Part shown: in pieces, positions 1 to 64,000 of the stretch
Position numbering within the stretch: position 1 is the first letter of the stretch
Layout: every line of letters starts with the position of its first letter
Assembly (NCBI RefSeq): GCF_019175365.1
Contig: NZ_CP059572.1
Location: 2,480,001-2,544,000, forward strand
DNA: 64,000 nucleotides
From: Actinomadura graeca
Lineage (GTDB): Bacteria; Actinomycetota; Actinomycetes; Streptosporangiales; Streptosporangiaceae
Direction of reading: 5' to 3'
The notes under the pieces: model-generated
The model's database searches: none
The model's input: only the letters and a program-made list of their open reading frames with translations
What the model was told of the DNA's origin: nothing
Position numbers and translations under genes: made by a program

Positions 1-75
1 GGCGCAGCACAGGACGCTCGTCCGGCGGGCATGGCGCGGCGCCATCGAGCGGCGGGTCTTCTTGTTGTCGGCCAC
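1..75 (-). CDS. 5' end of an unknown gene, cut by window edge
   Basis: A GTG start at 73-75 is preceded by a good ribosome site (GGAGAG, 76-84 on the minus strand) and opens a frame reading MADNKKTRRSMAPRHARRTS without a stop to the window edge. Only 25 residues are visible: a charged N-terminus rich in Lys and Arg followed by the start of a more hydrophobic stretch, which would fit the cytoplasmic lead of a membrane or secreted protein. No family can be named. It is co-oriented with the ROK regulator 157 bp upstream and may be its target or operon partner. Confidence 0.5.
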   Translation of the reverse strand, partial: MADNKKTRRSMAPRHARRTSVLCCA

Positions 76-231
76 GATCTCTCCACACTTTGAAGGTAAT
101 CGAGGAGTATCGACTCGCACGCGACCAGGCCAGATGGCACTTCGGTGCAGGTCACTCACCGTGGCCACACCGTAGGACGCGTGCGGCATTCACCGCAAGC
201 TCTAAATTGATAAAAATTCAGATCGCGTTAA

Positions 232-1422
232 TCACTTCAAAGATTGAAGGCAAAGGTCACCACCATCGAACGCGAACCGCGCGGCGCCACGCGCCGTGGC
301 CTGCCCGCCGAGCTCGGCCAGCGCGACGCCTCCGCGCCAGTTGCGCGGGCTCGCCATCCTCCGCATCCCGTCGGCGACCGGATCCAGGAGCGCGGGCCCG
401 GCGTCCGCCAGCTCGCCGCCCAGGATGAAGCGCTCGGGTGCGAGGACCGCGACGACGTTGGCCAGCCCGTTGACGATGTCCTGCGCGGCGTCCGCGACGA
501 TCCGCACGCAGCCGGGATCGCCGGAACGGGCCAGCCGGGCGAGCCGGGCGAGGGTGAGGTCGTTCCCGTGGAGGGCGGTGACGTGGCCCAGCAGCGCCTG
601 CCCGCCGACCTTCGTCTCCAGGCAGCCGCGGTTCCCGCAGACGCAGAGCCGGCCGTTGGTGTCGGTGGAGGAATGCCCGAGTTCCCCGATCCCGCCCAGC
701 CCGCCCCGGTACAGGAGCCCGCCGAGGAGCATCGCGCCGCCGACGCCGGAACTCAGATGCAGGTAGAGGACGTCCCGGCACCCTCGCGCGGCGCCCCACC
801 GCGCCTCGGCCAGCAGCGCGGCGTCGCAATCATTGATCAGCCGCACCGGAAGGCCGATCTCGGCGCCGAGATCGCCCGTGACGTCGGCGCCGTACCACGA
901 GGGGGCGAACGCCGGCTGGCGGGCGCCGAGCCCGTCCGGGACGGTGTTGGAGACGGGGTCTATCGAGACGCACAGCGCCAGCCCCGCACCGGCGATCGGC
1001 CGCGCCGCGACCCCCTCGGCCCGGCGCACCTCGTCGATCAGCTGGACGAGGAGCGAGCGCTCCTCGTCGTAGGGGAGGTCCGCCCCCCGCGGGAGCGACC
1101 GCTCCACCAGGACCGCGCCCTCGTGGTCGACCGCCGCCGCCGTCATCGTCTCCCGCGCGACCGTGACCGCCAGTGCCAGCTCCTCGGCGGCGGCGCCCAG
1201 CTCGACCAGGTTGACGCTCCGGCCGTTCCGCCGTCCCTTCGAGAGTTTGACCCGATCGTCCTCGACGAGTACACGGACGAGATTCGACACCGTGGCCTCG
1301 GACAGCCCCGTCACCCTCGCCAGCTCCGACTGCGACATCGTCCCGGCCTGCCGTAGTGCGGAAACGACCTTCTCCAGGTTCGAACGCCGCAACTCCGCGA
1401 GTGCCCCGCCATTCAGCGCCAT
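232..1422 (-). CDS. ROK-family transcriptional regulator
   Basis: Likely sugar-responsive DNA-binding regulator of 396 residues, the usual length for the NagC/XylR-type ROK family. Residues about 10-72 form a winged helix-turn-helix with a MarR-like recognition helix (TGLSEATVSNLVR). The rest is the ROK sugar-kinase fold: the NDCDA segment (197-201) carries the conserved Asp, GELGH (246-250) supplies the His, and CVCGNRGCLE (260-269) is the zinc-binding Cys cluster. No residue expected of the family is obviously missing. It lies upstream of the truncated gene at the window start and is probably unrelated to the biosynthetic cluster next door. The inducer cannot be told from sequence. Confidence 0.9.
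   Translation of the reverse strand: MALNGGALAELRRSNLEKVVSALRQAGTMSQSELARVTGLSEATVSNLVRVLVEDDRVKLSKGRRNGRSVNLVELGAAAEELALAVTVARETMTAAAVDHEGAVLVERSLPRGADLPYDEERSLLVQLIDEVRRAEGVAARPIAGAGLALCVSIDPVSNTVPDGLGARQPAFAPSWYGADVTGDLGAEIGLPVRLINDCDAALLAEARWGAARGCRDVLYLHLSSGVGGAMLLGGLLYRGGLGGIGELGHSSTDTNGRLCVCGNRGCLETKVGGQALLGHVTALHGNDLTLARLARLARSGDPGCVRIVADAAQDIVNGLANVVAVLAPERFILGGELADAGPALLDPVADGMRRMASPRNWRGGVALAELGGQATARGAARFAFDGGDLCLQSLK
235..249. promoter_or_regulatory. Short perfect inverted repeat at ROK stop codon
   Basis: CTTCAA AGA TTGAAG is a 6-bp perfect dyad next to the ROK stop codon (232-234), at the border of a locally AT-rich stretch (about 200-245) upstream of the next gene. It could be a ROK operator or a weak hairpin; it is short enough to be chance. 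Confidence 0.25.
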
Positions 1423-1498
1423 CGTCCCGACTCTCCACTGATGTCCACAAACTCTGAACCACCAGCGTACTGACCGGTCGCCGAAGGTCGTCCACCAT

Positions 1499-1529
1499 CC
1501 GCCGGGGAGCCGCCGAGGAGCCCCGGCGG
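1499..1529 (-). terminator. Hairpin between radical SAM gene and ROK gene
   Basis: Perfect 9-bp arms CCGCCGGGG (1499-1507) and CCCCGGCGG (1521-1529) enclose a 13-nt loop. It lies downstream of the minus-strand radical SAM gene and next to a second, stronger hairpin. There is no U tract, which is common for terminators in high-GC actinomycetes. Confidence 0.4.
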
Positions 1530-1533
1530 GCCG

Positions 1534-1563
1534 GGCCGGAGCCCCCTGGGCGGGGCCCCGGCC
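1534..1563 (-). terminator. Probable terminator of the radical SAM gene
   Basis: Arms 1534-1545 (GGCCGGAGCCCC) and 1552-1563 (GGGGCCCCGGCC) pair over 12 positions with one mismatch and a 6-nt loop. It begins about 30 bp past the stop codon of the minus-strand radical SAM gene, the expected place for its terminator. Confidence 0.55.
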
Positions 1564-1593
1564 CGGGCTTGCGTGCCGGGGCGGCGGGGGTGT

Positions 1594-3312
1594 CTAGGAC
1601 GTCAGGAGTTCCTCGATCATCTGCTGCGGGACGGTGGCGTCGTCGAACCAGCGGCCGCCGAACGGCCGGGGGACGGGCATGATCTGGTCGGTCGAGTAGG
1701 CGAGGATCTTCCGGTTGTAGTCGCGGAGGTCGTCCCGGAGCCCAGCGGGCAGCGCCTTGTCGAGCAGCAGGGCCCGCTCCATCTCCCCGAGCAGCTCGCG
1801 CGTCTCCTCGATGGTCTCCAGGACGGCCTTGCAGAACCCGGCGGGCAGCACGCCGTACTCGCCCTTGATCTCCACCAGGCGGGTGATCGCCTCGTAGGAG
1901 ACGTCCTGGAGCTGGCGCCTGTTCAGCCAGCGGGTCTCGTAGTTCAGCCGCCGGTACCACAGCGGCTCGACCATGGCCCGGCGGTGTTCCTCCAGCGTGC
2001 GGTGGTAGATCCGGTAGCCGTGCCTCTCCGGTTCCTCGAAGAACTGGGAGCCCGGGTCGAGGAAGGGCACCATCGGGCAGATGAGCGGGAGCGCGGCCCA
2101 CCCGCCGAACTTGCGTATCAGCCGCTCGGAGTAGGCGATGGTGTCCATGACCGACTGCCGGTCCTGGTACGGCATGCCGATGAAGAACCAGATCATGACG
2201 CTCTTCACGCCGGCGTCCCGGGCCTGGGGGATCCACTCCTCCATCTGCTTCATCGTGTAGTTCCCCCGGCCGGCCGCCGCACTGATCTTCAGGTCGTGCG
2301 ACTCCGGGGAGAGCATGATGTGGGACTCGGTCGACTCGCCCATCTTCTTCAGGATGTCGGGCGGCGTCAGGTTGAACTGCTCGAAGTGGACGCTCTTGTA
2401 GCCGAGCTCCTTCACGGCGTCCAGGTACTGATGCATCCGCGTCTTGTTCTCGGAATAGCATTGGAGGGCGTAGATCGAGGTGCGCTTCGCCGCCTCCTCC
2501 ATGGTGCGGAGCTCTTCGACGACGAGGTCGTGGTCCTTCTGCACGAGGGTCTTCTGGACGCCCATGATGTTGCGGTAGGCGAACCGCGATCCGCCGCACC
2601 AGCCGCAGTCGTGGGCGCATCCGGTGTTGGGCAGGGTCATGATGAGCTTGGAGCCCGACGGCCCCGCGTCGGGTGTCTCCCGGTAGTACGACCAGTCGTT
2701 GCGGACGTTGTTGTAGTCGGTCTTCGGCTTGTGGGTGAAGCCGGTGGCCTGCACTTCGCCATCGACCTTGTAGAGAAGGTTCGGGATGGAGCGGAAGTCC
2801 CTGTCGCCACGCCGGACCCGGGAGACCAGTTCCGTGACCGGTTCGAGCGTGTCGTAGCCCTGGAAGACGACGTCGACGCTCGGGTACTGGATGAGCTGCT
2901 CGGCATAGTAGGTCGCGGAGATCCCGCCGAAGATGGTGATGGCCTCGGGGTGCACCTCCTTGAGGGCGGCGGCGAGCTCGACGGAGCCGTGGCAGTGCGC
3001 CATCCAGTGCAGGTCGAACCCGAAGATCGGCGCTTCCAGCCGGCCGAGCAGCCGTTTGACGTCCAGCCCGGGATGCATGAGCATCAGCGACGCGACGTTG
3101 ATGATCTTGGTGTCGAAGCCGTGGTCGGCCAGCCGCTGCTTGATCGAGAACCAGCCGATCGGGTAGATCTCGTAGACCGAGGTGACGTTGACGCTGTCAC
3201 TGTCGCTCAGGTAGGCGAACAGCATGTCGTCGCGCTCGCGGAAGTCGTAGACGCTGGGCGCGTGTAACAGGAAGAGGTCGGCCTCCAGCCGCGATGCTAC
3301 CTGCTGATCCAT
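1594..3312 (-). CDS. Cobalamin-binding-type radical SAM protein
   Basis: 572 residues. An N-terminal region of about 200 residues has the layout of a B12-binding domain (YPIGWFSIKQRLADHGFDTKI, then alternating beta strands with FGFDLH and IFGGISATYY). A radical SAM core follows with the Fe-S motif CAHDCGWC (C232, C236, C239; CxxxCxxC). Such class-B-like enzymes often methylate unactivated carbon or rearrange rings using methylcobalamin and SAM; the reaction here cannot be read from sequence. It has its own sigma70-like promoter and probable terminator and is divergent from the anthranilate-CoA-ligase-like gene, so a tailoring role in region B is plausible but not proven. The start at 3312 is preceded by AGAGGCT. 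Confidence 0.8.
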   Translation of the reverse strand: MDQQVASRLEADLFLLHAPSVYDFRERDDMLFAYLSDSDSVNVTSVYEIYPIGWFSIKQRLADHGFDTKIINVASLMLMHPGLDVKRLLGRLEAPIFGFDLHWMAHCHGSVELAAALKEVHPEAITIFGGISATYYAEQLIQYPSVDVVFQGYDTLEPVTELVSRVRRGDRDFRSIPNLLYKVDGEVQATGFTHKPKTDYNNVRNDWSYYRETPDAGPSGSKLIMTLPNTGCAHDCGWCGGSRFAYRNIMGVQKTLVQKDHDLVVEELRTMEEAAKRTSIYALQCYSENKTRMHQYLDAVKELGYKSVHFEQFNLTPPDILKKMGESTESHIMLSPESHDLKISAAAGRGNYTMKQMEEWIPQARDAGVKSVMIWFFIGMPYQDRQSVMDTIAYSERLIRKFGGWAALPLICPMVPFLDPGSQFFEEPERHGYRIYHRTLEEHRRAMVEPLWYRRLNYETRWLNRRQLQDVSYEAITRLVEIKGEYGVLPAGFCKAVLETIEETRELLGEMERALLLDKALPAGLRDDLRDYNRKILAYSTDQIMPVPRPFGGRWFDDATVPQQMIEELLTS

Positions 3313-3468
3313 TGTGCAGAGCCTCTTTTCTCGTGGACTGAGCGGCCCCGCGGCTGGTGCGGCGTCGTGCGCTGGAGCCTGATGGAACGAGCGCGGAATG
3401 AGATGATCCGTGAGGCTTCGGCATGTGTCCGGGCGGGACGGTCAAAGGCACTGATGAACGCTCTTTCA

Positions 3469-3497
3469 ATCATTTCCCCCGACTGAAAAACTGTCAA
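3469..3497 (-). promoter_or_regulatory. Sigma70-like promoter for the radical SAM gene
   Basis: On the minus strand TTGACA (3492-3497) is followed after exactly 17 nt by AATGAT (3469-3474). The -35 is a full consensus match and the -10 matches at four of six. Predicted transcription would begin near 3462, leaving a leader of about 150 nt before the start at 3312. The 300-bp gap 3313-3613 shared with the divergent plus-strand ligase holds no other clear signal. Confidence 0.55.
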
Positions 3498-3613
3498 GGT
3501 CTGCCTCGTCGAAATATCGCGCTCCTTGTTTCATGCGAATGCGGGCAATAGGCGAGGCTTTTCCATTCCGATAGCGACATGGATCCGGGGCGGGCGGCAC
3601 GGGACACTGAACC

Positions 3614-5230
3614 ATGCGGTTACCTTCGGCCCATATCGACACGTTCTGCCGAGACAACCTGCCGCCCGCCGGGCAGTGGCCCGAACTGCTCTTCGGCCTG
3701 CCGGAGCTGCGTTATCCGGAACGCCTGAACTGCGCGGAGGCCCTGCTGGACGCCGCCGTGGCGCGCCACGGGGCGGACCGTCCCTGCCTGCTGACCGGCT
3801 CGGAGACCTGGACGTACGGCGACCTGCTCCGGCGCGCCAACCAGATCGCGGGGGTGCTCGCCGAGGATCTCGGCCTGGTGCCGGGGAACCGGGTGCTGCT
3901 GCGCGGGCCGAACGGCCCCTGGCTGGTCGCGGCGTGGTTCGCCGTGCTGAAGGCCGGGGGCGTGGCGGTCACCACCATGCACCTGCTGCGCGCCGGTGAG
4001 ATCGCGGCGCTGGCCGCGCGGACCGAGCCGGACCTCGTCGTGTGCGACCACCGCTACACCGCCGACGTGGAGGCGGCCCTTCCCGGGGTGCCCGCCGTGG
4101 TCTACGGCGGCGGTTCCGGCGACGACCTGATCGGCCGCAGCGAGGCCAGGAGCCCGGACTTCGCCGCGGTCGCCACCGCCGCGGACGACGTGGCCCTGCT
4201 CGCACCGACCTCGGGGACCACCGGCATCCCCAAGATCACGGCGCATTTCCACCGCGACGTCCTGGCGATCAACGACACGTTCGGCCGGCACGTCCTCGCC
4301 GCGCGGCCGGACGACGTCTTCACCGGCACGCCGCCGCTGGGGTTCACCTTCGGCCTCGGCGGGCTCGTCGTCTTCCCGCTGAGCGCGGGGGCGGCGGTGG
4401 TGCTGATGGAGCGCGCCACTCCCGACGGCCTGGCGGACCTCATCGTGGACCACGACGTGACCACGGTGTTCACCGCGCCGACGATGTACCGGGCGCTGCT
4501 GGCGACCGGGAAGGGCCGGGCCCTGACGAGCCTGCGCACGTGCGTGTCCGCGGGGGAACACCTCCCGGCGACGGTCTGGCGGGACTTCCACGCCGAGACG
4601 GGACTGGAGATCGTGGACGGCATCGGCTGCACGGAGCTGCTGCACATCTTCATCTCGGCCGCCCCGGACCGGATCCGGCCGGGGTCCACGGGACGGGTCG
4701 TCCCGGGTTTCGAGGCCGCCGTCCTGGACGAGGAGGGGCGCCCGGTGCCGGACGGGGTGGCCGGCCGCCTCGCCGTGAAGGGCCCGACCGGATGCCGGTA
4801 CCTCGGCGACGACCGCCAGCGCGGCTACGTCGCCGGCGGCTGGAACATCACCGGGGACACCTATGTGCGCGACGCCGACGGCTATTTCTGGTATCAGGCC
4901 CGGAGCGACGACATGATCGTCTCCGCGGGCTACAAGATAGCCGGGCCGGAGGTCGAGCAGGCCCTCGTCAGGCATCCGGACGTGCTGGAGGCCGGCGTGG
5001 TGGGGGCGCCCGATCCGCTGCGGCAGATGATCGTGAAGGCGTACGTCGTGCTGCGGGACGGCGCGTCCCCCGGTCCCGAGAAGGCGGCCGAGCTCCAGGA
5101 CTTCGCCAAGCGGACGATCGCGCCGTACAAATATCCCCGCTCGATCGAGTTCGTCGATTCCCTTCCCCGGACGCTGACCGGGAAGGTGCAGCGTTATCTG
5201 CTGCGCGAATCCGCGGCCGGGCAGGCGTAG
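3614..5230 (+). CDS. 2-aminobenzoate (anthranilate)-CoA-ligase-like enzyme
   Basis: ANL-superfamily adenylate-forming enzyme of 538 residues. The N-terminus (SAHIDTFCRDNLPPAGQWPE) is the pattern I associate with 2-aminobenzoate-CoA ligases of the benzoate-CoA-ligase group. The ATP-binding loop is TSGTTGIPK (about residue 197), the substrate/A5 region reads DGIGCTELLHIF, and the C-terminal domain ends with LPRTLTGKVQRYLLR carrying the catalytic Lys. Expected reaction: anthranilate + ATP + CoA to anthraniloyl-CoA. The anthranilate synthase and the aminobenzoyl-CoA-type monooxygenase in the same cluster support that substrate. It is the only plus-strand gene of region B, and its 3' end overlaps the convergent hotdog gene by 37 bp. 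The ribosome site is weak (GGGA, 13 nt upstream). Confidence 0.8.
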   Translation: MRLPSAHIDTFCRDNLPPAGQWPELLFGLPELRYPERLNCAEALLDAAVARHGADRPCLLTGSETWTYGDLLRRANQIAGVLAEDLGLVPGNRVLLRGPNGPWLVAAWFAVLKAGGVAVTTMHLLRAGEIAALAARTEPDLVVCDHRYTADVEAALPGVPAVVYGGGSGDDLIGRSEARSPDFAAVATAADDVALLAPTSGTTGIPKITAHFHRDVLAINDTFGRHVLAARPDDVFTGTPPLGFTFGLGGLVVFPLSAGAAVVLMERATPDGLADLIVDHDVTTVFTAPTMYRALLATGKGRALTSLRTCVSAGEHLPATVWRDFHAETGLEIVDGIGCTELLHIFISAAPDRIRPGSTGRVVPGFEAAVLDEEGRPVPDGVAGRLAVKGPTGCRYLGDDRQRGYVAGGWNITGDTYVRDADGYFWYQARSDDMIVSAGYKIAGPEVEQALVRHPDVLEAGVVGAPDPLRQMIVKAYVVLRDGASPGPEKAAELQDFAKRTIAPYKYPRSIEFVDSLPRTLTGKVQRYLLRESAAGQA

Positions 5231-5643
5231 CCGCCTTCGGCCCTCCGCGCCGCGGCGGCACTGACCAGGGCGGTGCGGAGGTGGTCCGGCCACGGCGCCG
5301 GGCGGTCGTCTTCGTTCACGTGGACCACGGTGTGCCTTCCGGCGGCGCATGTCCGCCCTTCGCAGACGACCGTCCAGCCGAAGGTGACGCTGCAGTTCTT
5401 CACGCGTTCCACGTCGAGGCGCAGTTCGCATCGCTGCCCGAAGCGCTGCGGCCGGTGATAGGCGGCCTCCGCCGAGCGCCGGGGATAGGTGCCCGCCTCG
5501 CCGGGGTCCCAGCCGAGCGTCCGGAGGAAGGCGTGCTCGGCGGCCTCAGCCCAGCGGAACACGGCCGACCAGTGGACGCGCCCGCCCGCGTCGGTGTCCG
5601 CCCAGACGACCGGCCTGTCCTCGGCGTACGCGTGCTCAGCCAA
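5194..5643 (-). CDS. Hotdog-fold acyl thioesterase (4-hydroxybenzoyl-CoA-thioesterase type)
   Basis: 149 residues, one hotdog domain. Near the N-terminus WADTDAGGRVHWSAVFRWAE matches the family signature DxDxxGxVHxxxxxxWxE, with the catalytic Asp in place. It probably hydrolyses the thioester of an aryl-primed chain, or edits mis-primed ACP or CoA. The start is TTG at 5641-5643, overlapping the last codons of the anthranilate synthase gene, so it is the last gene of the minus-strand run and translationally coupled. Its tail overlaps the convergent ligase. Confidence 0.75.
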   Translation of the reverse strand: MAEHAYAEDRPVVWADTDAGGRVHWSAVFRWAEAAEHAFLRTLGWDPGEAGTYPRRSAEAAYHRPQRFGQRCELRLDVERVKNCSVTFGWTVVCEGRTCAAGRHTVVHVNEDDRPAPWPDHLRTALVSAAAARRAEGGYACPAADSRSR

Positions 5644-7855
5644 CGATCGCCTCCGCGCCGGACGCGGCCGCGCGCGGCCGCTCCCGGCAGAGGGCGAGCA
5701 CGTTCGCGATGACCCGGTGCCCGGCCCGGCCGGACGCGGTGAGGATCGACTCCGGGTGGAACTGCACCGCCCACCGGCCCGCCGCCGGATCCTCGATCGC
5801 CATCACCGCGCCGTCCGGGGCAGCCGCCGTCACGGTGAACCCGCCGCGCACCTCGCCCGGCGGCGCGTACAGGGAGTGGTAGCGCCCGGCGGTGAACTCC
5901 GGGCCGAGCCCGCCGAGCAGCGCGCCGCCGGACACCCGCACCGGCCCCGGCTTGCCGTGCACCGGCCGGGGCAGGACCGACAGCGTCCCGCCCGCGTGCT
6001 CCACCATCGCCTGGAGCCCCAGGCACACCCCGAACACCGGCAGCCGCCGCCGGTACACCTCGTCGAGCAGCGCGGCGCAGCCGAAGTCCGACGGACGGCC
6101 CGGACCCGGCGACAGCACCACCAGGTCGGGCGCGTACTCGTCCAGCAGCGCGGGCGGGAACCCGAACCGGAGCGTGGCGACGTCGGCCCCCTCCTGCCGG
6201 AGGTAGTCGCCCAGCATGTGGACGAACGAGTCCCGGTGGTCGACCAGCAGCACGCGCGCCGCCGCGTGGCCCGGCGGGACGCCCGATCTCCCCCGGCCGG
6301 CGGCGCGTCCGTAAGCCTGCCCGGCGCCGGCCCGTCCCGGGGGATGTGGGGGGTCGTCCCCCCACAAGAGACCGGCCCGGTCCTGCGAGGCCGCCTCCGC
6401 CATGGTCTCCAGCAGGGCGCGGGCCTTGATGTGGGTCTCCCGCTCCTCGGCCTCCGGCACCGAGTCGTACAGCAGCGTCGCGCCGGCCCGGACCGCGGCG
6501 ACGCCGCCGGTGATGTGGGTGGTCCGCAGCGTCAGGCCCGTGTTCAGGGACCCGTCGAACCCGATCCTGCCGACCGCGCCGCCGTACCAGCGCCGCGGCG
6601 TGTCCTCGTGGTCCTCGATGAACTGCGTCGCCCGCGCCTTGGGCGCGCCCGTCACGGTGACCGCCCACATGTGGGTGAGGAACGCGTCCAGGGCGTCGAA
6701 CTCCGGCCGCAGCCGCCCCTCGACGTGGTCCACGGTGTGGATGAGACGGCTGTACATCTCGATCTGCCGCCGCCCGATCACCCGCACCGAGCCCGGGACG
6801 CACACCCGCGCCTTGTCGTTGCGGTCCACGTCGGTGCACATGGTCAGCTCGGACTCCTCCTTCGCCGACCCGAGCAGCGCCGCGATGTTCGCCGCGTCCT
6901 CCAGCGGGCCCTCGCCGCGCTGGATCGTGCCCGCGATCGGGCAGGTCTCCACCCGGTCGCCGGTCACCCGCACGTACATCTCCGGTGAGGCGCCGACGAG
7001 GTACTCCCCCTCCCCCAGGTTGAACAGGAACTCGTAGGGGGCGGGGTTGCGCCGGCGCAGCAACTGGTAGAAGGCGGACGGCGCGTCGCACCTGCCGTGG
7101 AACACGTGGCTGGGCACCACCTCGAACAGGTCCCCCCGCGCGAACCGCTCCCGTGCCAGCTCGACGACCTTGGCGTACGTCCCGGGCCGCGGTTCCCCGC
7201 TTCGCGGGTGCGGCGGCGGCGCGTCCGACATGAGCGCCGGGCCGGTGTCCCGTCCCAGGCCGGCCGTGGAGGCGCCGTCCACCTCGAACTCGTAGGAGTA
7301 CCGGTGCGCCGTCTCCCGTTTGCGGTCCACCACCCAGATCTCGTCGGGCAGGTGGAGCACCAGGTCGCGTTGCGCCTCCGCCCGGTCGAGCCGCTGCCGC
7401 ACCGGCTCGAACTGGAACGCCAGGTCGTAGCCGAACGCCCCGTAGAGGCCGAGGTGCGGGTCGTCGGTCCCGAACTCCTTGACGATCTCCCGCAGGGCGC
7501 TGAACACCGTCGGGCGCCGGGTGCGCTCCTCCTCGGGGGCGGGCCGGCCGGGTTCCGGTATGACGACGGCGTGCCCGCCGGCCCGCCGTCCGGCCCGCCG
7601 CATCGCCGCGAGGACCACGGGGAGGATCAGGCGGCCGCGCTCGTTCAGGGCGCGGGCGGTGAGCCGCCGCCCGGTCGCGGTGATCTCGATGGGCGGGTCG
7701 ACGTAGGCGATGGCCCAGCGGCTGTACCGCCCCAGGTACTCCATGCCGGAGCTGAGCACACCGCCCCGCCGGGAGTCGACCATCCCGGCGATCCGCTCCA
7801 GCGCGGCCGGATCGAACGACGCCACCGTGCGCGTGATGTCCAGCGTGATGTCCAT
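5636..7855 (-). CDS. Fused anthranilate synthase (TrpE-TrpG)
   Basis: 739 residues, the length of the fused TrpEG type. Residues about 1-500 are the chorismate-binding subunit: PIAGTIQRG, TMCTDVDRNDKARVCVPGSV and TVTGAPKARATQ are its conserved motifs. After a short linker rich in Gly, Pro and Arg comes a class I glutamine amidotransferase with SPGPG, GVCLGLQAM (nucleophilic Cys) and FHPES (His and Glu). Both halves look intact. Expected reaction: chorismate + Gln to anthranilate + pyruvate + Glu. PhzE-type enzymes stop at ADIC and share this architecture, but the neighbouring anthranilate-CoA ligase favours anthranilate. The ATG at 7853-7855 shares one base with the ketoreductase stop. A longer same-frame reading to 8281 is only a shadow of the ketoreductase gene. 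Confidence 0.9.
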   Translation of the reverse strand: MDITLDITRTVASFDPAALERIAGMVDSRRGGVLSSGMEYLGRYSRWAIAYVDPPIEITATGRRLTARALNERGRLILPVVLAAMRRAGRRAGGHAVVIPEPGRPAPEEERTRRPTVFSALREIVKEFGTDDPHLGLYGAFGYDLAFQFEPVRQRLDRAEAQRDLVLHLPDEIWVVDRKRETAHRYSYEFEVDGASTAGLGRDTGPALMSDAPPPHPRSGEPRPGTYAKVVELARERFARGDLFEVVPSHVFHGRCDAPSAFYQLLRRRNPAPYEFLFNLGEGEYLVGASPEMYVRVTGDRVETCPIAGTIQRGEGPLEDAANIAALLGSAKEESELTMCTDVDRNDKARVCVPGSVRVIGRRQIEMYSRLIHTVDHVEGRLRPEFDALDAFLTHMWAVTVTGAPKARATQFIEDHEDTPRRWYGGAVGRIGFDGSLNTGLTLRTTHITGGVAAVRAGATLLYDSVPEAEERETHIKARALLETMAEAASQDRAGLLWGDDPPHPPGRAGAGQAYGRAAGRGRSGVPPGHAAARVLLVDHRDSFVHMLGDYLRQEGADVATLRFGFPPALLDEYAPDLVVLSPGPGRPSDFGCAALLDEVYRRRLPVFGVCLGLQAMVEHAGGTLSVLPRPVHGKPGPVRVSGGALLGGLGPEFTAGRYHSLYAPPGEVRGGFTVTAAAPDGAVMAIEDPAAGRWAVQFHPESILTASGRAGHRVIANVLALCRERPRAAASGAEAIVG

Positions 7856-8601
7856 CAGAGGGACAGACCTCCGTCGATCCCCAGGACCTGGCCCGTGATG
7901 TAGGCGGAACGGCAGGAGACGAGGAAGGACACGAGGTCGGCGACCTCGTCCGGCGTGCCGGGGCGGCGCAGCGCGATCCTCTTGAGCTGTTCCTTCCGCC
8001 GGGCGTCGCCGAGCCCGGCGGTCATGTCCGTCGTGATCATCCCGGGCGCGACGCAGTTGGCCCGGACACCGAACCGCCCGAGCTCCTGCGCGATCGACTT
8101 GGTGAACCCGATGATCCCGGCCTTGGACGCGGCGTAGTTCGCCTGCCCGGTGTTGCCGTGGACGCCCGCCACCGAGGAGATGGTGACGATGCTCCCGGCG
8201 TCGTGCCGCATGAGCGGCCGCGCCGCGGCGCGGCAGAGGTGGTAGGTGCCGTCCAGGTTCGTGCGGATCACCGCGTCCCACTCGTCGTCGGCCATCCGGG
8301 CCAGCGGCCGGTCGCGGACGATCCCGGCGTTGGCGACGACCGCCGCCAGGGGCCCGAGCTCGTCCTCGGCCTCGCAGACGAGCTTTCCGGCCTGGCCCGG
8401 GACGGAGACGTCGGTCCTCCGGGCGAGCACCCGGGCGCCCGCGCGGCGCGCGGCGGCCGCGGTCTCACCGGCCTCCTCCTCGCCGGACAGGTAGCAGAAC
8501 GCGACGTCGAATCCGTCGGCGGCCAGGCGGAGCACGGCGGCCCGCCCGATGCCCCGCGACCCGCCGGTGACGACCGCGACGGGCCGGTCCGCGCCCGTCA
8601 T
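7855..8601 (-). CDS. FabG-like 3-oxoacyl-ACP reductase
   Basis: Classical short-chain dehydrogenase of 248 residues. It has the NADP(H)-binding motif TGGSRGIG (12-19), NAG (91-93), catalytic Ser in the ISSVAG segment, and YAASK with Y156 and K160. It ends with the FabG-like IDGGLSL. Placed directly after an ACP gene (stop and start share one base) and before the anthranilate synthase, it most likely reduces the beta-keto group of the growing ACP-bound chain in region B. Confidence 0.88.
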   Translation of the reverse strand: MTGADRPVAVVTGGSRGIGRAAVLRLAADGFDVAFCYLSGEEEAGETAAAARRAGARVLARRTDVSVPGQAGKLVCEAEDELGPLAAVVANAGIVRDRPLARMADDEWDAVIRTNLDGTYHLCRAAARPLMRHDAGSIVTISSVAGVHGNTGQANYAASKAGIIGFTKSIAQELGRFGVRANCVAPGMITTDMTAGLGDARRKEQLKRIALRRPGTPDEVADLVSFLVSCRSAYITGQVLGIDGGLSL

Positions 8602-8858
8602 CAGGCCGTCCCGACCTTGGCGGAGACGAGCCGGTGGATGGCCGGCAGCGTGGTCAGCGACGTGATCTCCTCCTCGCTGATCTTGATCCGGTACCTCTTC
8701 TCCAGCTGGACGGCGATCTCCATCGCCGCGAGCGAGTCCACGTCGAGGTCCTCCGCCAGGTCGGCGTCGTCGGTCACCTCCTCGACCGGGAGCTCGACCT
8801 CCTCGGCGACGAGCGCGCGCAGGTCCTCGATGTCGACGGCCGTCTGGTCGGCTGGCAT
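8601..8858 (-). CDS. Acyl carrier protein
   Basis: 85 residues, acidic, four-helix ACP fold. The phosphopantetheine site is DVDSLAAM with Ser42. The gene is coupled to the ketoreductase (TGATG overlap at 8599-8603) and preceded by GAGGAG, which fixes the ATG at 8858. Probably the main carrier for chain extension by the discrete ketosynthases upstream; the second ACP of this cluster sits beside a ligase and may serve the starter. Confidence 0.9.
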   Translation of the reverse strand: MPADQTAVDIEDLRALVAEEVELPVEEVTDDADLAEDLDVDSLAAMEIAVQLEKRYRIKISEEEITSLTTLPAIHRLVSAKVGTA

Positions 8859-8873
8859 GACAGCTCCTCTGCT

Positions 8874-8929
8874 CTCGTTCGGACGGCTGTTCTCGGTTCG
8901 GACGGCTGATCCCGGTTCGGGCGGCTGAT
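8874..8929. repeat. Three imperfect 18-19-bp tandem repeats between reductase and ACP genes
   Basis: Units 8874-8891, 8892-8910 and 8911-8929 share the core CGGTTCGGACGGCTGAT with one to three differences. They fill most of the 77-bp gap 8859-8935, the largest gap in the core biosynthetic run. They might be an operator, a spacer or slipped-strand expansion. Confidence 0.7.
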
Positions 8930-8935
8930 CGCGCT

Positions 8936-9733
8936 TCAGACGACGAGCGCCTCTCCGCCGTCGACCCCGATGACGTTGCCGGTCAGCCAGGACGAGTCGG
9001 TGGACGACAGGGTGACGATCGCGTCGGCCACGTCCTCGGCGAGCGTCAGTCGGCCGCCCGGATTGACCTCCCGGCAGTGGGCGATCACCTTCTCGCTGCC
9101 CGGGATCTTCCGCAGCGCGGGGGTGATCGTCGTCCCGGCCCGGATCGCGTTCACCGCCACGCCCCACGGCGCGAGCTCCACCGCCAGCTGGCGGACATGG
9201 GCCTCCAGCACCGCCTTCGCCGCCGACACGGGCGCGTAGCCCGGCAGCACCCGGGTCCCGCCGACGCTGGTCATGGCGAAGACCTTCGCGCCCCGTGGCA
9301 GCAGCAATGCCTTCAGCAGGTCCTGGGTCCAGTACGCGAGGCTGTGGCCCATGACCTCGACCGTCATCGTCAGCTGCTTCGCCGTCACCCCGGGACCCCC
9401 GCCGGGCGCCGGGAGCAGGGACGTCAGCGTCCCGTAGGCGACCGAGTGCAGGACGACCCGGGGCCCGGTGCCGGACGTGAGATCGCCGATGACGGGGATG
9501 AGTTCCTCCCGCGACTGTTTCGCCGCGACATTGCGGTTGAAGAAATGCGCCTCGACCCCGGTCTCGCCCAGGGTCTTGGCGTACTGTTCCGCCTGCTGCT
9601 GCCCTTCGGCGAGGTCGAAGTGCACGCCGATGATGTTGCACCCCGCGTCGGCCAGCGCCCGCGCGGTCTCCTTGCCGATTCCGCTGGAGACGCCGAATAT
9701 CAGCGCCCAGGCGCCCTCAAGGGAAACGAACAT
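8936..9733 (-). CDS. FabI-like enoyl-ACP reductase / short-chain dehydrogenase
   Basis: 265 residues. The C-terminal half follows enoyl-ACP reductases: GYAPVSAAKA gives Y166 and K173 in Y-x6-K spacing, then VNAIRAGTTITPALRKIPG and LTGNVIGVDGG. The N-terminal nucleotide motif (FGVSSGIGK) is closer to ordinary SDRs, and the first active-site Tyr of FabI is Val157 (TSVGGTRVLPGY). It may reduce enoyl groups or act as a specialised ketoreductase. GGAGGAG before the ATG at 9733 chooses this start over the longer frame to 9775. It overlaps the upstream gene by 17 bp, so it belongs to the same operon. Confidence 0.72.
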   Translation of the reverse strand: MFVSLEGAWALIFGVSSGIGKETARALADAGCNIIGVHFDLAEGQQQAEQYAKTLGETGVEAHFFNRNVAAKQSREELIPVIGDLTSGTGPRVVLHSVAYGTLTSLLPAPGGGPGVTAKQLTMTVEVMGHSLAYWTQDLLKALLLPRGAKVFAMTSVGGTRVLPGYAPVSAAKAVLEAHVRQLAVELAPWGVAVNAIRAGTTITPALRKIPGSEKVIAHCREVNPGGRLTLAEDVADAIVTLSSTDSSWLTGNVIGVDGGEALVV

Positions 9734-10769
9734 CGGTCTCCTCCCTGTTCTCCTCCGCCGGGACGGCCGCCGCACGGCGTGGCGCGACGGTCAGCTCGGC
9801 GAGTGCGATCGTGCCCTCGGCGGACGCGGCCAGCACCGCGCTCCGGGTGGGGGCCGTGTGCTCCTGCGCGAGCAGGCCCATGACGCGCTGCAGCGGGACC
9901 AGGCAGCCCGCCTGCGGTGTGGCCGGGACGGCGACGACGTCGCACTCGCCGGTGAGGCGGTCCAGCCAGCGGGCGACGGCCGTCCCGACGGCGGAGTCGT
10001 CCAGCACGGCGTGGATCCGGCCGGGCGGGTCGTCGCCCACCAGGGGGCCGAGGACGGTGGCGGCGCCCGCAGCCGCGGCGGCGGGGTCCAAGAAGGCGCT
10101 GCGCGCCATGCACGTGCCGTAGCGCGCGTCCCCTTCCGTGGCGGGTTCGCAGTGGAGCACGGCGGCGCCCGCCTGCGATCCGGGCCCGGACGGCCGGGCG
10201 GGCGGCCCGGCGGCCGATTGGCCGGGCGACAGCGTCTCCTCGGCCGCCCCCACCAGGACGGCCCGGGCCCGGCCGGCGGCGACGGCGCGGGCCGCGATCT
10301 GGATCGCCTCGATCCCGGCGGTCACCGGGGAGTTCACGGTGAGGTTGAAGCCGGTGATGTCGTGTTCCAGGGAGAGCCGGCTGGCGAACGAGCTCATCGC
10401 GATGAACGGGCTGGTGGACGGCGGCAGCTCCGCGGCGCCCCGCCGCATGATCGTGTGGTCCAGTTCCTCCAGCAGGGCGGCGCCGGCGTGGTTGACGGCC
10501 ACCACCGCCGCCCGGTGGTCGCGTCCGGTCTCCGCGAAGCGGCCCCCGGAGTCGGCGACGGCCAGCCTCGACGCGGCGAGCAGATATTTGCAGGCGGCGG
10601 GCAGCCGCCGGTAGCCGCGTCCGGGGAGGGCGGTCTCCGTCCGGAACCAGCCGGGGGCCGCCTCCGCGGGCGGCGCCAGCGCGTCCCCGGGGCCGGAGAT
10701 CCCCGGCGCGGCGATGCCCATGCCCGTGACGGCCAGCTCACCGGTGCCCACCGTGACCACCTCCGGCAT
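9717..10769 (-). CDS. Inactive ketosynthase homologue (chain-length-factor-like), Cys to Val
   Basis: 350 residues with the thiolase/KS fold. Counting back from the conserved AVLVG strand, the nucleophilic Cys position is Val149 (TVNSPVTAG), and the His motifs of active KSs are missing from the shortened C-terminal half. Canonical chain length factors carry Gln at the Cys position, so this is not a standard CLF. Its start overlaps the end of an intact KS gene by 32 bp, as expected for KS-alpha/KS-beta partners. It probably heterodimerises with that KS and shapes the pocket; an independent function cannot be excluded. Confidence 0.7.
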   Translation of the reverse strand: MPEVVTVGTGELAVTGMGIAAPGISGPGDALAPPAEAAPGWFRTETALPGRGYRRLPAACKYLLAASRLAVADSGGRFAETGRDHRAAVVAVNHAGAALLEELDHTIMRRGAAELPPSTSPFIAMSSFASRLSLEHDITGFNLTVNSPVTAGIEAIQIAARAVAAGRARAVLVGAAEETLSPGQSAAGPPARPSGPGSQAGAAVLHCEPATEGDARYGTCMARSAFLDPAAAAAGAATVLGPLVGDDPPGRIHAVLDDSAVGTAVARWLDRLTGECDVVAVPATPQAGCLVPLQRVMGLLAQEHTAPTRSAVLAASAEGTIALAELTVAPRRAAAVPAEENREETDVRFP

Positions 10770-11955
10770 CCCCGGTCAAAGGCTTGACGACGAACGAGGT
10801 GTTGTTGCCGCCGAACGCATAGGTGTTGACCAGGACCGCGGGCGCGTCCAGCGGCACGGGACGGTCCTGCGGGAGCCACACGTCGCACTCCGGATCCTGA
10901 TCGATCGGGACGTTCGCCGGGGTCCTCCCGTGGTGCACCATCAGCGTCGCGGTGAGGCAGCCGAACGCGCCCGCCGCGCCCGTCGTGTGGCCGATCATCG
11001 CCTTGAGCGAGAAGAGCGGCAGCCCGCGTGTCCGCGCGCCGAACATCCGGTGCAGGGCCCGGCTCTCGACCACGTCGTTGAGCGGCGTCCCCGTCCCGTG
11101 CGGGATGACGCAGCGCACGTCGGACGCGCTCAGCCCCGCGTCGGCCAGCGCCTCGGTCATCGCGCGGACGATCTGGTCGCCCGACGGGTCCGGGGCCGTC
11201 GGATGGTGCGCGTCGCAGCTCCAGGCCGCGCCCGCCAGCTCGGCGTACGCGCGGGCGCCGCGCCGCCGGGCGTGGTCGGCGGCTTCGAGGACGAGCATGG
11301 CCGAGCCGTCGCCGAACATCGTCCCGGCCCGGTCGCGGTCGAAGGGCCGGCAGCGCACGGGGTCCGCGGCGCCCAGCCGGTTGAAGGCGCCGATCCCGGC
11401 CCGCGTGACGCCCTCGGCGCCGCCGACCAGGACGGCGGGCGCCTCACCCGCGCGGATCATGTCCAGGGCGATGGTGAGGGCGAAGCCGCTGGCCGAGCAG
11501 GCGTTCCCCACGCTGGTCACCTCGGCGCGCGAGCCGATCGCCGCGCCCACGACGGCGGCCGTGGGGGTCAGCGTCGTCCACGCCGTCCGTCCGGCGCTGC
11601 GCTGGATCTCCTGCGCGTCGGCGTTGCCCAGCTCGACCCCGAGGACGACGGGGACGGCGGCGCACGACCCGTGCCCCAGCCCGGCGTCGGCGAGCGCCTG
11701 CCCGGCCGCGGCGACCGCCAGGCGCGAGCTGCTCCCCAGTTCCACCCCGGCGTGGGAGGACGGCTCGGACGGCACGCCGGCCCGGTCGACGAGGTACATC
11801 CTCGTGGTCGGCATGTTCAGGTCCGGCAGCGGGACCTCGGCCGGTTCCCCGCCGCCCGCGAGCAGGCCGTCCCAGTGCGCGGCGGCGCCGCCGCCCAGGC
11901 AGGAGATCGCGCCGAGGCCGGTGATCACGACGCGGCGGCGGCCGGACGCGCTCAT
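10738..11955 (-). CDS. Beta-ketoacyl synthase (type II, active)
   Basis: 405 residues, full-length FabF/KS-alpha type. The catalytic triad is present: Cys153 (VGNACSASG), His286 (PHGTGTP) and His323 with Lys318 (LKAMIGHTTG); NTYAFGGNN near the end closes the active site. It performs decarboxylative condensation on ACP-bound chains. It is coupled by a 4-bp overlap to the upstream Cys-less KS homologue and by a 32-bp overlap to the downstream one, so either could be its partner. ATG at 11955. Confidence 0.9.
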   Translation of the reverse strand: MSASGRRRVVITGLGAISCLGGGAAAHWDGLLAGGGEPAEVPLPDLNMPTTRMYLVDRAGVPSEPSSHAGVELGSSSRLAVAAAGQALADAGLGHGSCAAVPVVLGVELGNADAQEIQRSAGRTAWTTLTPTAAVVGAAIGSRAEVTSVGNACSASGFALTIALDMIRAGEAPAVLVGGAEGVTRAGIGAFNRLGAADPVRCRPFDRDRAGTMFGDGSAMLVLEAADHARRRGARAYAELAGAAWSCDAHHPTAPDPSGDQIVRAMTEALADAGLSASDVRCVIPHGTGTPLNDVVESRALHRMFGARTRGLPLFSLKAMIGHTTGAAGAFGCLTATLMVHHGRTPANVPIDQDPECDVWLPQDRPVPLDAPAVLVNTYAFGGNNTSFVVKPLTGDAGGGHGGHR

Positions 11956-12815
11956 GGTGCCCTCCTCCCCGGCGGCGTGAGGACCAGCGCCGAGACCGAC
12001 GTCCCGTCGCCCTCCTCGGTACCGGCGCCCGCGACGGCGAGCACCGCCTCGTCGTCCAGCCGCTCCACGGCGATCGCGCACTGCACCACGCCCAGGGCGC
12101 CCGAGCACCGCCCGAACCGCTCGGCCGGCTCGCCGTCCAGCCGCCGGGTGAGGGACGCGGCGCCCGCCGCGCGGACGGCGGACCGCTCGTCGCCGCCCCG
12201 GCCGTATCCGGCGATCTCCGCGCGGATCCGCGCGCCGCGGCCCTCCGCCGCCGGGACGGGTTCGATCATCAGGCCGACGGCGCCGTCGATCCACCGGGCG
12301 CCGTCGGTCTCCCCGTGCAGCCGGGCCACCGGCGGCGTGTCCGGCTCCACGCCGATCACCAGGGCGGCCGTGGCCCGGCCGGCGGCGATCAGGTTCCGCG
12401 CCCAGGCCACCGCGTCGAGGCCGCCCGAGGCGCCGTTGCACAGCGTCAGGTTCGGGCCGCGGATGCCGTGGCCGATCGCGACCCAGGCCGCCGTGTAGGC
12501 GCTCGACAGGTGCGGCACCCGCATCGGGCTGATCTCGGAGCTGCCGCCGACGGCGACCGTCGCGGACAGGTCGCACACCGGTCCGAGGTTGCCGTAGTTG
12601 CACGAGACGACCACCGCCGCGCCGTCGAGTCCCGGCGCGTCCAGGAGCCCGGCGTCGTCGAGCGTCCGCCGCGCCACCCGTATCGCGAACCGCGTGGCGC
12701 GGTCCTTGTGACGCATCCCGCGCCCGGCCAGCGCGGTCGCCGGGTCGAAGTGCGGTCCCGCGACGGCCCAGCCCACACCGGTGATGGCGGTCCGTAAGGC
12801 GGCCGGAGTCGTCAT
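11952..12815 (-). CDS. Short inactive ketosynthase homologue, Cys to Ala
   Basis: 287 residues, over 100 shorter than a normal KS. In register with the active KS, the nucleophile position is Ala129 (LTLCNGASGG; the Cys three residues earlier is out of place). The C-terminal PHGTGT and KAxxGH motifs are absent. It starts within the last codons of the active KS encoded just upstream (12812-14023), with a 4-bp overlap, and is likely its structural partner. It is not a decayed pseudogene: the frame is open, GC-rich at third positions and coupled on both sides. Confidence 0.7.
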   Translation of the reverse strand: MTTPAALRTAITGVGWAVAGPHFDPATALAGRGMRHKDRATRFAIRVARRTLDDAGLLDAPGLDGAAVVVSCNYGNLGPVCDLSATVAVGGSSEISPMRVPHLSSAYTAAWVAIGHGIRGPNLTLCNGASGGLDAVAWARNLIAAGRATAALVIGVEPDTPPVARLHGETDGARWIDGAVGLMIEPVPAAEGRGARIRAEIAGYGRGGDERSAVRAAGAASLTRRLDGEPAERFGRCSGALGVVQCAIAVERLDDEAVLAVAGAGTEEGDGTSVSALVLTPPGRRAP

Positions 12816-14023
12816 CGCACGGCCCCCTCGTCACGTACGGCCGCGTCGTCCTGCGCGGCGCCCTCCGGACACGCGGCGACCTCCGGACGCGCGGCGCCCT
12901 CGACGATCGCGACGGCGTTGATCCCGCCCATGCCCACGGCGTGCACCTGCGCGGTGCCGAACCGTCCCGTGGCCGGTGGGCCGGACACCACCCGCAGGTC
13001 CGCCGCCTCCTCGATGGGGTCGATGAGCGCGCTGACCGCCGGCAGGGTGCCGGTGCGGATCGCCTCCAGGGCCACCACGAGGTTCAGGAGCCCGGCGCCG
13101 CCGGAGATGTGGCCCATGCCGGCTTTGATCGCGGACACGTGCGGGCCCGGGTCGGCGCCCGCGAACACCTCCCGCAGCGCGACCGCCTCGGCCAGGTCGC
13201 TCTGCGGCGTGCCGCTTCCGTGGACGAGCACCAGGTCGATGTCGGCGGGGACGACCGAGGCGCGGCCGTGGGCGTCCTCGATCGCCCGGGCGATCCCCGC
13301 GGGATCCGGTGCCGTCGGGTGCGAGGCGTCGCAGTTCATGCCCACGCCCCGGACCCGTCCGTGGACGCGCCCGGTGTGCGCGCCGGCCCGCCGCAGGACG
13401 ACCGCCACCGCGCCCTCCCCCATGATCATGCCGCGGCGGGACCGGTCGAACGCGTGGATCGCGTCCGGGGGCGGGTACTGGATCCGGTCGAACCCGCCGA
13501 ACGAGCTCTCGGTGATCGCGTCGGTGCCCGCGACGACCACGGTGTCGGTCTCGCCGAACGCGATCAGGTCGGCGGCCATCCCGAGCGCGTACAGCGAGGC
13601 CGCGCAGGCGCTCGCGACGGTGTGCACGTTGTGCAGGCCGAGGGCGGACCGCAGGGCCGCGGTGAAGTGGAGATCGGCGGGCGCGAGGGGCGCCTCGCGC
13701 CGCCACCAGAGCTCGGCGGTCCGCATCTCCCGGTGCGTGGTGCCGACCAGGACCGGCAGCCAGGGGTCCGGGTCCGGCAGGCCCGCGTCGTCCAGCGCCT
13801 CCCGGACGACGCGGATCAGCCAGCGCGTCGCCCGGAGCGGCTCGTCCACGCCGGGGCTCGCCCGGTCGGGCACCTCGTACGCCGACCCCGCGCGGTACCT
13901 GGACGCGTCGAACGCCGAGAGCGGCGCCAGCCCGGACCGGCCCGCGCACAGCGCCCCGTGGATGCCGGCGACGGTGTCGCCCAGCGAGCACACCGCGCCC
14001 ATTCCGATGACCTCCCAGCTCAT
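12812..14023 (-). CDS. Beta-ketoacyl synthase (second active KS)
   Basis: 403 residues with an intact triad: Cys140 (VASACAASL), His268 (VHGSGTP) and His305 with Lys300 (IKAGMGHISGG). The C-terminal tail (about residues 378-403) is an Ala/Glu/Asp-rich extension with three loose copies of an EGAA-like unit and is probably disordered. Two active KSs suggest separate jobs, for example starter condensation and iterative elongation, or two chains. It overlaps the ligase upstream and the short KS-like gene downstream, 4 bp each. Confidence 0.88.
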   Translation of the reverse strand: MSWEVIGMGAVCSLGDTVAGIHGALCAGRSGLAPLSAFDASRYRAGSAYEVPDRASPGVDEPLRATRWLIRVVREALDDAGLPDPDPWLPVLVGTTHREMRTAELWWRREAPLAPADLHFTAALRSALGLHNVHTVASACAASLYALGMAADLIAFGETDTVVVAGTDAITESSFGGFDRIQYPPPDAIHAFDRSRRGMIMGEGAVAVVLRRAGAHTGRVHGRVRGVGMNCDASHPTAPDPAGIARAIEDAHGRASVVPADIDLVLVHGSGTPQSDLAEAVALREVFAGADPGPHVSAIKAGMGHISGGAGLLNLVVALEAIRTGTLPAVSALIDPIEEAADLRVVSGPPATGRFGTAQVHAVGMGGINAVAIVEGAARPEVAACPEGAAQDDAAVRDEGAVR

Positions 14024-15588
14024 GGCGTGCCCTCCAGGTCGCCGGAGGGGCCGCCCGACGGGGGACGGAGGCGGAAACGCGCGAGCTTGCCGTTGGCGGT
14101 GACGGGGAGCCTCTCGATGATCTCCACGCGGGACGGCCGCTTGTACGGCGCCAGGCCGGCGAGCAGCGCGGCGCGCACCTCCGCCCGTGCCTCGTCCGGA
14201 CGGTCCGGGTCGCGCGGCACGACGTACAGCGTCGCCTGTTCGAGCCCGGTGGGATCCGCGCCGCCGACGACCGCGCAGTCGGCGACCGCGGCGATCCCGC
14301 GGACCACGTGCTCGATCTCGGCCGGCGCGATCTTGTATCCGCCGAGCAGGAGCATGTCGTCGGCGCGGCCGACATGGCGGATGTCGCCGCCGGGCGCGCG
14401 GAACGCGACGTCGCCGGTGTAGACGCCGCCGTCGGCGAAGGCGCGGGCGGTGTCCTCCGGCCGGTCGAGGTAGCCGAGCGCGGCCGACGCCGCGGCGATG
14501 TGCAGCCGGCCGGGAATCTCGTCGCCGACCGGCCGCCCGGCGTCGTCGCGGATGGTCACGGTCACCCCGGGGACGGGGGTGCCGATCGATCCGGGGCCGT
14601 GCGGCCCGTCCCGTCCCACGTCCGCCGCGACGACGGTGTGCAGGACCTCGGTCGCGCCGAAGCCGTTGATGAGCGGCACGCCGAACGTCGCGGTGACACG
14701 GGCCGCCAGGTCGGCCGGCAGGTGCTCCCCGGTGGACACGGCCAGCCGCAGCGAGGTCGTGTCGACCGCCTTGCCCTGCTCGGCGAGCCTGAGCAGGCTG
14801 GCGTAGAGCCGGGGCACGGAGAACAGGACGGTCGGCCGGTACTCGGCCAGTGCCGCCGCCACGCTGTAGGGCTCCGCCTGCCCGTCGAGCAGGACCGAGC
14901 AGGCGCCCGCCGCGTACGGGAACAGCAGCGAGTTCCCGAACCCGTAGCCGAACGACAGCTTCGCCGTCGACAGCACGACGTCGTCGGGGGTGAGCGCCAG
15001 CAGGCTGCCGACGCCGTCCAGGACCGCGCGGACGGCCCGCAGGGAATGCCGCACGCCCCTCGGCCTGCCGGTGCTGCCGGACGTGTACTGGACCAGCAGC
15101 TCATCGGTCTCCCCGAAGACGGCCGGTGGAGGCGCGGACCGCACCGCGCGGCCGGGGCCGAGCCCGGTGAGCAGCCCGGCGCGCCCCTCCGCGCGTCTCG
15201 TCTCGTCGATCTCGGTCAGCTCCGCCCGCAGCGCCGCACGGCGCTGCGGGGCGATGTTCAGCTCCGCGAACTCCGCCTTGGAGTCCTCCAGGACGAAGGC
15301 CAGCTCCGCGGGCCGGAGCATCGGATGCAGCAGCACCGGCACGCACCCGTGCCACCACAGGGCGAGGACGGCGGTGACCGCCGCGACGCAGTCGTCGGAG
15401 ACGACGGCCGCGCGGCAGCCGGGCCGCACCCCCGCGGCCCTCAGGCGCCCGGCGTACTCCGTCACTGCGTCCCGCATGTCCGCGTAGGTGACCTCGCCCA
15501 CCCGGCGGTCCACGCCGCAGCGCCGGTCCCCGGCATGCCCGAGCAGCAGTAACCCGACCGGGTTCGCGATCCCCGTGGCAGGGCTCAT
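14020..15588 (-). CDS. Adenylate-forming aryl/acyl ligase (benzoate-CoA-ligase group)
   Basis: 522 residues, ANL superfamily. ATP loop YTSGSTGRPRG, A5-like region NGFGATEVLHTV, TGD motif (VYTGDVAFR), hinge GRADDMLLLGGYKI and C-terminal TANGKLARFR with the catalytic Lys. It resembles the aryl-activating ligase on the plus strand more than fatty acyl ligases. Its gene overlaps the ACP gene just upstream by 4 bp, so it may load an aryl or short acyl group on that ACP instead of CoA, as ligases do in aryl polyene clusters. Substrate unknown. Confidence 0.82.
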   Translation of the reverse strand: MSPATGIANPVGLLLLGHAGDRRCGVDRRVGEVTYADMRDAVTEYAGRLRAAGVRPGCRAAVVSDDCVAAVTAVLALWWHGCVPVLLHPMLRPAELAFVLEDSKAEFAELNIAPQRRAALRAELTEIDETRRAEGRAGLLTGLGPGRAVRSAPPPAVFGETDELLVQYTSGSTGRPRGVRHSLRAVRAVLDGVGSLLALTPDDVVLSTAKLSFGYGFGNSLLFPYAAGACSVLLDGQAEPYSVAAALAEYRPTVLFSVPRLYASLLRLAEQGKAVDTTSLRLAVSTGEHLPADLAARVTATFGVPLINGFGATEVLHTVVAADVGRDGPHGPGSIGTPVPGVTVTIRDDAGRPVGDEIPGRLHIAAASAALGYLDRPEDTARAFADGGVYTGDVAFRAPGGDIRHVGRADDMLLLGGYKIAPAEIEHVVRGIAAVADCAVVGGADPTGLEQATLYVVPRDPDRPDEARAEVRAALLAGLAPYKRPSRVEIIERLPVTANGKLARFRLRPPSGGPSGDLEGTP

Positions 15589-15830
15589 GACACCCGGGGC
15601 CTGTCGCGGAGCATCCGCATCGCGTCGCCGACGCTGTCGATCTCCGCGGCCTCCGCGGGGCCGAGCTCGGCGCCGGAGGCACGCTCCAACCGCACGATGA
15701 ACTCCGCCTTGTGCAGCGAGTCCATTTCCAGGTCCACGTAGAACGATGTGTCGATCCCGATGTCGGAGACATCGACGTCCAGGATGGACGCCACGATCTC
15801 CTGCACATCCCGGTCGGTCATCATCGGCAT
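15585..15830 (-). CDS. Acyl carrier protein (starter ACP candidate)
   Basis: 81 residues with the phosphopantetheine motif LEMDSLHKAEF (Ser38). GGAG six bases before the ATG at 15830 selects this start over an upstream in-frame ATG at 15881. Translation is coupled to the ligase that follows (ATGA overlap), which points to a ligase-ACP pair that activates and holds a starter or extender acid. Confidence 0.88.
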   Translation of the reverse strand: MPMMTDRDVQEIVASILDVDVSDIGIDTSFYVDLEMDSLHKAEFIVRLERASGAELGPAEAAEIDSVGDAMRMLRDRPRVS

Positions 15831-15903
15831 CCTTCTCTCCTTCGCCAACGCACGTTCGTCCATCAACGGCGATCCGGCCACGTGCCCGCGCGGGAGGCCC
15901 GGG

Positions 15904-16383
15904 TCATTTCCTGACCTTCCTTATCGCCTCGGTGACGAGCGACTCGCTCGTCACCTCTCCGGCCTGTGTCAGCCGGACGCGCACATCGGCGGAGCGCTCG
16001 TCCATCGATGCGAGTTCGGCTTCGGCGCGCACGTCCCCGGGACGCGTCGCCGTCAGGTAGGCGACGTTCAGCCGGGTCGTGGCGAACACCATGTCGTCCT
16101 CAAGGAGACCGAACATCACGAACCCGGCGGCCTGGTCGTGGATGCCGGCGACATGGCCGCCGAAGACCACACCCGGTTCCACGCAGAAACCGGAGGGGAT
16201 GTGGAAGTCGATCGCGACGAACCCCGAACTCCACTCCATCGCGACGACGTGGAGTGAAAGGCGCTCGACGTACTCCGGAACCGGTGTGGCGCCTGCGGCT
16301 ATCTCCACGAGCATCTTCTGCCGCATCGTCAGCGCGTCTGACGGCGGGAATCCGTCCACGTCCGTTCGCACCTTCCCTGTCAT
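15904..16383 (-). CDS. PaaI-like hotdog protein
   Basis: 159 residues with one hotdog domain. The segment GVVFGGHVAGIHDQAAGFVMF corresponds to the HGG...D helix region of PaaI-type thioesterases, but the usual His/Asn before GG is Phe, so catalysis is uncertain. It could be an acyl-ACP thioesterase or fill the missing dehydratase role; there is no FabZ/FabA His-Pro motif. ATG at 16383 overlaps the MFS gene stop (4 bp), and a 73-bp gap separates it from the ACP gene downstream. Confidence 0.65.
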   Translation of the reverse strand: MTGKVRTDVDGFPPSDALTMRQKMLVEIAAGATPVPEYVERLSLHVVAMEWSSGFVAIDFHIPSGFCVEPGVVFGGHVAGIHDQAAGFVMFGLLEDDMVFATTRLNVAYLTATRPGDVRAEAELASMDERSADVRVRLTQAGEVTSESLVTEAIRKVRK

Positions 16384-17825
16384 GAGGCCGGCCCACGGCG
16401 CGCGACGAGCCAGACGAGCCCGGTGGCCAGCAGGAACGCCGTCACCACCACGAGGAGCCCGAGCGCCATGTCCGTCCGCAGCGCCGGATATCCCAGGGTC
16501 GTCAGATCGCCGTGGAACCCGCGGAAGAACGCCAGCCCGATCACGGCGACGCCCAGCGACGAGCCGATCTGCTGCGCTGTCGAGAGCAGCCCCGCGACCG
16601 CTCCGGAATCGTCGTCCCGCACTCTGGCCAGCACGAAGTTCAGCAACGGCCCGAGGACCATTCCCAGGCCGAGTCCGGTGACCAGCATCGCCGGTGTCAT
16701 CAGCGGCCCGAGATGCCGTCCCGAGCCGCTCCCCTCGATCGTCGCGATCATGAGGACGCTTCCGGCGGCGCTGATGACGCACCCGGCGAGAATGGCGGGG
16801 GGCGCGTCGAGGCGCGCCACGATACGCGCCGATGAAAGGGACGTGACCGTGCTTCCCACCGCGTAGGGCGCCATCGCGGCGGCCGTCGCGAGCGCGCCGT
16901 ACCCGAGGCCGTACTGGAGGGTGAGGGAATAGTAGAGGAAGAAGGGCACGACCCCGGAGAAGTACACCAGGTAAAGGGCCAGGCCCAGCCGGAAGACCGG
17001 ATCGGCCCACAATCCCGGCCGCAGCAAAGGGGACCTCCCCCGCCGTTCGAGCGCCGCCTCAAGCCAGAAGAACGCGGCCAACAGCACGGGCGCGCACAGG
17101 AGCAGCAGCCAGCCCCATAGCGGCCAGCCGCGATCACGTCCGACGGTGAGCGGCACCAGCAGCGCGACCAGCAGCAGGACGACGGTGAGCGAGCCCGCGT
17201 AGTCCAGGCGGAGGCGCGTCCCCTTGTGCGGCGGCACCATGCGGGGCGCCAGCGCGATCAGGACGACGCCGACCGGAATGTTGATCAGGAAGATCGGGCG
17301 CCATCCCGTGCCGGCGAGGTCCGCGGCGATGATCAGCCCCGCGATGACCGGGCCCGCGATGGTGGCGCAGCTCACGACCGCCCCCAGCAGCGCGAACGCA
17401 CGGCCCCGCCGTTCCGCGGCCACCGCGATGTGCAGTGTCGCGATGACCTGCGGGTACAGCACGGACGCCGAGAGGCCCTGCCAGACCCGGCCGAGGATAA
17501 GCGCGATCGGGCTCTGCGCCAGGCCGCAGGCGAGGCTCGCCAGGGTGAAGGACACCGCGCCGATGACGAACATCCGGCGCCTGCCGAACAGGTCGCCGAG
17601 CCGTCCGCCGGTGATGAGCGTCACCGCGTAGGCGACCACGTAGCCCGCGACCACCAGCTGCACATCCGGGACGGTGGCGCCGATGTCCCGCTGGATGCTC
17701 GGGATGGCGACGTTCACGATCGAGGTGTCGGCGAGGAGCATGAACGCCGCGCCGAGCACGAGCGCCGCCGCCCTCCTCTCCGCCGCGAGGAGACGCGGGG
17801 ACGCGGGCGCCGCCGGGCCGCTCAC
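16380..17825 (-). CDS. MFS drug/metabolite exporter (DHA2-like)
   Basis: 481 residues with roughly 14 predicted membrane helices. The intracellular loop between helices 2 and 3 reads GRLGDLFGRRRMF, the MFS signature. The layout matches EmrB/QacA-type proton antiporters. In a biosynthetic operon its job is most likely product export and self-protection. The GTG start at 17825 overlaps the stop of the upstream ligase gene (GTGA). Confidence 0.85.
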   Translation of the reverse strand: MSGPAAPASPRLLAAERRAAALVLGAAFMLLADTSIVNVAIPSIQRDIGATVPDVQLVVAGYVVAYAVTLITGGRLGDLFGRRRMFVIGAVSFTLASLACGLAQSPIALILGRVWQGLSASVLYPQVIATLHIAVAAERRGRAFALLGAVVSCATIAGPVIAGLIIAADLAGTGWRPIFLINIPVGVVLIALAPRMVPPHKGTRLRLDYAGSLTVVLLLVALLVPLTVGRDRGWPLWGWLLLLCAPVLLAAFFWLEAALERRGRSPLLRPGLWADPVFRLGLALYLVYFSGVVPFFLYYSLTLQYGLGYGALATAAAMAPYAVGSTVTSLSSARIVARLDAPPAILAGCVISAAGSVLMIATIEGSGSGRHLGPLMTPAMLVTGLGLGMVLGPLLNFVLARVRDDDSGAVAGLLSTAQQIGSSLGVAVIGLAFFRGFHGDLTTLGYPALRTDMALGLLVVVTAFLLATGLVWLVARRGPAS

Positions 17826-19357
17826 CCGAGCGCCGCGCGTGACGGGAGCCGGTTCCGGCGGACCTTCATCGTGCCCGTGAGCGGGAACTCCTCCCACGGC
17901 CGGTGGTCGACCGCGGTGTCCTCCGGCAGCCCCGCCGCCCGGCGGGCGCGCCGCCACCGCTCCTCCTCGACCGGCGTGCCGCCGGCCGTGGCCGTCACCG
18001 CCGTGACCGTCCCCTCCACCGCGATGATCACGACCTCGGCCAGCTCCGGCAGCTCGTCGAGCAGGACGTCCTCGGCGCGGAGGGTGCTGGGCACGCCGGG
18101 GACCCGGTCCACCTGCCGGTCGTGGAGCTCCACATGCCCGTCCGGGCGGAGCACGCCGACGTCGCCCATGGGCCACCACGTGTCGCGGCCGGGCAGCGGC
18201 GCACGGCCGACGATCGACTCGGCACGGGCGGGGGTGCGCACCTCGATGTTCCCGGGCGTGCCGTCCGGCAGCGCCGACCCGTCGTCGTCCACGACGCGGA
18301 GCTCGGTCATGCCGGGGAACACCCCGCCGACGTCGCGGGAGCTCAGCCCCGCCCCCCGGACGTCGGACCGCGTGAGCATCAGCACGGTGACCGGGCCGGT
18401 CTCCGACTGCCCGTAGGCCTGGATGAACGCCGGGTCCGGATGGTCCGATGCCTCCAGGAGCGTCCGCAGCGTCCGCGGATGGATCGCGTCGAAGCTGCTG
18501 ATGAACCGCTCGACCGGGGCGAACGGGTTCGGCGTGTTGTGCGCGAGCGCCTCCCAGCGCAGGAACATGTTCGGATGGGCCTCCAGAGCCTGCGGCCGGT
18601 ACCGCAGGAGCGTCTCGCACACCCGGGCCGGGCCGGGAGAGGTGATGCCGAGGAACGGCATCCCCGTGTTGAGCACCGTGAGGAGCCCCGAAGACATCCG
18701 GACATGCACGAAGGACAGGCATTTCGCGCTGATCCCCGCATGGTCGAGCGACCGCACGACGCCTATCTGGGACGCCACGTGGGCGTACAGCGAATCGACC
18801 GTGTGGACGACGAGCTTGGGTTTCCCGGTGGTGCCGGACGAGTGCGTGATGAGGGTCGGGTCCGTGCCGTGATGGCGGGTGACCCGGTGGGGTGCCGTCT
18901 CGCCGAGCTCCACCGCCCCGTCCAGCCCGGCTCCGGGCGTGAGCGTGAGGAGGCGCGGGACGAGCGCGCCCAGCTGTTCCCGCCAGGGACGCAGGACCTC
19001 CGCGCCGACGGCGTCGGTCAGCAGATGGGGCCGCCGGAGATCCCTGAGGCAGTCCAGGAGATCGGCCGGATCCATCGCCGCCGACAGCAGCGCGGGCAGC
19101 GCGCCGATGCGGACGGCGGCGCACTGGAGCGCCTGGATGTCGAGGTGATTGGCCTTGACCAGGGCGACCACCTCGCCCGGACGCACCCCGGCGGCCCACA
19201 GCCGGTCGGCGTAGTCCGCGACCACCGCCGCGAAGCCCTCCACGGTGTCCGGGTCGCGGCAGGCGGAGGCCCAGGGCGCGTCCGCGCACAGCGTGGTCCC
19301 GCCCTGGTGCTCGGCGGCGCTTTCCGGCAGTAGGCCGAGGTCGGCGATGGGGGGCAC
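17822..19357 (-). CDS. Adenylate-forming ligase (third ANL enzyme of the cluster)
   Basis: About 511 residues. ATP loop THSSGTTGKPKLV, a QAYGQSETG A5 motif, a shortened TGD region (PMGDVGVL) and a C-terminal LTGTMKVRRNRL with the likely catalytic Lys. It differs clearly from the two benzoate-CoA-ligase-like proteins and may activate an alkyl or amino acid substrate. A GTG at 19384 overlaps the upstream stop, but a near-perfect Shine-Dalgarno (AAGGAGGA) lies just before the GTG at 19357, so I place the start there. It could load the ACP or release the product as an amide. Confidence 0.75.
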   Translation of the reverse strand: MPPIADLGLLPESAAEHQGGTTLCADAPWASACRDPDTVEGFAAVVADYADRLWAAGVRPGEVVALVKANHLDIQALQCAAVRIGALPALLSAAMDPADLLDCLRDLRRPHLLTDAVGAEVLRPWREQLGALVPRLLTLTPGAGLDGAVELGETAPHRVTRHHGTDPTLITHSSGTTGKPKLVVHTVDSLYAHVASQIGVVRSLDHAGISAKCLSFVHVRMSSGLLTVLNTGMPFLGITSPGPARVCETLLRYRPQALEAHPNMFLRWEALAHNTPNPFAPVERFISSFDAIHPRTLRTLLEASDHPDPAFIQAYGQSETGPVTVLMLTRSDVRGAGLSSRDVGGVFPGMTELRVVDDDGSALPDGTPGNIEVRTPARAESIVGRAPLPGRDTWWPMGDVGVLRPDGHVELHDRQVDRVPGVPSTLRAEDVLLDELPELAEVVIIAVEGTVTAVTATAGGTPVEEERWRRARRAAGLPEDTAVDHRPWEEFPLTGTMKVRRNRLPSRAALG

Positions 19358-19380
19358 GTCTCCTCCTTCGAAAAGCCTGA

Positions 19381-21465
19381 TCACTCTCCGCCGGGCCGGG
19401 GGTCCGGCGTCCCGCGCGGCGGACGGCGCGGCGGGCCCTCCGCGGGCCGGTCAACCACGCACAGGTCCGCGCGCCCGGCCAGGACGATCGTGTCGACGTC
19501 GGCTTCGGAGATCGAGCCCGCCGCGATCACGGCGAACCCGCCGGCGCGTCCGGCCTGGTTGCGGATCCGGTCCGCGTGCGCGTCCCGCCCGTCGGGCGTC
19601 CCGCCGGAGACGTGCACGCCGGCCGCGCCGTGCGCCGCGAACGCGTTCGCGGCCTCGGCGACGGCGCCGTCCGGAAACCATTGCGCCGGTGAGAGGTGCA
19701 CGCTGACCGGACGCTCACCCGGCCACACCTCCCGGATCGCGTCGAGCACCCCAAGCGGCCTGCGGAGGCGGTCCAGCAGGCCGCTTGAGGTGCCGCCGTC
19801 ACGGCATCCGCCGGACGGGGACGGCGCCTGGGACGGTGGCGGGGGGCATAGGCCGTCGCAGGCGCAGTCCAGCTCCAGCAGGTCGAACCCGGCGGCGGCG
19901 GCGCGCCGGGCCGCGGCGGCGTACTCGCGCCGCAGCTCGTCCGGGGATCCGGCGGAGCCGCCGGTCCCGTGATGGCCGAGCCGGACGCCGATCTTCGCCG
20001 CCGAGTGCGCGTGGACGAAGCCCACGACCCGCCGCCACCCGTCCGCCTGCCGCTCGGTGCGCAGCCCGGCGCCGCCGGACGCGGCCGCGGTCAACACCAG
20101 CCCGGCCCCGCCCAGCGCCGCCCCGCCGACGGACACCAGATGCAGGTCGCCCGGCACGCCCTCGGGGGCCCGGCCCGGGACATCGGCCCAGATCACGACG
20201 CGGTTGGCCAGTGCCAGGCCGCCGAGCGTGTACGGCTGGAGGCCCGGCGGCCCCGCCCGGCCGTCAGCGCCTTCGCCGGCGCTGTTGGCGGCTCTGTCGG
20301 CGGCGCTGTCGGCGGCGAACCACCGCTCCGCCTGCGCGACGAAGCCCGGGTCGCGGCGGCGTAACCCGGCGTAGGAGACCCGGCGGCTGCGGGTCAGGAT
20401 GTTCACCGCGAACTGCTGCGGGTCCTGGTGGGTGTACCGGTCGATGTCCTCGAACCAGGCGCGGCTGCTGTCCGCGGCGCGCTGGGCGGCGGCGACAACC
20501 GGGCGCCGCTCGGCGTCGTACGCGGCGAGCGCCGCCTCCGCGTCCGGCTGGTCCCGAAGTTTCTGCGCCAGGCATAACGCGTCGTCCATCGCCAGCTTCG
20601 TGCCCGAGCCGATGGAGAAGTGCGCCGTGTGCGCCGCGTCGCCGATCAGCACGACGTTCCGATGCCGCCAGCTCTCGCACCGCACCGTGGGAAAGCGCAG
20701 CCAGCGCGAGTTGTTCCCGGCGAGCCGGTGGCCGTCCAGCAGTTCTTTGCACAGCTCGGCGATCATCCCGATGGACCGCTCGTCGCTCTGCCCCGGCGCG
20801 AGCCGCGAAGGCGCCGCGTCGGCGAACCCGGCCGCGCGCCAGGCGTCCTCGGACAACTCCACGATCAGGGTGCTGCTCCGAGGGGAATCGGGGTAGGCGT
20901 GCACTTGGACGGCCCCGCCCGGCGTGTCCACGATGTAGAACCGGAACGCGTCGAGCACGAGGTCGGTGCCCAGCCAGATGTACCGGCACCTGCCGTCCCG
21001 CACCCGCGGCCGGAACGTCCCGGCGTACCGCGCCCGGACCAGGGAGTTCGCCCCGTCGGCGGCCACGACGACGTCATGGTCGGCGGCGAGGGCGTCCACA
21101 TCGGTGATCTCGTCGCCGAACCGCACCGCGACGCCGAGCCGGGCACAGCGCCCGCGCAGGACCTTGAGCAGCCCGGCTCGGCTCAGCGCGGCGAACCCGT
21201 TACCGCCGGCCCTGAAGACGGTGCCGCGAAAACGCACATCGATGTCGTCCCACCGGGCGAGCATAGGCCGCAATTCGGAGAGGACGCGCGCATCGGCGCG
21301 CTCGATATCGCCGAGCGTCTGATCGGACAGCACCACGCCGAATCCGAACGTCTCATCGGGAGCATTCCGTTCCCAGACGGTGATTTCATGCCCGGGATCG
21401 AACCGGCGGGCCATCATGCCGAAGTACAGCCCCCCTGCCCCGCCACCGATCACAGCGATCCGCAC
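19381..21465 (-). CDS. Flavin monooxygenase fused to degenerate OYE-like domain (aminobenzoyl-CoA monooxygenase/reductase family)
   Basis: 694 residues. Residues 1-385 are a PHBH-type FAD monooxygenase: GGGAGG (7-12) binds ADP, VLIGDAAHTAHFSIGSG (272-288) the flavin ribityl. Residues about 405-694 resemble an old-yellow-enzyme barrel. This order is that of 2-aminobenzoyl-CoA monooxygenase/reductase and salicylyl-CoA 5-hydroxylase, usually about 760-780 residues. RLGHHG is kept, but the HCAHGYLL-type active-site segment reads ELDCACDGLC (531-540), followed by a Pro/Ser-rich insert, so both His are gone. I infer hydroxylation of anthraniloyl-CoA without ring reduction. GTG start with AGGAGG five bases upstream; first gene of the minus-strand run. 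Confidence 0.78.
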   Translation of the reverse strand: MRIAVIGGGAGGLYFGMMARRFDPGHEITVWERNAPDETFGFGVVLSDQTLGDIERADARVLSELRPMLARWDDIDVRFRGTVFRAGGNGFAALSRAGLLKVLRGRCARLGVAVRFGDEITDVDALAADHDVVVAADGANSLVRARYAGTFRPRVRDGRCRYIWLGTDLVLDAFRFYIVDTPGGAVQVHAYPDSPRSSTLIVELSEDAWRAAGFADAAPSRLAPGQSDERSIGMIAELCKELLDGHRLAGNNSRWLRFPTVRCESWRHRNVVLIGDAAHTAHFSIGSGTKLAMDDALCLAQKLRDQPDAEAALAAYDAERRPVVAAAQRAADSSRAWFEDIDRYTHQDPQQFAVNILTRSRRVSYAGLRRRDPGFVAQAERWFAADSAADRAANSAGEGADGRAGPPGLQPYTLGGLALANRVVIWADVPGRAPEGVPGDLHLVSVGGAALGGAGLVLTAAASGGAGLRTERQADGWRRVVGFVHAHSAAKIGVRLGHHGTGGSAGSPDELRREYAAAARRAAAAGFDLLELDCACDGLCPPPPSQAPSPSGGCRDGGTSSGLLDRLRRPLGVLDAIREVWPGERPVSVHLSPAQWFPDGAVAEAANAFAAHGAAGVHVSGGTPDGRDAHADRIRNQAGRAGGFAVIAAGSISEADVDTIVLAGRADLCVVDRPAEGPPRRPPRGTPDPRPGGE

Positions 21466-21808
21466 TTCGCCCTCCTGCGCACCGGGTACCCACGCGGACC
21501 TTCGTCACAGTACCCGTCCCGCCCGCAAATGACGATGGCGAACGGCACCCGAATGGCACCCGAGATCGGCCGGATCCGCTTTAGCCCCGAGTTGATCCCC
21601 AGGGGAGACAATGCTGACCTGCCTGAACGGCTCGCCGGCACCCGCGAGACGGTTATGCCTTTCACGGAATGCAAGAACTCAATTGTCGGCAAGAAAGGGC
21701 ATGATTGGTATCGCAACCCGCCACGGGCCCCGGCGCGGGGCGCCGTCGACCCCGTCCGCAGACGGTGCCCACACCAAGTGACGGCCCCACACCGGCGCCC
21801 GGGTCGGG
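21466..21808. other. 343-bp intergenic region between biosynthetic operon and eCIS operon
   Basis: No convincing gene. It must hold the promoter of the minus-strand biosynthetic run beginning at 21465 and the end of the eCIS operon. On the minus strand TTGAGT and CATAAC (around 21655-21685) are 19 bp apart, a weak candidate promoter. A small perfect hairpin GCCCCG/CGGGGC lies at 21727-21741, about 70 bp past the eCIS stop, and may help terminate it. The stretch 21590-21720 is noticeably less GC-rich than its surroundings. Confidence 0.5.
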
Positions 21809-23062
21809 TCAGAGGGTTTTGATGGCGGCGCGGGTGAAGAACTCGACTTCGGCGATGCAGACCTGTCGGTTGGGGGCGGCGCCGTAGGCGGAGCGGATCG
21901 TCAGGCGGACGCGGACGACGTTGTTCCCGCGGAGCTTGAGCTTCTGCGGGCCCGGGGCGTCGTCGAGTTGCAGCTCGGTGGTCCTGGCCGTGCCGTCGGA
22001 GGAGATCACCGTGGCGTCCAGGATCTGGGGGCGGGCCTGGGTGGCGTAGCGGTCCGGCTGCTTGGAGATGCCCGGCGTGATGATGAGGTTGAGCAGGCGG
22101 CGGGGCTGGACGAAGGACGCCTCCAGGAAGACACCCTGGCCGCCGCCGGCGTATCCGGTGCCCCAGAAGGTGTCGCTCAGCCCGTCGAAGGCGAGTTTGG
22201 CGCCGTGCTTGGGGTCGGAGTGCGACGCGGCCGACGCGTTGGACGTCACCGGCACGCGCCTGACGAAATGGTCGACGATGCCGTTCCCGACGTCGTCCAC
22301 TTTCACGATGGCCGTCCAGAGCAGCGCGACGCCCAGCAGGGACATCGCCACGAGGGGCAGGACGCGGCCGGGGGTGCGGCGCAGCCTCGGCCGCTCGCCC
22401 GCCCAGGGCGCCTCCCGGTCCCGGCCGCCCTCGAAGATCCGCTGCCACCAGGTGCGGGTGCGGGACCCGTTCTTGTCCGCGGCGGCCAGGCGCATCGCGC
22501 ACTGGCGGCAGAAGTGCCGGTCGGGCGGGTTCGGGGTGTCGCACCACGGGCAGGGGACGCCGCCGGACCAGTCCGGGTGCTCGGTGGCGCGCATGCGCGG
22601 GCGGGCGGCCTCCGGACGGCCGGGAAGAACCGGCGTGGGGCCCTGCGGCGCGGGACGCTGCTCGCTCTCGGGCGCCACCGGGACCAGCAGGCGCCGTGCC
22701 CGCTCGTCCCGCGCGGGCGGGTGTTCCGTCCGCGCGGTGGCCTGGAACGGGGTGTCCCGGGCGTCGCCGGCCGGCCGCCGGGCGGGGGACGGCGGTTCGG
22801 CAGGAGGCGCGGGCGGGGGGCTGGGAAGAGGCGCAGGGGGTGCCCCGGCGGGCGGGGCAGGCGATGCCCCGGTGGGCGGGGCAGGCGGTGCCTCGGCGGG
22901 CGGGGCGGGGGGCGGCTCGGCGGGCGCGGGACGGGCCGGGGGCGGGGGCTGGGCGGCGGGGGGCTCGGGGCGCACCCAGCTCAGCACCGCGCCGCAGCGG
23001 TCGCAGAACGACCCGCTCTGATCGGTGGCCCCGCAGTCCGCGCAGGTTCCGGCGGAGGTCAC
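21809..23062 (-). CDS. eCIS-associated zinc-ribbon membrane protein with discoidin-like C-terminus
   Basis: 417 residues. A zinc ribbon at the N-terminus (C7xxC10, C20xxC23), a long Pro/Ala-rich low-complexity linker, a second zinc ribbon (PCPWC...CRQC, about 170-190), one membrane helix (LPLVAMSLLGVALLWTAIV, about 245-265) and a C-terminal beta-sandwich resembling discoidin/NADase-type glycan-binding domains (HGAKLAFDGLSDTFWGTG, then VRVRLTIRSAYG). Predicted topology: zinc ribbons inside, binding domain outside. Last gene of the eCIS operon; it could anchor the particle to the membrane or bind cell-surface sugar. GTG start overlaps the tail-protein-I stop. Confidence 0.65.
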   Translation of the reverse strand: MTSAGTCADCGATDQSGSFCDRCGAVLSWVRPEPPAAQPPPPARPAPAEPPPAPPAEAPPAPPTGASPAPPAGAPPAPLPSPPPAPPAEPPSPARRPAGDARDTPFQATARTEHPPARDERARRLLVPVAPESEQRPAPQGPTPVLPGRPEAARPRMRATEHPDWSGGVPCPWCDTPNPPDRHFCRQCAMRLAAADKNGSRTRTWWQRIFEGGRDREAPWAGERPRLRRTPGRVLPLVAMSLLGVALLWTAIVKVDDVGNGIVDHFVRRVPVTSNASAASHSDPKHGAKLAFDGLSDTFWGTGYAGGGQGVFLEASFVQPRRLLNLIITPGISKQPDRYATQARPQILDATVISSDGTARTTELQLDDAPGPQKLKLRGNNVVRVRLTIRSAYGAAPNRQVCIAEVEFFTRAAIKTL

Positions 23063-23610
23063 TGCCCCGCTCCTCTCTCGACGATGTGAACGACATAGGG
23101 GACATGGGCGGGACGGGCGGCGGCGACCAGGGCCTCCAGCCGGCGCGCGTCCACCGCCGCGGGGTCGGGGACCCTGAGCACCACCTCCAGGCGGGGCTCC
23201 GCCTCGCCCGGGATCGCGCCGAGCGGACGCTCCGACCAGGACGCGCCGCCGCTCTCGACGATCTCGGGGGTGACCCCGAAGGCCATCCGGACGGCCGTGG
23301 CCAGGCCGCGCGGGGTGCCCCGCAGCCGGTGCAGCGCGGTCGCCGCGGCGACCGCGCCGCGGGCCTGCGCCTCGGGTTCGTCACCGTGGAGTTCGGCGCC
23401 GACCCAGTCGGCCAGCCAGCCGACGAAGTCGGCGGGGGCCAGATGCGGCGTGAAGTACGCCTCCAGGCAGTCCAGCACCGCGAGCAAGGGGGCGAACAGG
23501 TCGTCGAGTCCCGCGACGTACCGCTGGGCGAGGTCGTCCTCCGCGAACACCGAGGGCAGCCGGGGGCCGAGCGGGTGCGGGGAGAGCAGTCCGTCGATGG
23601 CGCCCCTCAT
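23059..23610 (-). CDS. Phage tail protein I-like baseplate component
   Basis: 183 residues. The pattern LLSPHPLGPRLPSVFAEDDLAQRY, FVGWLADWVG and LHRLRGTPRGLATAVRMAFG is typical of the P2 gpI family used as a baseplate wedge in contractile tails and eCIS. It connects gpJ-type proteins to the tail tip. It overlaps the gpJ-like gene by 4 bp; a longer frame running up to 25470 is a shadow of that gene. Confidence 0.85.
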   Translation of the reverse strand: MRGAIDGLLSPHPLGPRLPSVFAEDDLAQRYVAGLDDLFAPLLAVLDCLEAYFTPHLAPADFVGWLADWVGAELHGDEPEAQARGAVAAATALHRLRGTPRGLATAVRMAFGVTPEIVESGGASWSERPLGAIPGEAEPRLEVVLRVPDPAAVDARRLEALVAAARPAHVPYVVHIVERGAGQ

Positions 23611-25559
23611 GACGCTCCCCCGAGGACCCGGACCTTGTGGTCGTAGGAGAAGACCAGGGCGGAGGCGTCCAGGTCGATCCGCTCCACCGCGTCGCCGCGC
23701 TTGCCGGTCAGCGGGTCGGCGGCGTGCAGCCGCACCTCGTCGACGAGCTCGACGCCCGCCACCCGCTGGAGCACGGCGAACACCTCGCCCGCCTGGAGGG
23801 GACGGCCGAACTGCCAGCCCCGGCCGTCCGCGCCGCCGGTCAGCGGGTCGAGGTGGCCGTACAGCGCGTCCAGGGCGGCGAGACGGACCCGCTCGGCCTC
23901 GGCGCCGACGAACGCGTGCAGGGTGGAGACGACGGTGACGCCCTGGTAGAACGGCGGGCCGACCGCCAGGCGGATCCCGATCGGGCGGCGCTCGTCCAGG
24001 TGCCTGGTGACGCGGCGGAGCAGGTCGTCGCCGGGCACGAGCTGCTCGAACCGCAGGCGCCCGCCCGGGTCGGGCACCGCCTGCGGCACCACCAGGACCC
24101 GCACCGCGCCCGCGCCCGCCTCGTCGACGGGCAGGCACCGGATGCGCGCGGTGTCCGGGGCGGCGCGGCGGGCCAGTTCCTCGTAGTCGCGGGCGGTCAC
24201 CGCCCGGTCCTGGGCGCGCAGGGCGACCGGCGTGCGCCGCTTGGCCTCCTCCAGGGTCTCGGCGTCGACGCCGCCGCGGGCGGCCTCCCGGTTCTCCACC
24301 CGCGCGACGAACGGCACCGACGTGCGCAGGACGGTCAACGCCCCGCGGGCCACGTTGCCGAGGCGGCCACCGCCCGTCCGGTAGCGGCCGGCCCGCACGA
24401 CCGCCCCCTTGCCCGGCACGGCGCCGTGCTGGCGGAGCAGCCCGTCCGGGGTGCGGACGGCGGGACCGAACGAGACCTCGCCGGTCGCCGCGTCGAGCCG
24501 GAAGTGCGGGTCGGCGGGACCGGACGCGGCGAAGTGCTCGACGGCCTCCCAGCGCTGCCAGCCCTCGCCGTCGGAGGTCTCCAGCACGAGCGGCGGGTCG
24601 CCCGCCACGACGGGGGCGTACTCGGTCCTGAACCGCTCCCCCGGGACGCCCGCGGCCTCGCCGAGCAGGTCGTCCTCGATCGTCTCGGCGTGGACGACGC
24701 CCGTCGTGCCGCCGATGGTGAAGACCTCGGCGGCGCGGACGGTCGGCGACACGGAGTAGAACGGCTGCCCGGGCCGGGCCTCGGTCAGGCGGCAGCGCAG
24801 CCACCCGGCCTCCTGGACGCCCACGCGGGACATCACGTGCCCGTCCGGGACGTGCAGGACCACGTCCCCGGGCCGGTTCAGGCCGCCGGTGCCGTCGGAG
24901 GCGACCTCGCACTCCCGCCAGCCCTCGCCGGTGAACGCCTCCCACAGCAGCGGCGGCTGCCGGGGGTCGACGCCGACGCCGTCGACGCGGCTGTCCATGC
25001 GGACCATCACCGCGCACGACGGGACCGCCGCCGACAGCCCGATCGCCAGCACGTCCCCCGGACGGGGCGCGGCGGAGAAGCAGGCGAAGTCCTTCTCGGC
25101 GCGCAGGTCGGCGGTGTGGTCGGCCGGCGGGCCGCCGCCGGCCTGCACGGCGATCCCGGAGAGCTCGCACGGCACGATCCGCAGGTCGCGCACGGTCGTG
25201 AAGACGACGGCCTCCTCCTGCTCGGTGCGCTGCGTGGCGACCTCCACGCCGGTGGGCACCAGCACGTCCTCGTCGTGCGGCGCCGACAGCCAGAACGTGA
25301 CGTCCGTGCGGGCGGCGGCGGGCGGCAGCAGCGTGATGCCGAGCAGTTCCAGGAACGCCACGTGGTTCTTCTCCGGCACCCGGTTGAGCCGGTAGACGAG
25401 CTGGTCGACCATGTGCGCGACGGCCTCGATCAGCGTCACGCCGGGGTCGGAGACGTTGTGGTCGGTCCACTCCGGGCAGCGCTGCTGGATGTAGCGCTTG
25501 GCGTCGTCGACGAACTGCTGGAAGCGGCGGTCGTCGAGGTTGGGCGCGGGCAGGGGCAT
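23607..25559 (-). CDS. Baseplate assembly protein J-like
   Basis: 650 residues, the length of the large putative baseplate assembly proteins of eCIS. It begins with PAPNLDDRRFQQFVDDAKRY and a segment DPGVTLIEAVAHMVDQLVYRLNRVPEKN that are standard in this family, and has the gpJ-like LRAQDRAVTARDYEELARRA region in the middle. It forms the baseplate ring with gp25 and tail protein I. It overlaps gp25 by one base. Confidence 0.9.
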   Translation of the reverse strand: MPLPAPNLDDRRFQQFVDDAKRYIQQRCPEWTDHNVSDPGVTLIEAVAHMVDQLVYRLNRVPEKNHVAFLELLGITLLPPAAARTDVTFWLSAPHDEDVLVPTGVEVATQRTEQEEAVVFTTVRDLRIVPCELSGIAVQAGGGPPADHTADLRAEKDFACFSAAPRPGDVLAIGLSAAVPSCAVMVRMDSRVDGVGVDPRQPPLLWEAFTGEGWRECEVASDGTGGLNRPGDVVLHVPDGHVMSRVGVQEAGWLRCRLTEARPGQPFYSVSPTVRAAEVFTIGGTTGVVHAETIEDDLLGEAAGVPGERFRTEYAPVVAGDPPLVLETSDGEGWQRWEAVEHFAASGPADPHFRLDAATGEVSFGPAVRTPDGLLRQHGAVPGKGAVVRAGRYRTGGGRLGNVARGALTVLRTSVPFVARVENREAARGGVDAETLEEAKRRTPVALRAQDRAVTARDYEELARRAAPDTARIRCLPVDEAGAGAVRVLVVPQAVPDPGGRLRFEQLVPGDDLLRRVTRHLDERRPIGIRLAVGPPFYQGVTVVSTLHAFVGAEAERVRLAALDALYGHLDPLTGGADGRGWQFGRPLQAGEVFAVLQRVAGVELVDEVRLHAADPLTGKRGDAVERIDLDASALVFSYDHKVRVLGGAS

Positions 25560-25981
25560 CAGGCTTCGCTCTCGGGGGACGGGTCGTCGTGCGACGGGAT
25601 CACATAGAACGGAAAGACCAGGTTGCGCGGGTTGTTGGTGCCGCGGATCTCGTAGCGGACGTCGATGAACAGCACCGTGCCGTCGTCGGGCGTCCCGGTC
25701 ACCCGGACGTCGGAGACCTCGATGCGGGGCTCCCAGCGGTCCAGGCTGGCGCGCACCTCGTAGGCGATGCGGCCGGCGGTCTCCTCGTTGACGGGCGCGA
25801 ACACCAGGTCGTGGATCGCGCAGCCGAACTCGGGACGGGTCGGGCGCTCGCCCGGCGCTGTGACCAGCACCAGCCGTATCGCCTCCTCGATCTCCCGTTC
25901 CCCGGTGACCAGCACGATCCCGCCCGACGCGCTGACCCGCATCGGGAACCCCCAGCCCGCGCCGACGAACTGTTCCCCCAT
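25559..25981 (-). CDS. gp25/GPW lysozyme-like baseplate wedge protein
   Basis: 140 residues. EIEEAIRLVLVTAPGERPTRPEFGC and the following VFAPVNEETAGRIAYEVRASLDRWEPRI are hallmark gp25/W segments; the protein has no lysozyme activity in this family but nucleates the baseplate wedge and sheath contact. It lies 13 bp after the spike gene and is coupled to the gpJ-like gene. Confidence 0.92.
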   Translation of the reverse strand: MGEQFVGAGWGFPMRVSASGGIVLVTGEREIEEAIRLVLVTAPGERPTRPEFGCAIHDLVFAPVNEETAGRIAYEVRASLDRWEPRIEVSDVRVTGTPDDGTVLFIDVRYEIRGTNNPRNLVFPFYVIPSHDDPSPESEA

Positions 25982-25994
25982 GACCCCTCCTCGT

Positions 25995-27779
25995 TCAAGC
26001 CGGTGGCAGCGTCACGACCGGTGCGTTCTTCTGTGTCAGGAGCGGGGTGACGTTCGCCTTGCCGAGGATCTCCACCATCCCGGTGAGGGTGATGTTCGCC
26101 GCCGTCAGGCCGATGCTCGGCGCCTGGACGGCGACCCGCGTCGCGGCGTTCACCGTCACCACCGCGCCCCTGACGGTCACCGCCCGGGTGCCGGAGATCT
26201 CCACGGACCCGTCGCTGTGCACGCTGAGCCGGGTGCCGGTCTGCTGCAGCTCGATGGTCATCCGGTCGTCGCCGCTGGCCACCTTGACGCCCCGGCGGCC
26301 CATCGCGTCCACCAGCTCGACCCGGTTGCCGGTACGCGAGGCGACGCTGCGCCAGTTGACCCGCCCGTCCGGCGCGACCACCGGCATCCTCTGGTACCTG
26401 GGGAGCTTGTCGCGGCCGTTGTAGAGGCCGCCGATGACGTAGGGATGGTCCAGGGCGCCCCGGTCGAACGCCACCAGCACCTCGTCCCTGACCTCGGGCA
26501 TGAGCAGGCCCCCGCCGCGGACCCCGCCGTACTGGACGACCCGCGCCCAGTCGCTGACGTAGTCCTTGTCCAGCCAGGGGAAGGTCAGCTTGACGCGGCC
26601 CTGGCGGTCCGGGTCCCGGATGTCGGTGACGATCGCGGACACCACCCCGTGCAGCCTGGGCGCGTCGGACACCCCGCCGCCCGAGGCCAGCCCGAACAGC
26701 GAGCGGTGCTGGCGCCCGGACACCGTCAGCCACGTCTCGTAGCGGTCGCCGGCCAGGAACACGTGCCGGGCCGCGGTGACGGTGTACTTGCCCTCGAACG
26801 GCCGTCCGACCCTGTTCACCGCGACCGGCAGCCCGGGACGCAGCTTCGGGTCGCCGAGCACCTCGGCGTCCAGCTCGGCGAACGCGGAGCTGACATCGGC
26901 GGCCAGCGACGCCGCGGCCTCCTTGGCCTGCGCGCTGGTGTCGTACGGGACGTCGGTCCTGACCAGCCCGCCCCCCTTGAACGCCTTGACCGCCTCCCCC
27001 CCGGTCAGCCCGATCTGCAGCTCGGGGTTCGAGACGGCCGGGCTCCGCTCGACCACGCCCTTCTTGCGCTGGACGTCCCAGCCCCGCACCTGCACCTCGC
27101 GCACCTGGTCGGAGGCGGTGACGCCCATCCGGCAGCGCAGCAGGTTGTCCCCGAACTGCAGCACGTACGGGCTCGACGCGGCGGTGACGTTCTGGCCCGG
27201 GGCGCCCGACGCCGGCTGCGGGTCGACGAACTGGAACGCCCCCTCGTCGGAGAAGTAGACGTCGACGCCGTTCTCCCTGGCCAGCCTGGTCAGGAACTCC
27301 CAGTCGGTGACGTTCGGCTGAGTGATCATCGGATAGACCGTCCGGGTCTTGTCGATCCGGCCGATCTTCAGCCCGTTCTGCCGTGCGAGGATCCTGGCGA
27401 TGTCGGAGGCGGTCATCTGCTGGTACCCCTTGACCCGCCGGTTGCGCAGCAGCCGGTGCCCCGGGTCGTGACCCCGCACCACGCTGTACTTCCCGGTGCC
27501 GTCGAAGTCGGCCTCCAGCGCGGTGACCTCCCCGGTCAGCAGCGGCTTGCCGCCGTCCTTGCCGATGACCTGCGCGTGCAGCACCACCTTGGAGCCGATC
27601 TTCACCCGCATCGCCGCCAGCAGCCGCCGGGACGGGTCCCGGAACGTCAGCTGGAAGGAGGCGGGCACGTTCACGCTGGTGTCCACCCACGCCTCGATCA
27701 GCCTCTTGGTCACGGTGACCGGCAGCACCCGGCCGTCGATGCGCACCTTGAGCTGGCTGGTGTAGTTGCCCTTCGTCAC
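25995..27779 (-). CDS. VgrG-like spike protein
   Basis: 594 residues. The N-terminal part (about 1-350) resembles the gp27/phage late-control-D region (SASDIARILARQNGL-like helix, LRCRMGVTASDQVREVQVRGWD). Around residues 380-470 there is a gp5 OB-fold (GVVSAIVTDIRDPDRQGRVKLTFPWL, DWARVVQYGGVRGGGLLMPEVRDEVLVAFDRGALDHPYVIGGLYNG), followed by a beta-helical tail. No separate PAAR tip domain is visible. It forms the central spike of the injection machine. GTG start at 27779 overlaps the LysM gene stop by 4 bp. Confidence 0.92.
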   Translation of the reverse strand: MTKGNYTSQLKVRIDGRVLPVTVTKRLIEAWVDTSVNVPASFQLTFRDPSRRLLAAMRVKIGSKVVLHAQVIGKDGGKPLLTGEVTALEADFDGTGKYSVVRGHDPGHRLLRNRRVKGYQQMTASDIARILARQNGLKIGRIDKTRTVYPMITQPNVTDWEFLTRLARENGVDVYFSDEGAFQFVDPQPASGAPGQNVTAASSPYVLQFGDNLLRCRMGVTASDQVREVQVRGWDVQRKKGVVERSPAVSNPELQIGLTGGEAVKAFKGGGLVRTDVPYDTSAQAKEAAASLAADVSSAFAELDAEVLGDPKLRPGLPVAVNRVGRPFEGKYTVTAARHVFLAGDRYETWLTVSGRQHRSLFGLASGGGVSDAPRLHGVVSAIVTDIRDPDRQGRVKLTFPWLDKDYVSDWARVVQYGGVRGGGLLMPEVRDEVLVAFDRGALDHPYVIGGLYNGRDKLPRYQRMPVVAPDGRVNWRSVASRTGNRVELVDAMGRRGVKVASGDDRMTIELQQTGTRLSVHSDGSVEISGTRAVTVRGAVVTVNAATRVAVQAPSIGLTAANITLTGMVEILGKANVTPLLTQKNAPVVTLPPA

Positions 27780-28492
27780 GCGTCCCCCCGGTCCCCGATG
27801 TCCTCGGCCGCGGGCAGCAGGAGCTCCCGCCCCGGCTCCAGGCGCATCGGGTCGTCGATCTCGTTGGCCTCGGCGATCACCCGCCACGCCGTCGCGTCGC
27901 CGTACTCCGACCAGGCCAGGGAGTGCAGCGTGTCGCCCGCCACCAGCCGGTGGACGCTGCGCGCGGTGAGCGCCCCCGAGGTCGGGTTCTGCCCCGGCGT
28001 GTCCTGCGGGATCTCCTCCAGCGAGACCCGGCAGGTCGCGCGCACCGGCGCCCCGGTGGAGCTGAACAGCGTGTACGACGCGCTCACCTGCCGCACGTAC
28101 GCGACGAACCGGACGGTGGTGAACTCGCCCCACTCGAAGATCACCCACGGGGGCGAGCCCCGGTCCGGGAGGCTGGACGGCGCCGGCCGCAGGCACGAGA
28201 ACAGCGTCTCCACGTCGTCGCGCACGCGGGTGTGCCCGGGACGGTCCGAGGCGTCGAGGAAGATCTCCACGTCGAGTCCCTGCTGCTCGCTGCCCAGGAA
28301 CTCCACCTGCGCCCCGGCCCTGGTCGCGACCGCGGGGCTGTAGCGCCAGTTCGCCGACTTGGTCAGCTCCAGCTGCGCCGGGTTGAACTGGAACCTGATC
28401 TTCTTCATCAGCCCGCCCGGCTTGGTCCCGTTCCCCGCCGGCGGGTTGTGGATGCTGAGCGACGCGCGGACATGGCTCGCCTTGCCCGCCAT
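27776..28492 (-). CDS. CIS tube / LysM adaptor protein
   Basis: 238 residues. The N-terminal 170 residues match the eCIS tube-adaptor domain (KKIRFQFNPAQLELTKSANWRY, then FLGSEQQGLDVEIFLDAS). The C-terminal LysM module (VAGDTLHSLAWSEYGDATAWRVIAEANEID) is the T4 gp53-like part that clamps baseplate wedges around the spike. One-base TGATG overlap with the tube gene upstream. Confidence 0.9.
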   Translation of the reverse strand: MAGKASHVRASLSIHNPPAGNGTKPGGLMKKIRFQFNPAQLELTKSANWRYSPAVATRAGAQVEFLGSEQQGLDVEIFLDASDRPGHTRVRDDVETLFSCLRPAPSSLPDRGSPPWVIFEWGEFTTVRFVAYVRQVSASYTLFSSTGAPVRATCRVSLEEIPQDTPGQNPTSGALTARSVHRLVAGDTLHSLAWSEYGDATAWRVIAEANEIDDPMRLEPGRELLLPAAEDIGDRGDA

Positions 28493-28917
28493 CAGCCCGT
28501 GAACCCGTGATGCGCGATCTCCAGCACCTCGGTCGCCACCGCGGGGCTGGACGGGTCGAGCGTCGGCCCCGTCCAGCTCACCGGCACCACGTCCAGGAGC
28601 CCCCAGCGCGCGACCAGCGACCCGTCCGCCCGCAGCGCCTCGATCTGCGCCGTCGGCCGCCGGATCCCGGTCGCCACCGAGGAGATCCAGGCCATCACCT
28701 GGGCCGTCTCCTTGTTGATCGGCCGGGTCAGCCGGACGTTGGAGTGCCTGACCCGGGAGGGCAGCTGCCACACGTACCCGTTGTTGCCGCCCTCCTCGCG
28801 CTGCTCGATGTCCACCTGGGCGGCGAGCCCCTCGCAGCCGTTGAAGTTCCCCAGGCTCTCCCCGTCGATGGTCAGCCTGAAGAACACCGTCGAGCCGGGA
28901 TCCCTCTTCGTCGTCAT
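28492..28917 (-). CDS. Second tube-type protein (gp19-like)
   Basis: 141 residues from the ATG at 28917, which has GGAG four bases upstream; a GTG at 28947 would add ten residues overlapping the previous gene. STVFFRLTIDGESLGNFNGCEGLAAQVDIEQREEG is the tube-initiator pattern found next to LysM genes in eCIS. It probably forms the first ring of the tube on the spike. It ends one base into the LysM gene. Confidence 0.88.
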   Translation of the reverse strand: MTTKRDPGSTVFFRLTIDGESLGNFNGCEGLAAQVDIEQREEGGNNGYVWQLPSRVRHSNVRLTRPINKETAQVMAWISSVATGIRRPTAQIEALRADGSLVARWGLLDVVPVSWTGPTLDPSSPAVATEVLEIAHHGFTG

Positions 28918-28927
28918 CGCACTCCGT

Positions 28928-31900
28928 TCAATAGGTCCGCAGGTCACGCAGGCGCCCGACCCGCTCCCGGTCCATCCGCAGCTCCGCCCGCAGCAGCCGC
29001 GAGAGCGGCACGACCAGGCGCCGGGCGAGCTCGTCCAGCTCGGCGTCGTCGGAGCGTCCCCCCACCCGGGGTTCCGGACGCGCCGCCGCCCGCGCGGGCG
29101 GCGGCTTCGGCGGTGACGGCCTCGGCGGTGAAGGCATCGCCCGCTGCACCGCCGGAACGGGCGCGGGGACGGACCCGGTGGCCTCCTCGGCGGTACCGCG
29201 AGAGGAGGCCACCGGGCCGACGCCGGGCGTCTCCGGAACGGGTCGGATCCCGGATGCCCGGCTCACCGGACCAGCGGACGCGGCCAGGCTCGGGGGCGCC
29301 ACGGCACGCTGGACCGGCGGAGGAGCCGGGACGGTCGGCCAGACCGTCCCGGCAGGTGTCATGGAAGGGGCCGTCCGCGGAGCCGACCCGGCCCCGCCTC
29401 CCGTCCCGGATCCGGCGGCCGGAACGCCCGGCACGGGCCGGACGGCCGGACGGGGACGATCGGCCCGGCGTGCGGGACGGTCGGCGGCCGTCGCCGATCG
29501 CTGAATGGGCCGGACGGTCCCCCGCCGTCCGGGCCGCCCCGGCCGCGGCGCACCGGTGTGACCGGCCCGCAGTACAGGAAGTGACGCCGCCACCCGCAGG
29601 GGCGTGCCCGTCGAACGCTGGACCGGGACTCCGGCCGAGGGGCCGTCCGGCTTCGCGGGCCCCTCCCCCGGTGTCGCCGTAGGCGGCGGCGCGGCGGGCG
29701 CGGGACCCCGGACCGGCGGAGATATAGCGGACGTTTCCGGCCCCGCCACCGAACGCTGGACAGGCGCGCCCAGCCCCGCACGCCGCACCGGCGGTGCGAC
29801 GCGTCCCCGCGCCCCCGGCCCCGGCCCCGGGCGACGAGGCTCGGACCGGCCGGTGCCGGGCTCCGCCTTCGAACCCTGCTCCGGCCGGACGGGCAAGGCC
29901 GCCTGCGGAACCACACTCTCGGACGGACGCGTGACTCCGCCGGTCACGTCACGCTGCCCGACCTCGCTCTGGCCCGTCCGTCCCGCGGTCGGAACCGAAG
30001 GCAACGGCGCCCCCAACCCGACCCGCCGCGACAAAGGCGGAACGGGCTTCCGCGCGGGCACACCAGGCTGCACGGGCCTTGCCGTAGGCACGCCCGGACC
30101 CGATCCGGCTCCAGAACGCTGGACGGGCACCCCAGACGACGCCTCACCAGCAGACGACGCCTCGCCACGCGAACCGCTCGACGCGGCCGGTCGGCCAGGA
30201 GGAACGCCCGTACCGGACGCGGTCTCGGAACGCTGAACAAGCAACTCCGATTCCACACCGGGAGCCGACCCCGGCACAGGCCGCACAACACTACGACCCG
30301 ACGCCTCGCTCGACACGGCTCCAGCAGGGGCCGCCGCCCCTTCCGACGGACCGCTGGGCGTCTCCGATCGTCCAGGCGGAACACTCTTCTCGGTAGGGAC
30401 ACCCTTACTCGCCCCTGCCACAGAACGCTGAACAGGCAGCCCGGACTCCGCACGAGGCGGCGACGCGCTCTCCCCGGACCTGGTCTCCGAACGCTGGACA
30501 GGCAACCCCAACTGCCCAGACGAAACACCCTCCACCCCACGTCCTGGCGCATTGCCCGGCGCAACCGATCCACCAGGCCGAACAGGCTCCTCTGTAGACG
30601 CGCCCGCACCGGATCCAGCCTCAGAACGCTGAACCGGCAAACCCGACCGCCCAGAAGAGGCACCCTTTGACCCCGACGGACCACCCGGCCCAGCCGAACG
30701 ACCAGGCCGGACAGATCCACCAGCCGACGCGCCCGCACCTGACCCGGCATCAGAACGCTGAACCGGCAAACCTGGTTCTCCAGGAGGCGGCGCCTGCGCC
30801 GGACGCACAACGCCGCGTCCAGACCGAACAGAATCACCAGACGCACCCACACCGGACCCAGCCTCACGCTGAACCGGCAAACCCGGCCCTCCAGACGCAA
30901 CACCCTCCGACCCACCGCCAGGCGTCCCGCCACCCGAAGCCTGCACCTCCGGACGCACAACACCACGCCCCAACCCGCCCGCACCGGACCCGGCATCAGG
31001 ACGCTGAACCGGCAACCCCGGTCCTACAGACGAAGCACCTTCCGACCCACCAGCAGGCGGCGCCTGCGCCGGACGAACGACACCGCGTCCAGGCCGAACG
31101 GATTTGCCACCGGACGCGCCCGCACCGGATTCGGCATCAGAACGCTGAACCGGCAGACCCGGCCCTCCAGACGAAGCACCCTCCGACCCGCCAGCAGACG
31201 TCCCGCCACCCGAAGCCTGCACCTCCGGACGCACAGCACCACGCCCCAGCCCGCCCGCACCGGACCCGGCATCAGGATGCTGAACCGGCAAACCTGGTTC
31301 TCCAGGAGGCGGCGCCTGCGCCGGACGCACAACGCCGCGACCAGGCCGAACAGAATCACCAGACGCGCCCACACCGGATCCGGCCTCAGAGCGCTGAACC
31401 GGCAAGACCGATCCTTCAGACGAAGCACCCTCCGACCCACCAGCAGACGGCGCCTGCGCCGGACGAACAACACCGCGTCCAGACCGAACAGAATCACCAG
31501 ACGCACTCACACCGGACCCAGGCTCACGCTGAATTGGCAAACCCGAGTGTCCGGACGAAGCACCCTCTGACCCACCGGTAGGCGTCCCGCTGCCCGAAGT
31601 CTGCGCCGCCGGACGAACGACATCGCGTCTCGGCGCAGCGCCCGGTGCGGCCGTACGACCAGGTCGCACGGGGTCGCCAGCAGGCGCGCCCGTACCGGAT
31701 CCGGCCTCAGAGCGCTGGATGGGCAACCCGGACTCGGTGCCAGGCCCCGGCACCACCGGCCGTCCAGGCGAGGCGTTTCCCGCTCCGGTGGCAGGAGTCC
31801 CGCCGCCCGTAGCTTGCGTTGGACGTGCGGCATCGCGTCCGGGCGCGTTGCCCTGCGCGGCGCGTTGGTCGGGGCGTTCGGCAGGCGGCCTGGCCTCCGT

Positions 31901-32929
31901 GTGAGGCGGCACGCCTTCAAGGCCAGGTCCCGGCGCCGCAGGTCCGGTGGACGAGGCGCCTTCCGTCTTGCCCGCTGGCTTTCCCTTCCGCGAAGGCTGC
32001 GCCGGACGGCTCGGTGAGGTGGGCTTGCTCGCCGAACGCTGGATCGGAGGAGGGGACGGGGTGCCCTCGGCACCACGTCCCCGCGTCTCGCTTTCCGGCG
32101 CCGGGGGCGGGCCGGGTGGGGCGGGGCCGTCAGCGGGTTTGCCCGGACTCGGCGCCTGGAGACCCTGTACCGGTGGCCGGGGTGGCGAGGGCCTCGCGGC
32201 GGCGCGTCCCCTCATGACCGGACGGCCGGGCGGCCCGGGCTTCTCGCCCGGCGCCGATGCGGAGCGCTGGACGGGCAGCGGCGGATCCTCGGGTGAGGGG
32301 GCTTCCGGCGTCGTCGGCAGCGGAGCGTTCAGGCCGGGGCGCGGGGCGGGCCGTCCTGGAGGGGGCGTCTGGCGCCCGGTGGTCTGAGGTTCGGCGGGCC
32401 GGGGTCCGGGCGCGGGGACGCTCGGCTCCGCGGCGTCCGCGCTGCGCTGGACCGCCGGGCCGGAGGGCTGCGCCGGTGGCCGGGATCTGACCGCGCGGAC
32501 CTGGCGGGCAGGTCGGCTGACGCCGAGGGCGGTGGTCAGAGGCGTCGCGGGACGGGGCGCCGGGGACGTCGCCGGTGGCAGCGACACCGACGGTGACGGC
32601 TCCGGTTCGGTGTCCTGCTGGGCCAGCGGCATCGGCGGGGACGAGCCCGCCTGTATCGGACGCGGCGGGTCCTGGACGCTGCGCGGTGCGTCCAGGCGTA
32701 CGTGACGGGTCATCTCCTTGGAGAAGGAGGGCGACTGCCACGTGGACAGGGTCATGCCGAAGGACGCGTTGGAGATCGTGCCCATCGGGGACGGGGGCTC
32801 CGACGCCGGCAGGGTGCGCCAGCCGGCGCCGGGCCCGTCCGGGGTCCCGGGCCCGTCCGGGGTGCCGGGGGCACCGGGTGCCTCCGCGGAGGCGGCCGGG
32901 CGGCGGGAGAACAGGTCACGGATTCCCAC
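28928..32929 (-). CDS. Very long Pro/Gly/Ser-rich repeat protein of the eCIS operon
   Basis: 1333 residues, almost wholly low complexity. A short ordered start (MGIRDLFSRRPA, then GTISNASFGMTLSTWQSPSFSKEMTRHV, about 48-76) and a helical end (DELARRLVVPLSRLLRAELRMDRERVGRLRD) flank roughly 1150 residues rich in Pro, Gly, Ser, Ala and Arg with no recognised domain. The unit PVQRS (variants PIQRS, PVQRP, LVQRS) recurs about 21 times, often followed by (E/D)AGSG. Its place between tube proteins is fixed by overlaps and 3-10-bp gaps, so it is a real operon member. Role unknown: a tape-measure-like or tethering role is conjecture. Several long frames on the opposite strand are shadows of its repeats. 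Confidence 0.8.
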   Translation of the reverse strand: MGIRDLFSRRPAASAEAPGAPGTPDGPGTPDGPGAGWRTLPASEPPSPMGTISNASFGMTLSTWQSPSFSKEMTRHVRLDAPRSVQDPPRPIQAGSSPPMPLAQQDTEPEPSPSVSLPPATSPAPRPATPLTTALGVSRPARQVRAVRSRPPAQPSGPAVQRSADAAEPSVPAPGPRPAEPQTTGRQTPPPGRPAPRPGLNAPLPTTPEAPSPEDPPLPVQRSASAPGEKPGPPGRPVMRGRAAARPSPPRPPVQGLQAPSPGKPADGPAPPGPPPAPESETRGRGAEGTPSPPPIQRSASKPTSPSRPAQPSRKGKPAGKTEGASSTGPAAPGPGLEGVPPHTEARPPAERPDQRAAQGNAPGRDAARPTQATGGGTPATGAGNASPGRPVVPGPGTESGLPIQRSEAGSGTGAPAGDPVRPGRTAAPGAAPRRDVVRPAAQTSGSGTPTGGSEGASSGHSGLPIQREPGSGVSASGDSVRSGRGVVRPAQAPSAGGSEGASSEGSVLPVQRSEAGSGVGASGDSVRPGRGVVRPAQAPPPGEPGLPVQHPDAGSGAGGLGRGAVRPEVQASGGGTSAGGSEGASSGGPGLPVQRSDAESGAGASGGKSVRPGRGVVRPAQAPPAGGSEGASSVGPGLPVQRPDAGSGAGGLGRGVVRPEVQASGGGTPGGGSEGVASGGPGLPVQREAGSGVGASGDSVRSGRGVVRPAQAPPPGEPGLPVQRSDAGSGAGASAGGSVRPGRSAGPGGPSGSKGASSGRSGLPVQRSEAGSGAGASTEEPVRPGGSVAPGNAPGRGVEGVSSGQLGLPVQRSETRSGESASPPRAESGLPVQRSVAGASKGVPTEKSVPPGRSETPSGPSEGAAAPAGAVSSEASGRSVVRPVPGSAPGVESELLVQRSETASGTGVPPGRPAASSGSRGEASSAGEASSGVPVQRSGAGSGPGVPTARPVQPGVPARKPVPPLSRRVGLGAPLPSVPTAGRTGQSEVGQRDVTGGVTRPSESVVPQAALPVRPEQGSKAEPGTGRSEPRRPGPGPGARGRVAPPVRRAGLGAPVQRSVAGPETSAISPPVRGPAPAAPPPTATPGEGPAKPDGPSAGVPVQRSTGTPLRVAASLPVLRAGHTGAPRPGRPGRRGTVRPIQRSATAADRPARRADRPRPAVRPVPGVPAAGSGTGGGAGSAPRTAPSMTPAGTVWPTVPAPPPVQRAVAPPSLAASAGPVSRASGIRPVPETPGVGPVASSRGTAEEATGSVPAPVPAVQRAMPSPPRPSPPKPPPARAAARPEPRVGGRSDDAELDELARRLVVPLSRLLRAELRMDRERVGRLRDLRTY
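30560..31570. repeat. Long direct DNA repeats within the repeat-protein gene
   Basis: Blocks of about 100 bp recur nearly unchanged: 30743-30845 against 31266-31368 (about 520 bp apart), and 30945-31015 against 31215-31285 (about 270 bp apart). Base content here is unusual for the window, with CAA/ACC-rich stretches on the plus strand. Such repeats allow copy-number change by recombination. Confidence 0.7.
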
Positions 32930-32932
32930 GGG

Positions 32933-33076
32933 TCAGCCGCTCACGAACGAGGCGATCTGGGTGACGTACCGGCGCCGGTCCGGGTGTTCCAAGTCCATGA
33001 TCTCCGCGCGCGACCAGTGGAAGTGGTAGGCGATGTAGGCGATCTCGTGGTGCAGGCGTTCCGGCGGGTACGTCAC
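32933..33076 (-). CDS. Small eCIS-associated protein (47 aa)
   Basis: GTG start at 33076 overlaps the stop of the previous gene (GTGA) and gives 47 residues: TYPPERLHHEIAYIAYHFHW, then a charged helix ending in TQIASFVSG. Small proteins beginning with this ERLHxEvAYIAYHFHW pattern are regular members of actinobacterial and cyanobacterial eCIS loci (I believe DUF6760). It probably helps assembly between tube and downstream proteins. A 67-residue reading from 33136 is less likely since it lacks the coupling. Confidence 0.72.
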   Translation of the reverse strand: MTYPPERLHHEIAYIAYHFHWSRAEIMDLEHPDRRRYVTQIASFVSG

Positions 33077-33477
33077 GATTCCCCCAGGCGGCTCCCGGCG
33101 AAGTCCACCTCGAAGGACTCCGCGCAGGAGGGACATGCCACAGTGGCCAGGGTGTGACCCTCGGCGTTGATCTGACGGTAGAAGTCCTGCAGGAACGCCA
33201 GATCGGAGGCGAACATGCCTTCCACGACGCCGTCGTGCACCTGCGGGAGGGTGCCCAGCCGGGTGATCACCCGGCCGAGCAGGACCACCGACAGGTAGGG
33301 CGGGTTCTCCCGCACGCGCACGTCCTGGAGCGGGACCAGCTCGTCCTTGGCCGTGGCGAGGCGCATCGCGCCGTCACGGTGGACGGTCCCGCTCTCGTCC
33401 ACGTACCCGCGCGGGAGCTCGAAGGCGAACTCCGTCCGCATCGGGCCCGAGCCTGCTGTTGGGGCGGAACGGCGCAT
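33073..33477 (-). CDS. Tail assembly-type protein with CxxC motif
   Basis: 134 residues. MRTEFAFELPRGYVDESGTVHRDGAMRLATAKDEL is the N-terminal pattern of a family found after tube genes in eCIS and T4-like prophages, and LGTLPQVHDGVVEGMFASDLAFLQDFYRQIN is its helical core. A C-terminal pair of Cys (ACPSC) may bind zinc. It is likely a tail assembly chaperone rather than a structural ring. The start at 33477 shares one base with the tube stop; an internal ATG at 33441 is the alternative. Confidence 0.78.
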   Translation of the reverse strand: MRRSAPTAGSGPMRTEFAFELPRGYVDESGTVHRDGAMRLATAKDELVPLQDVRVRENPPYLSVVLLGRVITRLGTLPQVHDGVVEGMFASDLAFLQDFYRQINAEGHTLATVACPSCAESFEVDFAGSRLGES

Positions 33478-33929
33478 CAGCTTTCTTCGATCGTCATTTC
33501 TTCGTAGGTGATGGTGACGGTCTCGGTGACCGGCGAGGTGCTGCCGGCCTCCAGATCGTCGAACTGCTGGTCGCAGCACCAGGCGTTGCGAAGGTTGAAG
33601 CGCCGGACGGGATTGCTCTCGTAGTCCATCTGGATGATGGTGGCGTTCTTGCGGGCCTGGCCCATGTTCCCCTTGAAGGATTCCTTGATCCAGTCGGAGA
33701 ACACCTTGCTGCCCGTGGTGGCGCGGACGACCTGGCACTCGCCCGCCTGGGAGACGCCGGGGAGCTTCCCGGTCATCGGGTGCCCCTGGGCCGAGTTCTG
33801 CTTGAACTCGATCACGTCCTGCTTCTGCCCGAGCCCGGACACCTTGTGCAGGTACTCGACCATCACGCCGTCGATCTGCAATCCGAAATTGTGCGCCGCC
33901 GCGGAGTCGGCCTTGTCGAAACGTGCCAT
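33477..33929 (-). CDS. Contractile tail tube protein
   Basis: 150 residues, gp19/Hcp-like tube fold: AAHNFGLQIDGVMVEYLHKVSGLGQKQDVIEF, then KESFKGNMGQARKNATIIQMDYESNPVRRFNLRNAWC. It forms the inner tube that is driven out when the sheath contracts. A strong ribosome site (AAGGAG, five bases before the ATG) suggests high expression, as expected of a major structural protein. Confidence 0.93.
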   Translation of the reverse strand: MARFDKADSAAAHNFGLQIDGVMVEYLHKVSGLGQKQDVIEFKQNSAQGHPMTGKLPGVSQAGECQVVRATTGSKVFSDWIKESFKGNMGQARKNATIIQMDYESNPVRRFNLRNAWCCDQQFDDLEAGSTSPVTETVTITYEEMTIEES

Positions 33930-33970
33930 GGTCTCTCCTTCTGGTTAGTGATGAAGAATGCGAGGCGGGG

Positions 33971-35527
33971 CTATTCCTCCAGCTCGCCGCCGCCGGAGAT
34001 CTGCGCCAGCCGGAACACCACGAACTCGGCGGGCTTGACCGGTGCGACGCCGATTTCGCAGACCACGCGGCCCAGGTCGACCGACTCGGGCGGGTTGGTC
34101 TCCTCGTCGCACTTGACGTAGTACGCCTCCTCCGCGCTGGCGCCGAACAGCGCGCCGTCCCGCCACTCGGTGACCAGGAACGCGGAGATGTTGCGGCGGA
34201 TCCTGGCCCACAGCGCGTGGTCGTTCGGCTCGAACACCACCCACTGGGTGCCGATCAGGATCGACTCCTCCAGGTAGTTGAAGTAGCGGCGGACGTTCAG
34301 GTACCGCCACGCCGGGTCCGAGGACAGCGTCCGCGCGCCCCACACCCGCACGCCGCGGCCGGGGAACGAGCGGATGCAGTTGACGCCGATCGGGTTGAGC
34401 AGGTCCTGCTCCCCCTTGGTGACCTGGAGGCCCAGGTCCACGGCGCCGCGGACGACCTCGTTCGCGGGGGCCTTGTGGACGCCGCGCTCGGCGTCGCTGC
34501 GGGCCCAGATCCCGGCGAGGTGGCCGCTCGGGGGGATCAGCCCGGTCTGCCCGGAGGACGGGTCGAAGACCTTGATCCACGGGTAGTAGAGGGCGGCGTA
34601 GCGCGAGTCGTACCCGGCGGTGTCCTGCCGCCACTCGTACACCTGGCGGGCGTTCAGGCCGGGCGGCGGGTCGATGATGGCCACCCGGTCGCCCATCAGC
34701 TCGCAGTGCGCGATCATGCCGAGCTGGACGGCCTTGAGGCCCTCCAGGTCGATGGCGCCGCGCTGGTAGGCGCTCATCAGGTCCGGCGCCGCGACCATGG
34801 TGATCGCGTCGATGGCCTCCAGGCCGCCGAAGCCGGTGCGGTCGGCGGCGTCGCCGAGGTAGTGCTCGGGGCCGATCGTCCGGCCGTCGGCGACGGGCGA
34901 GGCGGGCGCCGCCGGAGCGGGCAGGGTCACGCTCTGGTTGTCGGGCCTGGCAAGCTGCCCGGTGGGCGCGGCCTCGGTCACGGTGATGAGCTTCGAGCGC
35001 TCCTTCACCTGGGTGACGATGTAGGTGCGGGTGTTCTTCTTGGTGGAGACGTTGAAGCTCTCGGCCACGCTGCCGTCGACCTTGACGACGAGCTTGAACC
35101 GGTCGTCGGCCTTCTCCCCGGCCTTGTCGCCGCCGTCGATGTCGGCGACCTCCACCGTGACGGTCCCGGTGGCCCCCGAGGGGACGGCCGCGACGTGGAA
35201 CCCGCCGAGCCGGGTGGGCGCGGGGGCGTCCAGCTGCTTGGGCGCGTCGCCGCCGTCGTCCGCCGCCCCGCCGACGCGGACCACATAGCAGGTGGTGCCG
35301 CCGTTGTTGAAGAACCCGTACACCGCGTGGGCCAGGTAGTAGCCGTCGGTGAAGTCCCCGAAGGCGGCGACGTACTGCGACCAGTTGGTGACCAGCACGG
35401 GCTCGTTCAGCGGGCCTGCCGGCGCGAAGCCGACGAAGGCCGCCACGGACGTGCCCACCCCTTCGATCGGGCGGGATCCGCTGGCCACCTCCTCGACGTA
35501 GACGCCGGGCGACAGATAGGTGGGCAT
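33971..35527 (-). CDS. Contractile tail sheath protein
   Basis: 518 residues. It begins PTYLSPGVYVEEVASGSRPIEGVGTSVAAFVGFA, the diagnostic N-terminus of eCIS/phage sheath proteins, and the C-terminal third (PGRGVRVWGARTLSSDPAWRYLNVRRYFNYLEESI, later NPPESVDLGRVVCEIGVAPVKPAEFVVFRLAQ) is the conserved handshake domain. First gene of the eCIS operon; GGGGAG lies about ten bases upstream of the ATG. A single sheath gene is present. Confidence 0.96.
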   Translation of the reverse strand: MPTYLSPGVYVEEVASGSRPIEGVGTSVAAFVGFAPAGPLNEPVLVTNWSQYVAAFGDFTDGYYLAHAVYGFFNNGGTTCYVVRVGGAADDGGDAPKQLDAPAPTRLGGFHVAAVPSGATGTVTVEVADIDGGDKAGEKADDRFKLVVKVDGSVAESFNVSTKKNTRTYIVTQVKERSKLITVTEAAPTGQLARPDNQSVTLPAPAAPASPVADGRTIGPEHYLGDAADRTGFGGLEAIDAITMVAAPDLMSAYQRGAIDLEGLKAVQLGMIAHCELMGDRVAIIDPPPGLNARQVYEWRQDTAGYDSRYAALYYPWIKVFDPSSGQTGLIPPSGHLAGIWARSDAERGVHKAPANEVVRGAVDLGLQVTKGEQDLLNPIGVNCIRSFPGRGVRVWGARTLSSDPAWRYLNVRRYFNYLEESILIGTQWVVFEPNDHALWARIRRNISAFLVTEWRDGALFGASAEEAYYVKCDEETNPPESVDLGRVVCEIGVAPVKPAEFVVFRLAQISGGGELEE

Positions 35528-35718
35528 GGGCAGCTACTCCCCCGATTGGACGTCTGAGTTCACCTGAACGATGCCGTTCCGCCCGGCTGCTCCGAAACGT
35601 CCGTTCGTCCCTTCCGGAGGGCACCGTGCGATGCCCGTGAGGGCATGACCGCGTGGACGGCCGTCGGCGGGCCCGGCGCCTGGGACGGCGTCGCCCCGGC
35701 TCCCGTCCACGCGGGCAG

Positions 35719-35737
35719 GGGGCGCGGTCCGCGCCCC
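35719..35737. promoter_or_regulatory. Perfect 9-bp-arm palindrome in the eCIS divergent promoter region
   Basis: Arms GGGGCGCGG (35719-35727) and CCGCGCCCC (35729-35737) flank one base. It lies between the minus-strand sheath operon and the plus-strand membrane protein gene. It may be an operator or a hairpin in a leader transcript. Confidence 0.45.
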
Positions 35738-35756
35738 GCGATCTGGGGCAGGGAGG

Positions 35757-35776
35757 CGTGCACCCCGGGGTGCACG
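35757..35776. promoter_or_regulatory. 20-bp perfect palindrome, candidate eCIS operator
   Basis: Half-site CGTGCACCCC (35757-35766) is followed directly by its exact reverse complement (35767-35776). It sits just upstream of the candidate promoter of the plus-strand gene at 35821 and about 230 bp upstream of the sheath gene, where a dimeric regulator could control both directions. The LuxR-family protein of this locus is an obvious but untested candidate. Confidence 0.55.
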
Positions 35777-35784
35777 AGCGGTCA

Positions 35785-35813
35785 TTCCTGGGGCGTCCGC
35801 CGCGATCTAGAGT
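35785..35813 (+). promoter_or_regulatory. Weak promoter implying leaderless mRNA
   Basis: A TAnnnT-type -10 (TAGAGT, 35808-35813) ends seven bases before the GTG at 35821, so transcription would start at or next to the start codon. No Shine-Dalgarno is present, which fits leaderless translation, common in actinomycetes. The -35 at 17-bp spacing (TTCCTG, 35785-35790) is poor. Confidence 0.35.
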
Positions 35814-35820
35814 CCGATCG

Positions 35821-37299
35821 GTGAGTATCTGGAGTTCTCTCGATCCGGCGTCGGCCACCGTGGATCCCGGCGGCGCCGTGACGGTCGCACTGCGGCTGCG
35901 CAACACGACCGACCTGGTGGAGGAGTACCGGATCACGGTCGCGGGCGAGCCCGCGGTGTGGGCGGAGGTGGAGCCGCGGACGCTGCGGCTCTACCCGGGG
36001 ACGACCGGCACGTCCGAGATCACCTTCCGGCCGCCGCGCACCCCGGACGCGACGGTCGGCGGGCATCCGTTCGCGGTGGACGTGATCCCGACCGAGCAGC
36101 CGGGCGACAAGACGGTCGTCGAAGGGCATCTGACGGTCACGCCGTTCACCGAGGTCCGGGCGGAGCTGCTGCCGCACACCGTGCGGGGACGGTTCCGCGG
36201 CAAGCCCCGGTTCGCCGTCGACAACCTCGGCAACACCCGGCTGACGGCGTCGCTGACCGGCAAGGACAACGGGGGGCAGCTCGGCTTCGAGCTGTCCCCG
36301 GCCAACGTGCAGGTCGAGCCGGGACGGGCCGCGTGGGTCCGGGGGCGGATCAAGCCGGGCGCCATCACCTGGTTCGGGAACCGCGAGTCCCACCCCTACA
36401 AGGTGAACGTGCTGCGCTCGGGCGTGGAACCGGTCGAGGTCGAGGGCGTCTTCCTCCAGCGGGCGGTCATGCCGCGCTGGCTGCTGGGCCTGATGGGGCT
36501 GCTGCTGACGTCCGCGCTGGCGTTCACCATCGCGTGGTTCACCTTCAAGCCCAACTTCGGCTCGCGGGCCCGCGAGGGCGGCATGGTCCCGGTGGGGAAC
36601 CCGCTCAGCCTCCCCGACGACAAGCCGTCCGCCAAGGCCCCGGCGCCCGACCAGGAGCCCCGGCAGGCCCCCGCGGAGCCGCTCCCCGGTGACGGCGGAG
36701 ACGAGGAGCCGGGCGCGGGCGAGGGAGAGGGCGACGGTGACGGCGGCGAACGTCCGCTCGGCGGCCCCGGGCACCACCTGCTCTACCTGAACAAGGCCGG
36801 GCCCTGGCCCGAGGCCGCCCCGGCGGAGGAGCAGCCCACCAGCCGGACCATCCCCGTCGAAAGCCCCGGCTTCGCCCGGACGGGCAACGAGTGGAAGTGC
36901 ACCTACAGTCCCGTGCGGTTCACCATCTGCGGCCTGCACGACACCTACCAGGCGGGGACCGAGCCCACCTTCGACTTCTGGGTCCGCTCCAACGGCGATC
37001 CCGACGCGAGCATCTCCGTGATCTTCGACTGGACCTTCGACGGCAAGGACGTGCTGGAGCGGCGCCAGGTCTTCAAGGCGTTCCGCCTCGAACCGAACCA
37101 GGAGTGGCAGCGGTACACCGAGCTGGTCGGCTCGGACTTCTCCGAGGGCGAGGAGTACCGCGACCTCGACGGCGGCAAGCTGAGCGTCGGGTTCTGGATC
37201 CGGTCGGGCAACTCCCCCATCGAGGTGCGGGCGAACGTGCCGCGCGGCCAAGAGAACATCTCCGCGCTGCGCATCCCCTACGAGCCGACCCCGGAATGA
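35821..37299 (+). CDS. eCIS-associated membrane protein with Ig-like domains
   Basis: 492 residues from GTG 35821; the frame extends upstream but that part crosses the palindromes and looks non-coding. Residues 1-210 hold two beta-sandwich repeats of the NEW3/COG1470 kind (VDPGGAVTVALRLRNTTDLVEEYRI). A single membrane helix (LLGLMGLLLTSALAFTIAWF) lies near 222-241, followed by an acidic Glu/Gly/Asp linker (about 270-320) and a C-terminal beta domain (from about 355). With no signal peptide the N-terminal half should face the cytoplasm. Homologous genes accompany actinobacterial eCIS, so a link between particle and membrane is plausible. Confidence 0.7.
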   Translation: MSIWSSLDPASATVDPGGAVTVALRLRNTTDLVEEYRITVAGEPAVWAEVEPRTLRLYPGTTGTSEITFRPPRTPDATVGGHPFAVDVIPTEQPGDKTVVEGHLTVTPFTEVRAELLPHTVRGRFRGKPRFAVDNLGNTRLTASLTGKDNGGQLGFELSPANVQVEPGRAAWVRGRIKPGAITWFGNRESHPYKVNVLRSGVEPVEVEGVFLQRAVMPRWLLGLMGLLLTSALAFTIAWFTFKPNFGSRAREGGMVPVGNPLSLPDDKPSAKAPAPDQEPRQAPAEPLPGDGGDEEPGAGEGEGDGDGGERPLGGPGHHLLYLNKAGPWPEAAPAEEQPTSRTIPVESPGFARTGNEWKCTYSPVRFTICGLHDTYQAGTEPTFDFWVRSNGDPDASISVIFDWTFDGKDVLERRQVFKAFRLEPNQEWQRYTELVGSDFSEGEEYRDLDGGKLSVGFWIRSGNSPIEVRANVPRGQENISALRIPYEPTPE

Positions 37300-37304
37300 C
37301 CCAC

Positions 37305-37349
37305 CGGAGTCATCCGACGCGCAGTCATCCGACGCGGAGTGATCCGGCG
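37305..37349. repeat. Three 15-bp tandem repeats
   Basis: Units 37305-37319, 37320-37334 and 37335-37349 share CGGAGTCATCCGACG with zero to three changes. They lie directly after the stop of the plus-strand gene and run into the terminator stem. Confidence 0.75.
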
Positions 37350-37382
37350 GTGCGAGCCGCCGGGCCCGCACCGCCGGATCAC
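37339..37382. terminator. Bidirectional terminator between convergent eCIS genes
   Basis: Perfect 16-bp arms (37339-37354 and 37367-37382, starting GTGATCCGG and ending CCGGATCAC) with a 12-nt loop. It sits between two convergent genes (stops at 37299 and 37394), 40 bp and 12 bp away, the textbook position for a shared terminator. Confidence 0.8.
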
Positions 37383-37393
37383 CGGGGAACCGT

Positions 37394-39400
37394 CTAGATG
37401 TCGCCGGGGAGCAGGCGGCCCAGCTTGCGGTACTCGCGGCGGGCACCGGCGAGCAGGTCGTCCATGGTGACCGGGTGCCCGGCGGCGGCCGCCAGGTAGC
37501 CGGCGGTGACCACCGCGCTGCGGATCGCGCCGCCCGCCAGCTCGAACTCCCGCGCGCAGCGGTCGAGGTCCACGTCGCCGCCGACCGGGACCGGCGGGGC
37601 CAGGCAGTGCTCCCACAGCGCCCGGCGCTGCGCCGGGTCCGGGAACGGGAAGTCGATGACGAGGTCGAGGCGGCGGGTGAAGGCGTCGTCGATGTTGGCG
37701 CGCAGGTTGGTGGTGAGGACCGCGATGCCGCCGAACGACTCCAGCCGCTGCAGGAGGTAGGCGCTCTCCAGGTTGGCGTACCTGTCGTGGGCGTCCTTGA
37801 CGTCCGAGCGCTTGCCGAACACCGCGTCGGCCTCGTCGAAGAGCAGCACCGCGTCCATCCGGTCGGCCTCGGTGAAGATCCGTTCGAGGTTCTTCTCGGT
37901 CTCGCCGACGTACTTGTCGACCACCGCCGACAGCTCGACGACGTACAGGTCGAGGCCGAGCTCGGCGGCGAGGACCTCGGCGGACATGGTCTTGCCGGTG
38001 CCGGACTCCCCGGCGAACAGCGCCACCACGCCGCGTCCCCGGCCGCCGCCGCTGCGCAGCCTCCACTCGCCGAGCACCCGGTCGCGGTGGCGGGCCCGCT
38101 GGACGAGCTCGTGCAGCCGCCCGGCAACCTCGCCGGGCAGGACCAGGTCGTCCCAGCCCACGGCGGGGACGATCCGCCTGGCGTGCTTGTGCAGGCCCCC
38201 GGCGTTCTGGAGCCGGGCCCCGCGGTGCAGGTGCGCCGCGGACAGGGGCGCGCCGTCGAGCGCGGCATGGTCGAGCGCGGCCTGGGCCGCGCGGCGGATC
38301 TGGCCCGCGGTGAAGCGGTAGGTGGCGGTGGCCGCGTCCAGGTCGAAGCCCAGCTCGCCCGGCAGCTCCGCCCGCCAGACTCCGGCGGCGGGCGCCTGCG
38401 CCGGGGCGTCCAGGACCAGCGGCTGCGTCTCGCTCCACGCGGGGTCGAACGGCAGCGGCCCGGCGAGGAGCACCGGGACCTTGAGCGGCGCGCCGGCGAA
38501 GGTCCGCACGAGGACGCCGTCCGCCAGGGGCCCGGCCACGACGGCCGCCCCCCGCATCAGGGCCTCGCGCAGGACGGACGGGACGAGCGCCGCGTCCAGC
38601 CGGGACGGGTCGGCGACCAGCACGGGCAGCCCCGCGGCCGCCGCCGCGGAGCGGGCCGCCGCGACACCCGTGCCGGGCCGGTCCTCCAGCAGGTAGACCA
38701 GCGGCGGATCGTCCCCGCGCAGCCGGGCCGCCAAGCCGGTCAGGCCCGGCCCCGGGACGTCCGGCCCCGGGACGTCCGGTCCCGGGACACCGCCGCCGTC
38801 CAGCCGCACCACCCCGGCGAGGTCGCCGTCCGGGGCGTCGTCGCCGAGCAGGAACGCCGCGACCCGGTCCGGGACCCGCAGGCCACGGCTCAGGAAGGGG
38901 CGGTCGGTGTCCTCCAGGACGAGGAGCCTCCCCGCGGTCAGCGGGGCCCCCGCCGCGAACCGCGCGCGTGCGGGGGCGGAGGTCACGGGGGTGCCGCACA
39001 GGTCCAGGGCCAGGCCCACGGAGGCGCGGCGGCGGCTCACGTCGTCGTTGAGGTAGCCGTAGAGCGGCTCGAACGAGCGGTCCAGGTCGGGTGCGAGCGC
39101 GACGAGCAGGATCTCCATGTCGAGGTCGATGAGCCCGAACGCCGTGGCGAGCCGGTGCGCGCGGGTCGCGGTGCCGACGGTCTCCGCCAGCTCCAAGACG
39201 GCGTGCTCGTAGCCCGGGTCGGGGACGGCGCCGGGCCCCGGGCCGTCCGCGAGCCGCCGTGCCGTCTCCGGCCCGACGTACAGCCCGCGGAACCGGTCGC
39301 CGGCGGACGGGTCGGCGCCCGCCCGCTCCTCGACCAGCAGCCGCACCCGGGCGCGGAGCAGTTCGACGCGGGCCAGCAGGTAGCCGGTCGAGTCGGTCAC
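37394..39400 (-). CDS. AAA+ ATPase of the eCIS
   Basis: 668 residues. Residues about 1-400 form the degenerate N-terminal half seen in Afp15/Pvc15-type ATPases; 410-668 is one AAA+ module with Walker A GESGTGKT (464-471), Walker B VLLFDEADAVFGK (518-530), and a sensor/Arg-finger stretch TNLRANIDDAFTRRLDLVIDF. A short PGPDV repeat lies near 206-219. In related systems this ATPase helps particle assembly or cargo loading. GTG start at 39400 overlaps the preceding gene by 4 bp. Confidence 0.92.
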   Translation of the reverse strand: MTDSTGYLLARVELLRARVRLLVEERAGADPSAGDRFRGLYVGPETARRLADGPGPGAVPDPGYEHAVLELAETVGTATRAHRLATAFGLIDLDMEILLVALAPDLDRSFEPLYGYLNDDVSRRRASVGLALDLCGTPVTSAPARARFAAGAPLTAGRLLVLEDTDRPFLSRGLRVPDRVAAFLLGDDAPDGDLAGVVRLDGGGVPGPDVPGPDVPGPGLTGLAARLRGDDPPLVYLLEDRPGTGVAAARSAAAAAGLPVLVADPSRLDAALVPSVLREALMRGAAVVAGPLADGVLVRTFAGAPLKVPVLLAGPLPFDPAWSETQPLVLDAPAQAPAAGVWRAELPGELGFDLDAATATYRFTAGQIRRAAQAALDHAALDGAPLSAAHLHRGARLQNAGGLHKHARRIVPAVGWDDLVLPGEVAGRLHELVQRARHRDRVLGEWRLRSGGGRGRGVVALFAGESGTGKTMSAEVLAAELGLDLYVVELSAVVDKYVGETEKNLERIFTEADRMDAVLLFDEADAVFGKRSDVKDAHDRYANLESAYLLQRLESFGGIAVLTTNLRANIDDAFTRRLDLVIDFPFPDPAQRRALWEHCLAPPVPVGGDVDLDRCAREFELAGGAIRSAVVTAGYLAAAAGHPVTMDDLLAGARREYRKLGRLLPGDI

Positions 39401-40011
39401 GTGAGCGGCTCCCTGCGGACCTCGGTGACCGCGTACACGCTGTCGCGCACCCGGACCTCGACCTCGGTGACCGGCGGTCCCGCGGGGTACTCGGGCGACA
39501 CGAGGAACGGCGCGACCACCACGACGTCCAGCGACGGCTTGAGCTCGCCGCCGAGCGCCGACCAGATGTCGGCGATCGACCGCGGATCCGGCGGCGGGAC
39601 GGCCGCGGTGATCGGGACGGACAGTCCCGCCGAAGCCAGCATCCCCCCGGCTGGCAGCGTGTCAGCGGGCAGCGTCTCGTGGCGCAGCAGGCATCCCAGC
39701 ACCGCCGACAGCAGCCGGTGCTCGTCCTCGGGCTGCTTGGTCCAGGCGGTGAAGAGATAGGACAGGCGGTAGAAGCGCGGCGGCTGCCGGTAGGCGGTCA
39801 CCCGGCCGTCCTTGCCGTGCACCCGCGCCGGCCCGCGCTCCCTGCGCGCCATGTCCTCGCGGACGTCGTAGAGGTAGGCGTTGACGGTCGGGATGTTGCG
39901 CTGCGCCGCCCACTCGCGGGTGGGCGCGTCGAAGACCAGGCGCACGTCGCCGCCGGCCAGCGCCCGGGTGCTCACCAGCGTCCGCAGCGCGGCGTCCACT
40001 TCGTGGAGCAT
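39397..40011 (-). CDS. Pvc16/DUF4255-like tail terminator protein
   Basis: 204 residues. LHEVDAALRTLVS, FDAPTREWAAQRNIPTVNAYLYDVREDMARR and LSYLFTAWTKQPEDEHRLLSAVLGCLLRHETLP are the hallmarks of the Pvc16 N-terminal domain. It caps the tube and sheath at the end away from the baseplate. TGATG overlap with the LuxR gene and GTGA overlap with the ATPase show a tightly coupled operon. Confidence 0.92.
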   Translation of the reverse strand: MLHEVDAALRTLVSTRALAGGDVRLVFDAPTREWAAQRNIPTVNAYLYDVREDMARRERGPARVHGKDGRVTAYRQPPRFYRLSYLFTAWTKQPEDEHRLLSAVLGCLLRHETLPADTLPAGGMLASAGLSVPITAAVPPPDPRSIADIWSALGGELKPSLDVVVVAPFLVSPEYPAGPPVTEVEVRVRDSVYAVTEVRREPLT

Positions 40012-40625
40012 CAGATGTAGCCCTCCCGGATGGCGTAGGCGACGGCGTGGGCCCGGTTGCGCAGTTGCAGGCGGGTCATCAGGCCGTGCAGCACGTTCTT
40101 GACGGTCCGCTCCGAGTAGGCGAGCTTCCTGGCGATCTCGGAGGTGTCCAGGCCGTCGGAGATGAGGCGGAGGACGTCGCGTTCCCGCTCGGCCAGCCCC
40201 GCGGCGGTGAGGCCGTGGGCGCCCGCGCCGCGCTGGATGCGGCCGATCTGCTTCAGCAGCCGCCCCTGCAGGTCCGGGGGCAGGCTGCCGTGGCCGCCGG
40301 CGGCGGCGACGATGGCGCGGGCGATGCCGTCGGGCCCGGCGTCGCGCCGCCAGAGCATCGCGACGACGCCGCACTCCACGACCTCCAGCAGGTGCGCCTC
40401 CTTCAGATCGCTGACGATCAGGACCGACCGTGAGCCGATCGAGCGCGAGAAGCGCCGCAGCACCCCTTTGACCTGCTCGTCGACGGCCTCGGCGACGACG
40501 ACGGTGACGACCGCGTCGGTCTCGTCCACCAGGTTCAGCTCCGGGTGGTGGCGCAGCCCGCCGACCACGCCCGCGTAGGTGATGGGGTCGGGCGCGTGCA
40601 CCGCCACGGCGATGGTCTCCCTCAC
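40011..40625 (-). CDS. LuxR-family regulator with pseudo-receiver domain
   Basis: 204 residues. The C-terminal 65 residues are a LuxR/GerE helix-turn-helix (LAERERDVLRLISDGLDTSEIARKLAYSERTVKNVLHGLMTRLQLRNRAHAVAYAI). The N-terminal 125 residues look like a response-regulator receiver, but where the phosphoacceptor Asp is expected the sequence is TVVVAEAVDEQ, so phosphorylation is unlikely. No sensor kinase is nearby. It is encoded inside the second eCIS operon and probably controls the locus. GTG start, one base past the upstream stop codon. Confidence 0.85.
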   Translation of the reverse strand: MRETIAVAVHAPDPITYAGVVGGLRHHPELNLVDETDAVVTVVVAEAVDEQVKGVLRRFSRSIGSRSVLIVSDLKEAHLLEVVECGVVAMLWRRDAGPDGIARAIVAAAGGHGSLPPDLQGRLLKQIGRIQRGAGAHGLTAAGLAERERDVLRLISDGLDTSEIARKLAYSERTVKNVLHGLMTRLQLRNRAHAVAYAIREGYI

Positions 40626-40626
40626 G

Positions 40627-42096
40627 TCACTGCGCTCCCGCCGCCGCGGGGCCGGCCGTCGCCGGGGCGGGGTCCTTCTCCAGGACCTCGGCCGGCGGCA
40701 CGATCGACCCGTCGAACCGGACCCGCCAGGTCGTCCCGACGCGCTCCGGCCGCCCGACCGCCACGACGGCCGATCCGGGCGGGGTCTTGGCGGGCACCTG
40801 CATGCCGTCGTCGATGATCACGACCCGGCCGCGTTCGGCGCCGTCCTCCGGCCCGGTCACCGCCTCGGGCGGGAAGCCGACCGTCCGGACCCGGACGCCC
40901 TCGCGCCACGGGTTCTCCCGCATGCCCCGCGCCAGCGCGAGCGCCGCCTTGCGGGCGGCCTTGCGGTTGCCCGCGAGCGCGATCGGCCCCGGCAGCGCCG
41001 CCAGGTTCACCCACATGCCAGGCCGCACCAGGGCGAGCAGCGGATAGGGCGCGGCGGGGACGGAGTCGCCGGTGATCTCGTCGATGTCGGCGACGGACAG
41101 CAGCCAGCGCCGCCCGCCGGGCGCGACCCGCCAGGGCTCCGGGGCGTTCTCGTCGGCGGCGGCCAGGTGCAGGGCCACCTCCGCCTCGTCGATCGTCACC
41201 GCGCGCGCCTTCGGCACCTCCCGCCCGTCCTGCTCGCAGTCGACCGCCAGCAGCAGCAGCGCGCGGTGGACGCGCAGGGCCGCGCCGGGGTCGGCCGCGG
41301 TGCGGGGCCCCTGGCCGGCGCGGTAGCGGCGGCCGAACACCCATCCGCCGACCCCGAGGACGGCGAGCGCCAGGACGCCCGTCATACCGGCCGCGACGGC
41401 GGCCACGGGCTGCCACGAGACACCGTCCTTCCCGGCGGCGGACCGCGGCACGGCGATCTTGACGGGCGGCGGGCTGGGCAGCGGCGACGCCGGGCCGTCC
41501 ACCGACGGCAGGGCGAGCTCGGGTGAGGGCTCGCCCGTCTCGGGCGTCGCGGTCGGCTCGGGCTTCGCCGTGGGACGGGCGGGCTGCTCCCGCCTGGGCG
41601 ACCTCCTCGGCGCCGCGGTCGGGCTCGGCCCGGTGTCCAGCAGCTCCGGCTGCACCGCGCCCCCCGACCCCAGGCACGCCGCGCCGCGGCTCGGGTGGAT
41701 GCGCAGCGAGCTGACGCCGCCGCGGAACTCGCGCAGCCGTGTCCTGGGCGGCAGGCACGAGATCAGCCCTTTGAACTCGATGTCGTCGTACAGGCCCACG
41801 TAGCTGTCGGTGCGGTTGATCGCCGACCGCGTCCCGTCGTTGAAGAACGACCAGTCCTTTTCCATCTTGAGGTCGGTGTCACCGTTGTTGGTGCCGATGA
41901 GCCCGCCGCCGTCCTGGAGGTCCGGTTTGCCGTACAGGCACCACCAGCCTTTGTTGTCGCGGCATGCGGTGGCGGCCCTCGCGTCCGCCGGGACGGCGGC
42001 GACGGAGACGGCGGCGACCGTGGCGACGGCGGCCACGAGCAGCGCGCCGGACGCCGCGCCGGCCCTCAGCAGCGGGCGCGGCGGCGCGGAGGTCAC
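40627..42096 (-). CDS. Membrane protein with secreted I36 inhibitor-like domain
   Basis: 489 residues from GTG 42096. A signal peptide (LLRAGAASGALLVAAVATVAAVSVAAVPADARA) leads to a domain like the peptidase inhibitor I36/SMPI fold (GWWCLYGKPDLQDGGGLIG...KDWSFFNDGTRSAINRTDSYVGLY, ISCLPPRTRLREF). A Pro/Thr/Glu-rich stalk and a membrane helix (VAAVAAGMTGVLALAVLGVGGWVFG, about 255-280) follow, then a 200-residue cytoplasmic part of no known family. This type I layout suggests a surface sensor or anchor. It precedes the LuxR regulator with a one-base gap, so it may signal to or protect the eCIS. Confidence 0.7.
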   Translation of the reverse strand: MTSAPPRPLLRAGAASGALLVAAVATVAAVSVAAVPADARAATACRDNKGWWCLYGKPDLQDGGGLIGTNNGDTDLKMEKDWSFFNDGTRSAINRTDSYVGLYDDIEFKGLISCLPPRTRLREFRGGVSSLRIHPSRGAACLGSGGAVQPELLDTGPSPTAAPRRSPRREQPARPTAKPEPTATPETGEPSPELALPSVDGPASPLPSPPPVKIAVPRSAAGKDGVSWQPVAAVAAGMTGVLALAVLGVGGWVFGRRYRAGQGPRTAADPGAALRVHRALLLLAVDCEQDGREVPKARAVTIDEAEVALHLAAADENAPEPWRVAPGGRRWLLSVADIDEITGDSVPAAPYPLLALVRPGMWVNLAALPGPIALAGNRKAARKAALALARGMRENPWREGVRVRTVGFPPEAVTGPEDGAERGRVVIIDDGMQVPAKTPPGSAVVAVGRPERVGTTWRVRFDGSIVPPAEVLEKDPAPATAGPAAAGAQ

Positions 42097-42339
42097 GCGA
42101 CGCCCCTTCCGCCGCGTCCGCGGACGTCCGTGGCCGTGACGGCGCGGGCCCCCGCCTCGCGCACCGGCCGGACCGCGTCCCGCCGCCGTGGAGCGCCGCC
42201 CGCGCGGGCACGCGTCCACGCTGACGCCGGTGTCCCCTTCGCGCCGGACGCGCGTGCCCCCGAGATCACACCTGTTGTCATGCCGTTCAGCTTCGCCGAC
42301 GACCGCCGGGCCTGGCAGTGCCGCACGCTATCCATTCGC

Positions 42340-42359
42340 CGGTACAGCCTGCTGTACCG
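42340..42359. promoter_or_regulatory. Inverted repeat 1 of the gap
   Basis: CGGTACAG (42340-42347), CCTG, CTGTACCG (42352-42359): perfect 8-bp arms. The AT content is higher than in the neighbouring hairpins, which suits a protein-binding site more than a terminator. Confidence 0.4.
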
Positions 42360-42381
42360 CCGGCCATCGTCCCTGGCCGGC
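42359..42381. other. Inverted repeat 2 of the gap
   Basis: GCCGGCCA (42359-42366) and TGGCCGGC (42374-42381), 7-nt loop, perfect arms; it abuts repeat 1. Confidence 0.4.
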
Positions 42382-42415
42382 ACGCCTGCGACCGGGGCGC
42401 GGCGGTATCCGGCGC

Positions 42416-42443
42416 GGTGCGCCGGCCGGGCCGGCGGCGCACC
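42416..42443. other. Inverted repeat 3 of the gap
   Basis: GGTGCGCC (42416-42423) and GGCGCACC (42436-42443) with 12 nt between, perfect arms. Confidence 0.35.
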
Positions 42444-42478
42444 GTCTCCCTCGATCATGAGTGTCCTCCGGGTGGGGT

Positions 42479-42519
42479 CGGCGGACGCCCCGGGGGCCGG
42501 TTCCCCGGGGCGTCCGCCG
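42479..42519 (-). terminator. Strong terminator of the copper-amine-oxidase-like genes
   Basis: Perfect 17-bp arms (42479-42495 and 42503-42519, inner ends CCCCGGGG) with a 7-nt loop, 11 bp past the minus-strand stop at 42530. No U tract, as usual in this GC range. Confidence 0.8.
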
Positions 42520-42529
42520 GCTCACGCGA

Positions 42530-43759
42530 TCAGTAGGGGTTCTTGGCGGTGACGTCGCGCGGGCTGATCGTGAAGCCCTGCCAGTGCGCGGGCAGCGGGT
42601 CGTGGTCCTCGTCGCGGGGGATGTGGTGGAAGTCGACGCTGACCCAGACGATCGGGTCGGTCAGCGCCTGCCCGTTGACGAACTTGTCGACCTGCTTGGC
42701 GCAGCGCGGCTCCTCGTTCTGGGCGGCCAGCCGCTCGCACGCCTTGCGCTGGGTGACGTAGAGGTCGGAGAGGGTGAACTGCTCGCCGGCCGACGCGGGC
42801 CCGCGGAACTGGCTGCTGGCGATGTCGCTGATCTGCCAGGAGATGGGGTGGCCGTCGGCGTTCTTGACGGCCGGGTCCACCACGCGCCAGAAGCGGTCGG
42901 GCGCGAGCTTGACCGCCGTCTCCCGGGTGAGCGTCTTGCGCAGGATCGTGCGCTTGAGGGCGCCCTGGCCGGAGAAGTCGAACTGCTCGACCTTGTCGCC
43001 GGCCGGTCCCTGGAGGTCGAAGTCGGCGCGCCAGAACGCGTTGTGGAAGTGGTTCGGGGAGTAGTGGGTGTTGCCCCGCCCGATCGGCCAGCCGTGCTTG
43101 GCCGAGGTACGGTCGGACGCCAGCGAGCCGGTCGCGCCGAGCCGCGGGGTGATCTGCCCGTCGTCGGTGAACCGGTACTCCAGGATGTAGTCGTACCAGC
43201 CGACCTCGAAGACCCCGAACACGACCAGCTCGCTCGACTGCCGCTGCTTCTCCTTGTCCGCGTCGACGTCGGTCTTCTTGTAGCCGTAGCCGCGCCCGTT
43301 GGTGTTGACGCAGACCAGGGGACGGCCGTTGTGCTTGCGGATCTCGCCCCCCGGGCAGTCGCGCGGCAGGAGCCGTGCGGCGTAGTTCAGGTCCAGCGGC
43401 ATGTCGAGGTGGCGCTGGGAGTCGTCGTCGTAGGGCACGTGGACCTGGGTCAGCGCCAGGTCCCGCAGCACCTTGACCTCGCCGCTCCCCTTGGGGGTGT
43501 ACCGGACGTTGAGCATGCGCAGGCCCTCGCCGTCGCGGGCCTCCCAGCAGATCTGCCACCGGGCCCCGTTCGGGAATCTCTTGTCGATCTTGTATTGGCC
43601 TGCGCAGTCGGCCGGCGCCGCGGCGGCGGAGGCGTGGGCGGGCGCGTGGGCGGCGGACGCGGCCGGTGCGGCCGCGCACAGCAGGGCGGCGCATGACGCC
43701 GCCGCTCCGAAGCCGATCCCCGACCGCAGCCGGGCCCGCACTCGTTCGAAGGTGGTCAT
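42530..43759 (-). CDS. Secreted copper amine oxidase C-terminal-domain homologue
   Basis: 409 residues with an Ala-rich signal peptide (cleavage near 36-40). The body follows the catalytic domain of copper amine oxidases: VHVPYDDDSQRHLDM, DCPGGEI, FGVFEVGWYDYILEYRFTDDGQI, THYSPNHFHNAFWRADFDL, and VSVDFHHIPRDEDHDPLP near the end. The copper His are conserved (H237, H239 and H379), and the Tyr that would become topaquinone (Y189) is present. The TxxN before it reads EVGW, so the Asn is Trp188, and the upstream part with the catalytic Asp is not obvious. Activity is doubtful. The gene directly upstream encodes an amine-oxidase N-domain-like protein. Confidence 0.68.
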   Translation of the reverse strand: MTTFERVRARLRSGIGFGAAASCAALLCAAAPAASAAHAPAHASAAAAPADCAGQYKIDKRFPNGARWQICWEARDGEGLRMLNVRYTPKGSGEVKVLRDLALTQVHVPYDDDSQRHLDMPLDLNYAARLLPRDCPGGEIRKHNGRPLVCVNTNGRGYGYKKTDVDADKEKQRQSSELVVFGVFEVGWYDYILEYRFTDDGQITPRLGATGSLASDRTSAKHGWPIGRGNTHYSPNHFHNAFWRADFDLQGPAGDKVEQFDFSGQGALKRTILRKTLTRETAVKLAPDRFWRVVDPAVKNADGHPISWQISDIASSQFRGPASAGEQFTLSDLYVTQRKACERLAAQNEEPRCAKQVDKFVNGQALTDPIVWVSVDFHHIPRDEDHDPLPAHWQGFTISPRDVTAKNPY

Positions 43760-43772
43760 GGCTCGGTTCCCC

Positions 43773-44513
43773 CTACCGGTCCAGGATGACGACGCGCTGG
43801 GCGGACATGTCGACGACGATGCGGCCGGTGTCCATCCACGTCCCGTTAGGGAGCTGGAGGTCCACCGTGAAGCAGCGCTTGGCGCCGCACTGGGCGACCG
43901 CGGCGGCGTTGCGCGCGCCGGCGGCCTGCGGGGCGCGGAAGATGTGGCCCCGGGTGTGGATGTCGGACGCCGACGCCGGCTCGTGCCCGGCGGCGCCCTT
44001 GTAGGAGGTGCGCAGGCCCGGCCCGAGGCGGCGGTCGGCCAGGATCAGCTCGACGGCGCGGCGCAGCTCGTCGACGCTCGCGATCGGCTGCGTCCCGGTC
44101 GCCCGCTCCGTCTTGATCACCTGGGACGAGGCCAGGTCGACGTGCCGGACGATCATCTCGTCGGTGCGGTAGTCGTACAGCCGGACGTCGGCGACGCGCG
44201 GGCCGCCGTCCGGGCCCTCCAGGCGGCTGGCGCTCACGAACGCCACCTGCGGGCGTCCGGTGACGCCCTGGGCGCGCGGCTGGTCGGCCAGCGCCGCGCG
44301 CTGCGCCTTCTGGATCTCCTGGTCGGAGAGCGGATCGAGCCCGCTGCCCTGCGCGGCGCGGGCGTGCGCGTCGCGGTCGGCCCTGACGGGTGCGGACGGG
44401 TCGGACAGCTGGTAGAACGCGAGCGCCGCCAGCCCCGCGCCGGCCAGCGCCACCGCGATGCGCGTGCCGGGGCGGCGCCACGCGCGTGCCCCCGGAGACA
44501 GTTCCCTCTTCAT
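43773..44513 (-). CDS. Secreted/anchored protein resembling copper amine oxidase N-domains
   Basis: 246 residues. A basic N-terminus with a hydrophobic segment (RIAVALAGAGLAALAFYQL) acts as signal peptide or anchor. LDPLSDQEIQKAQRAAL matches the start of the copper amine oxidase N2 domain (HPLDPLTxxEI), and RVADVRLYDYRTDEMIVRHVDLASSQVI matches its strand pattern. It lacks any copper site. Only 13 bp separate it from the catalytic-domain-like gene, so the pair probably forms one two-chain extracellular protein. Confidence 0.62.
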   Translation of the reverse strand: MKRELSPGARAWRRPGTRIAVALAGAGLAALAFYQLSDPSAPVRADRDAHARAAQGSGLDPLSDQEIQKAQRAALADQPRAQGVTGRPQVAFVSASRLEGPDGGPRVADVRLYDYRTDEMIVRHVDLASSQVIKTERATGTQPIASVDELRRAVELILADRRLGPGLRTSYKGAAGHEPASASDIHTRGHIFRAPQAAGARNAAAVAQCGAKRCFTVDLQLPNGTWMDTGRIVVDMSAQRVVILDR

Positions 44514-44851
44514 GATCGTCTCGGTCCCCCCTGGACGTGGTGATCGGTTTGCTGCTGAGGGCTTAGATCACCGGGGTTCCGACCCGGGTTGTCAAAATGG
44601 GTCGGGAAGTGGTGGCTCCTTCCGGCCACGCGATTCGTTCCCAGGGGGCTTGATCATAAGGACGGCGGCGATTATGACGCCGGGGCACCGTGCGTCACCT
44701 TCTGCTTTCCGCCCGCCGACCGCCATTCCGCCGCGGGCCCGCGACCGGGAAGGACGCCGGCTTCGCGGCATCCACCTCAGGTCGCGGGCCCGGTCAGACT
44801 TTCGTCGTACATTCGGCGGCCCGTCCGCACGCGCCGCGATGTGCCCGACGG
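44514..44851. other. 338-bp intergenic region with candidate promoter
   Basis: No gene supported. On the minus strand a consensus TTGACA occurs at 44590-44595, 77 bp upstream of the gene starting at 44513; no clear -10 stands 16-18 bp downstream of it (the nearest sequences are GGTGAT and GTGATC). The rest is GC-rich with short imperfect hairpins. Confidence 0.4.
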
Positions 44852-46039
44852 TCAGTCGTTGAGCGGAATCGCGCGGATCCCCTCGAACGGGGTGTCCTTC
44901 TCCAGATAATCCACGGTCTCGAAGAGGCCGATCGCGTCCATCGGGAACCGGGCGCCGGCCTCGGCGGCGAAGACGCACGGCAGGATCCGCTCGCGCTCGG
45001 ACGCGCCGGCCTCACCGCTCTCGCGGATGTGCTTGTGCGTGTGGATGAGGATCGGCATGAACCCTCCGCCGAGCACCGACCCGCTCCGCAGGATCGCGCC
45101 GCCCACGCAGTCGATCACCAGTCCCTTGCCGAGGACGGAGTCGCGCCCCTGGTAGTAGTAGGAGGGCGTGGTGAGCGTGCCGTGCTCGACGTGGAACACG
45201 CCCGCGGACAGGCCGATGATCGAGCGTCCGCCGGTCCGCAGCACCGACCGGTGGAAGTCGACGAGGATCGGCCGCACCCGCGCGTCCGGGAGCTTGAACT
45301 CCGGGCACAGCAGGACGATGCGCAGCAGCTCCGCGAGGGTGAGCGCAGCGCCGTTCCCTCTCGGGAACTCCTGGTCCCAGGGGACCAGGTAGTCCGACGG
45401 CGAGACCATCTCGGTCCCGGCGTCCTCGGAGATCAGGCGCTCGGCCTCCGTCGCGGGCGCCTGCGCCCGCGGGGCGCGGCCGAGCACGCGCCGGGCGAGC
45501 AGGTACCGGCTCTCCAGCGTCTTGGCCCTGCTCGCGGCGGTCAGCACCGCGATCCTGCCCGTGACCGTCTCCGGGATCTCGAAGAGGTCGTCAGTGCCGT
45601 CGGTGGGGACGGCGACCTTCGTCTCCAGGCTGCGGTACCCGAGCGGCTCGAAGGAGTCCACCGCCTTCTGCAGGGCGGCTGTGAAGTCGCCGGGGCCGAG
45701 GAGGAGCAGTTCCTCGGCGGCCAGGGCGCGGTAGTCGTAGGGGATGCCGGCCGACGTGGACAGGACGATGTCGGCGAGCGTGGCGCGGTACCGTCCCTCG
45801 TCGAGCGACGACGCCGCCAGTTCCAGCGACAGGTACGGCGATTTCTCGCCGGGGCCGTGCACCCAGCTCGCCGCGTAAGGCCCCTCGAACCGGCACGCCT
45901 GGCCGAACAGCTCGTAGGCGCTCTCGCCGGCCTCGATCTCCCTCGTGATCCGGGTCCGGGCCGACTCCTCGTCGGCGACCTCGGCCAGCAATCCCGCGGT
46001 GAGCCGCAGCAGGGTGGAAAAGTCCAGGGTGTTCTGCAT
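44852..46039 (-). CDS. Hypothetical protein, 395 aa
   Basis: I do not recognise this family. From ATG 46039 it is 395 residues, soluble, mixed alpha/beta, without signal peptide or membrane helix. Notable segments are NTLDFSTLLRLTAGLLAEVADEESARTRI (helical), GIPYDYRALAAEELLLLG, LSAGVFHVEHGTLTTPSYYYQGRDSVLGKGLVIDCVG and FMPILIHTHKHIRESG. The His pair in HTHKH might bind metal, but nothing else supports an enzyme. Third-position GC supports coding. The frame continues to 46135, but the ATG at 46039 opens the ordered part. It is divergent from the AfsR-like regulator. Confidence 0.6.
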   Translation of the reverse strand: MQNTLDFSTLLRLTAGLLAEVADEESARTRITREIEAGESAYELFGQACRFEGPYAASWVHGPGEKSPYLSLELAASSLDEGRYRATLADIVLSTSAGIPYDYRALAAEELLLLGPGDFTAALQKAVDSFEPLGYRSLETKVAVPTDGTDDLFEIPETVTGRIAVLTAASRAKTLESRYLLARRVLGRAPRAQAPATEAERLISEDAGTEMVSPSDYLVPWDQEFPRGNGAALTLAELLRIVLLCPEFKLPDARVRPILVDFHRSVLRTGGRSIIGLSAGVFHVEHGTLTTPSYYYQGRDSVLGKGLVIDCVGGAILRSGSVLGGGFMPILIHTHKHIRESGEAGASERERILPCVFAAEAGARFPMDAIGLFETVDYLEKDTPFEGIRAIPLND

Positions 46040-46338
46040 TTGGACAGCGTCCAGGCCGCGGTCCTGCTGCGGTCCTTGTCCGGTCCTCCCGGGACCCTGA
46101 GCTGGGAAGGACGGCGAAAGGACGGGACGGCGCACGCGCTCCGCACCCGGGCGGCTACTCCGAGTGCCTCAAGGACACCGGACGGCCACCTTCAGTAGGT
46201 GTTCGCCGGACGGACGCCGCTGGATCGATGTTGGCTGCAAACGGTCGCAAGCATCCGAATCGCTTGCTGAGGCGATGGGGCGGGGTGTGGGGTTGGGGGG
46301 CGTCGCGGTCGAAGATCATGACCCGAGGGGGAGTGGCG
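46040..46338. other. 299-bp divergent region upstream of the AfsR-like gene
   Basis: No gene supported. An inverted repeat GCAAGC (46247-46252) / GCTTGC (46262-46267) lies about 75 bp upstream of the regulator start. No reliable promoter hexamers found. Confidence 0.35.
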
Positions 46339-49300
46339 ATGGAATTCGGGATCCTGGGTCCGCTGGAGATCCGAAAGGACGGGCAGCTGCTGGATCCGGG
46401 ACCGGCACGCCACCAAAAGGTGCTGACCGCCTTTTTGCTGTCCGCCAACCGCGTGGTCCCGGTGTCCCGGCTGATCGATGTCGCCTGGTATGAGAATCCG
46501 CCGGCGACCGCCAGGAAACAGGTCCGCAACATTGTTTCCGATCTGCGCCGGCTGCTGAACGGCACCGGTGAGGCGGGGCTGATGTCGGCGGGCCAGACCG
46601 GGTACCGGCTCCGCGTCGACACCGGCGCGCTCGACGCGAGCCTTTTCGACGACAGGGTCGCACGGGCCCGGCGGCACGCGGCCGACCGCCAGACCGGGGA
46701 CGCCGTCGCCGGGTTCCGCGCCGCGCTGGCGCTGTGGCGCGGCTCGGCCCTCGCGGGACTGGACAGCCCGGCGCTGGAGCCGCAGCGGGCCCTGCTGGAG
46801 GAGAAGCGCCTCACCGTCCTGGAGGAGTCCGCCGACCTGGAGCTCACCCTCGGCCGGCACCACCGGCTGTCGACGGAGCTGGCCCAGTGGGTGCGGGAGT
46901 ATCCGCTGCGGGAACGCCTCACCGGCCTGTACATGCTGGCGCTGTCGCGGGCCGGGCGGCAGGCCGAGGCGCTCCAGGCGTTCCAGCAGGCCCGGCGGGT
47001 GCTGGTCGACCATCTCGGGATCGAGCCGGGGGCGGAGCTCCAGCGGTCCCACCAGCAGATCCTCGCCGGTGAGGCCGGTCTCGCCGCGCCGCCCGCCCGC
47101 GGCTCGCACCATTTCCTGCCGCGTGACATCACCGACTTCACCGGGCGCACGGCCGAGCTGGAGCGGCTCCGCTCCGCGCTGCCGGCGGACGGGCACGCCG
47201 CGGGCGCCGTGGTGATCAGCGCGATCGACGGGATGGCCGGGATCGGCAAGACCACCCTGGCCGTGCACGCCGCCCACCGGCTGACGGACCGGTACCCCGA
47301 CGCCCAGGTGTTCATCGACCTGTTCGCCCACACCGCCGAGCAGGAGCCGCTCGGCCCCGCCGCCGCGCTGGAGACGTTACTGCGCGCGATGGAGGTCCCC
47401 TCGGAGAAGATCCCGGAGGGGGTCGAGGAGCGGGCCGCGCTGTGGCGCGCCCAGCTCGCCGGGCGCCGTGCCCTCGTCGTCCTGGACAACGCCGCCAGCG
47501 CCGCGCAGGTGCGCCCGCTGCTGCCCGGGACGCCCGGCTGCCTGGTGCTGATCACCAGCCGCCGGCGGCTCCCCGACCTGGAGGCCGCCCGCACCCTGTC
47601 CCTCGGCGTGCTGTCCCCGGAGGACGCGGCGGCGCTGTTCACCCGCGTCGCCGGCGACACCCGCCCGCCCGGCGACCCGCGGGACGTCCAGGAGGTGGTG
47701 CGGCTGTGCGGCTACCTGCCCCTGGCGATCCGCATCGCCGCCGCCCGCCTGCGCGCCCGCCCCGTCTGGGACCTCGCCCACCTGATCGAGCGGCTGCGGC
47801 AGAAGCGGCGGCTGACGGAGCTGGCCGTCGGCGACCGCGACGTCGCCGCCGCCTTCGCCCTGTCGTACCAGCACCTCACCCGCGACCAGCGGCGCCAGTT
47901 CCGGATGCTGGGCGTGCACCCGGGCGGCGACTTCGACGCCCATGCGGCCGCGGCCCTCGCGGACGTCGGGCTGGACGAGGCCGCCCGCGTGCTGGAGCAC
48001 CTCGTCGACGTCCATCTCCTGGAGCAGCCCCACGCCGACCGGTACCGCCTGCACGACCTGCTCCGGCTGCACGCCGTCCACCTGTCCGACGGCGAGGACA
48101 GCGAAGCCGACCGGCAGGCGGCGCTGACCCGGACGCTCGACCACTACCGGCACACCGCCGCGCTCGCGGTGAAGGCCGTCGACTGCCACGACCAGCCGTA
48201 CCTGCCCAGCATCCCCGCGTCCTCGACCCCGGCCCCCTCGTTCGCCGACCCCGACGAGGCCGTGGCGTGGCTGGAGGCCGAGCGGCCGAACCTGGTCGCG
48301 GCCGCGACCCATGCCGCCGAGCACGGCTGGCCCGCCCACGTCGCCGACCTGTCCAACACCCTGTGGTGCTACTTCGAGCACCGGGGCGGCCACGACGAGG
48401 CCCTCCGCCTGTACACGCACGCGCTCACGTCGGCCCGCGACACCGGCGACCGCGACCTCGAAGGCCACGCGCTGCACTACCTCGGCCTCTTCCACCGGCA
48501 CCACGGGCGCAACGACCAGGCCCTCGTCCACTACGAGCAGGCCCTCACGCTGGCGTGCGACACCGGCGACCGCACCCTCCGGGGCCGCATCCTCGGCAAC
48601 CTCGGCCCGACGCTGTGGCACCTGGGACGCGGCGAGGAGGCGCTCGTCCACTACCGGCAGGCGCTGGCGGCGGCGCGCGACACCGGCGACTTCGCCCTCC
48701 ACTGCGGGGCGCTGGAGGGCCTCGGGAGCCTGTACCGGCGGCAGGGACGCCATGACGACGCCATCTCCCACTACGAGCGGGCCCTCGACCTGGCGCGCGA
48801 CATCGGCGACCGCAGGCGCGAGCCGTTCGTCCTCAACGAACTCGGCGGCGTCTACGGGCGGATCGGACGCCACGAGGAGGCGTTCGCGCACCTCAACCGG
48901 GCACTCGACCTGGCCCAGCCGATAGCCAGCCGTCTCCTGGAGGGCCTGGCACTGTACGAGCTCGGTGCCATCTACGGGCGCGTCGGACGCTGCGAGGAGG
49001 CGGTCGCGCACCTCCGCCGGGCCCTCGACCTGGCCCGCGAGACCGCGAACGGCCTGCTCGAAGGCTCCGCGCTGTGCGAGCTCGGCACCGCCCACGCGCG
49101 CCTCGGGGACGACGAGGAGGCGGCAGCGCGTCTCCGCGAGGCGCTCGACCTGGCCCGCGAGACCGCCAACCGCCCGCTGGAGACCGAGGCGCTGAACGGG
49201 CTCGGCGAGGCCGCCCGGCGCACCGGCGATCCGGGCCGTGCCCTCACCCGCCACCAGGACGCGCTCGCGCTCGCGGGCGAGATCGGCAGCCGGTACGAGC

Positions 49301-49470
49301 GGGCCCGCGCCCTCGACGGCATCGCCCGCGCCCACCACGGGCTCGGGCACCGGCGCCAGGCCGCCGAGCGGTGGACACAGGCGCTGGCCGCCTACACCGA
49401 GCTCGGCGTCCCCGAGGCCGAGGAGGTGCGGGCGATGCTCGGCGCCTCGCGTTCCGGCACCGGCCGGTGA
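46339..49470 (+). CDS. AfsR-type regulator: SARP + NB-ARC + TPR
   Basis: 1043 residues from ATG 46339, chosen for the GAGGGGGAG just upstream over the longer frame from 46228. Residues 1-95 are the OmpR-like SARP DNA-binding domain (EFGILGPLEIRKDG, then VRNIVSDLRRLLN), 95-245 the bacterial transcriptional activation domain, 260-530 a STAND NB-ARC ATPase with P-loop GMAGIGKTTLA, and the C-terminal 350 residues TPR repeats, at least seven of the form (x)ALxLARDTGDRxxExxALxxLGxxYxRxGRxxEAxxHY. Such proteins activate secondary metabolism in response to ATP and TPR-bound signals. It sits between the two clusters and could control either. Confidence 0.93.
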   Translation: MEFGILGPLEIRKDGQLLDPGPARHQKVLTAFLLSANRVVPVSRLIDVAWYENPPATARKQVRNIVSDLRRLLNGTGEAGLMSAGQTGYRLRVDTGALDASLFDDRVARARRHAADRQTGDAVAGFRAALALWRGSALAGLDSPALEPQRALLEEKRLTVLEESADLELTLGRHHRLSTELAQWVREYPLRERLTGLYMLALSRAGRQAEALQAFQQARRVLVDHLGIEPGAELQRSHQQILAGEAGLAAPPARGSHHFLPRDITDFTGRTAELERLRSALPADGHAAGAVVISAIDGMAGIGKTTLAVHAAHRLTDRYPDAQVFIDLFAHTAEQEPLGPAAALETLLRAMEVPSEKIPEGVEERAALWRAQLAGRRALVVLDNAASAAQVRPLLPGTPGCLVLITSRRRLPDLEAARTLSLGVLSPEDAAALFTRVAGDTRPPGDPRDVQEVVRLCGYLPLAIRIAAARLRARPVWDLAHLIERLRQKRRLTELAVGDRDVAAAFALSYQHLTRDQRRQFRMLGVHPGGDFDAHAAAALADVGLDEAARVLEHLVDVHLLEQPHADRYRLHDLLRLHAVHLSDGEDSEADRQAALTRTLDHYRHTAALAVKAVDCHDQPYLPSIPASSTPAPSFADPDEAVAWLEAERPNLVAAATHAAEHGWPAHVADLSNTLWCYFEHRGGHDEALRLYTHALTSARDTGDRDLEGHALHYLGLFHRHHGRNDQALVHYEQALTLACDTGDRTLRGRILGNLGPTLWHLGRGEEALVHYRQALAAARDTGDFALHCGALEGLGSLYRRQGRHDDAISHYERALDLARDIGDRRREPFVLNELGGVYGRIGRHEEAFAHLNRALDLAQPIASRLLEGLALYELGAIYGRVGRCEEAVAHLRRALDLARETANGLLEGSALCELGTAHARLGDDEEAAARLREALDLARETANRPLETEALNGLGEAARRTGDPGRALTRHQDALALAGEIGSRYERARALDGIARAHHGLGHRRQAAERWTQALAAYTELGVPEAEEVRAMLGASRSGTGR

Positions 49471-49487
49471 CCGTACCCGGCCATGCG

Positions 49488-49517
49488 GCGCGGGCCCGGC
49501 CCGCGACCGGCCCGCGC
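49488..49517 (+). terminator. Probable terminator of the AfsR-like gene
   Basis: Perfect 9-bp arms GCGCGGGCC (49488-49496) and GGCCCGCGC (49509-49517), 12-nt loop, 17 bp after the stop codon. Confidence 0.5.
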
Positions 49518-49803
49518 GGGCCGCTCAGGACGGACGATCGGGTGGGTCACGGCTCCGACGTCGTACGGAAGCGGACGGAATGGAGGGCACTGTCGGCTGC
49601 CGGTTCAACTCGGCGGATTGTCGGGCGCCTGCATAATGGTTCTGTCGCCAGCGTGGACCATCGCGGCCCCCAGCGCCGCACGGCCGGCGGCAGCTCCCGG
49701 TCGGCGCGGTAGCGGGGACCCGCCGGCCCCCATCCACGCAGCCATGTGCGGAGTGAACAACTCGGCAGGGGCTTCGACCGAAGTTGATCAAGGCGGGCTC
49801 ACG
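49518..49803. other. Promoter region of the small SARP gene
   Basis: 286 bp without a supported gene. A good -10-like CATAAT lies at 49632-49637, about 165 bp before the SARP start, with no acceptable -35. The region 49590-49660 is less GC-rich than average. Confidence 0.3.
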
Positions 49804-50550
49804 ATGAGGTTCTTCCTCCTAGGGGGATTGGAAGTCCAGGACATCAATGGCCGCCGCATCAGGGTGAACCGCGTGAAACACCGCCAGCTCCTCGCCCTGC
49901 TGCTGCTCCGGGCCAACCACGCCGTCTCGACGGACCAGCTCGTGGACGGCATGTGGCCGGGCGACCCGCCGTCGTCAGCCAAGGGCAACGTCAAGACCTA
50001 CATCTCGGTGCTGCGCCCCCAGGTCTGCCAGGCCGGGGCCCTGATCGAGACCGTCCCGCGCGGCTACCGGCTCCTCGTGCCCGTGGAACTCGTGGACGTG
50101 CTGCTCTTCGAGGCGCTGGTCCAGGCCGGCACCCGGGCCGCGCAGGACGGGGACGACGCGCGGGCCGTCCAGCACTTACAGCGGGCCACCGCCCTGTGGC
50201 GCGGCGAGGCGCTCCAGGACGTGCTCCCCTGCGGCGGCCCGATCCGGGACGCCGCGACCCGCCTGAACGAGAAACGGCTCGCGGTCGTCCAGGACCTCGC
50301 GGCGGCGCTCATCCGGCTCGGCCGCTACGGGGACGCCATCGACTACCTGCGGACGGCGGTCTGCGAGGAGCCGCTGCGCGAGCGGCTCTGGTCGCTGCTG
50401 ATGGTCGCGCTCCACCGGGAGGGACGGCGGGCCGACTCCCTCGCGGCCTACCTGGAGTTCCGGGCGATCATCGTGAAGAGCATCGGCCTGGAGCCCAGCC
50501 GCGACCTGCGGACCCTCCACAGCCGCATCCTCCTCGACGACCCGCTGTAG
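49804..50550 (+). CDS. SARP-family pathway regulator
   Basis: 248 residues, the compact SARP form. An OmpR-like winged helix occupies 1-95 (MRFFLLGGLEVQDINGRRI, HRQLLALLLLRANHAVSTDQLVDGMWPGDPPSSAKGNVKTYISVLR) and a BTAD helical domain follows (LFEALVQAGTRAAQDGDDARAVQHLQRATALWRGEAL, ending LEPSRDLRTLHSRIL). No ATPase or TPR part. SARPs bind heptameric direct repeats near -35 sites and switch on clusters; its neighbour region E is the likely target. ATG 49804 follows AAGGCGGG; the frame upstream to 49483 is intergenic. Confidence 0.92.
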   Translation: MRFFLLGGLEVQDINGRRIRVNRVKHRQLLALLLLRANHAVSTDQLVDGMWPGDPPSSAKGNVKTYISVLRPQVCQAGALIETVPRGYRLLVPVELVDVLLFEALVQAGTRAAQDGDDARAVQHLQRATALWRGEALQDVLPCGGPIRDAATRLNEKRLAVVQDLAAALIRLGRYGDAIDYLRTAVCEEPLRERLWSLLMVALHREGRRADSLAAYLEFRAIIVKSIGLEPSRDLRTLHSRILLDDPL

Positions 50551-50577
50551 GACGTCCGGCCCGGGGGACGGGTGCGG

Positions 50578-50610
50578 CCCGGCCCGCCCCCCGGCGGCGG
50601 GCGGACCGGG
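50578..50610. terminator. Bidirectional terminator between SARP and cupin genes
   Basis: Arms 50578-50589 and 50599-50610 (CCCGGCCCGCCC / GGGCGGACCGGG) pair over 12 positions with one mismatch, 9-nt loop. It lies in the 60-bp gap between two convergent stop codons. Confidence 0.65.
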
Positions 50611-51165
50611 TCACGCCGTCCTGACGCACGCCGTGCACGGGCAGTGCGGGCACCCCCGGTCGTGCAGGCGGTCCGGGAGCGCGGCCGACATCTCGCAGAT
50701 CAGGCAGTCCAGGTCGCCGTCGGGCGCGAGCACCTCGGTGTACGGGACGAGGTCCATCCGGTCGGCCGAGTCGACCGGCTTGTGCGGTGCGCCGACGGCG
50801 AGGATGAGATGATCGCTGATGGCCCCGACCGCGTGCGGGACCTCGCCCTCGACGAGATAGATCTGGCCCGCCTCGGTCCGGTGCACCCGCCCGCCGTAGG
50901 TGATCGTCCCGACGCCCGCGAGGACGGCGAGGACGTGGTGGCCGGGATGGGTGTGCGGCGCGAAGCCGGCACCCGCCGCGAGCCGGATCACGTCCGCCCC
51001 GATGCGGCCGTTCCCGACCAGGCCCCGCCCCGTGGCGTCGACCGCCCCGTGCATCGTCACCGGGCACTCCCGGTGCGGGATGGACAGCGTGGTCAGGCCC
51101 GCGCCGATCTCGCTGTCCGCCCAGCGCAGGATCGTGAGCTCCTCCTTGCGGACCGGCGCCTTCAC
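50611..51165 (-). CDS. Cupin protein with C-terminal Cys cluster
   Basis: 184 residues. A cupin barrel spans about 55-125 with metal-binding candidates H71, H73, H77 (APHTHPGHH) and H111 (VEGEVPHAV). The C-terminal tail has six Cys: C154, C157, C172, C175, C177, C180 (CLICE...CPHCPCTAC), which suggests an added zinc or iron-sulfur site. Such a combination could be a metal-dependent oxygenase, isomerase or a redox-sensing regulator; the sequence does not decide. Last gene of the minus-strand operon of region E, with a GTG start overlapping the ferredoxin stop. Confidence 0.7.
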   Translation of the reverse strand: MKAPVRKEELTILRWADSEIGAGLTTLSIPHRECPVTMHGAVDATGRGLVGNGRIGADVIRLAAGAGFAPHTHPGHHVLAVLAGVGTITYGGRVHRTEAGQIYLVEGEVPHAVGAISDHLILAVGAPHKPVDSADRMDLVPYTEVLAPDGDLDCLICEMSAALPDRLHDRGCPHCPCTACVRTA

Positions 51166-51422
51166 GACGCCTCAGCCTCCTCCACTGCGAAGAACCCCGC
51201 GTTGCGCCCGATGTAGGGCAGCCACTCCTCGGGCACCTCGGACTCCCGGTAGATCGCGTCGACCGGGCAGACCGTGACGCACACGTCACAGTCGATGCAC
51301 CGCTCCGGATCGATGAAGTACTGCTCGGCCGCCTCGTCCGTCTCGATGCAGTCGGCGGGGCAGACGTCCACGCACGCCCCGTCCTTCACTCCCTCACACG
51401 GCTGTGTGATCACGAACGCCAT
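51162..51422 (-). CDS. 7Fe ferredoxin
   Basis: 86 residues. CEGVKDGACVDVCP gives the C-x7-C-x3-CP ligands of a [3Fe-4S] cluster, and CIDCDVCVTVCP the C-x2-C-x2-C-x3-CP ligands of a [4Fe-4S] cluster. The acidic C-terminal extension is typical of actinobacterial ferredoxins. It probably feeds electrons to an oxygenase of region E, such as the diiron protein or the desaturase. It follows the Rieske gene by 15 bp. Confidence 0.92.
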   Translation of the reverse strand: MAFVITQPCEGVKDGACVDVCPADCIETDEAAEQYFIDPERCIDCDVCVTVCPVDAIYRESEVPEEWLPYIGRNAGFFAVEEAEAS

Positions 51423-51437
51423 TCTCGGAATCCCCTC

Positions 51438-51680
51438 TCAGCTTCTCTCGACCGTGCCGGCGGAGGCGGGGGCCGGCAGTTTCGGGCATGCCGGCCCGCG
51501 CAGACGGTCACCGGTCCGGACGTCGAATGTCGCGCCGTGCCAGGCGCAGCGCAGGAACGGCCCGTTCAGATATCCCTCGGCGAGCGGGGCGCCGCGGTGC
51601 GGGCACTGTTCCGGGATCTCGTATTCGCGTCCCTCGTACCGGACGACCAGCCGGCCGTCGGAAAGGCGTTCCGGTGACAT
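51438..51680 (-). CDS. Small Rieske [2Fe-2S] ferredoxin
   Basis: 80 residues with both Rieske ligand pairs: CPHRG and CAWHGATFD, spaced as in NirD/Rieske ferredoxins of aromatic dioxygenases. There is no catalytic oxygenase domain attached. As it shares one base with the stop of the 573-residue gene upstream (TGATG), it is likely the redox partner of that protein or of the diiron enzyme. Confidence 0.9.
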   Translation of the reverse strand: MSPERLSDGRLVVRYEGREYEIPEQCPHRGAPLAEGYLNGPFLRCAWHGATFDVRTGDRLRGPACPKLPAPASAGTVERS

Positions 51681-53401
51681 CACGCGGCCCCCTCCGTCCG
51701 GGGAAGCTTCTTCCCGTACTTCGCGTCGAATTCCAGGCCCCGTTCGTACACCGCGTCCGCGATCCATCCAAGCCATTCCGCCAGCCGGCTCGCGGCGGGA
51801 ATGTCGGACGGGCGGAACTCCAGGTGCTCGCGGTAGAACGTGCGGTTCAGCCGGATGTCCGCCAGGCCCTTCCAGGTGATCCCCTCGTGGTGCACGTGGG
51901 TGGGGACACGGCAGCTCATCCGGATCCCGGCCGCGCGGTGGCCCTCGTGGTTGGCGTCCTCGGCGACCGCGATGTCCGGGACGTTGAAGGACTGGGCCTT
52001 GAAACGGCGCACGAGGGTGTAGTTCTGCGCCTTCTTGACCACGTTGTAACGGAGCCGCTGGCCGATCGCGTTGGCGATCCTGACGAAGTCGAACGGCACG
52101 CCCTCGGCCGACCAGTCGAATCCGCCGGCGAAGGCGGTGTAGCAGAACACGTCCTCGTAATCGAGCGTCCAGGGCGCCGCCAGCTTGGCGTTCGACATCG
52201 GCGCGGTGAAGATCGCGTAGTCGACGGGCAGCAGCTCGTCGGCGACCGCCCACGCCCCCAGCGTCCTGATCACGTCGGTGGGCGTCAGGCCCGCCGCCAC
52301 CGCGTTGTCCACGGCGGCCGCCCACGCCGCGGGGCCCTCCCCGGCCAGCGGCGCGCCGAACGCCGTCTCCAGCCGCCCGCGCAGCGTGGCCGGCAGCGGC
52401 AGCGCCTCCGCGCAGGACCGGCGCGGGACGAGGAACTCGCGGCGCTCCCAGTTGGAGCCGTCGAACTGGAGGCAGCGCAGATGGTCCCGTTCGATCCGGA
52501 CTCGCAGCCCGCCGTACAGCCTGGCGAGGTCCGCGATCCCCTCGGGCAGGGGCGCCGGGGGGATGCCGAGCACCTGCTCGTAGGCGCGCACGCGGCGGAC
52601 CACGAAATCGGCGACCAGCGGCAGCGAGATGATCGACTGGTTGAGCTCCTGGAGGCAGAACCCCGCCTCCCGCCACATCAGCGCGAGGGTGGCGACCGCC
52701 AGCTGCGAGTCCGTCCACGCCGCCGGGTCGGTGCTCGCGCAGCGCTGGAGCACCGCGCCGACGCCGCGGTTGTCCTCGGTCCGGCCGTCCAGGAAGAACC
52801 TGACCTGCTCCAAGCCCTCGACGCGCTGCCTGAACTCCAGCAGCAGCAGCGGGCGCTCCTCCTCCCGCAGGCCCGTCCAGACGGCGAGCGCCCGATCCCG
52901 CAGGCGCGCCCGCCAGGGCTTCGGGGTCGCCCGCAAGAACGGGGCCCCGGCGAGGACGGCGTCCTTCAGCGTTCCCGCCGGTTCGCCGGTGAGCCCGAAC
53001 TCGCGGGCGAAGACCGCCGCGGGGTCCTCGGCGTCCGCCAGCAGCAGGAGCACGCGGGCGTGCAGGTCCAGGGCCGCGGGCAGGTCCCCGGACGTGCGGC
53101 CGAGCGCGAGCGCCAGGACGTACCAGGAGTCCGGCTCGGCCTCCCCGTAGGGGATCTTCATCCGGTACCAGGCGTCGTAGAACAGCGCGCGGTCGCGGCC
53201 GTCCACCCGGTCGAGGATCCGGGCGACGGCCGCCCGGTCGCCGCCCGGCTCCGCCAACGTCTCCGGTCCCCCCGCGCGGCCCGCCGCGAGCAGGCCCAGC
53301 GCGACCGCCCGGTCGTCCTCGGCGGCGTCGTCGTGCAGGACGCGGAGCCGGTAGCGGACGTCGGTGTCCAGCGGTGCCAGCGCCGTCTCGGTCTCGATCA
53401 T
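51680..53401 (-). CDS. Unrecognised 573-aa protein of region E
   Basis: I cannot assign a family. 573 residues, no signal peptide and no clear membrane helix. The first 290 residues are helical and Leu/Arg/Glu-rich (ALGLLAAGRAGG, LDLHARVLLLLADAEDP, RPLLLLEFRQRVEGLEQVRFFLDG). The C-terminal half is richer in aromatic residues and has candidate metal ligands: MSNAKLAAPWTLDYEDVFCYTAFAGGFDW, VAEDANHEGHRAAG, and VPTHVHHEGITWKG. The HEGH and HVHHEG segments are the best hints of a metal site. Coupled on both sides (ATGA with GNAT, TGATG with Rieske), so it is a core member of the operon, possibly a novel redox enzyme supplied by the Rieske protein. Confidence 0.75.
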   Translation of the reverse strand: MIETETALAPLDTDVRYRLRVLHDDAAEDDRAVALGLLAAGRAGGPETLAEPGGDRAAVARILDRVDGRDRALFYDAWYRMKIPYGEAEPDSWYVLALALGRTSGDLPAALDLHARVLLLLADAEDPAAVFAREFGLTGEPAGTLKDAVLAGAPFLRATPKPWRARLRDRALAVWTGLREEERPLLLLEFRQRVEGLEQVRFFLDGRTEDNRGVGAVLQRCASTDPAAWTDSQLAVATLALMWREAGFCLQELNQSIISLPLVADFVVRRVRAYEQVLGIPPAPLPEGIADLARLYGGLRVRIERDHLRCLQFDGSNWERREFLVPRRSCAEALPLPATLRGRLETAFGAPLAGEGPAAWAAAVDNAVAAGLTPTDVIRTLGAWAVADELLPVDYAIFTAPMSNAKLAAPWTLDYEDVFCYTAFAGGFDWSAEGVPFDFVRIANAIGQRLRYNVVKKAQNYTLVRRFKAQSFNVPDIAVAEDANHEGHRAAGIRMSCRVPTHVHHEGITWKGLADIRLNRTFYREHLEFRPSDIPAASRLAEWLGWIADAVYERGLEFDAKYGKKLPRTEGAA

Positions 53402-54036
53402 CGGCCGGCCTCCGCGATCAGCGTCTTGATGGTGACGGCGTCCAGGTGGAAGACCGCGAACTCCCCGGGGCCGGCCAGCCCGTCGGGGTCCTCCAGATGG
53501 CCGGTGAACCGCGGCCGCAGGCCGATCCCCCGGACGACGCGGCCGATCCCCTCGTTGCGGGTCCGGGTCTCCAGGACCAGGCCGTCGATCGGGTATTCCG
53601 CGAGGACGTGATCGGCGATCACCGGCAGGCTGTGCCACAGGATCGCGGAGGTGAAGCCGCGCCCGCGCGCCTCCGGGTCGGTGAGGTGGACGTGGACGTA
53701 GCCGTAAGGGCGCCCCAGGATGTTGATGTTGGTGTAGCCGATGACGTCGTCGTCCCGGCGGAAGGTGTAGCCGAGGGCGGCGTCGCGCCGCCCGTCGCGG
53801 CGGCACATCGCGCGGAAGCGCTCCCGGGTCTCCTCCCGGGTGCCGAGCCTCGCCCGGTCGATGCCGAGGAAGTCCAGGTCGGCGATTCCGTCGTGCCAGT
53901 ACGCGACGAACGCCCCGATGTCGTCCTCGATCATGTCGCGGACGCTCAGTTCACCGTCCCCGTGCGCGAATCGCAGCAATTCCATCCGGTTCGTGACCCC
54001 CGTTCCCGTCCGATGCGCGCCCCCACGATCGCGCAT
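53398..54036 (-). CDS. GNAT-family N-acetyltransferase
   Basis: Up to 212 residues. The acetyl-CoA-binding motif A reads VHVHLTDPEARGRGFTSAILWHSL (RGRGF is the QxxGxG/A loop), preceded by LGYTFRRDDDVIGYTNI and followed by VLETRTRNEGIGRVVRGIGLRPRF, the usual GNAT order. It may N-acylate an amine intermediate. ATG 54036 lies in an AT-rich promoter-like stretch; an ATG at 53985 (MELLRFAHG) is an equally reasonable start, and neither has a good ribosome site. First gene of the minus-strand operon, divergent from the ACP gene. Confidence 0.78.
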   Translation of the reverse strand: MRDRGGAHRTGTGVTNRMELLRFAHGDGELSVRDMIEDDIGAFVAYWHDGIADLDFLGIDRARLGTREETRERFRAMCRRDGRRDAALGYTFRRDDDVIGYTNINILGRPYGYVHVHLTDPEARGRGFTSAILWHSLPVIADHVLAEYPIDGLVLETRTRNEGIGRVVRGIGLRPRFTGHLEDPDGLAGPGEFAVFHLDAVTIKTLIAEAGR

Positions 54037-54142
54037 TTGTAATTACCTACATAGTCCGACATCACGGTCCTCTTTCGGTTCTCACTCGGTCTATGGCAGG
54101 TCTACGCAAGGTACACGGTGGGTACACCCGAGTCGCCGCTCC

Positions 54143-54172
54143 TTGTTGGGCGGTGACGGAATCGCTTATAAC
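54143..54172 (+). promoter_or_regulatory. Promoter of the plus-strand region E operon
   Basis: TTGTTG (54143-54148), 18-bp spacer, TATAAC (54167-54172; five of six -10 matches). Predicted start near 54179, 30 bp before the ACP start codon. The 172-bp gap 54037-54208 also serves the divergent GNAT operon. Confidence 0.6.
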
Positions 54173-54208
54173 GTCGGTAGGTGACGCAGCCGCTGGAATG
54201 AGGTCAGC

Positions 54209-54460
54209 TTGATAAATCCCGACGAAGTGATCGCCATGATCCGGAAGAAGCTGCGGAACAAGATTCCCGCCGGAGCGGAACTCGACCAGGACACCGAGCT
54301 GGAGGGACTGGGGCTGTCCAGCCTCCAGATCGCCGACGTCGTGTTCGCCCTGGAAGATCGTTTCGAGTTCGAGTTCGAGCTGGAAAGGGCGCTCGCCATG
54401 AAGACCGTCGGCGACATCGTCACCGTCGCGAACCAGGCCCTCTCCGAACACCAGGCGTGA
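54209..54460 (+). CDS. Acyl carrier protein
   Basis: 83 residues, TTG start preceded by GAGGT. The modification site is GLGLSSLQIADVV: Ser38 is the predicted phosphopantetheine Ser and the usual Asp before it is Ser37. The helix-III region is strongly acidic/aromatic (LEDRFEFEFELE). First gene of the plus-strand operon, 10 bp before the diiron enzyme, which likely acts on the acyl chain it carries. Confidence 0.85.
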   Translation: MINPDEVIAMIRKKLRNKIPAGAELDQDTELEGLGLSSLQIADVVFALEDRFEFEFELERALAMKTVGDIVTVANQALSEHQA

Positions 54461-54470
54461 GCGGGGACCG

Positions 54471-55571
54471 GTGGAGCACCAGACCGCGGCCGGCCTCGCG
54501 GACCTGGCCGGGACCTGGGCCGTCCCGGCGGGCGGCGAGGCGCTGTTCACATGGGAGTACGACCGTCCGGCAGAACGGCTCCTGCGGCTGTACACCAAGG
54601 GGAAGCAGCGGCAGTGGGACGCGGACGAGCGGCTCGACTGGAGCCACGAGGTCGATCCGTCCGACCCGCTGGGGATGCCCGACGAGCTGATCTGGATCGC
54701 CGACTCCGAACTCTGGGACCGGCTGCCCGAGAAAGAGCGCGCGCACGTGCGCGTGCACACCGCCGGCTGGACGTATTCGCAGTTCCTGCACGGTGAGCAG
54801 GGCGCCCTCGTCTGCGCCGCCCGGGTCGTGCAGATGGTCCCCGATATCAACGCCAAATTCTTCGCCTCCACCCAGGTCATGGACGAGGCGCGGCACGTCG
54901 AGGGATTCAGCCGGTACCTGCGGGAGAAGATCGGCGTCGGCTACGGGGTCACGAGCTCGCTCCAGGGGCTGCTGGAGGCGATCGTCCGCGACAGCCGGTG
55001 GGACTTCACCTACCTGGGAATGCAGGTCCTGATCGAGGGGCTGGCGCTGGCGTCCTTCGGGATCCAGCGCGACATGATGACCGACCCGCTGGCGAAGGCG
55101 TTCAACGCCTATGTCCTCCAGGACGAGGCGCGGCACGTCGCGTTCGGCCAGCACGCGCTGAGCGAGTACTACCGGGAGATCACCGACGCCGAGCGGAGCG
55201 AGCGCGAGGAGTTCGCCCTGGAGGCGTGCCACGTGCTGCACGACCGGTTCGCCGGCGAGGAGCTCTGGTCCAACCTCGACTACGGCACGCGGGAGTGCAT
55301 CGAGATCACCAGGGAGTCGGCGTCGCTGCGCGTCTTCCGCTACCGGCTGTTCTCGCGGATCGTCCCGGCATTGAAGAGCATCCACCTGTTCGGGCCGAAG
55401 ATGCAGGAGGGGCTCGGCAGGCTCGGCCTGCTCCGCTTCGCGAAGGGCGACCTGCACGACATCATGGCCGCCGACGAGCGCGCCGCCCGCGAGATCGAGC
55501 TCGCCCAGCGCAAGCGCGAGATCGACACGGCGATCGAGGCCGGCGGCACCGGTGGCGGGGGTGCGGGGTGA
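54471..55571 (+). CDS. Ferritin-like diiron-carboxylate oxygenase
   Basis: 366 residues. Predicted iron ligands sit in two halves: E109 (FLHGEQGAL), E139 and H142 (MDEARHVEGF), then E189 (LIEGLALASFG), E219 and H222 (QDEARHVAFGQ), the full E, ExxH, E, ExxH set of ribonucleotide-reductase-like and N-oxygenase-type proteins. It probably activates O2 for hydroxylation, desaturation or N-oxidation of an ACP-bound or free substrate. Rieske and 7Fe ferredoxins in the divergent operon may reduce it. A Gly-rich tail ends the protein. GTG start with GGGGA upstream. Confidence 0.82.
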   Translation: MEHQTAAGLADLAGTWAVPAGGEALFTWEYDRPAERLLRLYTKGKQRQWDADERLDWSHEVDPSDPLGMPDELIWIADSELWDRLPEKERAHVRVHTAGWTYSQFLHGEQGALVCAARVVQMVPDINAKFFASTQVMDEARHVEGFSRYLREKIGVGYGVTSSLQGLLEAIVRDSRWDFTYLGMQVLIEGLALASFGIQRDMMTDPLAKAFNAYVLQDEARHVAFGQHALSEYYREITDAERSEREEFALEACHVLHDRFAGEELWSNLDYGTRECIEITRESASLRVFRYRLFSRIVPALKSIHLFGPKMQEGLGRLGLLRFAKGDLHDIMAADERAAREIELAQRKREIDTAIEAGGTGGGGAG

Positions 55572-56353
55572 CCGTGCGGCACGACGGCACCGGCCCCCTG
55601 CGGTCGGCGGAGGAACTGGTCTTCTACGGGATCACCGGCCGCGGCACCCTCCAGGCCCAGGAGCTCTTCCGCTTCATGGAGCGCACCGGGCCGCAGTGGT
55701 GGCTGCCGGTCTCCGGCACCACCCGCGAGGAGTTCTGGACGTCCACGGGGCACGTCCTCATGGCCCGCCACACCGTCGTCCGCGTCCTGGAGGGGGGCTG
55801 CCGCCCGAGCGACGCGGTGACGGTCGAGCACGCCATCTCCCACGGGCGAAGGCCGCGTCCCGGCCGGGACCCGGAGTTCGGGTTCGTGGACCGCCTGGCC
55901 GTCCGGCGCGACGCCGACGGCCTCGTCATCGCCGACCTGACCTCCGACACCGTGTGGGTCGACGTCCGCGACGGGTCGCCCAAGGTCGCCGCGGCGCCGC
56001 CCGGCGGGCTGGACTGCCCGTTCGAGGAGCTGCCCCCGATCGAGCCGTACCCGGAGGCGGGCGAGCCGGTGGCCACCGGCTCGTTCCGCTGGACGGCCCG
56101 CGAGACCGACGTGACCAACCGCCACGTCTCCTTCCCCAGCTACGCCGAGCGCGCCGAGAACGCCCTGGCCGACGCCGGGATCCCGGTGCCGGACCGGCAC
56201 GTGTGGGAGGGCTGGTACCGCCTCGGCTTCGCGGCGGGCGAGGCCACCACCGCCACGGTCGGACGCGCGGGCGCCGCGTTCGTGGTCGGGTTCGCCCCGC
56301 AGGACCGGACGCGTCCCCGCGTCCACGTGCGGATGTCCGGACCCGGCTCATGA
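55568..56353 (+). CDS. Double-hotdog acyl-ACP thioesterase-like protein
   Basis: 261 residues with two hotdog halves. The second carries TDVTNRHVSFPSYAERAEN, which matches the DxNxHVNxxxYxxW active-site stretch of FatA/acyl-ACP thioesterases; the first half (VFYGITGRGTLQAQELFRFMERTG) is the companion fold. It probably releases or offloads the acyl chain from the ACP. GTG start overlaps the diiron stop (GTGA), and its stop overlaps the next gene (ATGA). Confidence 0.75.
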   Translation: MTVRHDGTGPLRSAEELVFYGITGRGTLQAQELFRFMERTGPQWWLPVSGTTREEFWTSTGHVLMARHTVVRVLEGGCRPSDAVTVEHAISHGRRPRPGRDPEFGFVDRLAVRRDADGLVIADLTSDTVWVDVRDGSPKVAAAPPGGLDCPFEELPPIEPYPEAGEPVATGSFRWTARETDVTNRHVSFPSYAERAENALADAGIPVPDRHVWEGWYRLGFAAGEATTATVGRAGAAFVVGFAPQDRTRPRVHVRMSGPGS

Positions 56354-57312
56354 TCGGTCAGGTCGGGGCGGATCCCGCGGTGCCCGTCGACCCCACGGTC
56401 AGGGCGATCCTGGCGCTGGCCCAGGGGCCCGGTGAGGGCGGGTTCGACCCGGAGCGGGCGCGGGCGGGCCTGCGGGCGCTGACCGTCACGGCGCGGTCGC
56501 CCGCCTCCGTGGCGTCCGTGCGCGCCGTCGAGCCGCTCTCGGTCGAAGGCATGGACGCCCGCGTCTACAGGCCGGAGTCGCAGGGCCCCGTCCCGACCGT
56601 CGTGTACTTCCACGGCGGCGGGTTCGTCCTCGGCGACCTGGACACGCACGACAACCACTGCCGGTGGCTGTGCCGCGAGACCGGCGCCGCCGTCGTCTCC
56701 GTCGCCTACCGGCGGGCCCCGGAGTGGCCGTTCCCGGCGGCGGTGGACGACGCCGTCCGGGCCGTCGCGTGGGCGGCCCGGAACGTGGACGCCCTCGGCG
56801 GCCTGCCCGGCCCCCCGGCGGTCGCGGGCGACAGCGCCGGAGCGAACCTGGCGACCGTGACGGCGCAGGTGGGCGCCGGGGGCGGCGGGCCGCGGCCGAG
56901 CGCGCAACTGCTCACCTACCCGGTGACCGACATGCGGGAGGACGCCGGCTACCCGTCGCGGCGGACGTACGGGACCGGCCACCTGCTCACCGCCGACGCG
57001 ATGCGCTGGTTCCGGTCGTGCTACCGGCCCGGCGCGGCATCGCCGCTGGCGTCGCCGATCCTCGGCCGGCTCGCCGGCCTGCCGCCCGCCGTGGTGGTGA
57101 CCATGGGCCACGACCCGCTGCGCGACGAGGGCGAGGCGTACGCGGCGGCCCTCGCCGGCGCCGGGGTGCCCGTGGTGCGGCACCGGTTCGACGCCCTGGT
57201 GCACGGGTCGTTCGAGCTCCCGGTCCTGTCCCCCGCCTGCGCCGAGGCGATGCGCACGGCGTTCGGCTCGTTCCGCGGGCTGCTCACGAGATCCGGTTCG
57301 GAGGCACGATGA
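56350..57312 (+). CDS. Alpha/beta hydrolase (hormone-sensitive-lipase type)
   Basis: 320 residues. Oxyanion-hole motif HGGGF, nucleophile elbow GDSAG, acid Asp in GHDPLRDEG and catalytic His in ALVHGSFEL, all in HSL-family order; length is normal. It may hydrolyse an ester or amide intermediate, or act as a detoxifying deacylase. Coupled by 4-bp overlaps on both sides. Confidence 0.9.
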   Translation: MIGQVGADPAVPVDPTVRAILALAQGPGEGGFDPERARAGLRALTVTARSPASVASVRAVEPLSVEGMDARVYRPESQGPVPTVVYFHGGGFVLGDLDTHDNHCRWLCRETGAAVVSVAYRRAPEWPFPAAVDDAVRAVAWAARNVDALGGLPGPPAVAGDSAGANLATVTAQVGAGGGGPRPSAQLLTYPVTDMREDAGYPSRRTYGTGHLLTADAMRWFRSCYRPGAASPLASPILGRLAGLPPAVVVTMGHDPLRDEGEAYAAALAGAGVPVVRHRFDALVHGSFELPVLSPACAEAMRTAFGSFRGLLTRSGSEAR

Positions 57313-57575
57313 GGCTGTTCCCGCAACGAAGCGCGCGCCGCAGGGTGGTCGCGCTGCTGGCGGAGGTCCGCCCGGAGTCGGCGTCCCGCGCGGCGGCCGG
57401 CGGGGCGCGGCTCGGCCAGGACCTCGGGATGGACTCGCTCGCGACGGCGGCGCTGGCCGTCCGCCTCGCCGAGGAGTTCGAGATCGACCTGGTCGCCCTC
57501 GCCGGGCGGCGCGCCGAGATCGAGACGATCGACGACCTGGTCGCGGTGGTCGAGGAGCTGGCCGATGCCGGCTGA
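57309..57575 (+). CDS. Acyl carrier protein (second of region E)
   Basis: 88 residues with the canonical site LGMDSLATAAL (Ser43). The N-terminus is basic (RLFPQRSARRR), unlike the first ACP, so the two probably meet different partners. It overlaps the following adenylate ligase by 11 bp, pointing to ligase-loaded chains. Confidence 0.88.
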   Translation: MRLFPQRSARRRVVALLAEVRPESASRAAAGGARLGQDLGMDSLATAALAVRLAEEFEIDLVALAGRRAEIETIDDLVAVVEELADAG

Positions 57576-59178
57576 GACGCGGGCCAGGGCGCTGGCCGAC
57601 CTGGTGCCCCGGCTGCTGGAGCTGGAGGACGGCGCCGTCCACCACCTCGTCGGCACCGAGCTCGTCCGGCGGCCGTACCCGGAGCTGTACGCCGACGTCC
57701 GCCGGATCCAGGAGCGGCTGAAGGACGCCGGGGTCGCCGCGGGCACCCGCGTCGGGCTGTGGGGCGGCAACTCCTACGCCTGGGTGGCGCACGAGCTGGC
57801 GCTGCTCGACCTCGGCTGCGTGACGGTGACGCTGCCGTCGGCGGAGTTCGCCGGGGTGCCCGCGGACGAGCTCGCGGAGCGGTACGGGCTCGAACTGCTC
57901 CTGGCCGACGAGGACCGCTGCGCGGGCGCGGGGGACGCGGTGGCACCGCTGACGACCGGCCCGCCGGACGGCCGCAAGATCCGGCTGCGTCCGAGCCCGG
58001 AGCCGCTCGGCCCCGACGTGTTCTCGGTCGTGTTCTCCTCCGGCACGACGGGCGCGGTGAAGGCCATCCAGATCAGCCGCGCCGCCACCGAGGACTGCCT
58101 CGCCGAGTTCGCCCGCCACCACGCGTTCAGGAGCGACGACAGGATCCTCGTCGGCCTGCCGCTGGCCACGTTCCAGCAGCGGATCATGCTGTACTGCGCG
58201 CTCTGGTACGGGTTCGACGCGGTCATCGTGGACCCCTCGCCGCTGATGCTGATGGTGCTGAAGCGGGCCCGGCCCACGATCATGGGCGGGCCGCCGGCGT
58301 TCTACGAACTGCTGGAGAACCGGTTCGGCAGCCGCCCGGCCTACCTGAGGACGCCGCTGCGGGCCCTGTCCCGGGTGATCCGGTGCACGCTGCCCGCCGG
58401 GGCCCGGCGCCGCGCCCTCGCCCTGGTGTTCCGCCAGGCGCACGCGGCGTACGGCGGCCGGATGCGGCTGATGCTCAGCGGGTCGGCGCCGCTGCGCGCG
58501 TCCACCGCCGAGGTGTTCGCCATGGCGGGCCTGCCGCTGTTCCAGTTGTACGGGCTGACCGAGTCCGGCTTCATCGCCTGGAACAGCCCCGCCGCCAACC
58601 GCGTCGGGTCGGTGGGGCGGCCGGTGTTCCCCGGCTCGGTGCGGATCGCGCCCGATGGCGAGATCCTGGTGCGCTGGCCGCGCCCGCAGAGCCCCGGCTA
58701 CCTCGGCGAGCCGCCCGAGGTCGAGGCCGCGACGTACCGTCCGGACGGCTGGATCGCGACCGGCGACCTCGGGCGCTTCGACGGCGACGGGTACCTGTAC
58801 GTCATCGGCCGCAAGAAGGACGTCATCATCACCCGGGCCGGGTACAAGATCGCGCCGTCGCCGATCGAGCAGCGGATCCTCGCCGATCCCGCCGCGGCGC
58901 AGGCCGTGCTGCTCGGCGGCGGCGACCTCGGCTACGTCGGCGTCGTGGTGGCGCTCCGCGCGCACGCGCCCGACGAGGCCGCCGACCGGATCGGCAGGCG
59001 CGTGGCCGGGATCAACGCCGATCTCCCGGCCGCTTCGGAGATCCACCGTGTCCTGTTCACCAGGGACGAGTTCACCAGAGAGAACGGCCTCATGACGAGC
59101 ACCCTCAAGATCGACCGAGGAGCGGTGGCACGCCGCTACGCGGGCTCCCTGGACCGGGGTGAGCGATGGTCGCGGTGA
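57565..59178 (+). CDS. Acyl-adenylate/acyl-CoA ligase
   Basis: 537 residues, ANL superfamily, close to long-chain acyl-CoA synthetases. ATP loop FSSGTTGAVKAIQIS, A5 motif LYGLTESG, TGD motif (ATGDLGRF), GRKKDVIITRAGYKIAPS and a C-terminal LMTSTLKIDRGAV with the catalytic Lys. The tight coupling to an ACP suggests transfer of a fatty acid to the ACP, though CoA cannot be excluded. The start overlaps the ACP 3' end. Confidence 0.85.
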   Translation: MPAETRARALADLVPRLLELEDGAVHHLVGTELVRRPYPELYADVRRIQERLKDAGVAAGTRVGLWGGNSYAWVAHELALLDLGCVTVTLPSAEFAGVPADELAERYGLELLLADEDRCAGAGDAVAPLTTGPPDGRKIRLRPSPEPLGPDVFSVVFSSGTTGAVKAIQISRAATEDCLAEFARHHAFRSDDRILVGLPLATFQQRIMLYCALWYGFDAVIVDPSPLMLMVLKRARPTIMGGPPAFYELLENRFGSRPAYLRTPLRALSRVIRCTLPAGARRRALALVFRQAHAAYGGRMRLMLSGSAPLRASTAEVFAMAGLPLFQLYGLTESGFIAWNSPAANRVGSVGRPVFPGSVRIAPDGEILVRWPRPQSPGYLGEPPEVEAATYRPDGWIATGDLGRFDGDGYLYVIGRKKDVIITRAGYKIAPSPIEQRILADPAAAQAVLLGGGDLGYVGVVVALRAHAPDEAADRIGRRVAGINADLPAASEIHRVLFTRDEFTRENGLMTSTLKIDRGAVARRYAGSLDRGERWSR

Positions 59179-60425
59179 GCGGCTCCACGGTGTTCAGGAC
59201 CGTCCGGCGGCACATGTCCCCCGGGCTCGCCGCCGTGTACCGGGACGCCGGCCACGGCTCGCACGAGGAGACGGCGGCGGGCGCGACCGTCCGGCTGGCC
59301 GACGGCCGCGAGGTCGTCGACTTCGGCTCCTACGGGGTGACGCTGCTCGGCCACGGGTGCCCGCCGGTGGCCGCGGCGGTCGCCGCGCAGCTCCGGACGA
59401 TGCCCGCGGCGACGCGCTCCCTCGCCAACCCCGCGGTGGCGGAGTTCGTGCGGCGGCTGACCGAGCGGTGCGAGCCGGACCTCGGCCGGGTGTGGATCGG
59501 CAGCGACGGCGCGGACGCGGTCGAGGTCGCGACCAAGCTCGCCATGCGGGTGACGGGCCGGACGCGCCTGCTCGCGGTCGAGGGCGGCTTCCACGGCAAG
59601 ACGCTCGGCGCGCTCGCCCTGACCCACGCGGCGGTGTACCACGAGGGCCTGGAGCCGCTCCTGCGCCACGTCGCCCACCTGCCCGAGGACGATCCGGAGG
59701 CCGTCGCCCGCGAGGCCGCCGCCGGGGACGTCGCGGCGCTGGTGGTCGAGCCGATCCGCGGCGAGGGCGGCGTCCGGCCGCTCGCGCCGGAGATCGCGGA
59801 GCGGTGGGCCGCCGACGCCCGGTCGGCGGGCGCCTTCGTGATCAGCGACGAGATCCAGGTGGGGCTGCGCCGCTGCGGCGACTTCTGCCTGGCGACGGCG
59901 CGGGGCTGGAACCCGGACGCGGTGCTGTTCGGCAAGGCGCTGGGCGGCGGGATCATGCCGATCTCGGTGATGGTCGCCACGTCCGAGCTGTTCCAGCCGC
60001 TCGCCGAGAACCCCGGCTACCACAGCTCCACGTTCGGCGGCCATCCGCTGGCCTGCGCCGCGGCCACCGCCGCGCTGACCGCCATCGAGGAGTTCGCGGA
60101 GCGCGCGCGGGAGGTCGGCGCGGCCGTCGAGGCGGGCCTGCGGACGCTGCGGTCCGGGCATCCCGGCATCGTGGCGGACGTGCGCGGAACCGGCCTGCTC
60201 TGGGGCGTCGACGTGCGCGGCGGCGCGGCCGGGCCCGTGATCGCCGATCTGGCCGCCGCGGGCCTGCTGGTGTCGCCGTGCCTCGGCTCACCGGGAACGA
60301 TCCGATTGCTGCCGCCGATGGTGGCCACCGACGCGGAGATCGGCCGCGCGCTGGAGATCCTGGACGCCACGTTCGCGCTTCAGGCGGCCGTCCCCGCCGC
60401 GGCCCGTCCCGCCGGAAGGTGCTGA
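59166..60425 (+). CDS. Class III PLP aminotransferase
   Basis: 419 residues, omega-aminotransferase fold. D228 and Q231 (ISDEIQVG) position the pyridine ring, and K257 (LFGKALGGG) forms the Schiff base. EGGFHGKTLGAL and STFGGHPLACAAA are typical. It would install a primary amine on an aldehyde or keto intermediate, for instance the end of the acyl chain. Start overlaps the ligase by 13 bp. Confidence 0.9.
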   Translation: MVAVSGSTVFRTVRRHMSPGLAAVYRDAGHGSHEETAAGATVRLADGREVVDFGSYGVTLLGHGCPPVAAAVAAQLRTMPAATRSLANPAVAEFVRRLTERCEPDLGRVWIGSDGADAVEVATKLAMRVTGRTRLLAVEGGFHGKTLGALALTHAAVYHEGLEPLLRHVAHLPEDDPEAVAREAAAGDVAALVVEPIRGEGGVRPLAPEIAERWAADARSAGAFVISDEIQVGLRRCGDFCLATARGWNPDAVLFGKALGGGIMPISVMVATSELFQPLAENPGYHSSTFGGHPLACAAATAALTAIEEFAERAREVGAAVEAGLRTLRSGHPGIVADVRGTGLLWGVDVRGGAAGPVIADLAAAGLLVSPCLGSPGTIRLLPPMVATDAEIGRALEILDATFALQAAVPAAARPAGRC

Positions 60426-60427
60426 GG

Positions 60428-61837
60428 ATGCGCACGGTCACCCGGACCGCCCCGCGGCCCGACTCCCGCTTCGCCGCCGCCGTCCCCCTCGTCGCGGTGG
60501 GCGCGGCGTTCCTGGCGATGTTCGACGCGACGGTGATCAACCTCGCCATCCCGGACCTCGCCCGCGACCACACCTCCGCGACCGTGACGGACCTGACCTG
60601 GACCATCACGCTGTACGCGGTCGTGTTCGCGGCGCTGCTGGCCCCGGCCGGGCGGCTGGCGGACGTCCTCGGGCACCGCACCGTGTACCTGGTGGGGATG
60701 GGGCTGTTCACCGTCGCGTCCCTGCTCTGCGCGGTGTCCCCGAACCTGCCGGCGCTGTTCGCCGGGAGGGCGCTGCAAGGCGCCGGGGCGGCCGTCATGG
60801 TGCCCGCGTCGCTCGCCCTGCTGCTGCGCTACACACCGCCCGATCGCATCGCCCGCGCCATCGGCCTGTGGGGCGCCACGAGCGCCGTCGCCGCCGCCAT
60901 CGGGCCGAGCGCGGGCGGGGTGCTCGTCGACGCCCTGCACTGGCGCTCGCTGTTCTACGTCAACCTGCCCGTCGGGGTGGTGCTGCTCTGCCTGATCCCG
61001 GCGCTCCCCCGGTCCGAGGCGGGCGGCGGGAAGTGGCCCGACCTGCTCGGGACGGCCCTGCTCGGCCTCGGCATCGGGGCGGTGGTGCTGGGCGTCGCCC
61101 AGGGCCAGAGCTGGCATTGGACGGACGCCCGCACGGTCGGCTCGACGTCCGCCGGGGCGCTGATGCTGGCGTTCGCGCTCCTGCGGTCCGTCCGGCATCC
61201 GGTGCCCGCGATCGAGACCGTGCTGTGGCGTACGCGCCAGTACGCGATGGCGAACCTGGGGTCGTTCTGTTACGGCGCCGCGCTGTTCCCGTGGCTGCTC
61301 GTGGGCGTCCTCTACCTCACCGAGGTGTGGCACTACTCGGAGCTGGAGGCGGGCCTCGCGCAGAGCCCGGGCGCGGTCACCGCGGCCGTGAGCGCCCTGA
61401 TGGTGTCCCGGGTGACGGCCCGGTACGGGCCGTGGGTCGCGATCAGCGGCGGCGCGGCGATCATGATCGGGGTGTCGGCCTGGATCCACACGCTGCTGAC
61501 CCCGCACCCGCAGTTCCTCACCTTCTGGCTGCCGACCGGGCTCGTCGTCGGGGTCGGGATGGGCGCGCTGGCGAGCGGGGTGTCCAGCGCGGCGGCCATG
61601 GCCGTGGCCCCGCGGCGGTTCGCCGCGGCGATCGGGCTGAACACCGCCGCGCGGCAGGTGGGGGGCGCGCTCGGGATCGCCGCGCTCGCGGCCATCCTGC
61701 CCCTGGGGGCGGCCGCCGAGCCCGGCGACTACCTCGACGTGTACCTCTTCTGCGGGGCGGTGTCGCTGGTCAGCGTGGTCGCGGGCGTCCTGGTCGCGCT
61801 GGGCGGGCGGCGGGGGGCGGGGGGCGACCCGCCGTGA
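60428..61837 (+). CDS. MFS exporter (DHA2-like)
   Basis: 469 residues, about 14 helices. GRLADVLGHRTVYL is the loop 2-3 MFS motif, and GRALQGAGAAVMVPASLALL is the motif C region of proton-driven drug exporters. It is probably the exporter for the region E product, parallel to the one in region B. Ribosome site GAGG overlaps the ATG. Confidence 0.88.
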   Translation: MRTVTRTAPRPDSRFAAAVPLVAVGAAFLAMFDATVINLAIPDLARDHTSATVTDLTWTITLYAVVFAALLAPAGRLADVLGHRTVYLVGMGLFTVASLLCAVSPNLPALFAGRALQGAGAAVMVPASLALLLRYTPPDRIARAIGLWGATSAVAAAIGPSAGGVLVDALHWRSLFYVNLPVGVVLLCLIPALPRSEAGGGKWPDLLGTALLGLGIGAVVLGVAQGQSWHWTDARTVGSTSAGALMLAFALLRSVRHPVPAIETVLWRTRQYAMANLGSFCYGAALFPWLLVGVLYLTEVWHYSELEAGLAQSPGAVTAAVSALMVSRVTARYGPWVAISGGAAIMIGVSAWIHTLLTPHPQFLTFWLPTGLVVGVGMGALASGVSSAAAMAVAPRRFAAAIGLNTAARQVGGALGIAALAAILPLGAAAEPGDYLDVYLFCGAVSLVSVVAGVLVALGGRRGAGGDPP

Positions 61838-62829
61838 ACGGCAGGGAGCACCGGCTGTTCATCGTGACCGCGTCGGTCGTCCCGCTCGTCGGCACGGCCG
61901 CGGCGATGGTGCTGCTGTGGAACCGCGTGTTCGGCCCCGGTGACCTCGTCGCGCTGGCCGTGATGTACACGGTCGCCGGGATCGGGATCAGCACGGGCTA
62001 CCACCGGCTCCTCGCGCACCGGTCCTTCCGGACGTACCGGCCCGTCCATGACGCGCTGGCCGTCGCCGGGACGATCGCGGGCCAGGGCCCGGCCATCACC
62101 TGGGTCGCGCACCACCGCCGCCACCACCGGGTCGCGGACCGCGACGGCGACCCGCACAGCCCGTACTTCCAGGGCGAGCGCACCCGGACGGCCGTGCTCA
62201 GGGGCCTGTGGCACGCCCACCTCGGATGGCTGCTCGACGAGAGGCTCACGTCCGACCCCGTGCGGTACTGCCCCGACCTGGTGCGCGACCGCCACCTGCG
62301 CTGGATCAGCAGGCACTTCGTCTCTTTGCTGCTCGCCGGGCTCGCGGCCCCGGCGGTGCTCGGATTCCTGCTGACCGGCGGCCCCGCCGGGGCGGCCACC
62401 GGCTTCGTCTGGGGCGGGCTGGTGCGGCTGTTCCTGCTCAACCACACGACGTACGCGGTCAACTCCATCGGGCACGTCTACGGCAGGCGCCGGTTCAGCA
62501 CCGCCGACGAGTCCCGCAACATCGGCTGGCTGGCGATCCCCACCTTCGGCGACTCCTTCCACAACAACCACCACGCCTTCCCGCGGGCGGCCGGCCACGG
62601 GATGCGCTGGTACGAGGCCGATCTGAGCGGGCTGTTCATCCTCGCGCTCGCCCGGGCGAACCTGGCCTGGGACGTGATCACCATCGACCGGGCGCGGCAG
62701 GACGCGCGCGCCGCCGGGCTCGTCCGGGCCGGATCCGGGCGGCACGCCCCCCTCACCCCGCCGGTGCCGCTCGCCGAGCGCCCGCGTTCCCGGGAGCCGG
62801 ATCCCGGTGACGCCGGTGACATCGAGTAG
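61834..62829 (+). CDS. Membrane acyl desaturase / acetylenase-like enzyme
   Basis: 331 residues with four or so helices and the three His boxes of delta-9-type diiron desaturases: HRLLAH (57-62), HHRRHH (93-98) and HNNHH (243-247). It would introduce a double or triple bond in a fatty acyl chain bound to CoA or ACP. The combination of ACP, ligase and such a desaturase recalls terminal-alkyne cassettes, which use close relatives. GTG start overlaps the MFS stop. Confidence 0.9.
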   Translation: MNGREHRLFIVTASVVPLVGTAAAMVLLWNRVFGPGDLVALAVMYTVAGIGISTGYHRLLAHRSFRTYRPVHDALAVAGTIAGQGPAITWVAHHRRHHRVADRDGDPHSPYFQGERTRTAVLRGLWHAHLGWLLDERLTSDPVRYCPDLVRDRHLRWISRHFVSLLLAGLAAPAVLGFLLTGGPAGAATGFVWGGLVRLFLLNHTTYAVNSIGHVYGRRRFSTADESRNIGWLAIPTFGDSFHNNHHAFPRAAGHGMRWYEADLSGLFILALARANLAWDVITIDRARQDARAAGLVRAGSGRHAPLTPPVPLAERPRSREPDPGDAGDIE

Positions 62830-62886
62830 GCGCGCACAGCACCAGACCGGAAAGTTCCACAGGACCCGAGGGATTCGAGCAGGCTT

Positions 62887-64000
62887 ATGGACTCACTTTG
62901 GGATCACGTCCTCGGCGCGCGGCACGGCCGGCTCCACTGCTGGACGGGGCAGGGTTTCGTGACGGCGGGCTGGGACGAGGTGGCCGCCGACGCGCGCGCG
63001 ATGGCCGGCGGGCTGCGCCGCCTGGGCGTGCGGCCGGGCGTGCACGTCGCCGCCGTCCTCACCAACTCCCCGCAGGCGGTCCGCGGGGTGCTGGCGGTGT
63101 GGCTGGCGGGAGGGACGGTGGTGTCACTGCCCGTCCCGGCCCGGGGCATGAGCCCGGACGAGTACGCCGGGCAGATCGCCACGCTCGTCGAGCTGGTCGG
63201 ATCGCCGCTCCTGCTGACCGACGGCGAGACGGCCGGCACGATCCCCGAGAAGGTGCGGGCGCGGGTCCGCGCCACGGCGTGGGACTCGGTGGGCGCGGGG
63301 ACGGTCCCCGCGCGGCCGCCCGGCGACGACGAGCCCGCGTTCGTCCAGTTCTCCTCGGGCAGCACCGACCGCCCGAAGGGCTGCGTGCTGACACCCCGCG
63401 CCATCGCCGCGCAGCTCGGCATGATCCGGGAGATGACCGGCGCCGTCCCCGGGCGGGAGACGGTCGTGTCGTGGCTCCCCCTCTCCCACGACATGGGCAT
63501 GTTCGGGTGCCTGATGTTCCCGTGGGCGTTCGACATGCCGCTGGTGCTGTCCACGCCGCAGCGGTTCGGTTTCGGCCCGCGGAGCTGGTTCGCGGACCTG
63601 GCCGAGTTCGGCGGCACGATGACCGCGGGCACGAACACGGCGCTGCGCCTCGCCGCCCGCGCGCAGCGGGGACGGCCGCTGGCACGGCGGCTCGCCGTCC
63701 GGACGGCGATCGTCGGCGCCGAGCGGGTGGAGCGCGAGGCACTGCTGGCGGCCGTCGACGCCTTCGGGCCGAGCGGCCTGGCGCTGAGGGACCTCGTGCC
63801 CGCCTACGGCATGGCGGAGGCGACCCTCGCCGTGTCCGCGACGGCCCCCGGCGCCGAACCCCGGTTCCTCCCCGTGGACGGCATCGAGCTCGCCGACGGG
63901 AAGGTCGTTCCCGCCGACCCGGACGCGCCCGCGGCGTCCTGGCTCGTGGGCTGCGGGACGCCGTGCCCGGGCGTGGAGGTCGCCGCGCCCCCGGACGGGA
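62887..64000 (+). CDS. Fatty-acyl-AMP-ligase-like enzyme, 3' end cut by window
   Basis: The open frame from ATG 62887 runs to the window edge (371 codons). ATP loop FSSGSTDRPKG and the segment SWLPLSHDMGMFGCLMFPW are FAAL hallmarks; TAIVGAERVER and PAYGMAEATLAVS follow in order. FAALs make acyl-adenylates and pass the chain to an ACP without CoA. A second fatty-acid-activating enzyme next to a desaturase supports fatty-acid-derived chemistry. The gap 62830-62886 carries GAGCAGG before the start. Confidence 0.85.
   Translation, partial: MDSLWDHVLGARHGRLHCWTGQGFVTAGWDEVAADARAMAGGLRRLGVRPGVHVAAVLTNSPQAVRGVLAVWLAGGTVVSLPVPARGMSPDEYAGQIATLVELVGSPLLLTDGETAGTIPEKVRARVRATAWDSVGAGTVPARPPGDDEPAFVQFSSGSTDRPKGCVLTPRAIAAQLGMIREMTGAVPGRETVVSWLPLSHDMGMFGCLMFPWAFDMPLVLSTPQRFGFGPRSWFADLAEFGGTMTAGTNTALRLAARAQRGRPLARRLAVRTAIVGAERVEREALLAAVDAFGPSGLALRDLVPAYGMAEATLAVSATAPGAEPRFLPVDGIELADGKVVPADPDAPAASWLVGCGTPCPGVEVAAPPDG

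Follow-up and report, generated by a model that had tools for sequence, protein, structure and literature searches.

The analyzed window, a stretch of 64,000 nucleotides of the Actinomadura graeca genome (contig NZ_CP059572.1, positions 2,480,001 to 2,544,000), contains a run of 15 minus-strand genes in which 11 of the 14 junctions overlap and the remaining gaps measure 62, 73, and 77 nt (gene calling, with starts chosen). Pfam and NCBIfam scans of 17 genes were used to assign families (table 1). All of the enzymes named by the initial annotation are present, mostly within this run, including its two active ketosynthases (KSs), two Cys-less KS homologs, two acyl carrier proteins (ACPs), ketoreductase (KR), FabI/FabL-type enoyl reductase (ER), hotdog proteins, and MFS exporter. 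Its range (3614–21465) holds the set that it named but misses a B12-binding radical-SAM gene, and the single AMP-binding ligase that it listed is one of three (g1, g11, and g15). Besides the window genome, eight named genomes carry the cluster, one copy of it ending at a contig edge; ten genes and the radical-SAM gene were found again, at 64–89% identity, in all eight of these closest relatives. Given the co-directional genes with overlapping or short junctions and the recurrence of the same set in eight other genomes, the gene set is not a chance association. It probably represents a conserved actinomycete cluster whose products make their own anthranilate, hydroxylate it, and extend it with discrete polyketide synthase (PKS) proteins.

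Table 1. Features of the cluster and the basis of their assignment (positions in the window)
Gene	Feature	Position	Strand	Basis
	Radical-SAM protein of 572 aa with B12-binding domain and intact CxxxCxxC, probably a tailoring enzyme	1594..3312	-	Pfam B12-binding and Radical_SAM
g1	Putative anthranilate-CoA ligase, 538 aa	3614..5230	+	TIGR02262, PDB match, pocket residues
g2	Hotdog protein of the 4HBT_2 family, possibly an aryl-CoA thioesterase	5194..5643	-	Pfam PF13279
g3	Fused anthranilate synthase TrpEG, 739 aa	5636..7855	-	NF010081 and TIGR01815, above cut-off
g4	FabG-type ketoreductase, YxxxK kept	7855..8601	-	Family scans, motif
g5	Acyl carrier protein, probable extender ACP, DSL motif	8601..8858	-	Pfam PP-binding
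g6	FabL/FabI-type enoyl reductase, Y-x6-K	8936..9733	-	NF005975, PDB matches
g7	Short, chain-length-factor-like partner of a KS, Val for the active Cys	9717..10769	-	Pfam ketoacyl-synt N domain only
g8	Pair B ketosynthase with intact Cys-His-His	10738..11955	-	Pfam/NCBIfam, motif
g9	Short, chain-length-factor-like partner of a KS, Ala for the active Cys	11952..12815	-	Pfam/NCBIfam, motif
g10	Ketosynthase of pair A, Cys140-His268-His305	12812..14023	-	Pfam/NCBIfam, motif
g11	AMP ligase in an AvaA1-like position, probably an aminobenzoyl-ACP ligase/transferase	14020..15588	-	TIGR02262, tree, pocket
g12	Acyl carrier protein, probable starter ACP, DSL motif	15585..15830	-	Pfam PP-binding
g13	PaaI-like hotdog, probable releasing/editing thioesterase, start uncertain	15904..16383	-	Pfam 4HBT; PDB 2pim, E 2.7e-6
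g14	DHA2-family MFS exporter	16380..17759	-	Pfam MFS_1; TIGR00711 179 bits, cut-off 230
g15	Divergent AMP ligase	17822..19384	-	Pfam AMP-binding
g16	Putative anthraniloyl-CoA hydroxylase (FAD + OYE), FAD half intact, ene-reductase half decayed	19381..21465	-	NF006101, motifs

The division of each KS pair into an active enzyme and a Cys-less, chain-length-factor (CLF)-like partner is constant across the nine clusters: the Cys-His-His residues are kept in 18 of 18 KSs and the Cys is missing from 18 of 18 partners, the second pair being present in all eight relative loci. The best model for g6 is FabL (NF005975), which it matches at 139.8 bits (cut-off 328); of the 17 PDB sequences that match it at E ≤ 1e-15, 14 carry the name enoyl-ACP reductase, and its Y-x6-K motif is kept in the eight copies seen. 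KR and FabI-type ER occur together in all seven relative loci that reach no contig cut, and g2 in four of these seven. By analogy, g5 is the probable extender ACP, like AvaA2/CmaA2, and g12 the probable starter ACP, like AvaA3/CmaA3. Discrete KR and ACPs are found, as in highly reducing (HR) type II PKSs; Pfam scans of the genes gave two 4HBT hotdogs and no dehydratase match. No cyclase or aromatase was matched among the 17 genes, in agreement with the earlier view that this is not a normal aromatic type II PKS.

For anthranilate supply, g3 scores above the cut-offs of the fused TrpEG models (NF010081, 1022 bits against 645; TIGR01815, 921.5 against 739). The initial annotation would have given up its reading if this synthase were the sole copy and served primary tryptophan synthesis, but a second fused TrpEG is encoded at C1:8918440 of the same genome, in a gene neighborhood with a similar counterpart in Actinomadura livida, and the trp locus lies outside the cluster. 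We take g3 as a dedicated second copy. The neighboring ligase g1 falls just short of TIGR02262 (366.5 bits, cut-off 375). It retains all eight residues that contact anthranilate in the aurachin ligase AuaEII, among them the amino-group-binding Thr221, whereas two solved benzoate ligases retain five of the eight (the latter judged by eye). Its pocket matches the anthranilate type rather than the benzoate type, which speaks, indirectly, against the other objection raised at the outset, a ligase preferring non-amino benzoates. By score alone, g1 is almost as near to benzoate-CoA ligase (2v7b, 281.8 bits) as to its best PDB match, anthranilate-CoA ligase (4wv3, 284.3 bits). Both genes are optional members of the cluster. 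Cluster-type TrpEG is found in three of the eight other genomes and is absent from five that have the rest of the cluster, and a g1 orthologue occurs in one of the eight; of the other seven, six have an FTF-type ligase encoded on a different contig and in the seventh (G008) the match is split in two. These clusters therefore need anthranilate, its CoA ester, or both from elsewhere.

The flavoenzyme g16 is a descendant, judging by its sequence, of the catabolic 2-aminobenzoyl-CoA monooxygenase/reductase (ACMR), which it resembles in its FAD hydroxylase half. Its best model (NF006101, 693.7 bits, cut-off 1078) carries the name salicylyl-CoA 5-hydroxylase. The enzyme is 49–57% identical to matches in 26 other genomes of the class, and in 24 of these genomes the match runs from residue 1 or 2 to residue 505. 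In a set of 120 proteins, the GD motif of the hydroxylase half is kept in all 31 cluster-type members and GxGxxG lies inside the first 60 residues in 29 (the window's own record begins past the motif). The OYE half differs from that of ACMR: it is shortened in the cluster-type proteins, and the first catalytic His of HCAHGYL is replaced by Asp in 31 of 31, compared with His in 89 of 89 catabolic ACMR-type proteins; the flavoenzymes of all eight relative loci have the same change. Because its reductase half lacks a catalytic residue, g16 should stop at 5-hydroxyanthraniloyl-CoA, a compound that full ACMR is reported to yield under limiting NADH (PMC3534580). The route to an "(oxidized)" anthraniloyl-CoA suggested earlier is supported and can be narrowed to this product.

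Two further AMP ligases lie in the run. The first, g11, matches TIGR02262 at 292 bits (cut-off 375), has the pocket residues F-G-Y..G..H, and grouped in a first tree with the KS-adjacent ligases of 12 related loci. A second tree, which included outgroups and was weakly supported, split the g11-like ligases apart, and this counts against the function that we propose. On the strength of position, one tree, and five pocket positions, g11 is probably an aminobenzoyl-ACP ligase/transferase. Of the 80 loci collected, 58 (L025–L082, KS identity 26–35%) were used as ligase rows in the trees, and L011–L024 are the 14 related loci. Pocket and motif alignments indicate that g15 has neither an anthranilate pocket nor an AvaA6-type A5 motif, its sequence there being YGQSETGP (YGQTETGP in eight orthologues); the two AvaA6-like rows of the alignment read GLGSSELGW at this site. 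It scores 68 bits against the AvaA6 model (cut-off 975) and 104 bits against a generic ligase model.

The radical-SAM protein matches TIGR04190 at 387 bits, below the cut-off of 500, and C232, C236, and C239 are invariant in A3. Its gene adjoins the flavoenzyme gene in all eight relatives (84–89% identity); in the window it sits at the opposite end from the flavoenzyme gene, beyond g1. Among 197 genomes of the class, a match at E ≤ 1e-120 was found in one, the window genome itself, whereas 26 others have an ACMR-like match. A cluster-only family was considered and rejected, as 5100 relatives were retrieved by a protein search. Apart from the protein's own record, the best 120 listed are 82–89% identical, and most come from jgi, ena, or lgn sources. 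Many of the jgi names among the matches listed are CloN6/CouN6. CloN6/CouN6 is a C-methylating enzyme, and the naming is no more than a hint of C-methylation by the radical-SAM protein.

We consider it likely (probability about 0.68), from the enzyme families, catalytic residues, and conservation of the set as read in the sequence, that this is a small-molecule cluster encoding an HR type II PKS primed with 5-hydroxyanthranilate. We predict that TrpEG converts chorismate to anthranilate, that g1 activates it to anthraniloyl-CoA, and that g16 hydroxylates C5 to give 5-hydroxyanthraniloyl-CoA, the ring remaining aromatic because the ene-reductase half looks dead. The starter would reach ACP g12 via g11, either by transfer from CoA, as with AuaEII and AuaE of aurachin, or by hydrolysis through g2 and re-activation. 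Both KS pairs (g10/g9 and g8/g7) would add malonyl units carried by g5, with g4 reducing the chain, g6 saturating some of the double bonds, and dehydration probably performed by the fatty acid synthase dehydratase, as proposed for cma. Release of the acid by g13 and export by g14 would complete the route, with the radical-SAM enzyme and g15 tailoring the product, which is expected to be an alkenoic or partly saturated acid bearing a 2-amino-5-hydroxyphenyl group, or a ring-closed form of one.

The initial annotation, too, proposed a discrete synthase of non-aromatic type II kind primed by anthranilate, and this is still the best reading; although it recognized no pathway with this exact set, the kind of system is known, an HR type II PKS near those for avenalumate (ava), p-coumarate (cma), and spinamycin (spi). 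These share with the present cluster an aminobenzoate starter, an acyl-ACP ligase, two ACPs, a KS-CLF, and discrete proteins (PMC10777205; for spi, from a review), and ava also a FabG-like KR (PMC10777205). The cluster differs in its predicted use of anthranilate and TrpEG instead of a 3,4-AHBA or 3-aminophenyl starter (the 3,4-AHBA genes avaH/avaI, which supply the ava and cma starters, had no match among the 17 genes), and in its CoA-level hydroxylation, second KS-CLF pair, dedicated ER, and radical-SAM gene. That the ava/cma gene table is without an ER counts against the reading, as does the lack of a dedicated dehydratase match; for cma, the dehydratase is proposed to come from the FAS (PMC10777205). 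The aurachin PKS (AuaEII, AuaE, AuaB, AuaC, and AuaD) likewise has an anthranilate-CoA ligase with a second adenylating enzyme, an ACP, and a KS-CLF, and two-enzyme anthranilate priming is known for it (PMC10295502). Unlike aurachin, the cluster has reducing enzymes (KR and ER), two KS-CLF pairs, and probably hydroxylation before loading, and no prenyltransferase match among its 17 genes. A KS with a shortened Cys-less partner is also found in cispentacin AmcF-AmcG (KS-CYF; PMC10698177). A cispentacin-type carbocycle was rejected, the AmcF model giving 180 and 224 bits (cut-off 325) and the AmcG model 21.7 bits (g9; cut-off 80).

The closeness to aurachin raises the alternative that one or two extensions of anthraniloyl-ACP are followed by ring closure onto the amine, giving a 4-quinolone, with KR and ER acting on a separate or later chain. 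Aurachin PKSs, among them one from a Streptomyces cluster, are indeed type II and primed with anthranilate (PMC10295502), and g1 resembles AuaEII, but the retention of KR and ER in the seven uncut loci and of the second KS pair in all eight argues against such a product, as does the lack of a prenyltransferase or P450 match among the 17 genes, and we regard it as unlikely. Still less probable is a starter such as salicylate or benzoate with TrpEG as an accessory. The name of the flavoenzyme's best model, the five relatives without cluster-type TrpEG, and the near-equal score of g1 to benzoate-CoA ligase would all suit it; TrpEG lies inside the PKS transcription unit in the window, however, g1 keeps Thr221, and no salicylate or benzoate supply gene was matched among the 17 cluster genes scanned.

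We think it equally improbable that g15 is a diverged diazotase acting on a para-aminophenol made by g16 to give a diazo or N-N product. Diazotase substrates often bear an ortho or para hydroxyl (PMC11705231), which 5-hydroxyanthranilate would have; among the 14 related loci (L011–L024), 8 have ligases of one AvaA6-like group next to the PKS core (the L020 ligase, the one scanned, gave 356 bits to the AvaA6 model, below the cut-off of 975); and the first tree, without outgroups, joined g15 to this group on long branches with 98/92 support. Against this stand the model scores and A5 motif of g15 and the loss of the join in the second tree, which is not conclusive given the few outgroups (nine added, two of them fragments) and weak support. 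An ATP-dependent diazotase (AvaA6/CmaA6/SpiA7) was therefore not recognized in the cluster. No nitrosuccinate lyase scored above cut-off in the two scanned of five Lyase_1 proteins of the genome, a weak point since 72 of 134 published ava-like clusters are also without those genes (PMC10777205). We give as little weight to the PKS building an aliphatic chain to which 5-hydroxyanthranilate is linked through an ester or amide bond. There is a Streptomyces precedent in the lauryl and isolauryl 5-hydroxyanthranilates (PMC6102551), but no acyltransferase, ester synthase, or carboxyl reductase was matched among the 17 genes, and g11 and the starter-type ACP adjoin a KS, as in aryl-primed systems.

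Building on the 5-hydroxyanthranilate-primed PKS, we tentatively propose, at slightly less than even odds, that a bifunctional catabolic flavoenzyme became a biosynthetic starter-maker by keeping hydroxylation and losing dearomatizing reduction, and that it feeds a new HR type II PKS branch with two KS-CLF pairs and its own ER, whose product, modified by the B12 radical-SAM enzyme, would be a para-aminophenol-capped, partly saturated polyketide of an undescribed class. Within the open-access papers searched, no description was recognized as the present cluster. As the cluster is found in the window genome and eight other named genomes, the compound is accessible. If correct, the proposal would add anthranilate to the starters of aryl-primed HR type II PKSs and provide a clear case of a degradative bifunctional enzyme turned biosynthetic through the decay of one half.

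The minus-strand run comprises 15 genes, in which 11 of the 14 junctions overlap and the other three are gaps of 62, 73, and 77 nt. The cluster totals 17 genes, including a B12 radical-SAM gene and two AMP ligases (g11 and g15) further to the probable anthranilate-CoA ligase g1. Genes called from codon-position GC and start inspection, together with family scans, recovered all enzymes named in the initial annotation, which had read the region as an anthranilate-primed discrete type-II-like synthase.

Positions of the cluster and of other features in the window
Feature	Position	Remarks
B12 radical-SAM gene	1594-3312
g1, probable anthranilate-CoA ligase	3614-5230	convergent with the 15-gene run
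15-gene run	21465 down to 5194	minus strand
NADase-translocation-domain protein	21809-23062	borders the contractile-injection-type genes
Contractile-injection-type genes	23607-39400	baseplate J, gp25, tail tube gp19, sheath, AAA ATPase
Second possible biosynthetic locus	51162-60425	ferredoxin, AMP ligase, class III aminotransferase
ACP-like (second locus)	54209-54460	by eye
AurF-like N-oxygenase (second locus)	54471-55571	39 bits

Near the window (C1:2575000-2646000), the genome also carries very long adenylation-domain frames of 8,849 and 11,847 codons, which constitute a large NRPS.

Scanning genome_contigs with an alignment of the ketosynthase (KS) g10 (A1, 18 sequences) and keeping the best 80 of 254 relatives revealed, among those 80, the same cluster in eight loci (L003-L010), hosted by Streptomyces typhae, S. 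aureocirculatus, S. xiaopingdaonensis, S. beigongshangae, S. alboflavus, and S. flavofungini, Actinomadura livida, and Streptantibioticus rubrisoli. All eight contain g7-g16 with the radical-SAM gene adjoining g16, and seven contain g4-g6, L005 ending early at a contig end; identities lie between 64% for an ACP and 89% for radical SAM. Although the protein collection contains thousands of relatives of this radical-SAM family, it is found in one of 197 class genomes. As the initial annotation proposed, two KSs appear active, both having Cys, His, and His in all nine clusters, and their partners are Cys-less, with Ala, Thr, or Val at that position in g9 and Val, Leu, or Phe in g7. The ketoreductase (KR) g4 has YxxxK in 8/8 copies, and g6 the Y-x6-K of enoyl-ACP reductases (8/8), a spacing that marks FabI-type enzymes.

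The genome has six Chorismate_bind matches, one a 25-bit fragment; for the ANTHRANILATE synthase, two of the matches are fused TrpEG proteins. The window TrpEG is thus not the sole copy; a sole copy serving primary tryptophan synthesis is what the initial annotation had named as counting against its reading. The second (L085) scores 1097 bits to NF010081 and has flanking genes that, compared by eye, are alike in A. livida (L095, L096). No Chorismate_bind match lies beside the genome's own trpC and trpB (L098, C1:7805000-7822000; trpC found by search, neighbours named by eye). Judging from neighbourhood, we assign the tryptophan role to the L085 protein and regard the window TrpEG as a dedicated copy.

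By score, g1 is nearly level between anthranilate and benzoate ligases (284.3 versus 281.8 bits). According to PMC11253843, the aurachin ligase AuaEII contacts anthranilate through F220, T221, F222, A293, G318, C319, H324, and I325, and engages its amino group through T221. All eight residues are present in g1 and in the orthologue from A. livida; two aligned benzoate ligases, read by eye, match at five and carry A at 221, Y at 222, and S at 319, and eight non-cluster homologues from six other genomes have seven (six proteins), six (one), or two (one). These pocket residues are suggestive of specificity, not proof of it. At the positions of PqsA G210 and Y211, g11 has G and Y, and it keeps the glycine and histidine with Thr for Ala, the pairings other than G210 being made in this analysis. 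A first tree grouped g11 with ligases adjoining a KS in 12 related loci; a second, weakly supported tree did not hold these together. The third ligase, g15, fits none of the pocket patterns compared (AuaEII and PqsA/g11 types).

Among the best 120 of 7985 matches to the flavoenzyme g16, we distinguished 31 cluster-type proteins (at least 60% identical, 663-744 aa; for the cluster as such, the window and the eight loci are the only places where it was observed) from 89 resembling the catabolic 2-aminobenzoyl-CoA monooxygenase/reductase (ACMR-type, 778-916 aa). The first position of the OYE motif HCAHGYL is His in 89/89 ACMR-type and Asp in 31/31 cluster-type proteins, after which cluster-type residues are ragged or partly deleted; all eight relative loci likewise have Asp. 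Internal identity falls from 0.76 in the FAD half to 0.65 at the end of the OYE half in cluster-type proteins, and is 0.85 and 0.89, respectively, in ACMR-type proteins (every third sequence). ACMR-like matches to g16 (E <= 1e-120) occur in 26 others of 197 class genomes and stop at residue 505 (24), 504 (one), or 405 (one). With its reductase half apparently lost, g16 should, judging from its sequence, fix the product at 5-hydroxyanthraniloyl-CoA.

The window system is of the same kind as the highly reducing type II PKS clusters ava and cma, for which PMC10777205 describes an acyl-ACP ligase, two ACPs, KS, and CLF, with a FabG-like KR in ava and a cma dehydratase proposed to come from fatty acid synthesis; it differs from the ava/cma subgroup in giving a negative result for a diazotase. 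Related loci are of two sorts, with both KS pairs (L011-L014, 4/4) or one pair (L015-L024), the latter with a distant TrpE-like protein in 8/10. Ligases of a group resembling the diazotase AvaA6 occur in 8/14 of these loci; that of L020, the sole member scanned, scores 356 bits (cut-off 975). L011 (Embleya hyalina) combines a two-pair core, its own TrpEG (52% to g3), and such a ligase, and may be a relative that is primed by anthranilate and in which N-N bonds do arise. The single-pair L020 contains asparagine-synthase-like, dhbA-type dehydrogenase, and TrpE-like genes, and L015 a DAHP-synthase-like gene (under cut-off), contents that suggest a hydroxyanthranilate- or hydroxybenzoate-type starter.

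Cluster-type TrpEG is present in three of the eight whole genomes of the L003-L010 hosts, the hotdog protein g2 in four of the seven relative loci without a contig-end cut, and a g1 orthologue in one of eight relative genomes; the anthranilate supply end is therefore an optional add-on to the cluster.
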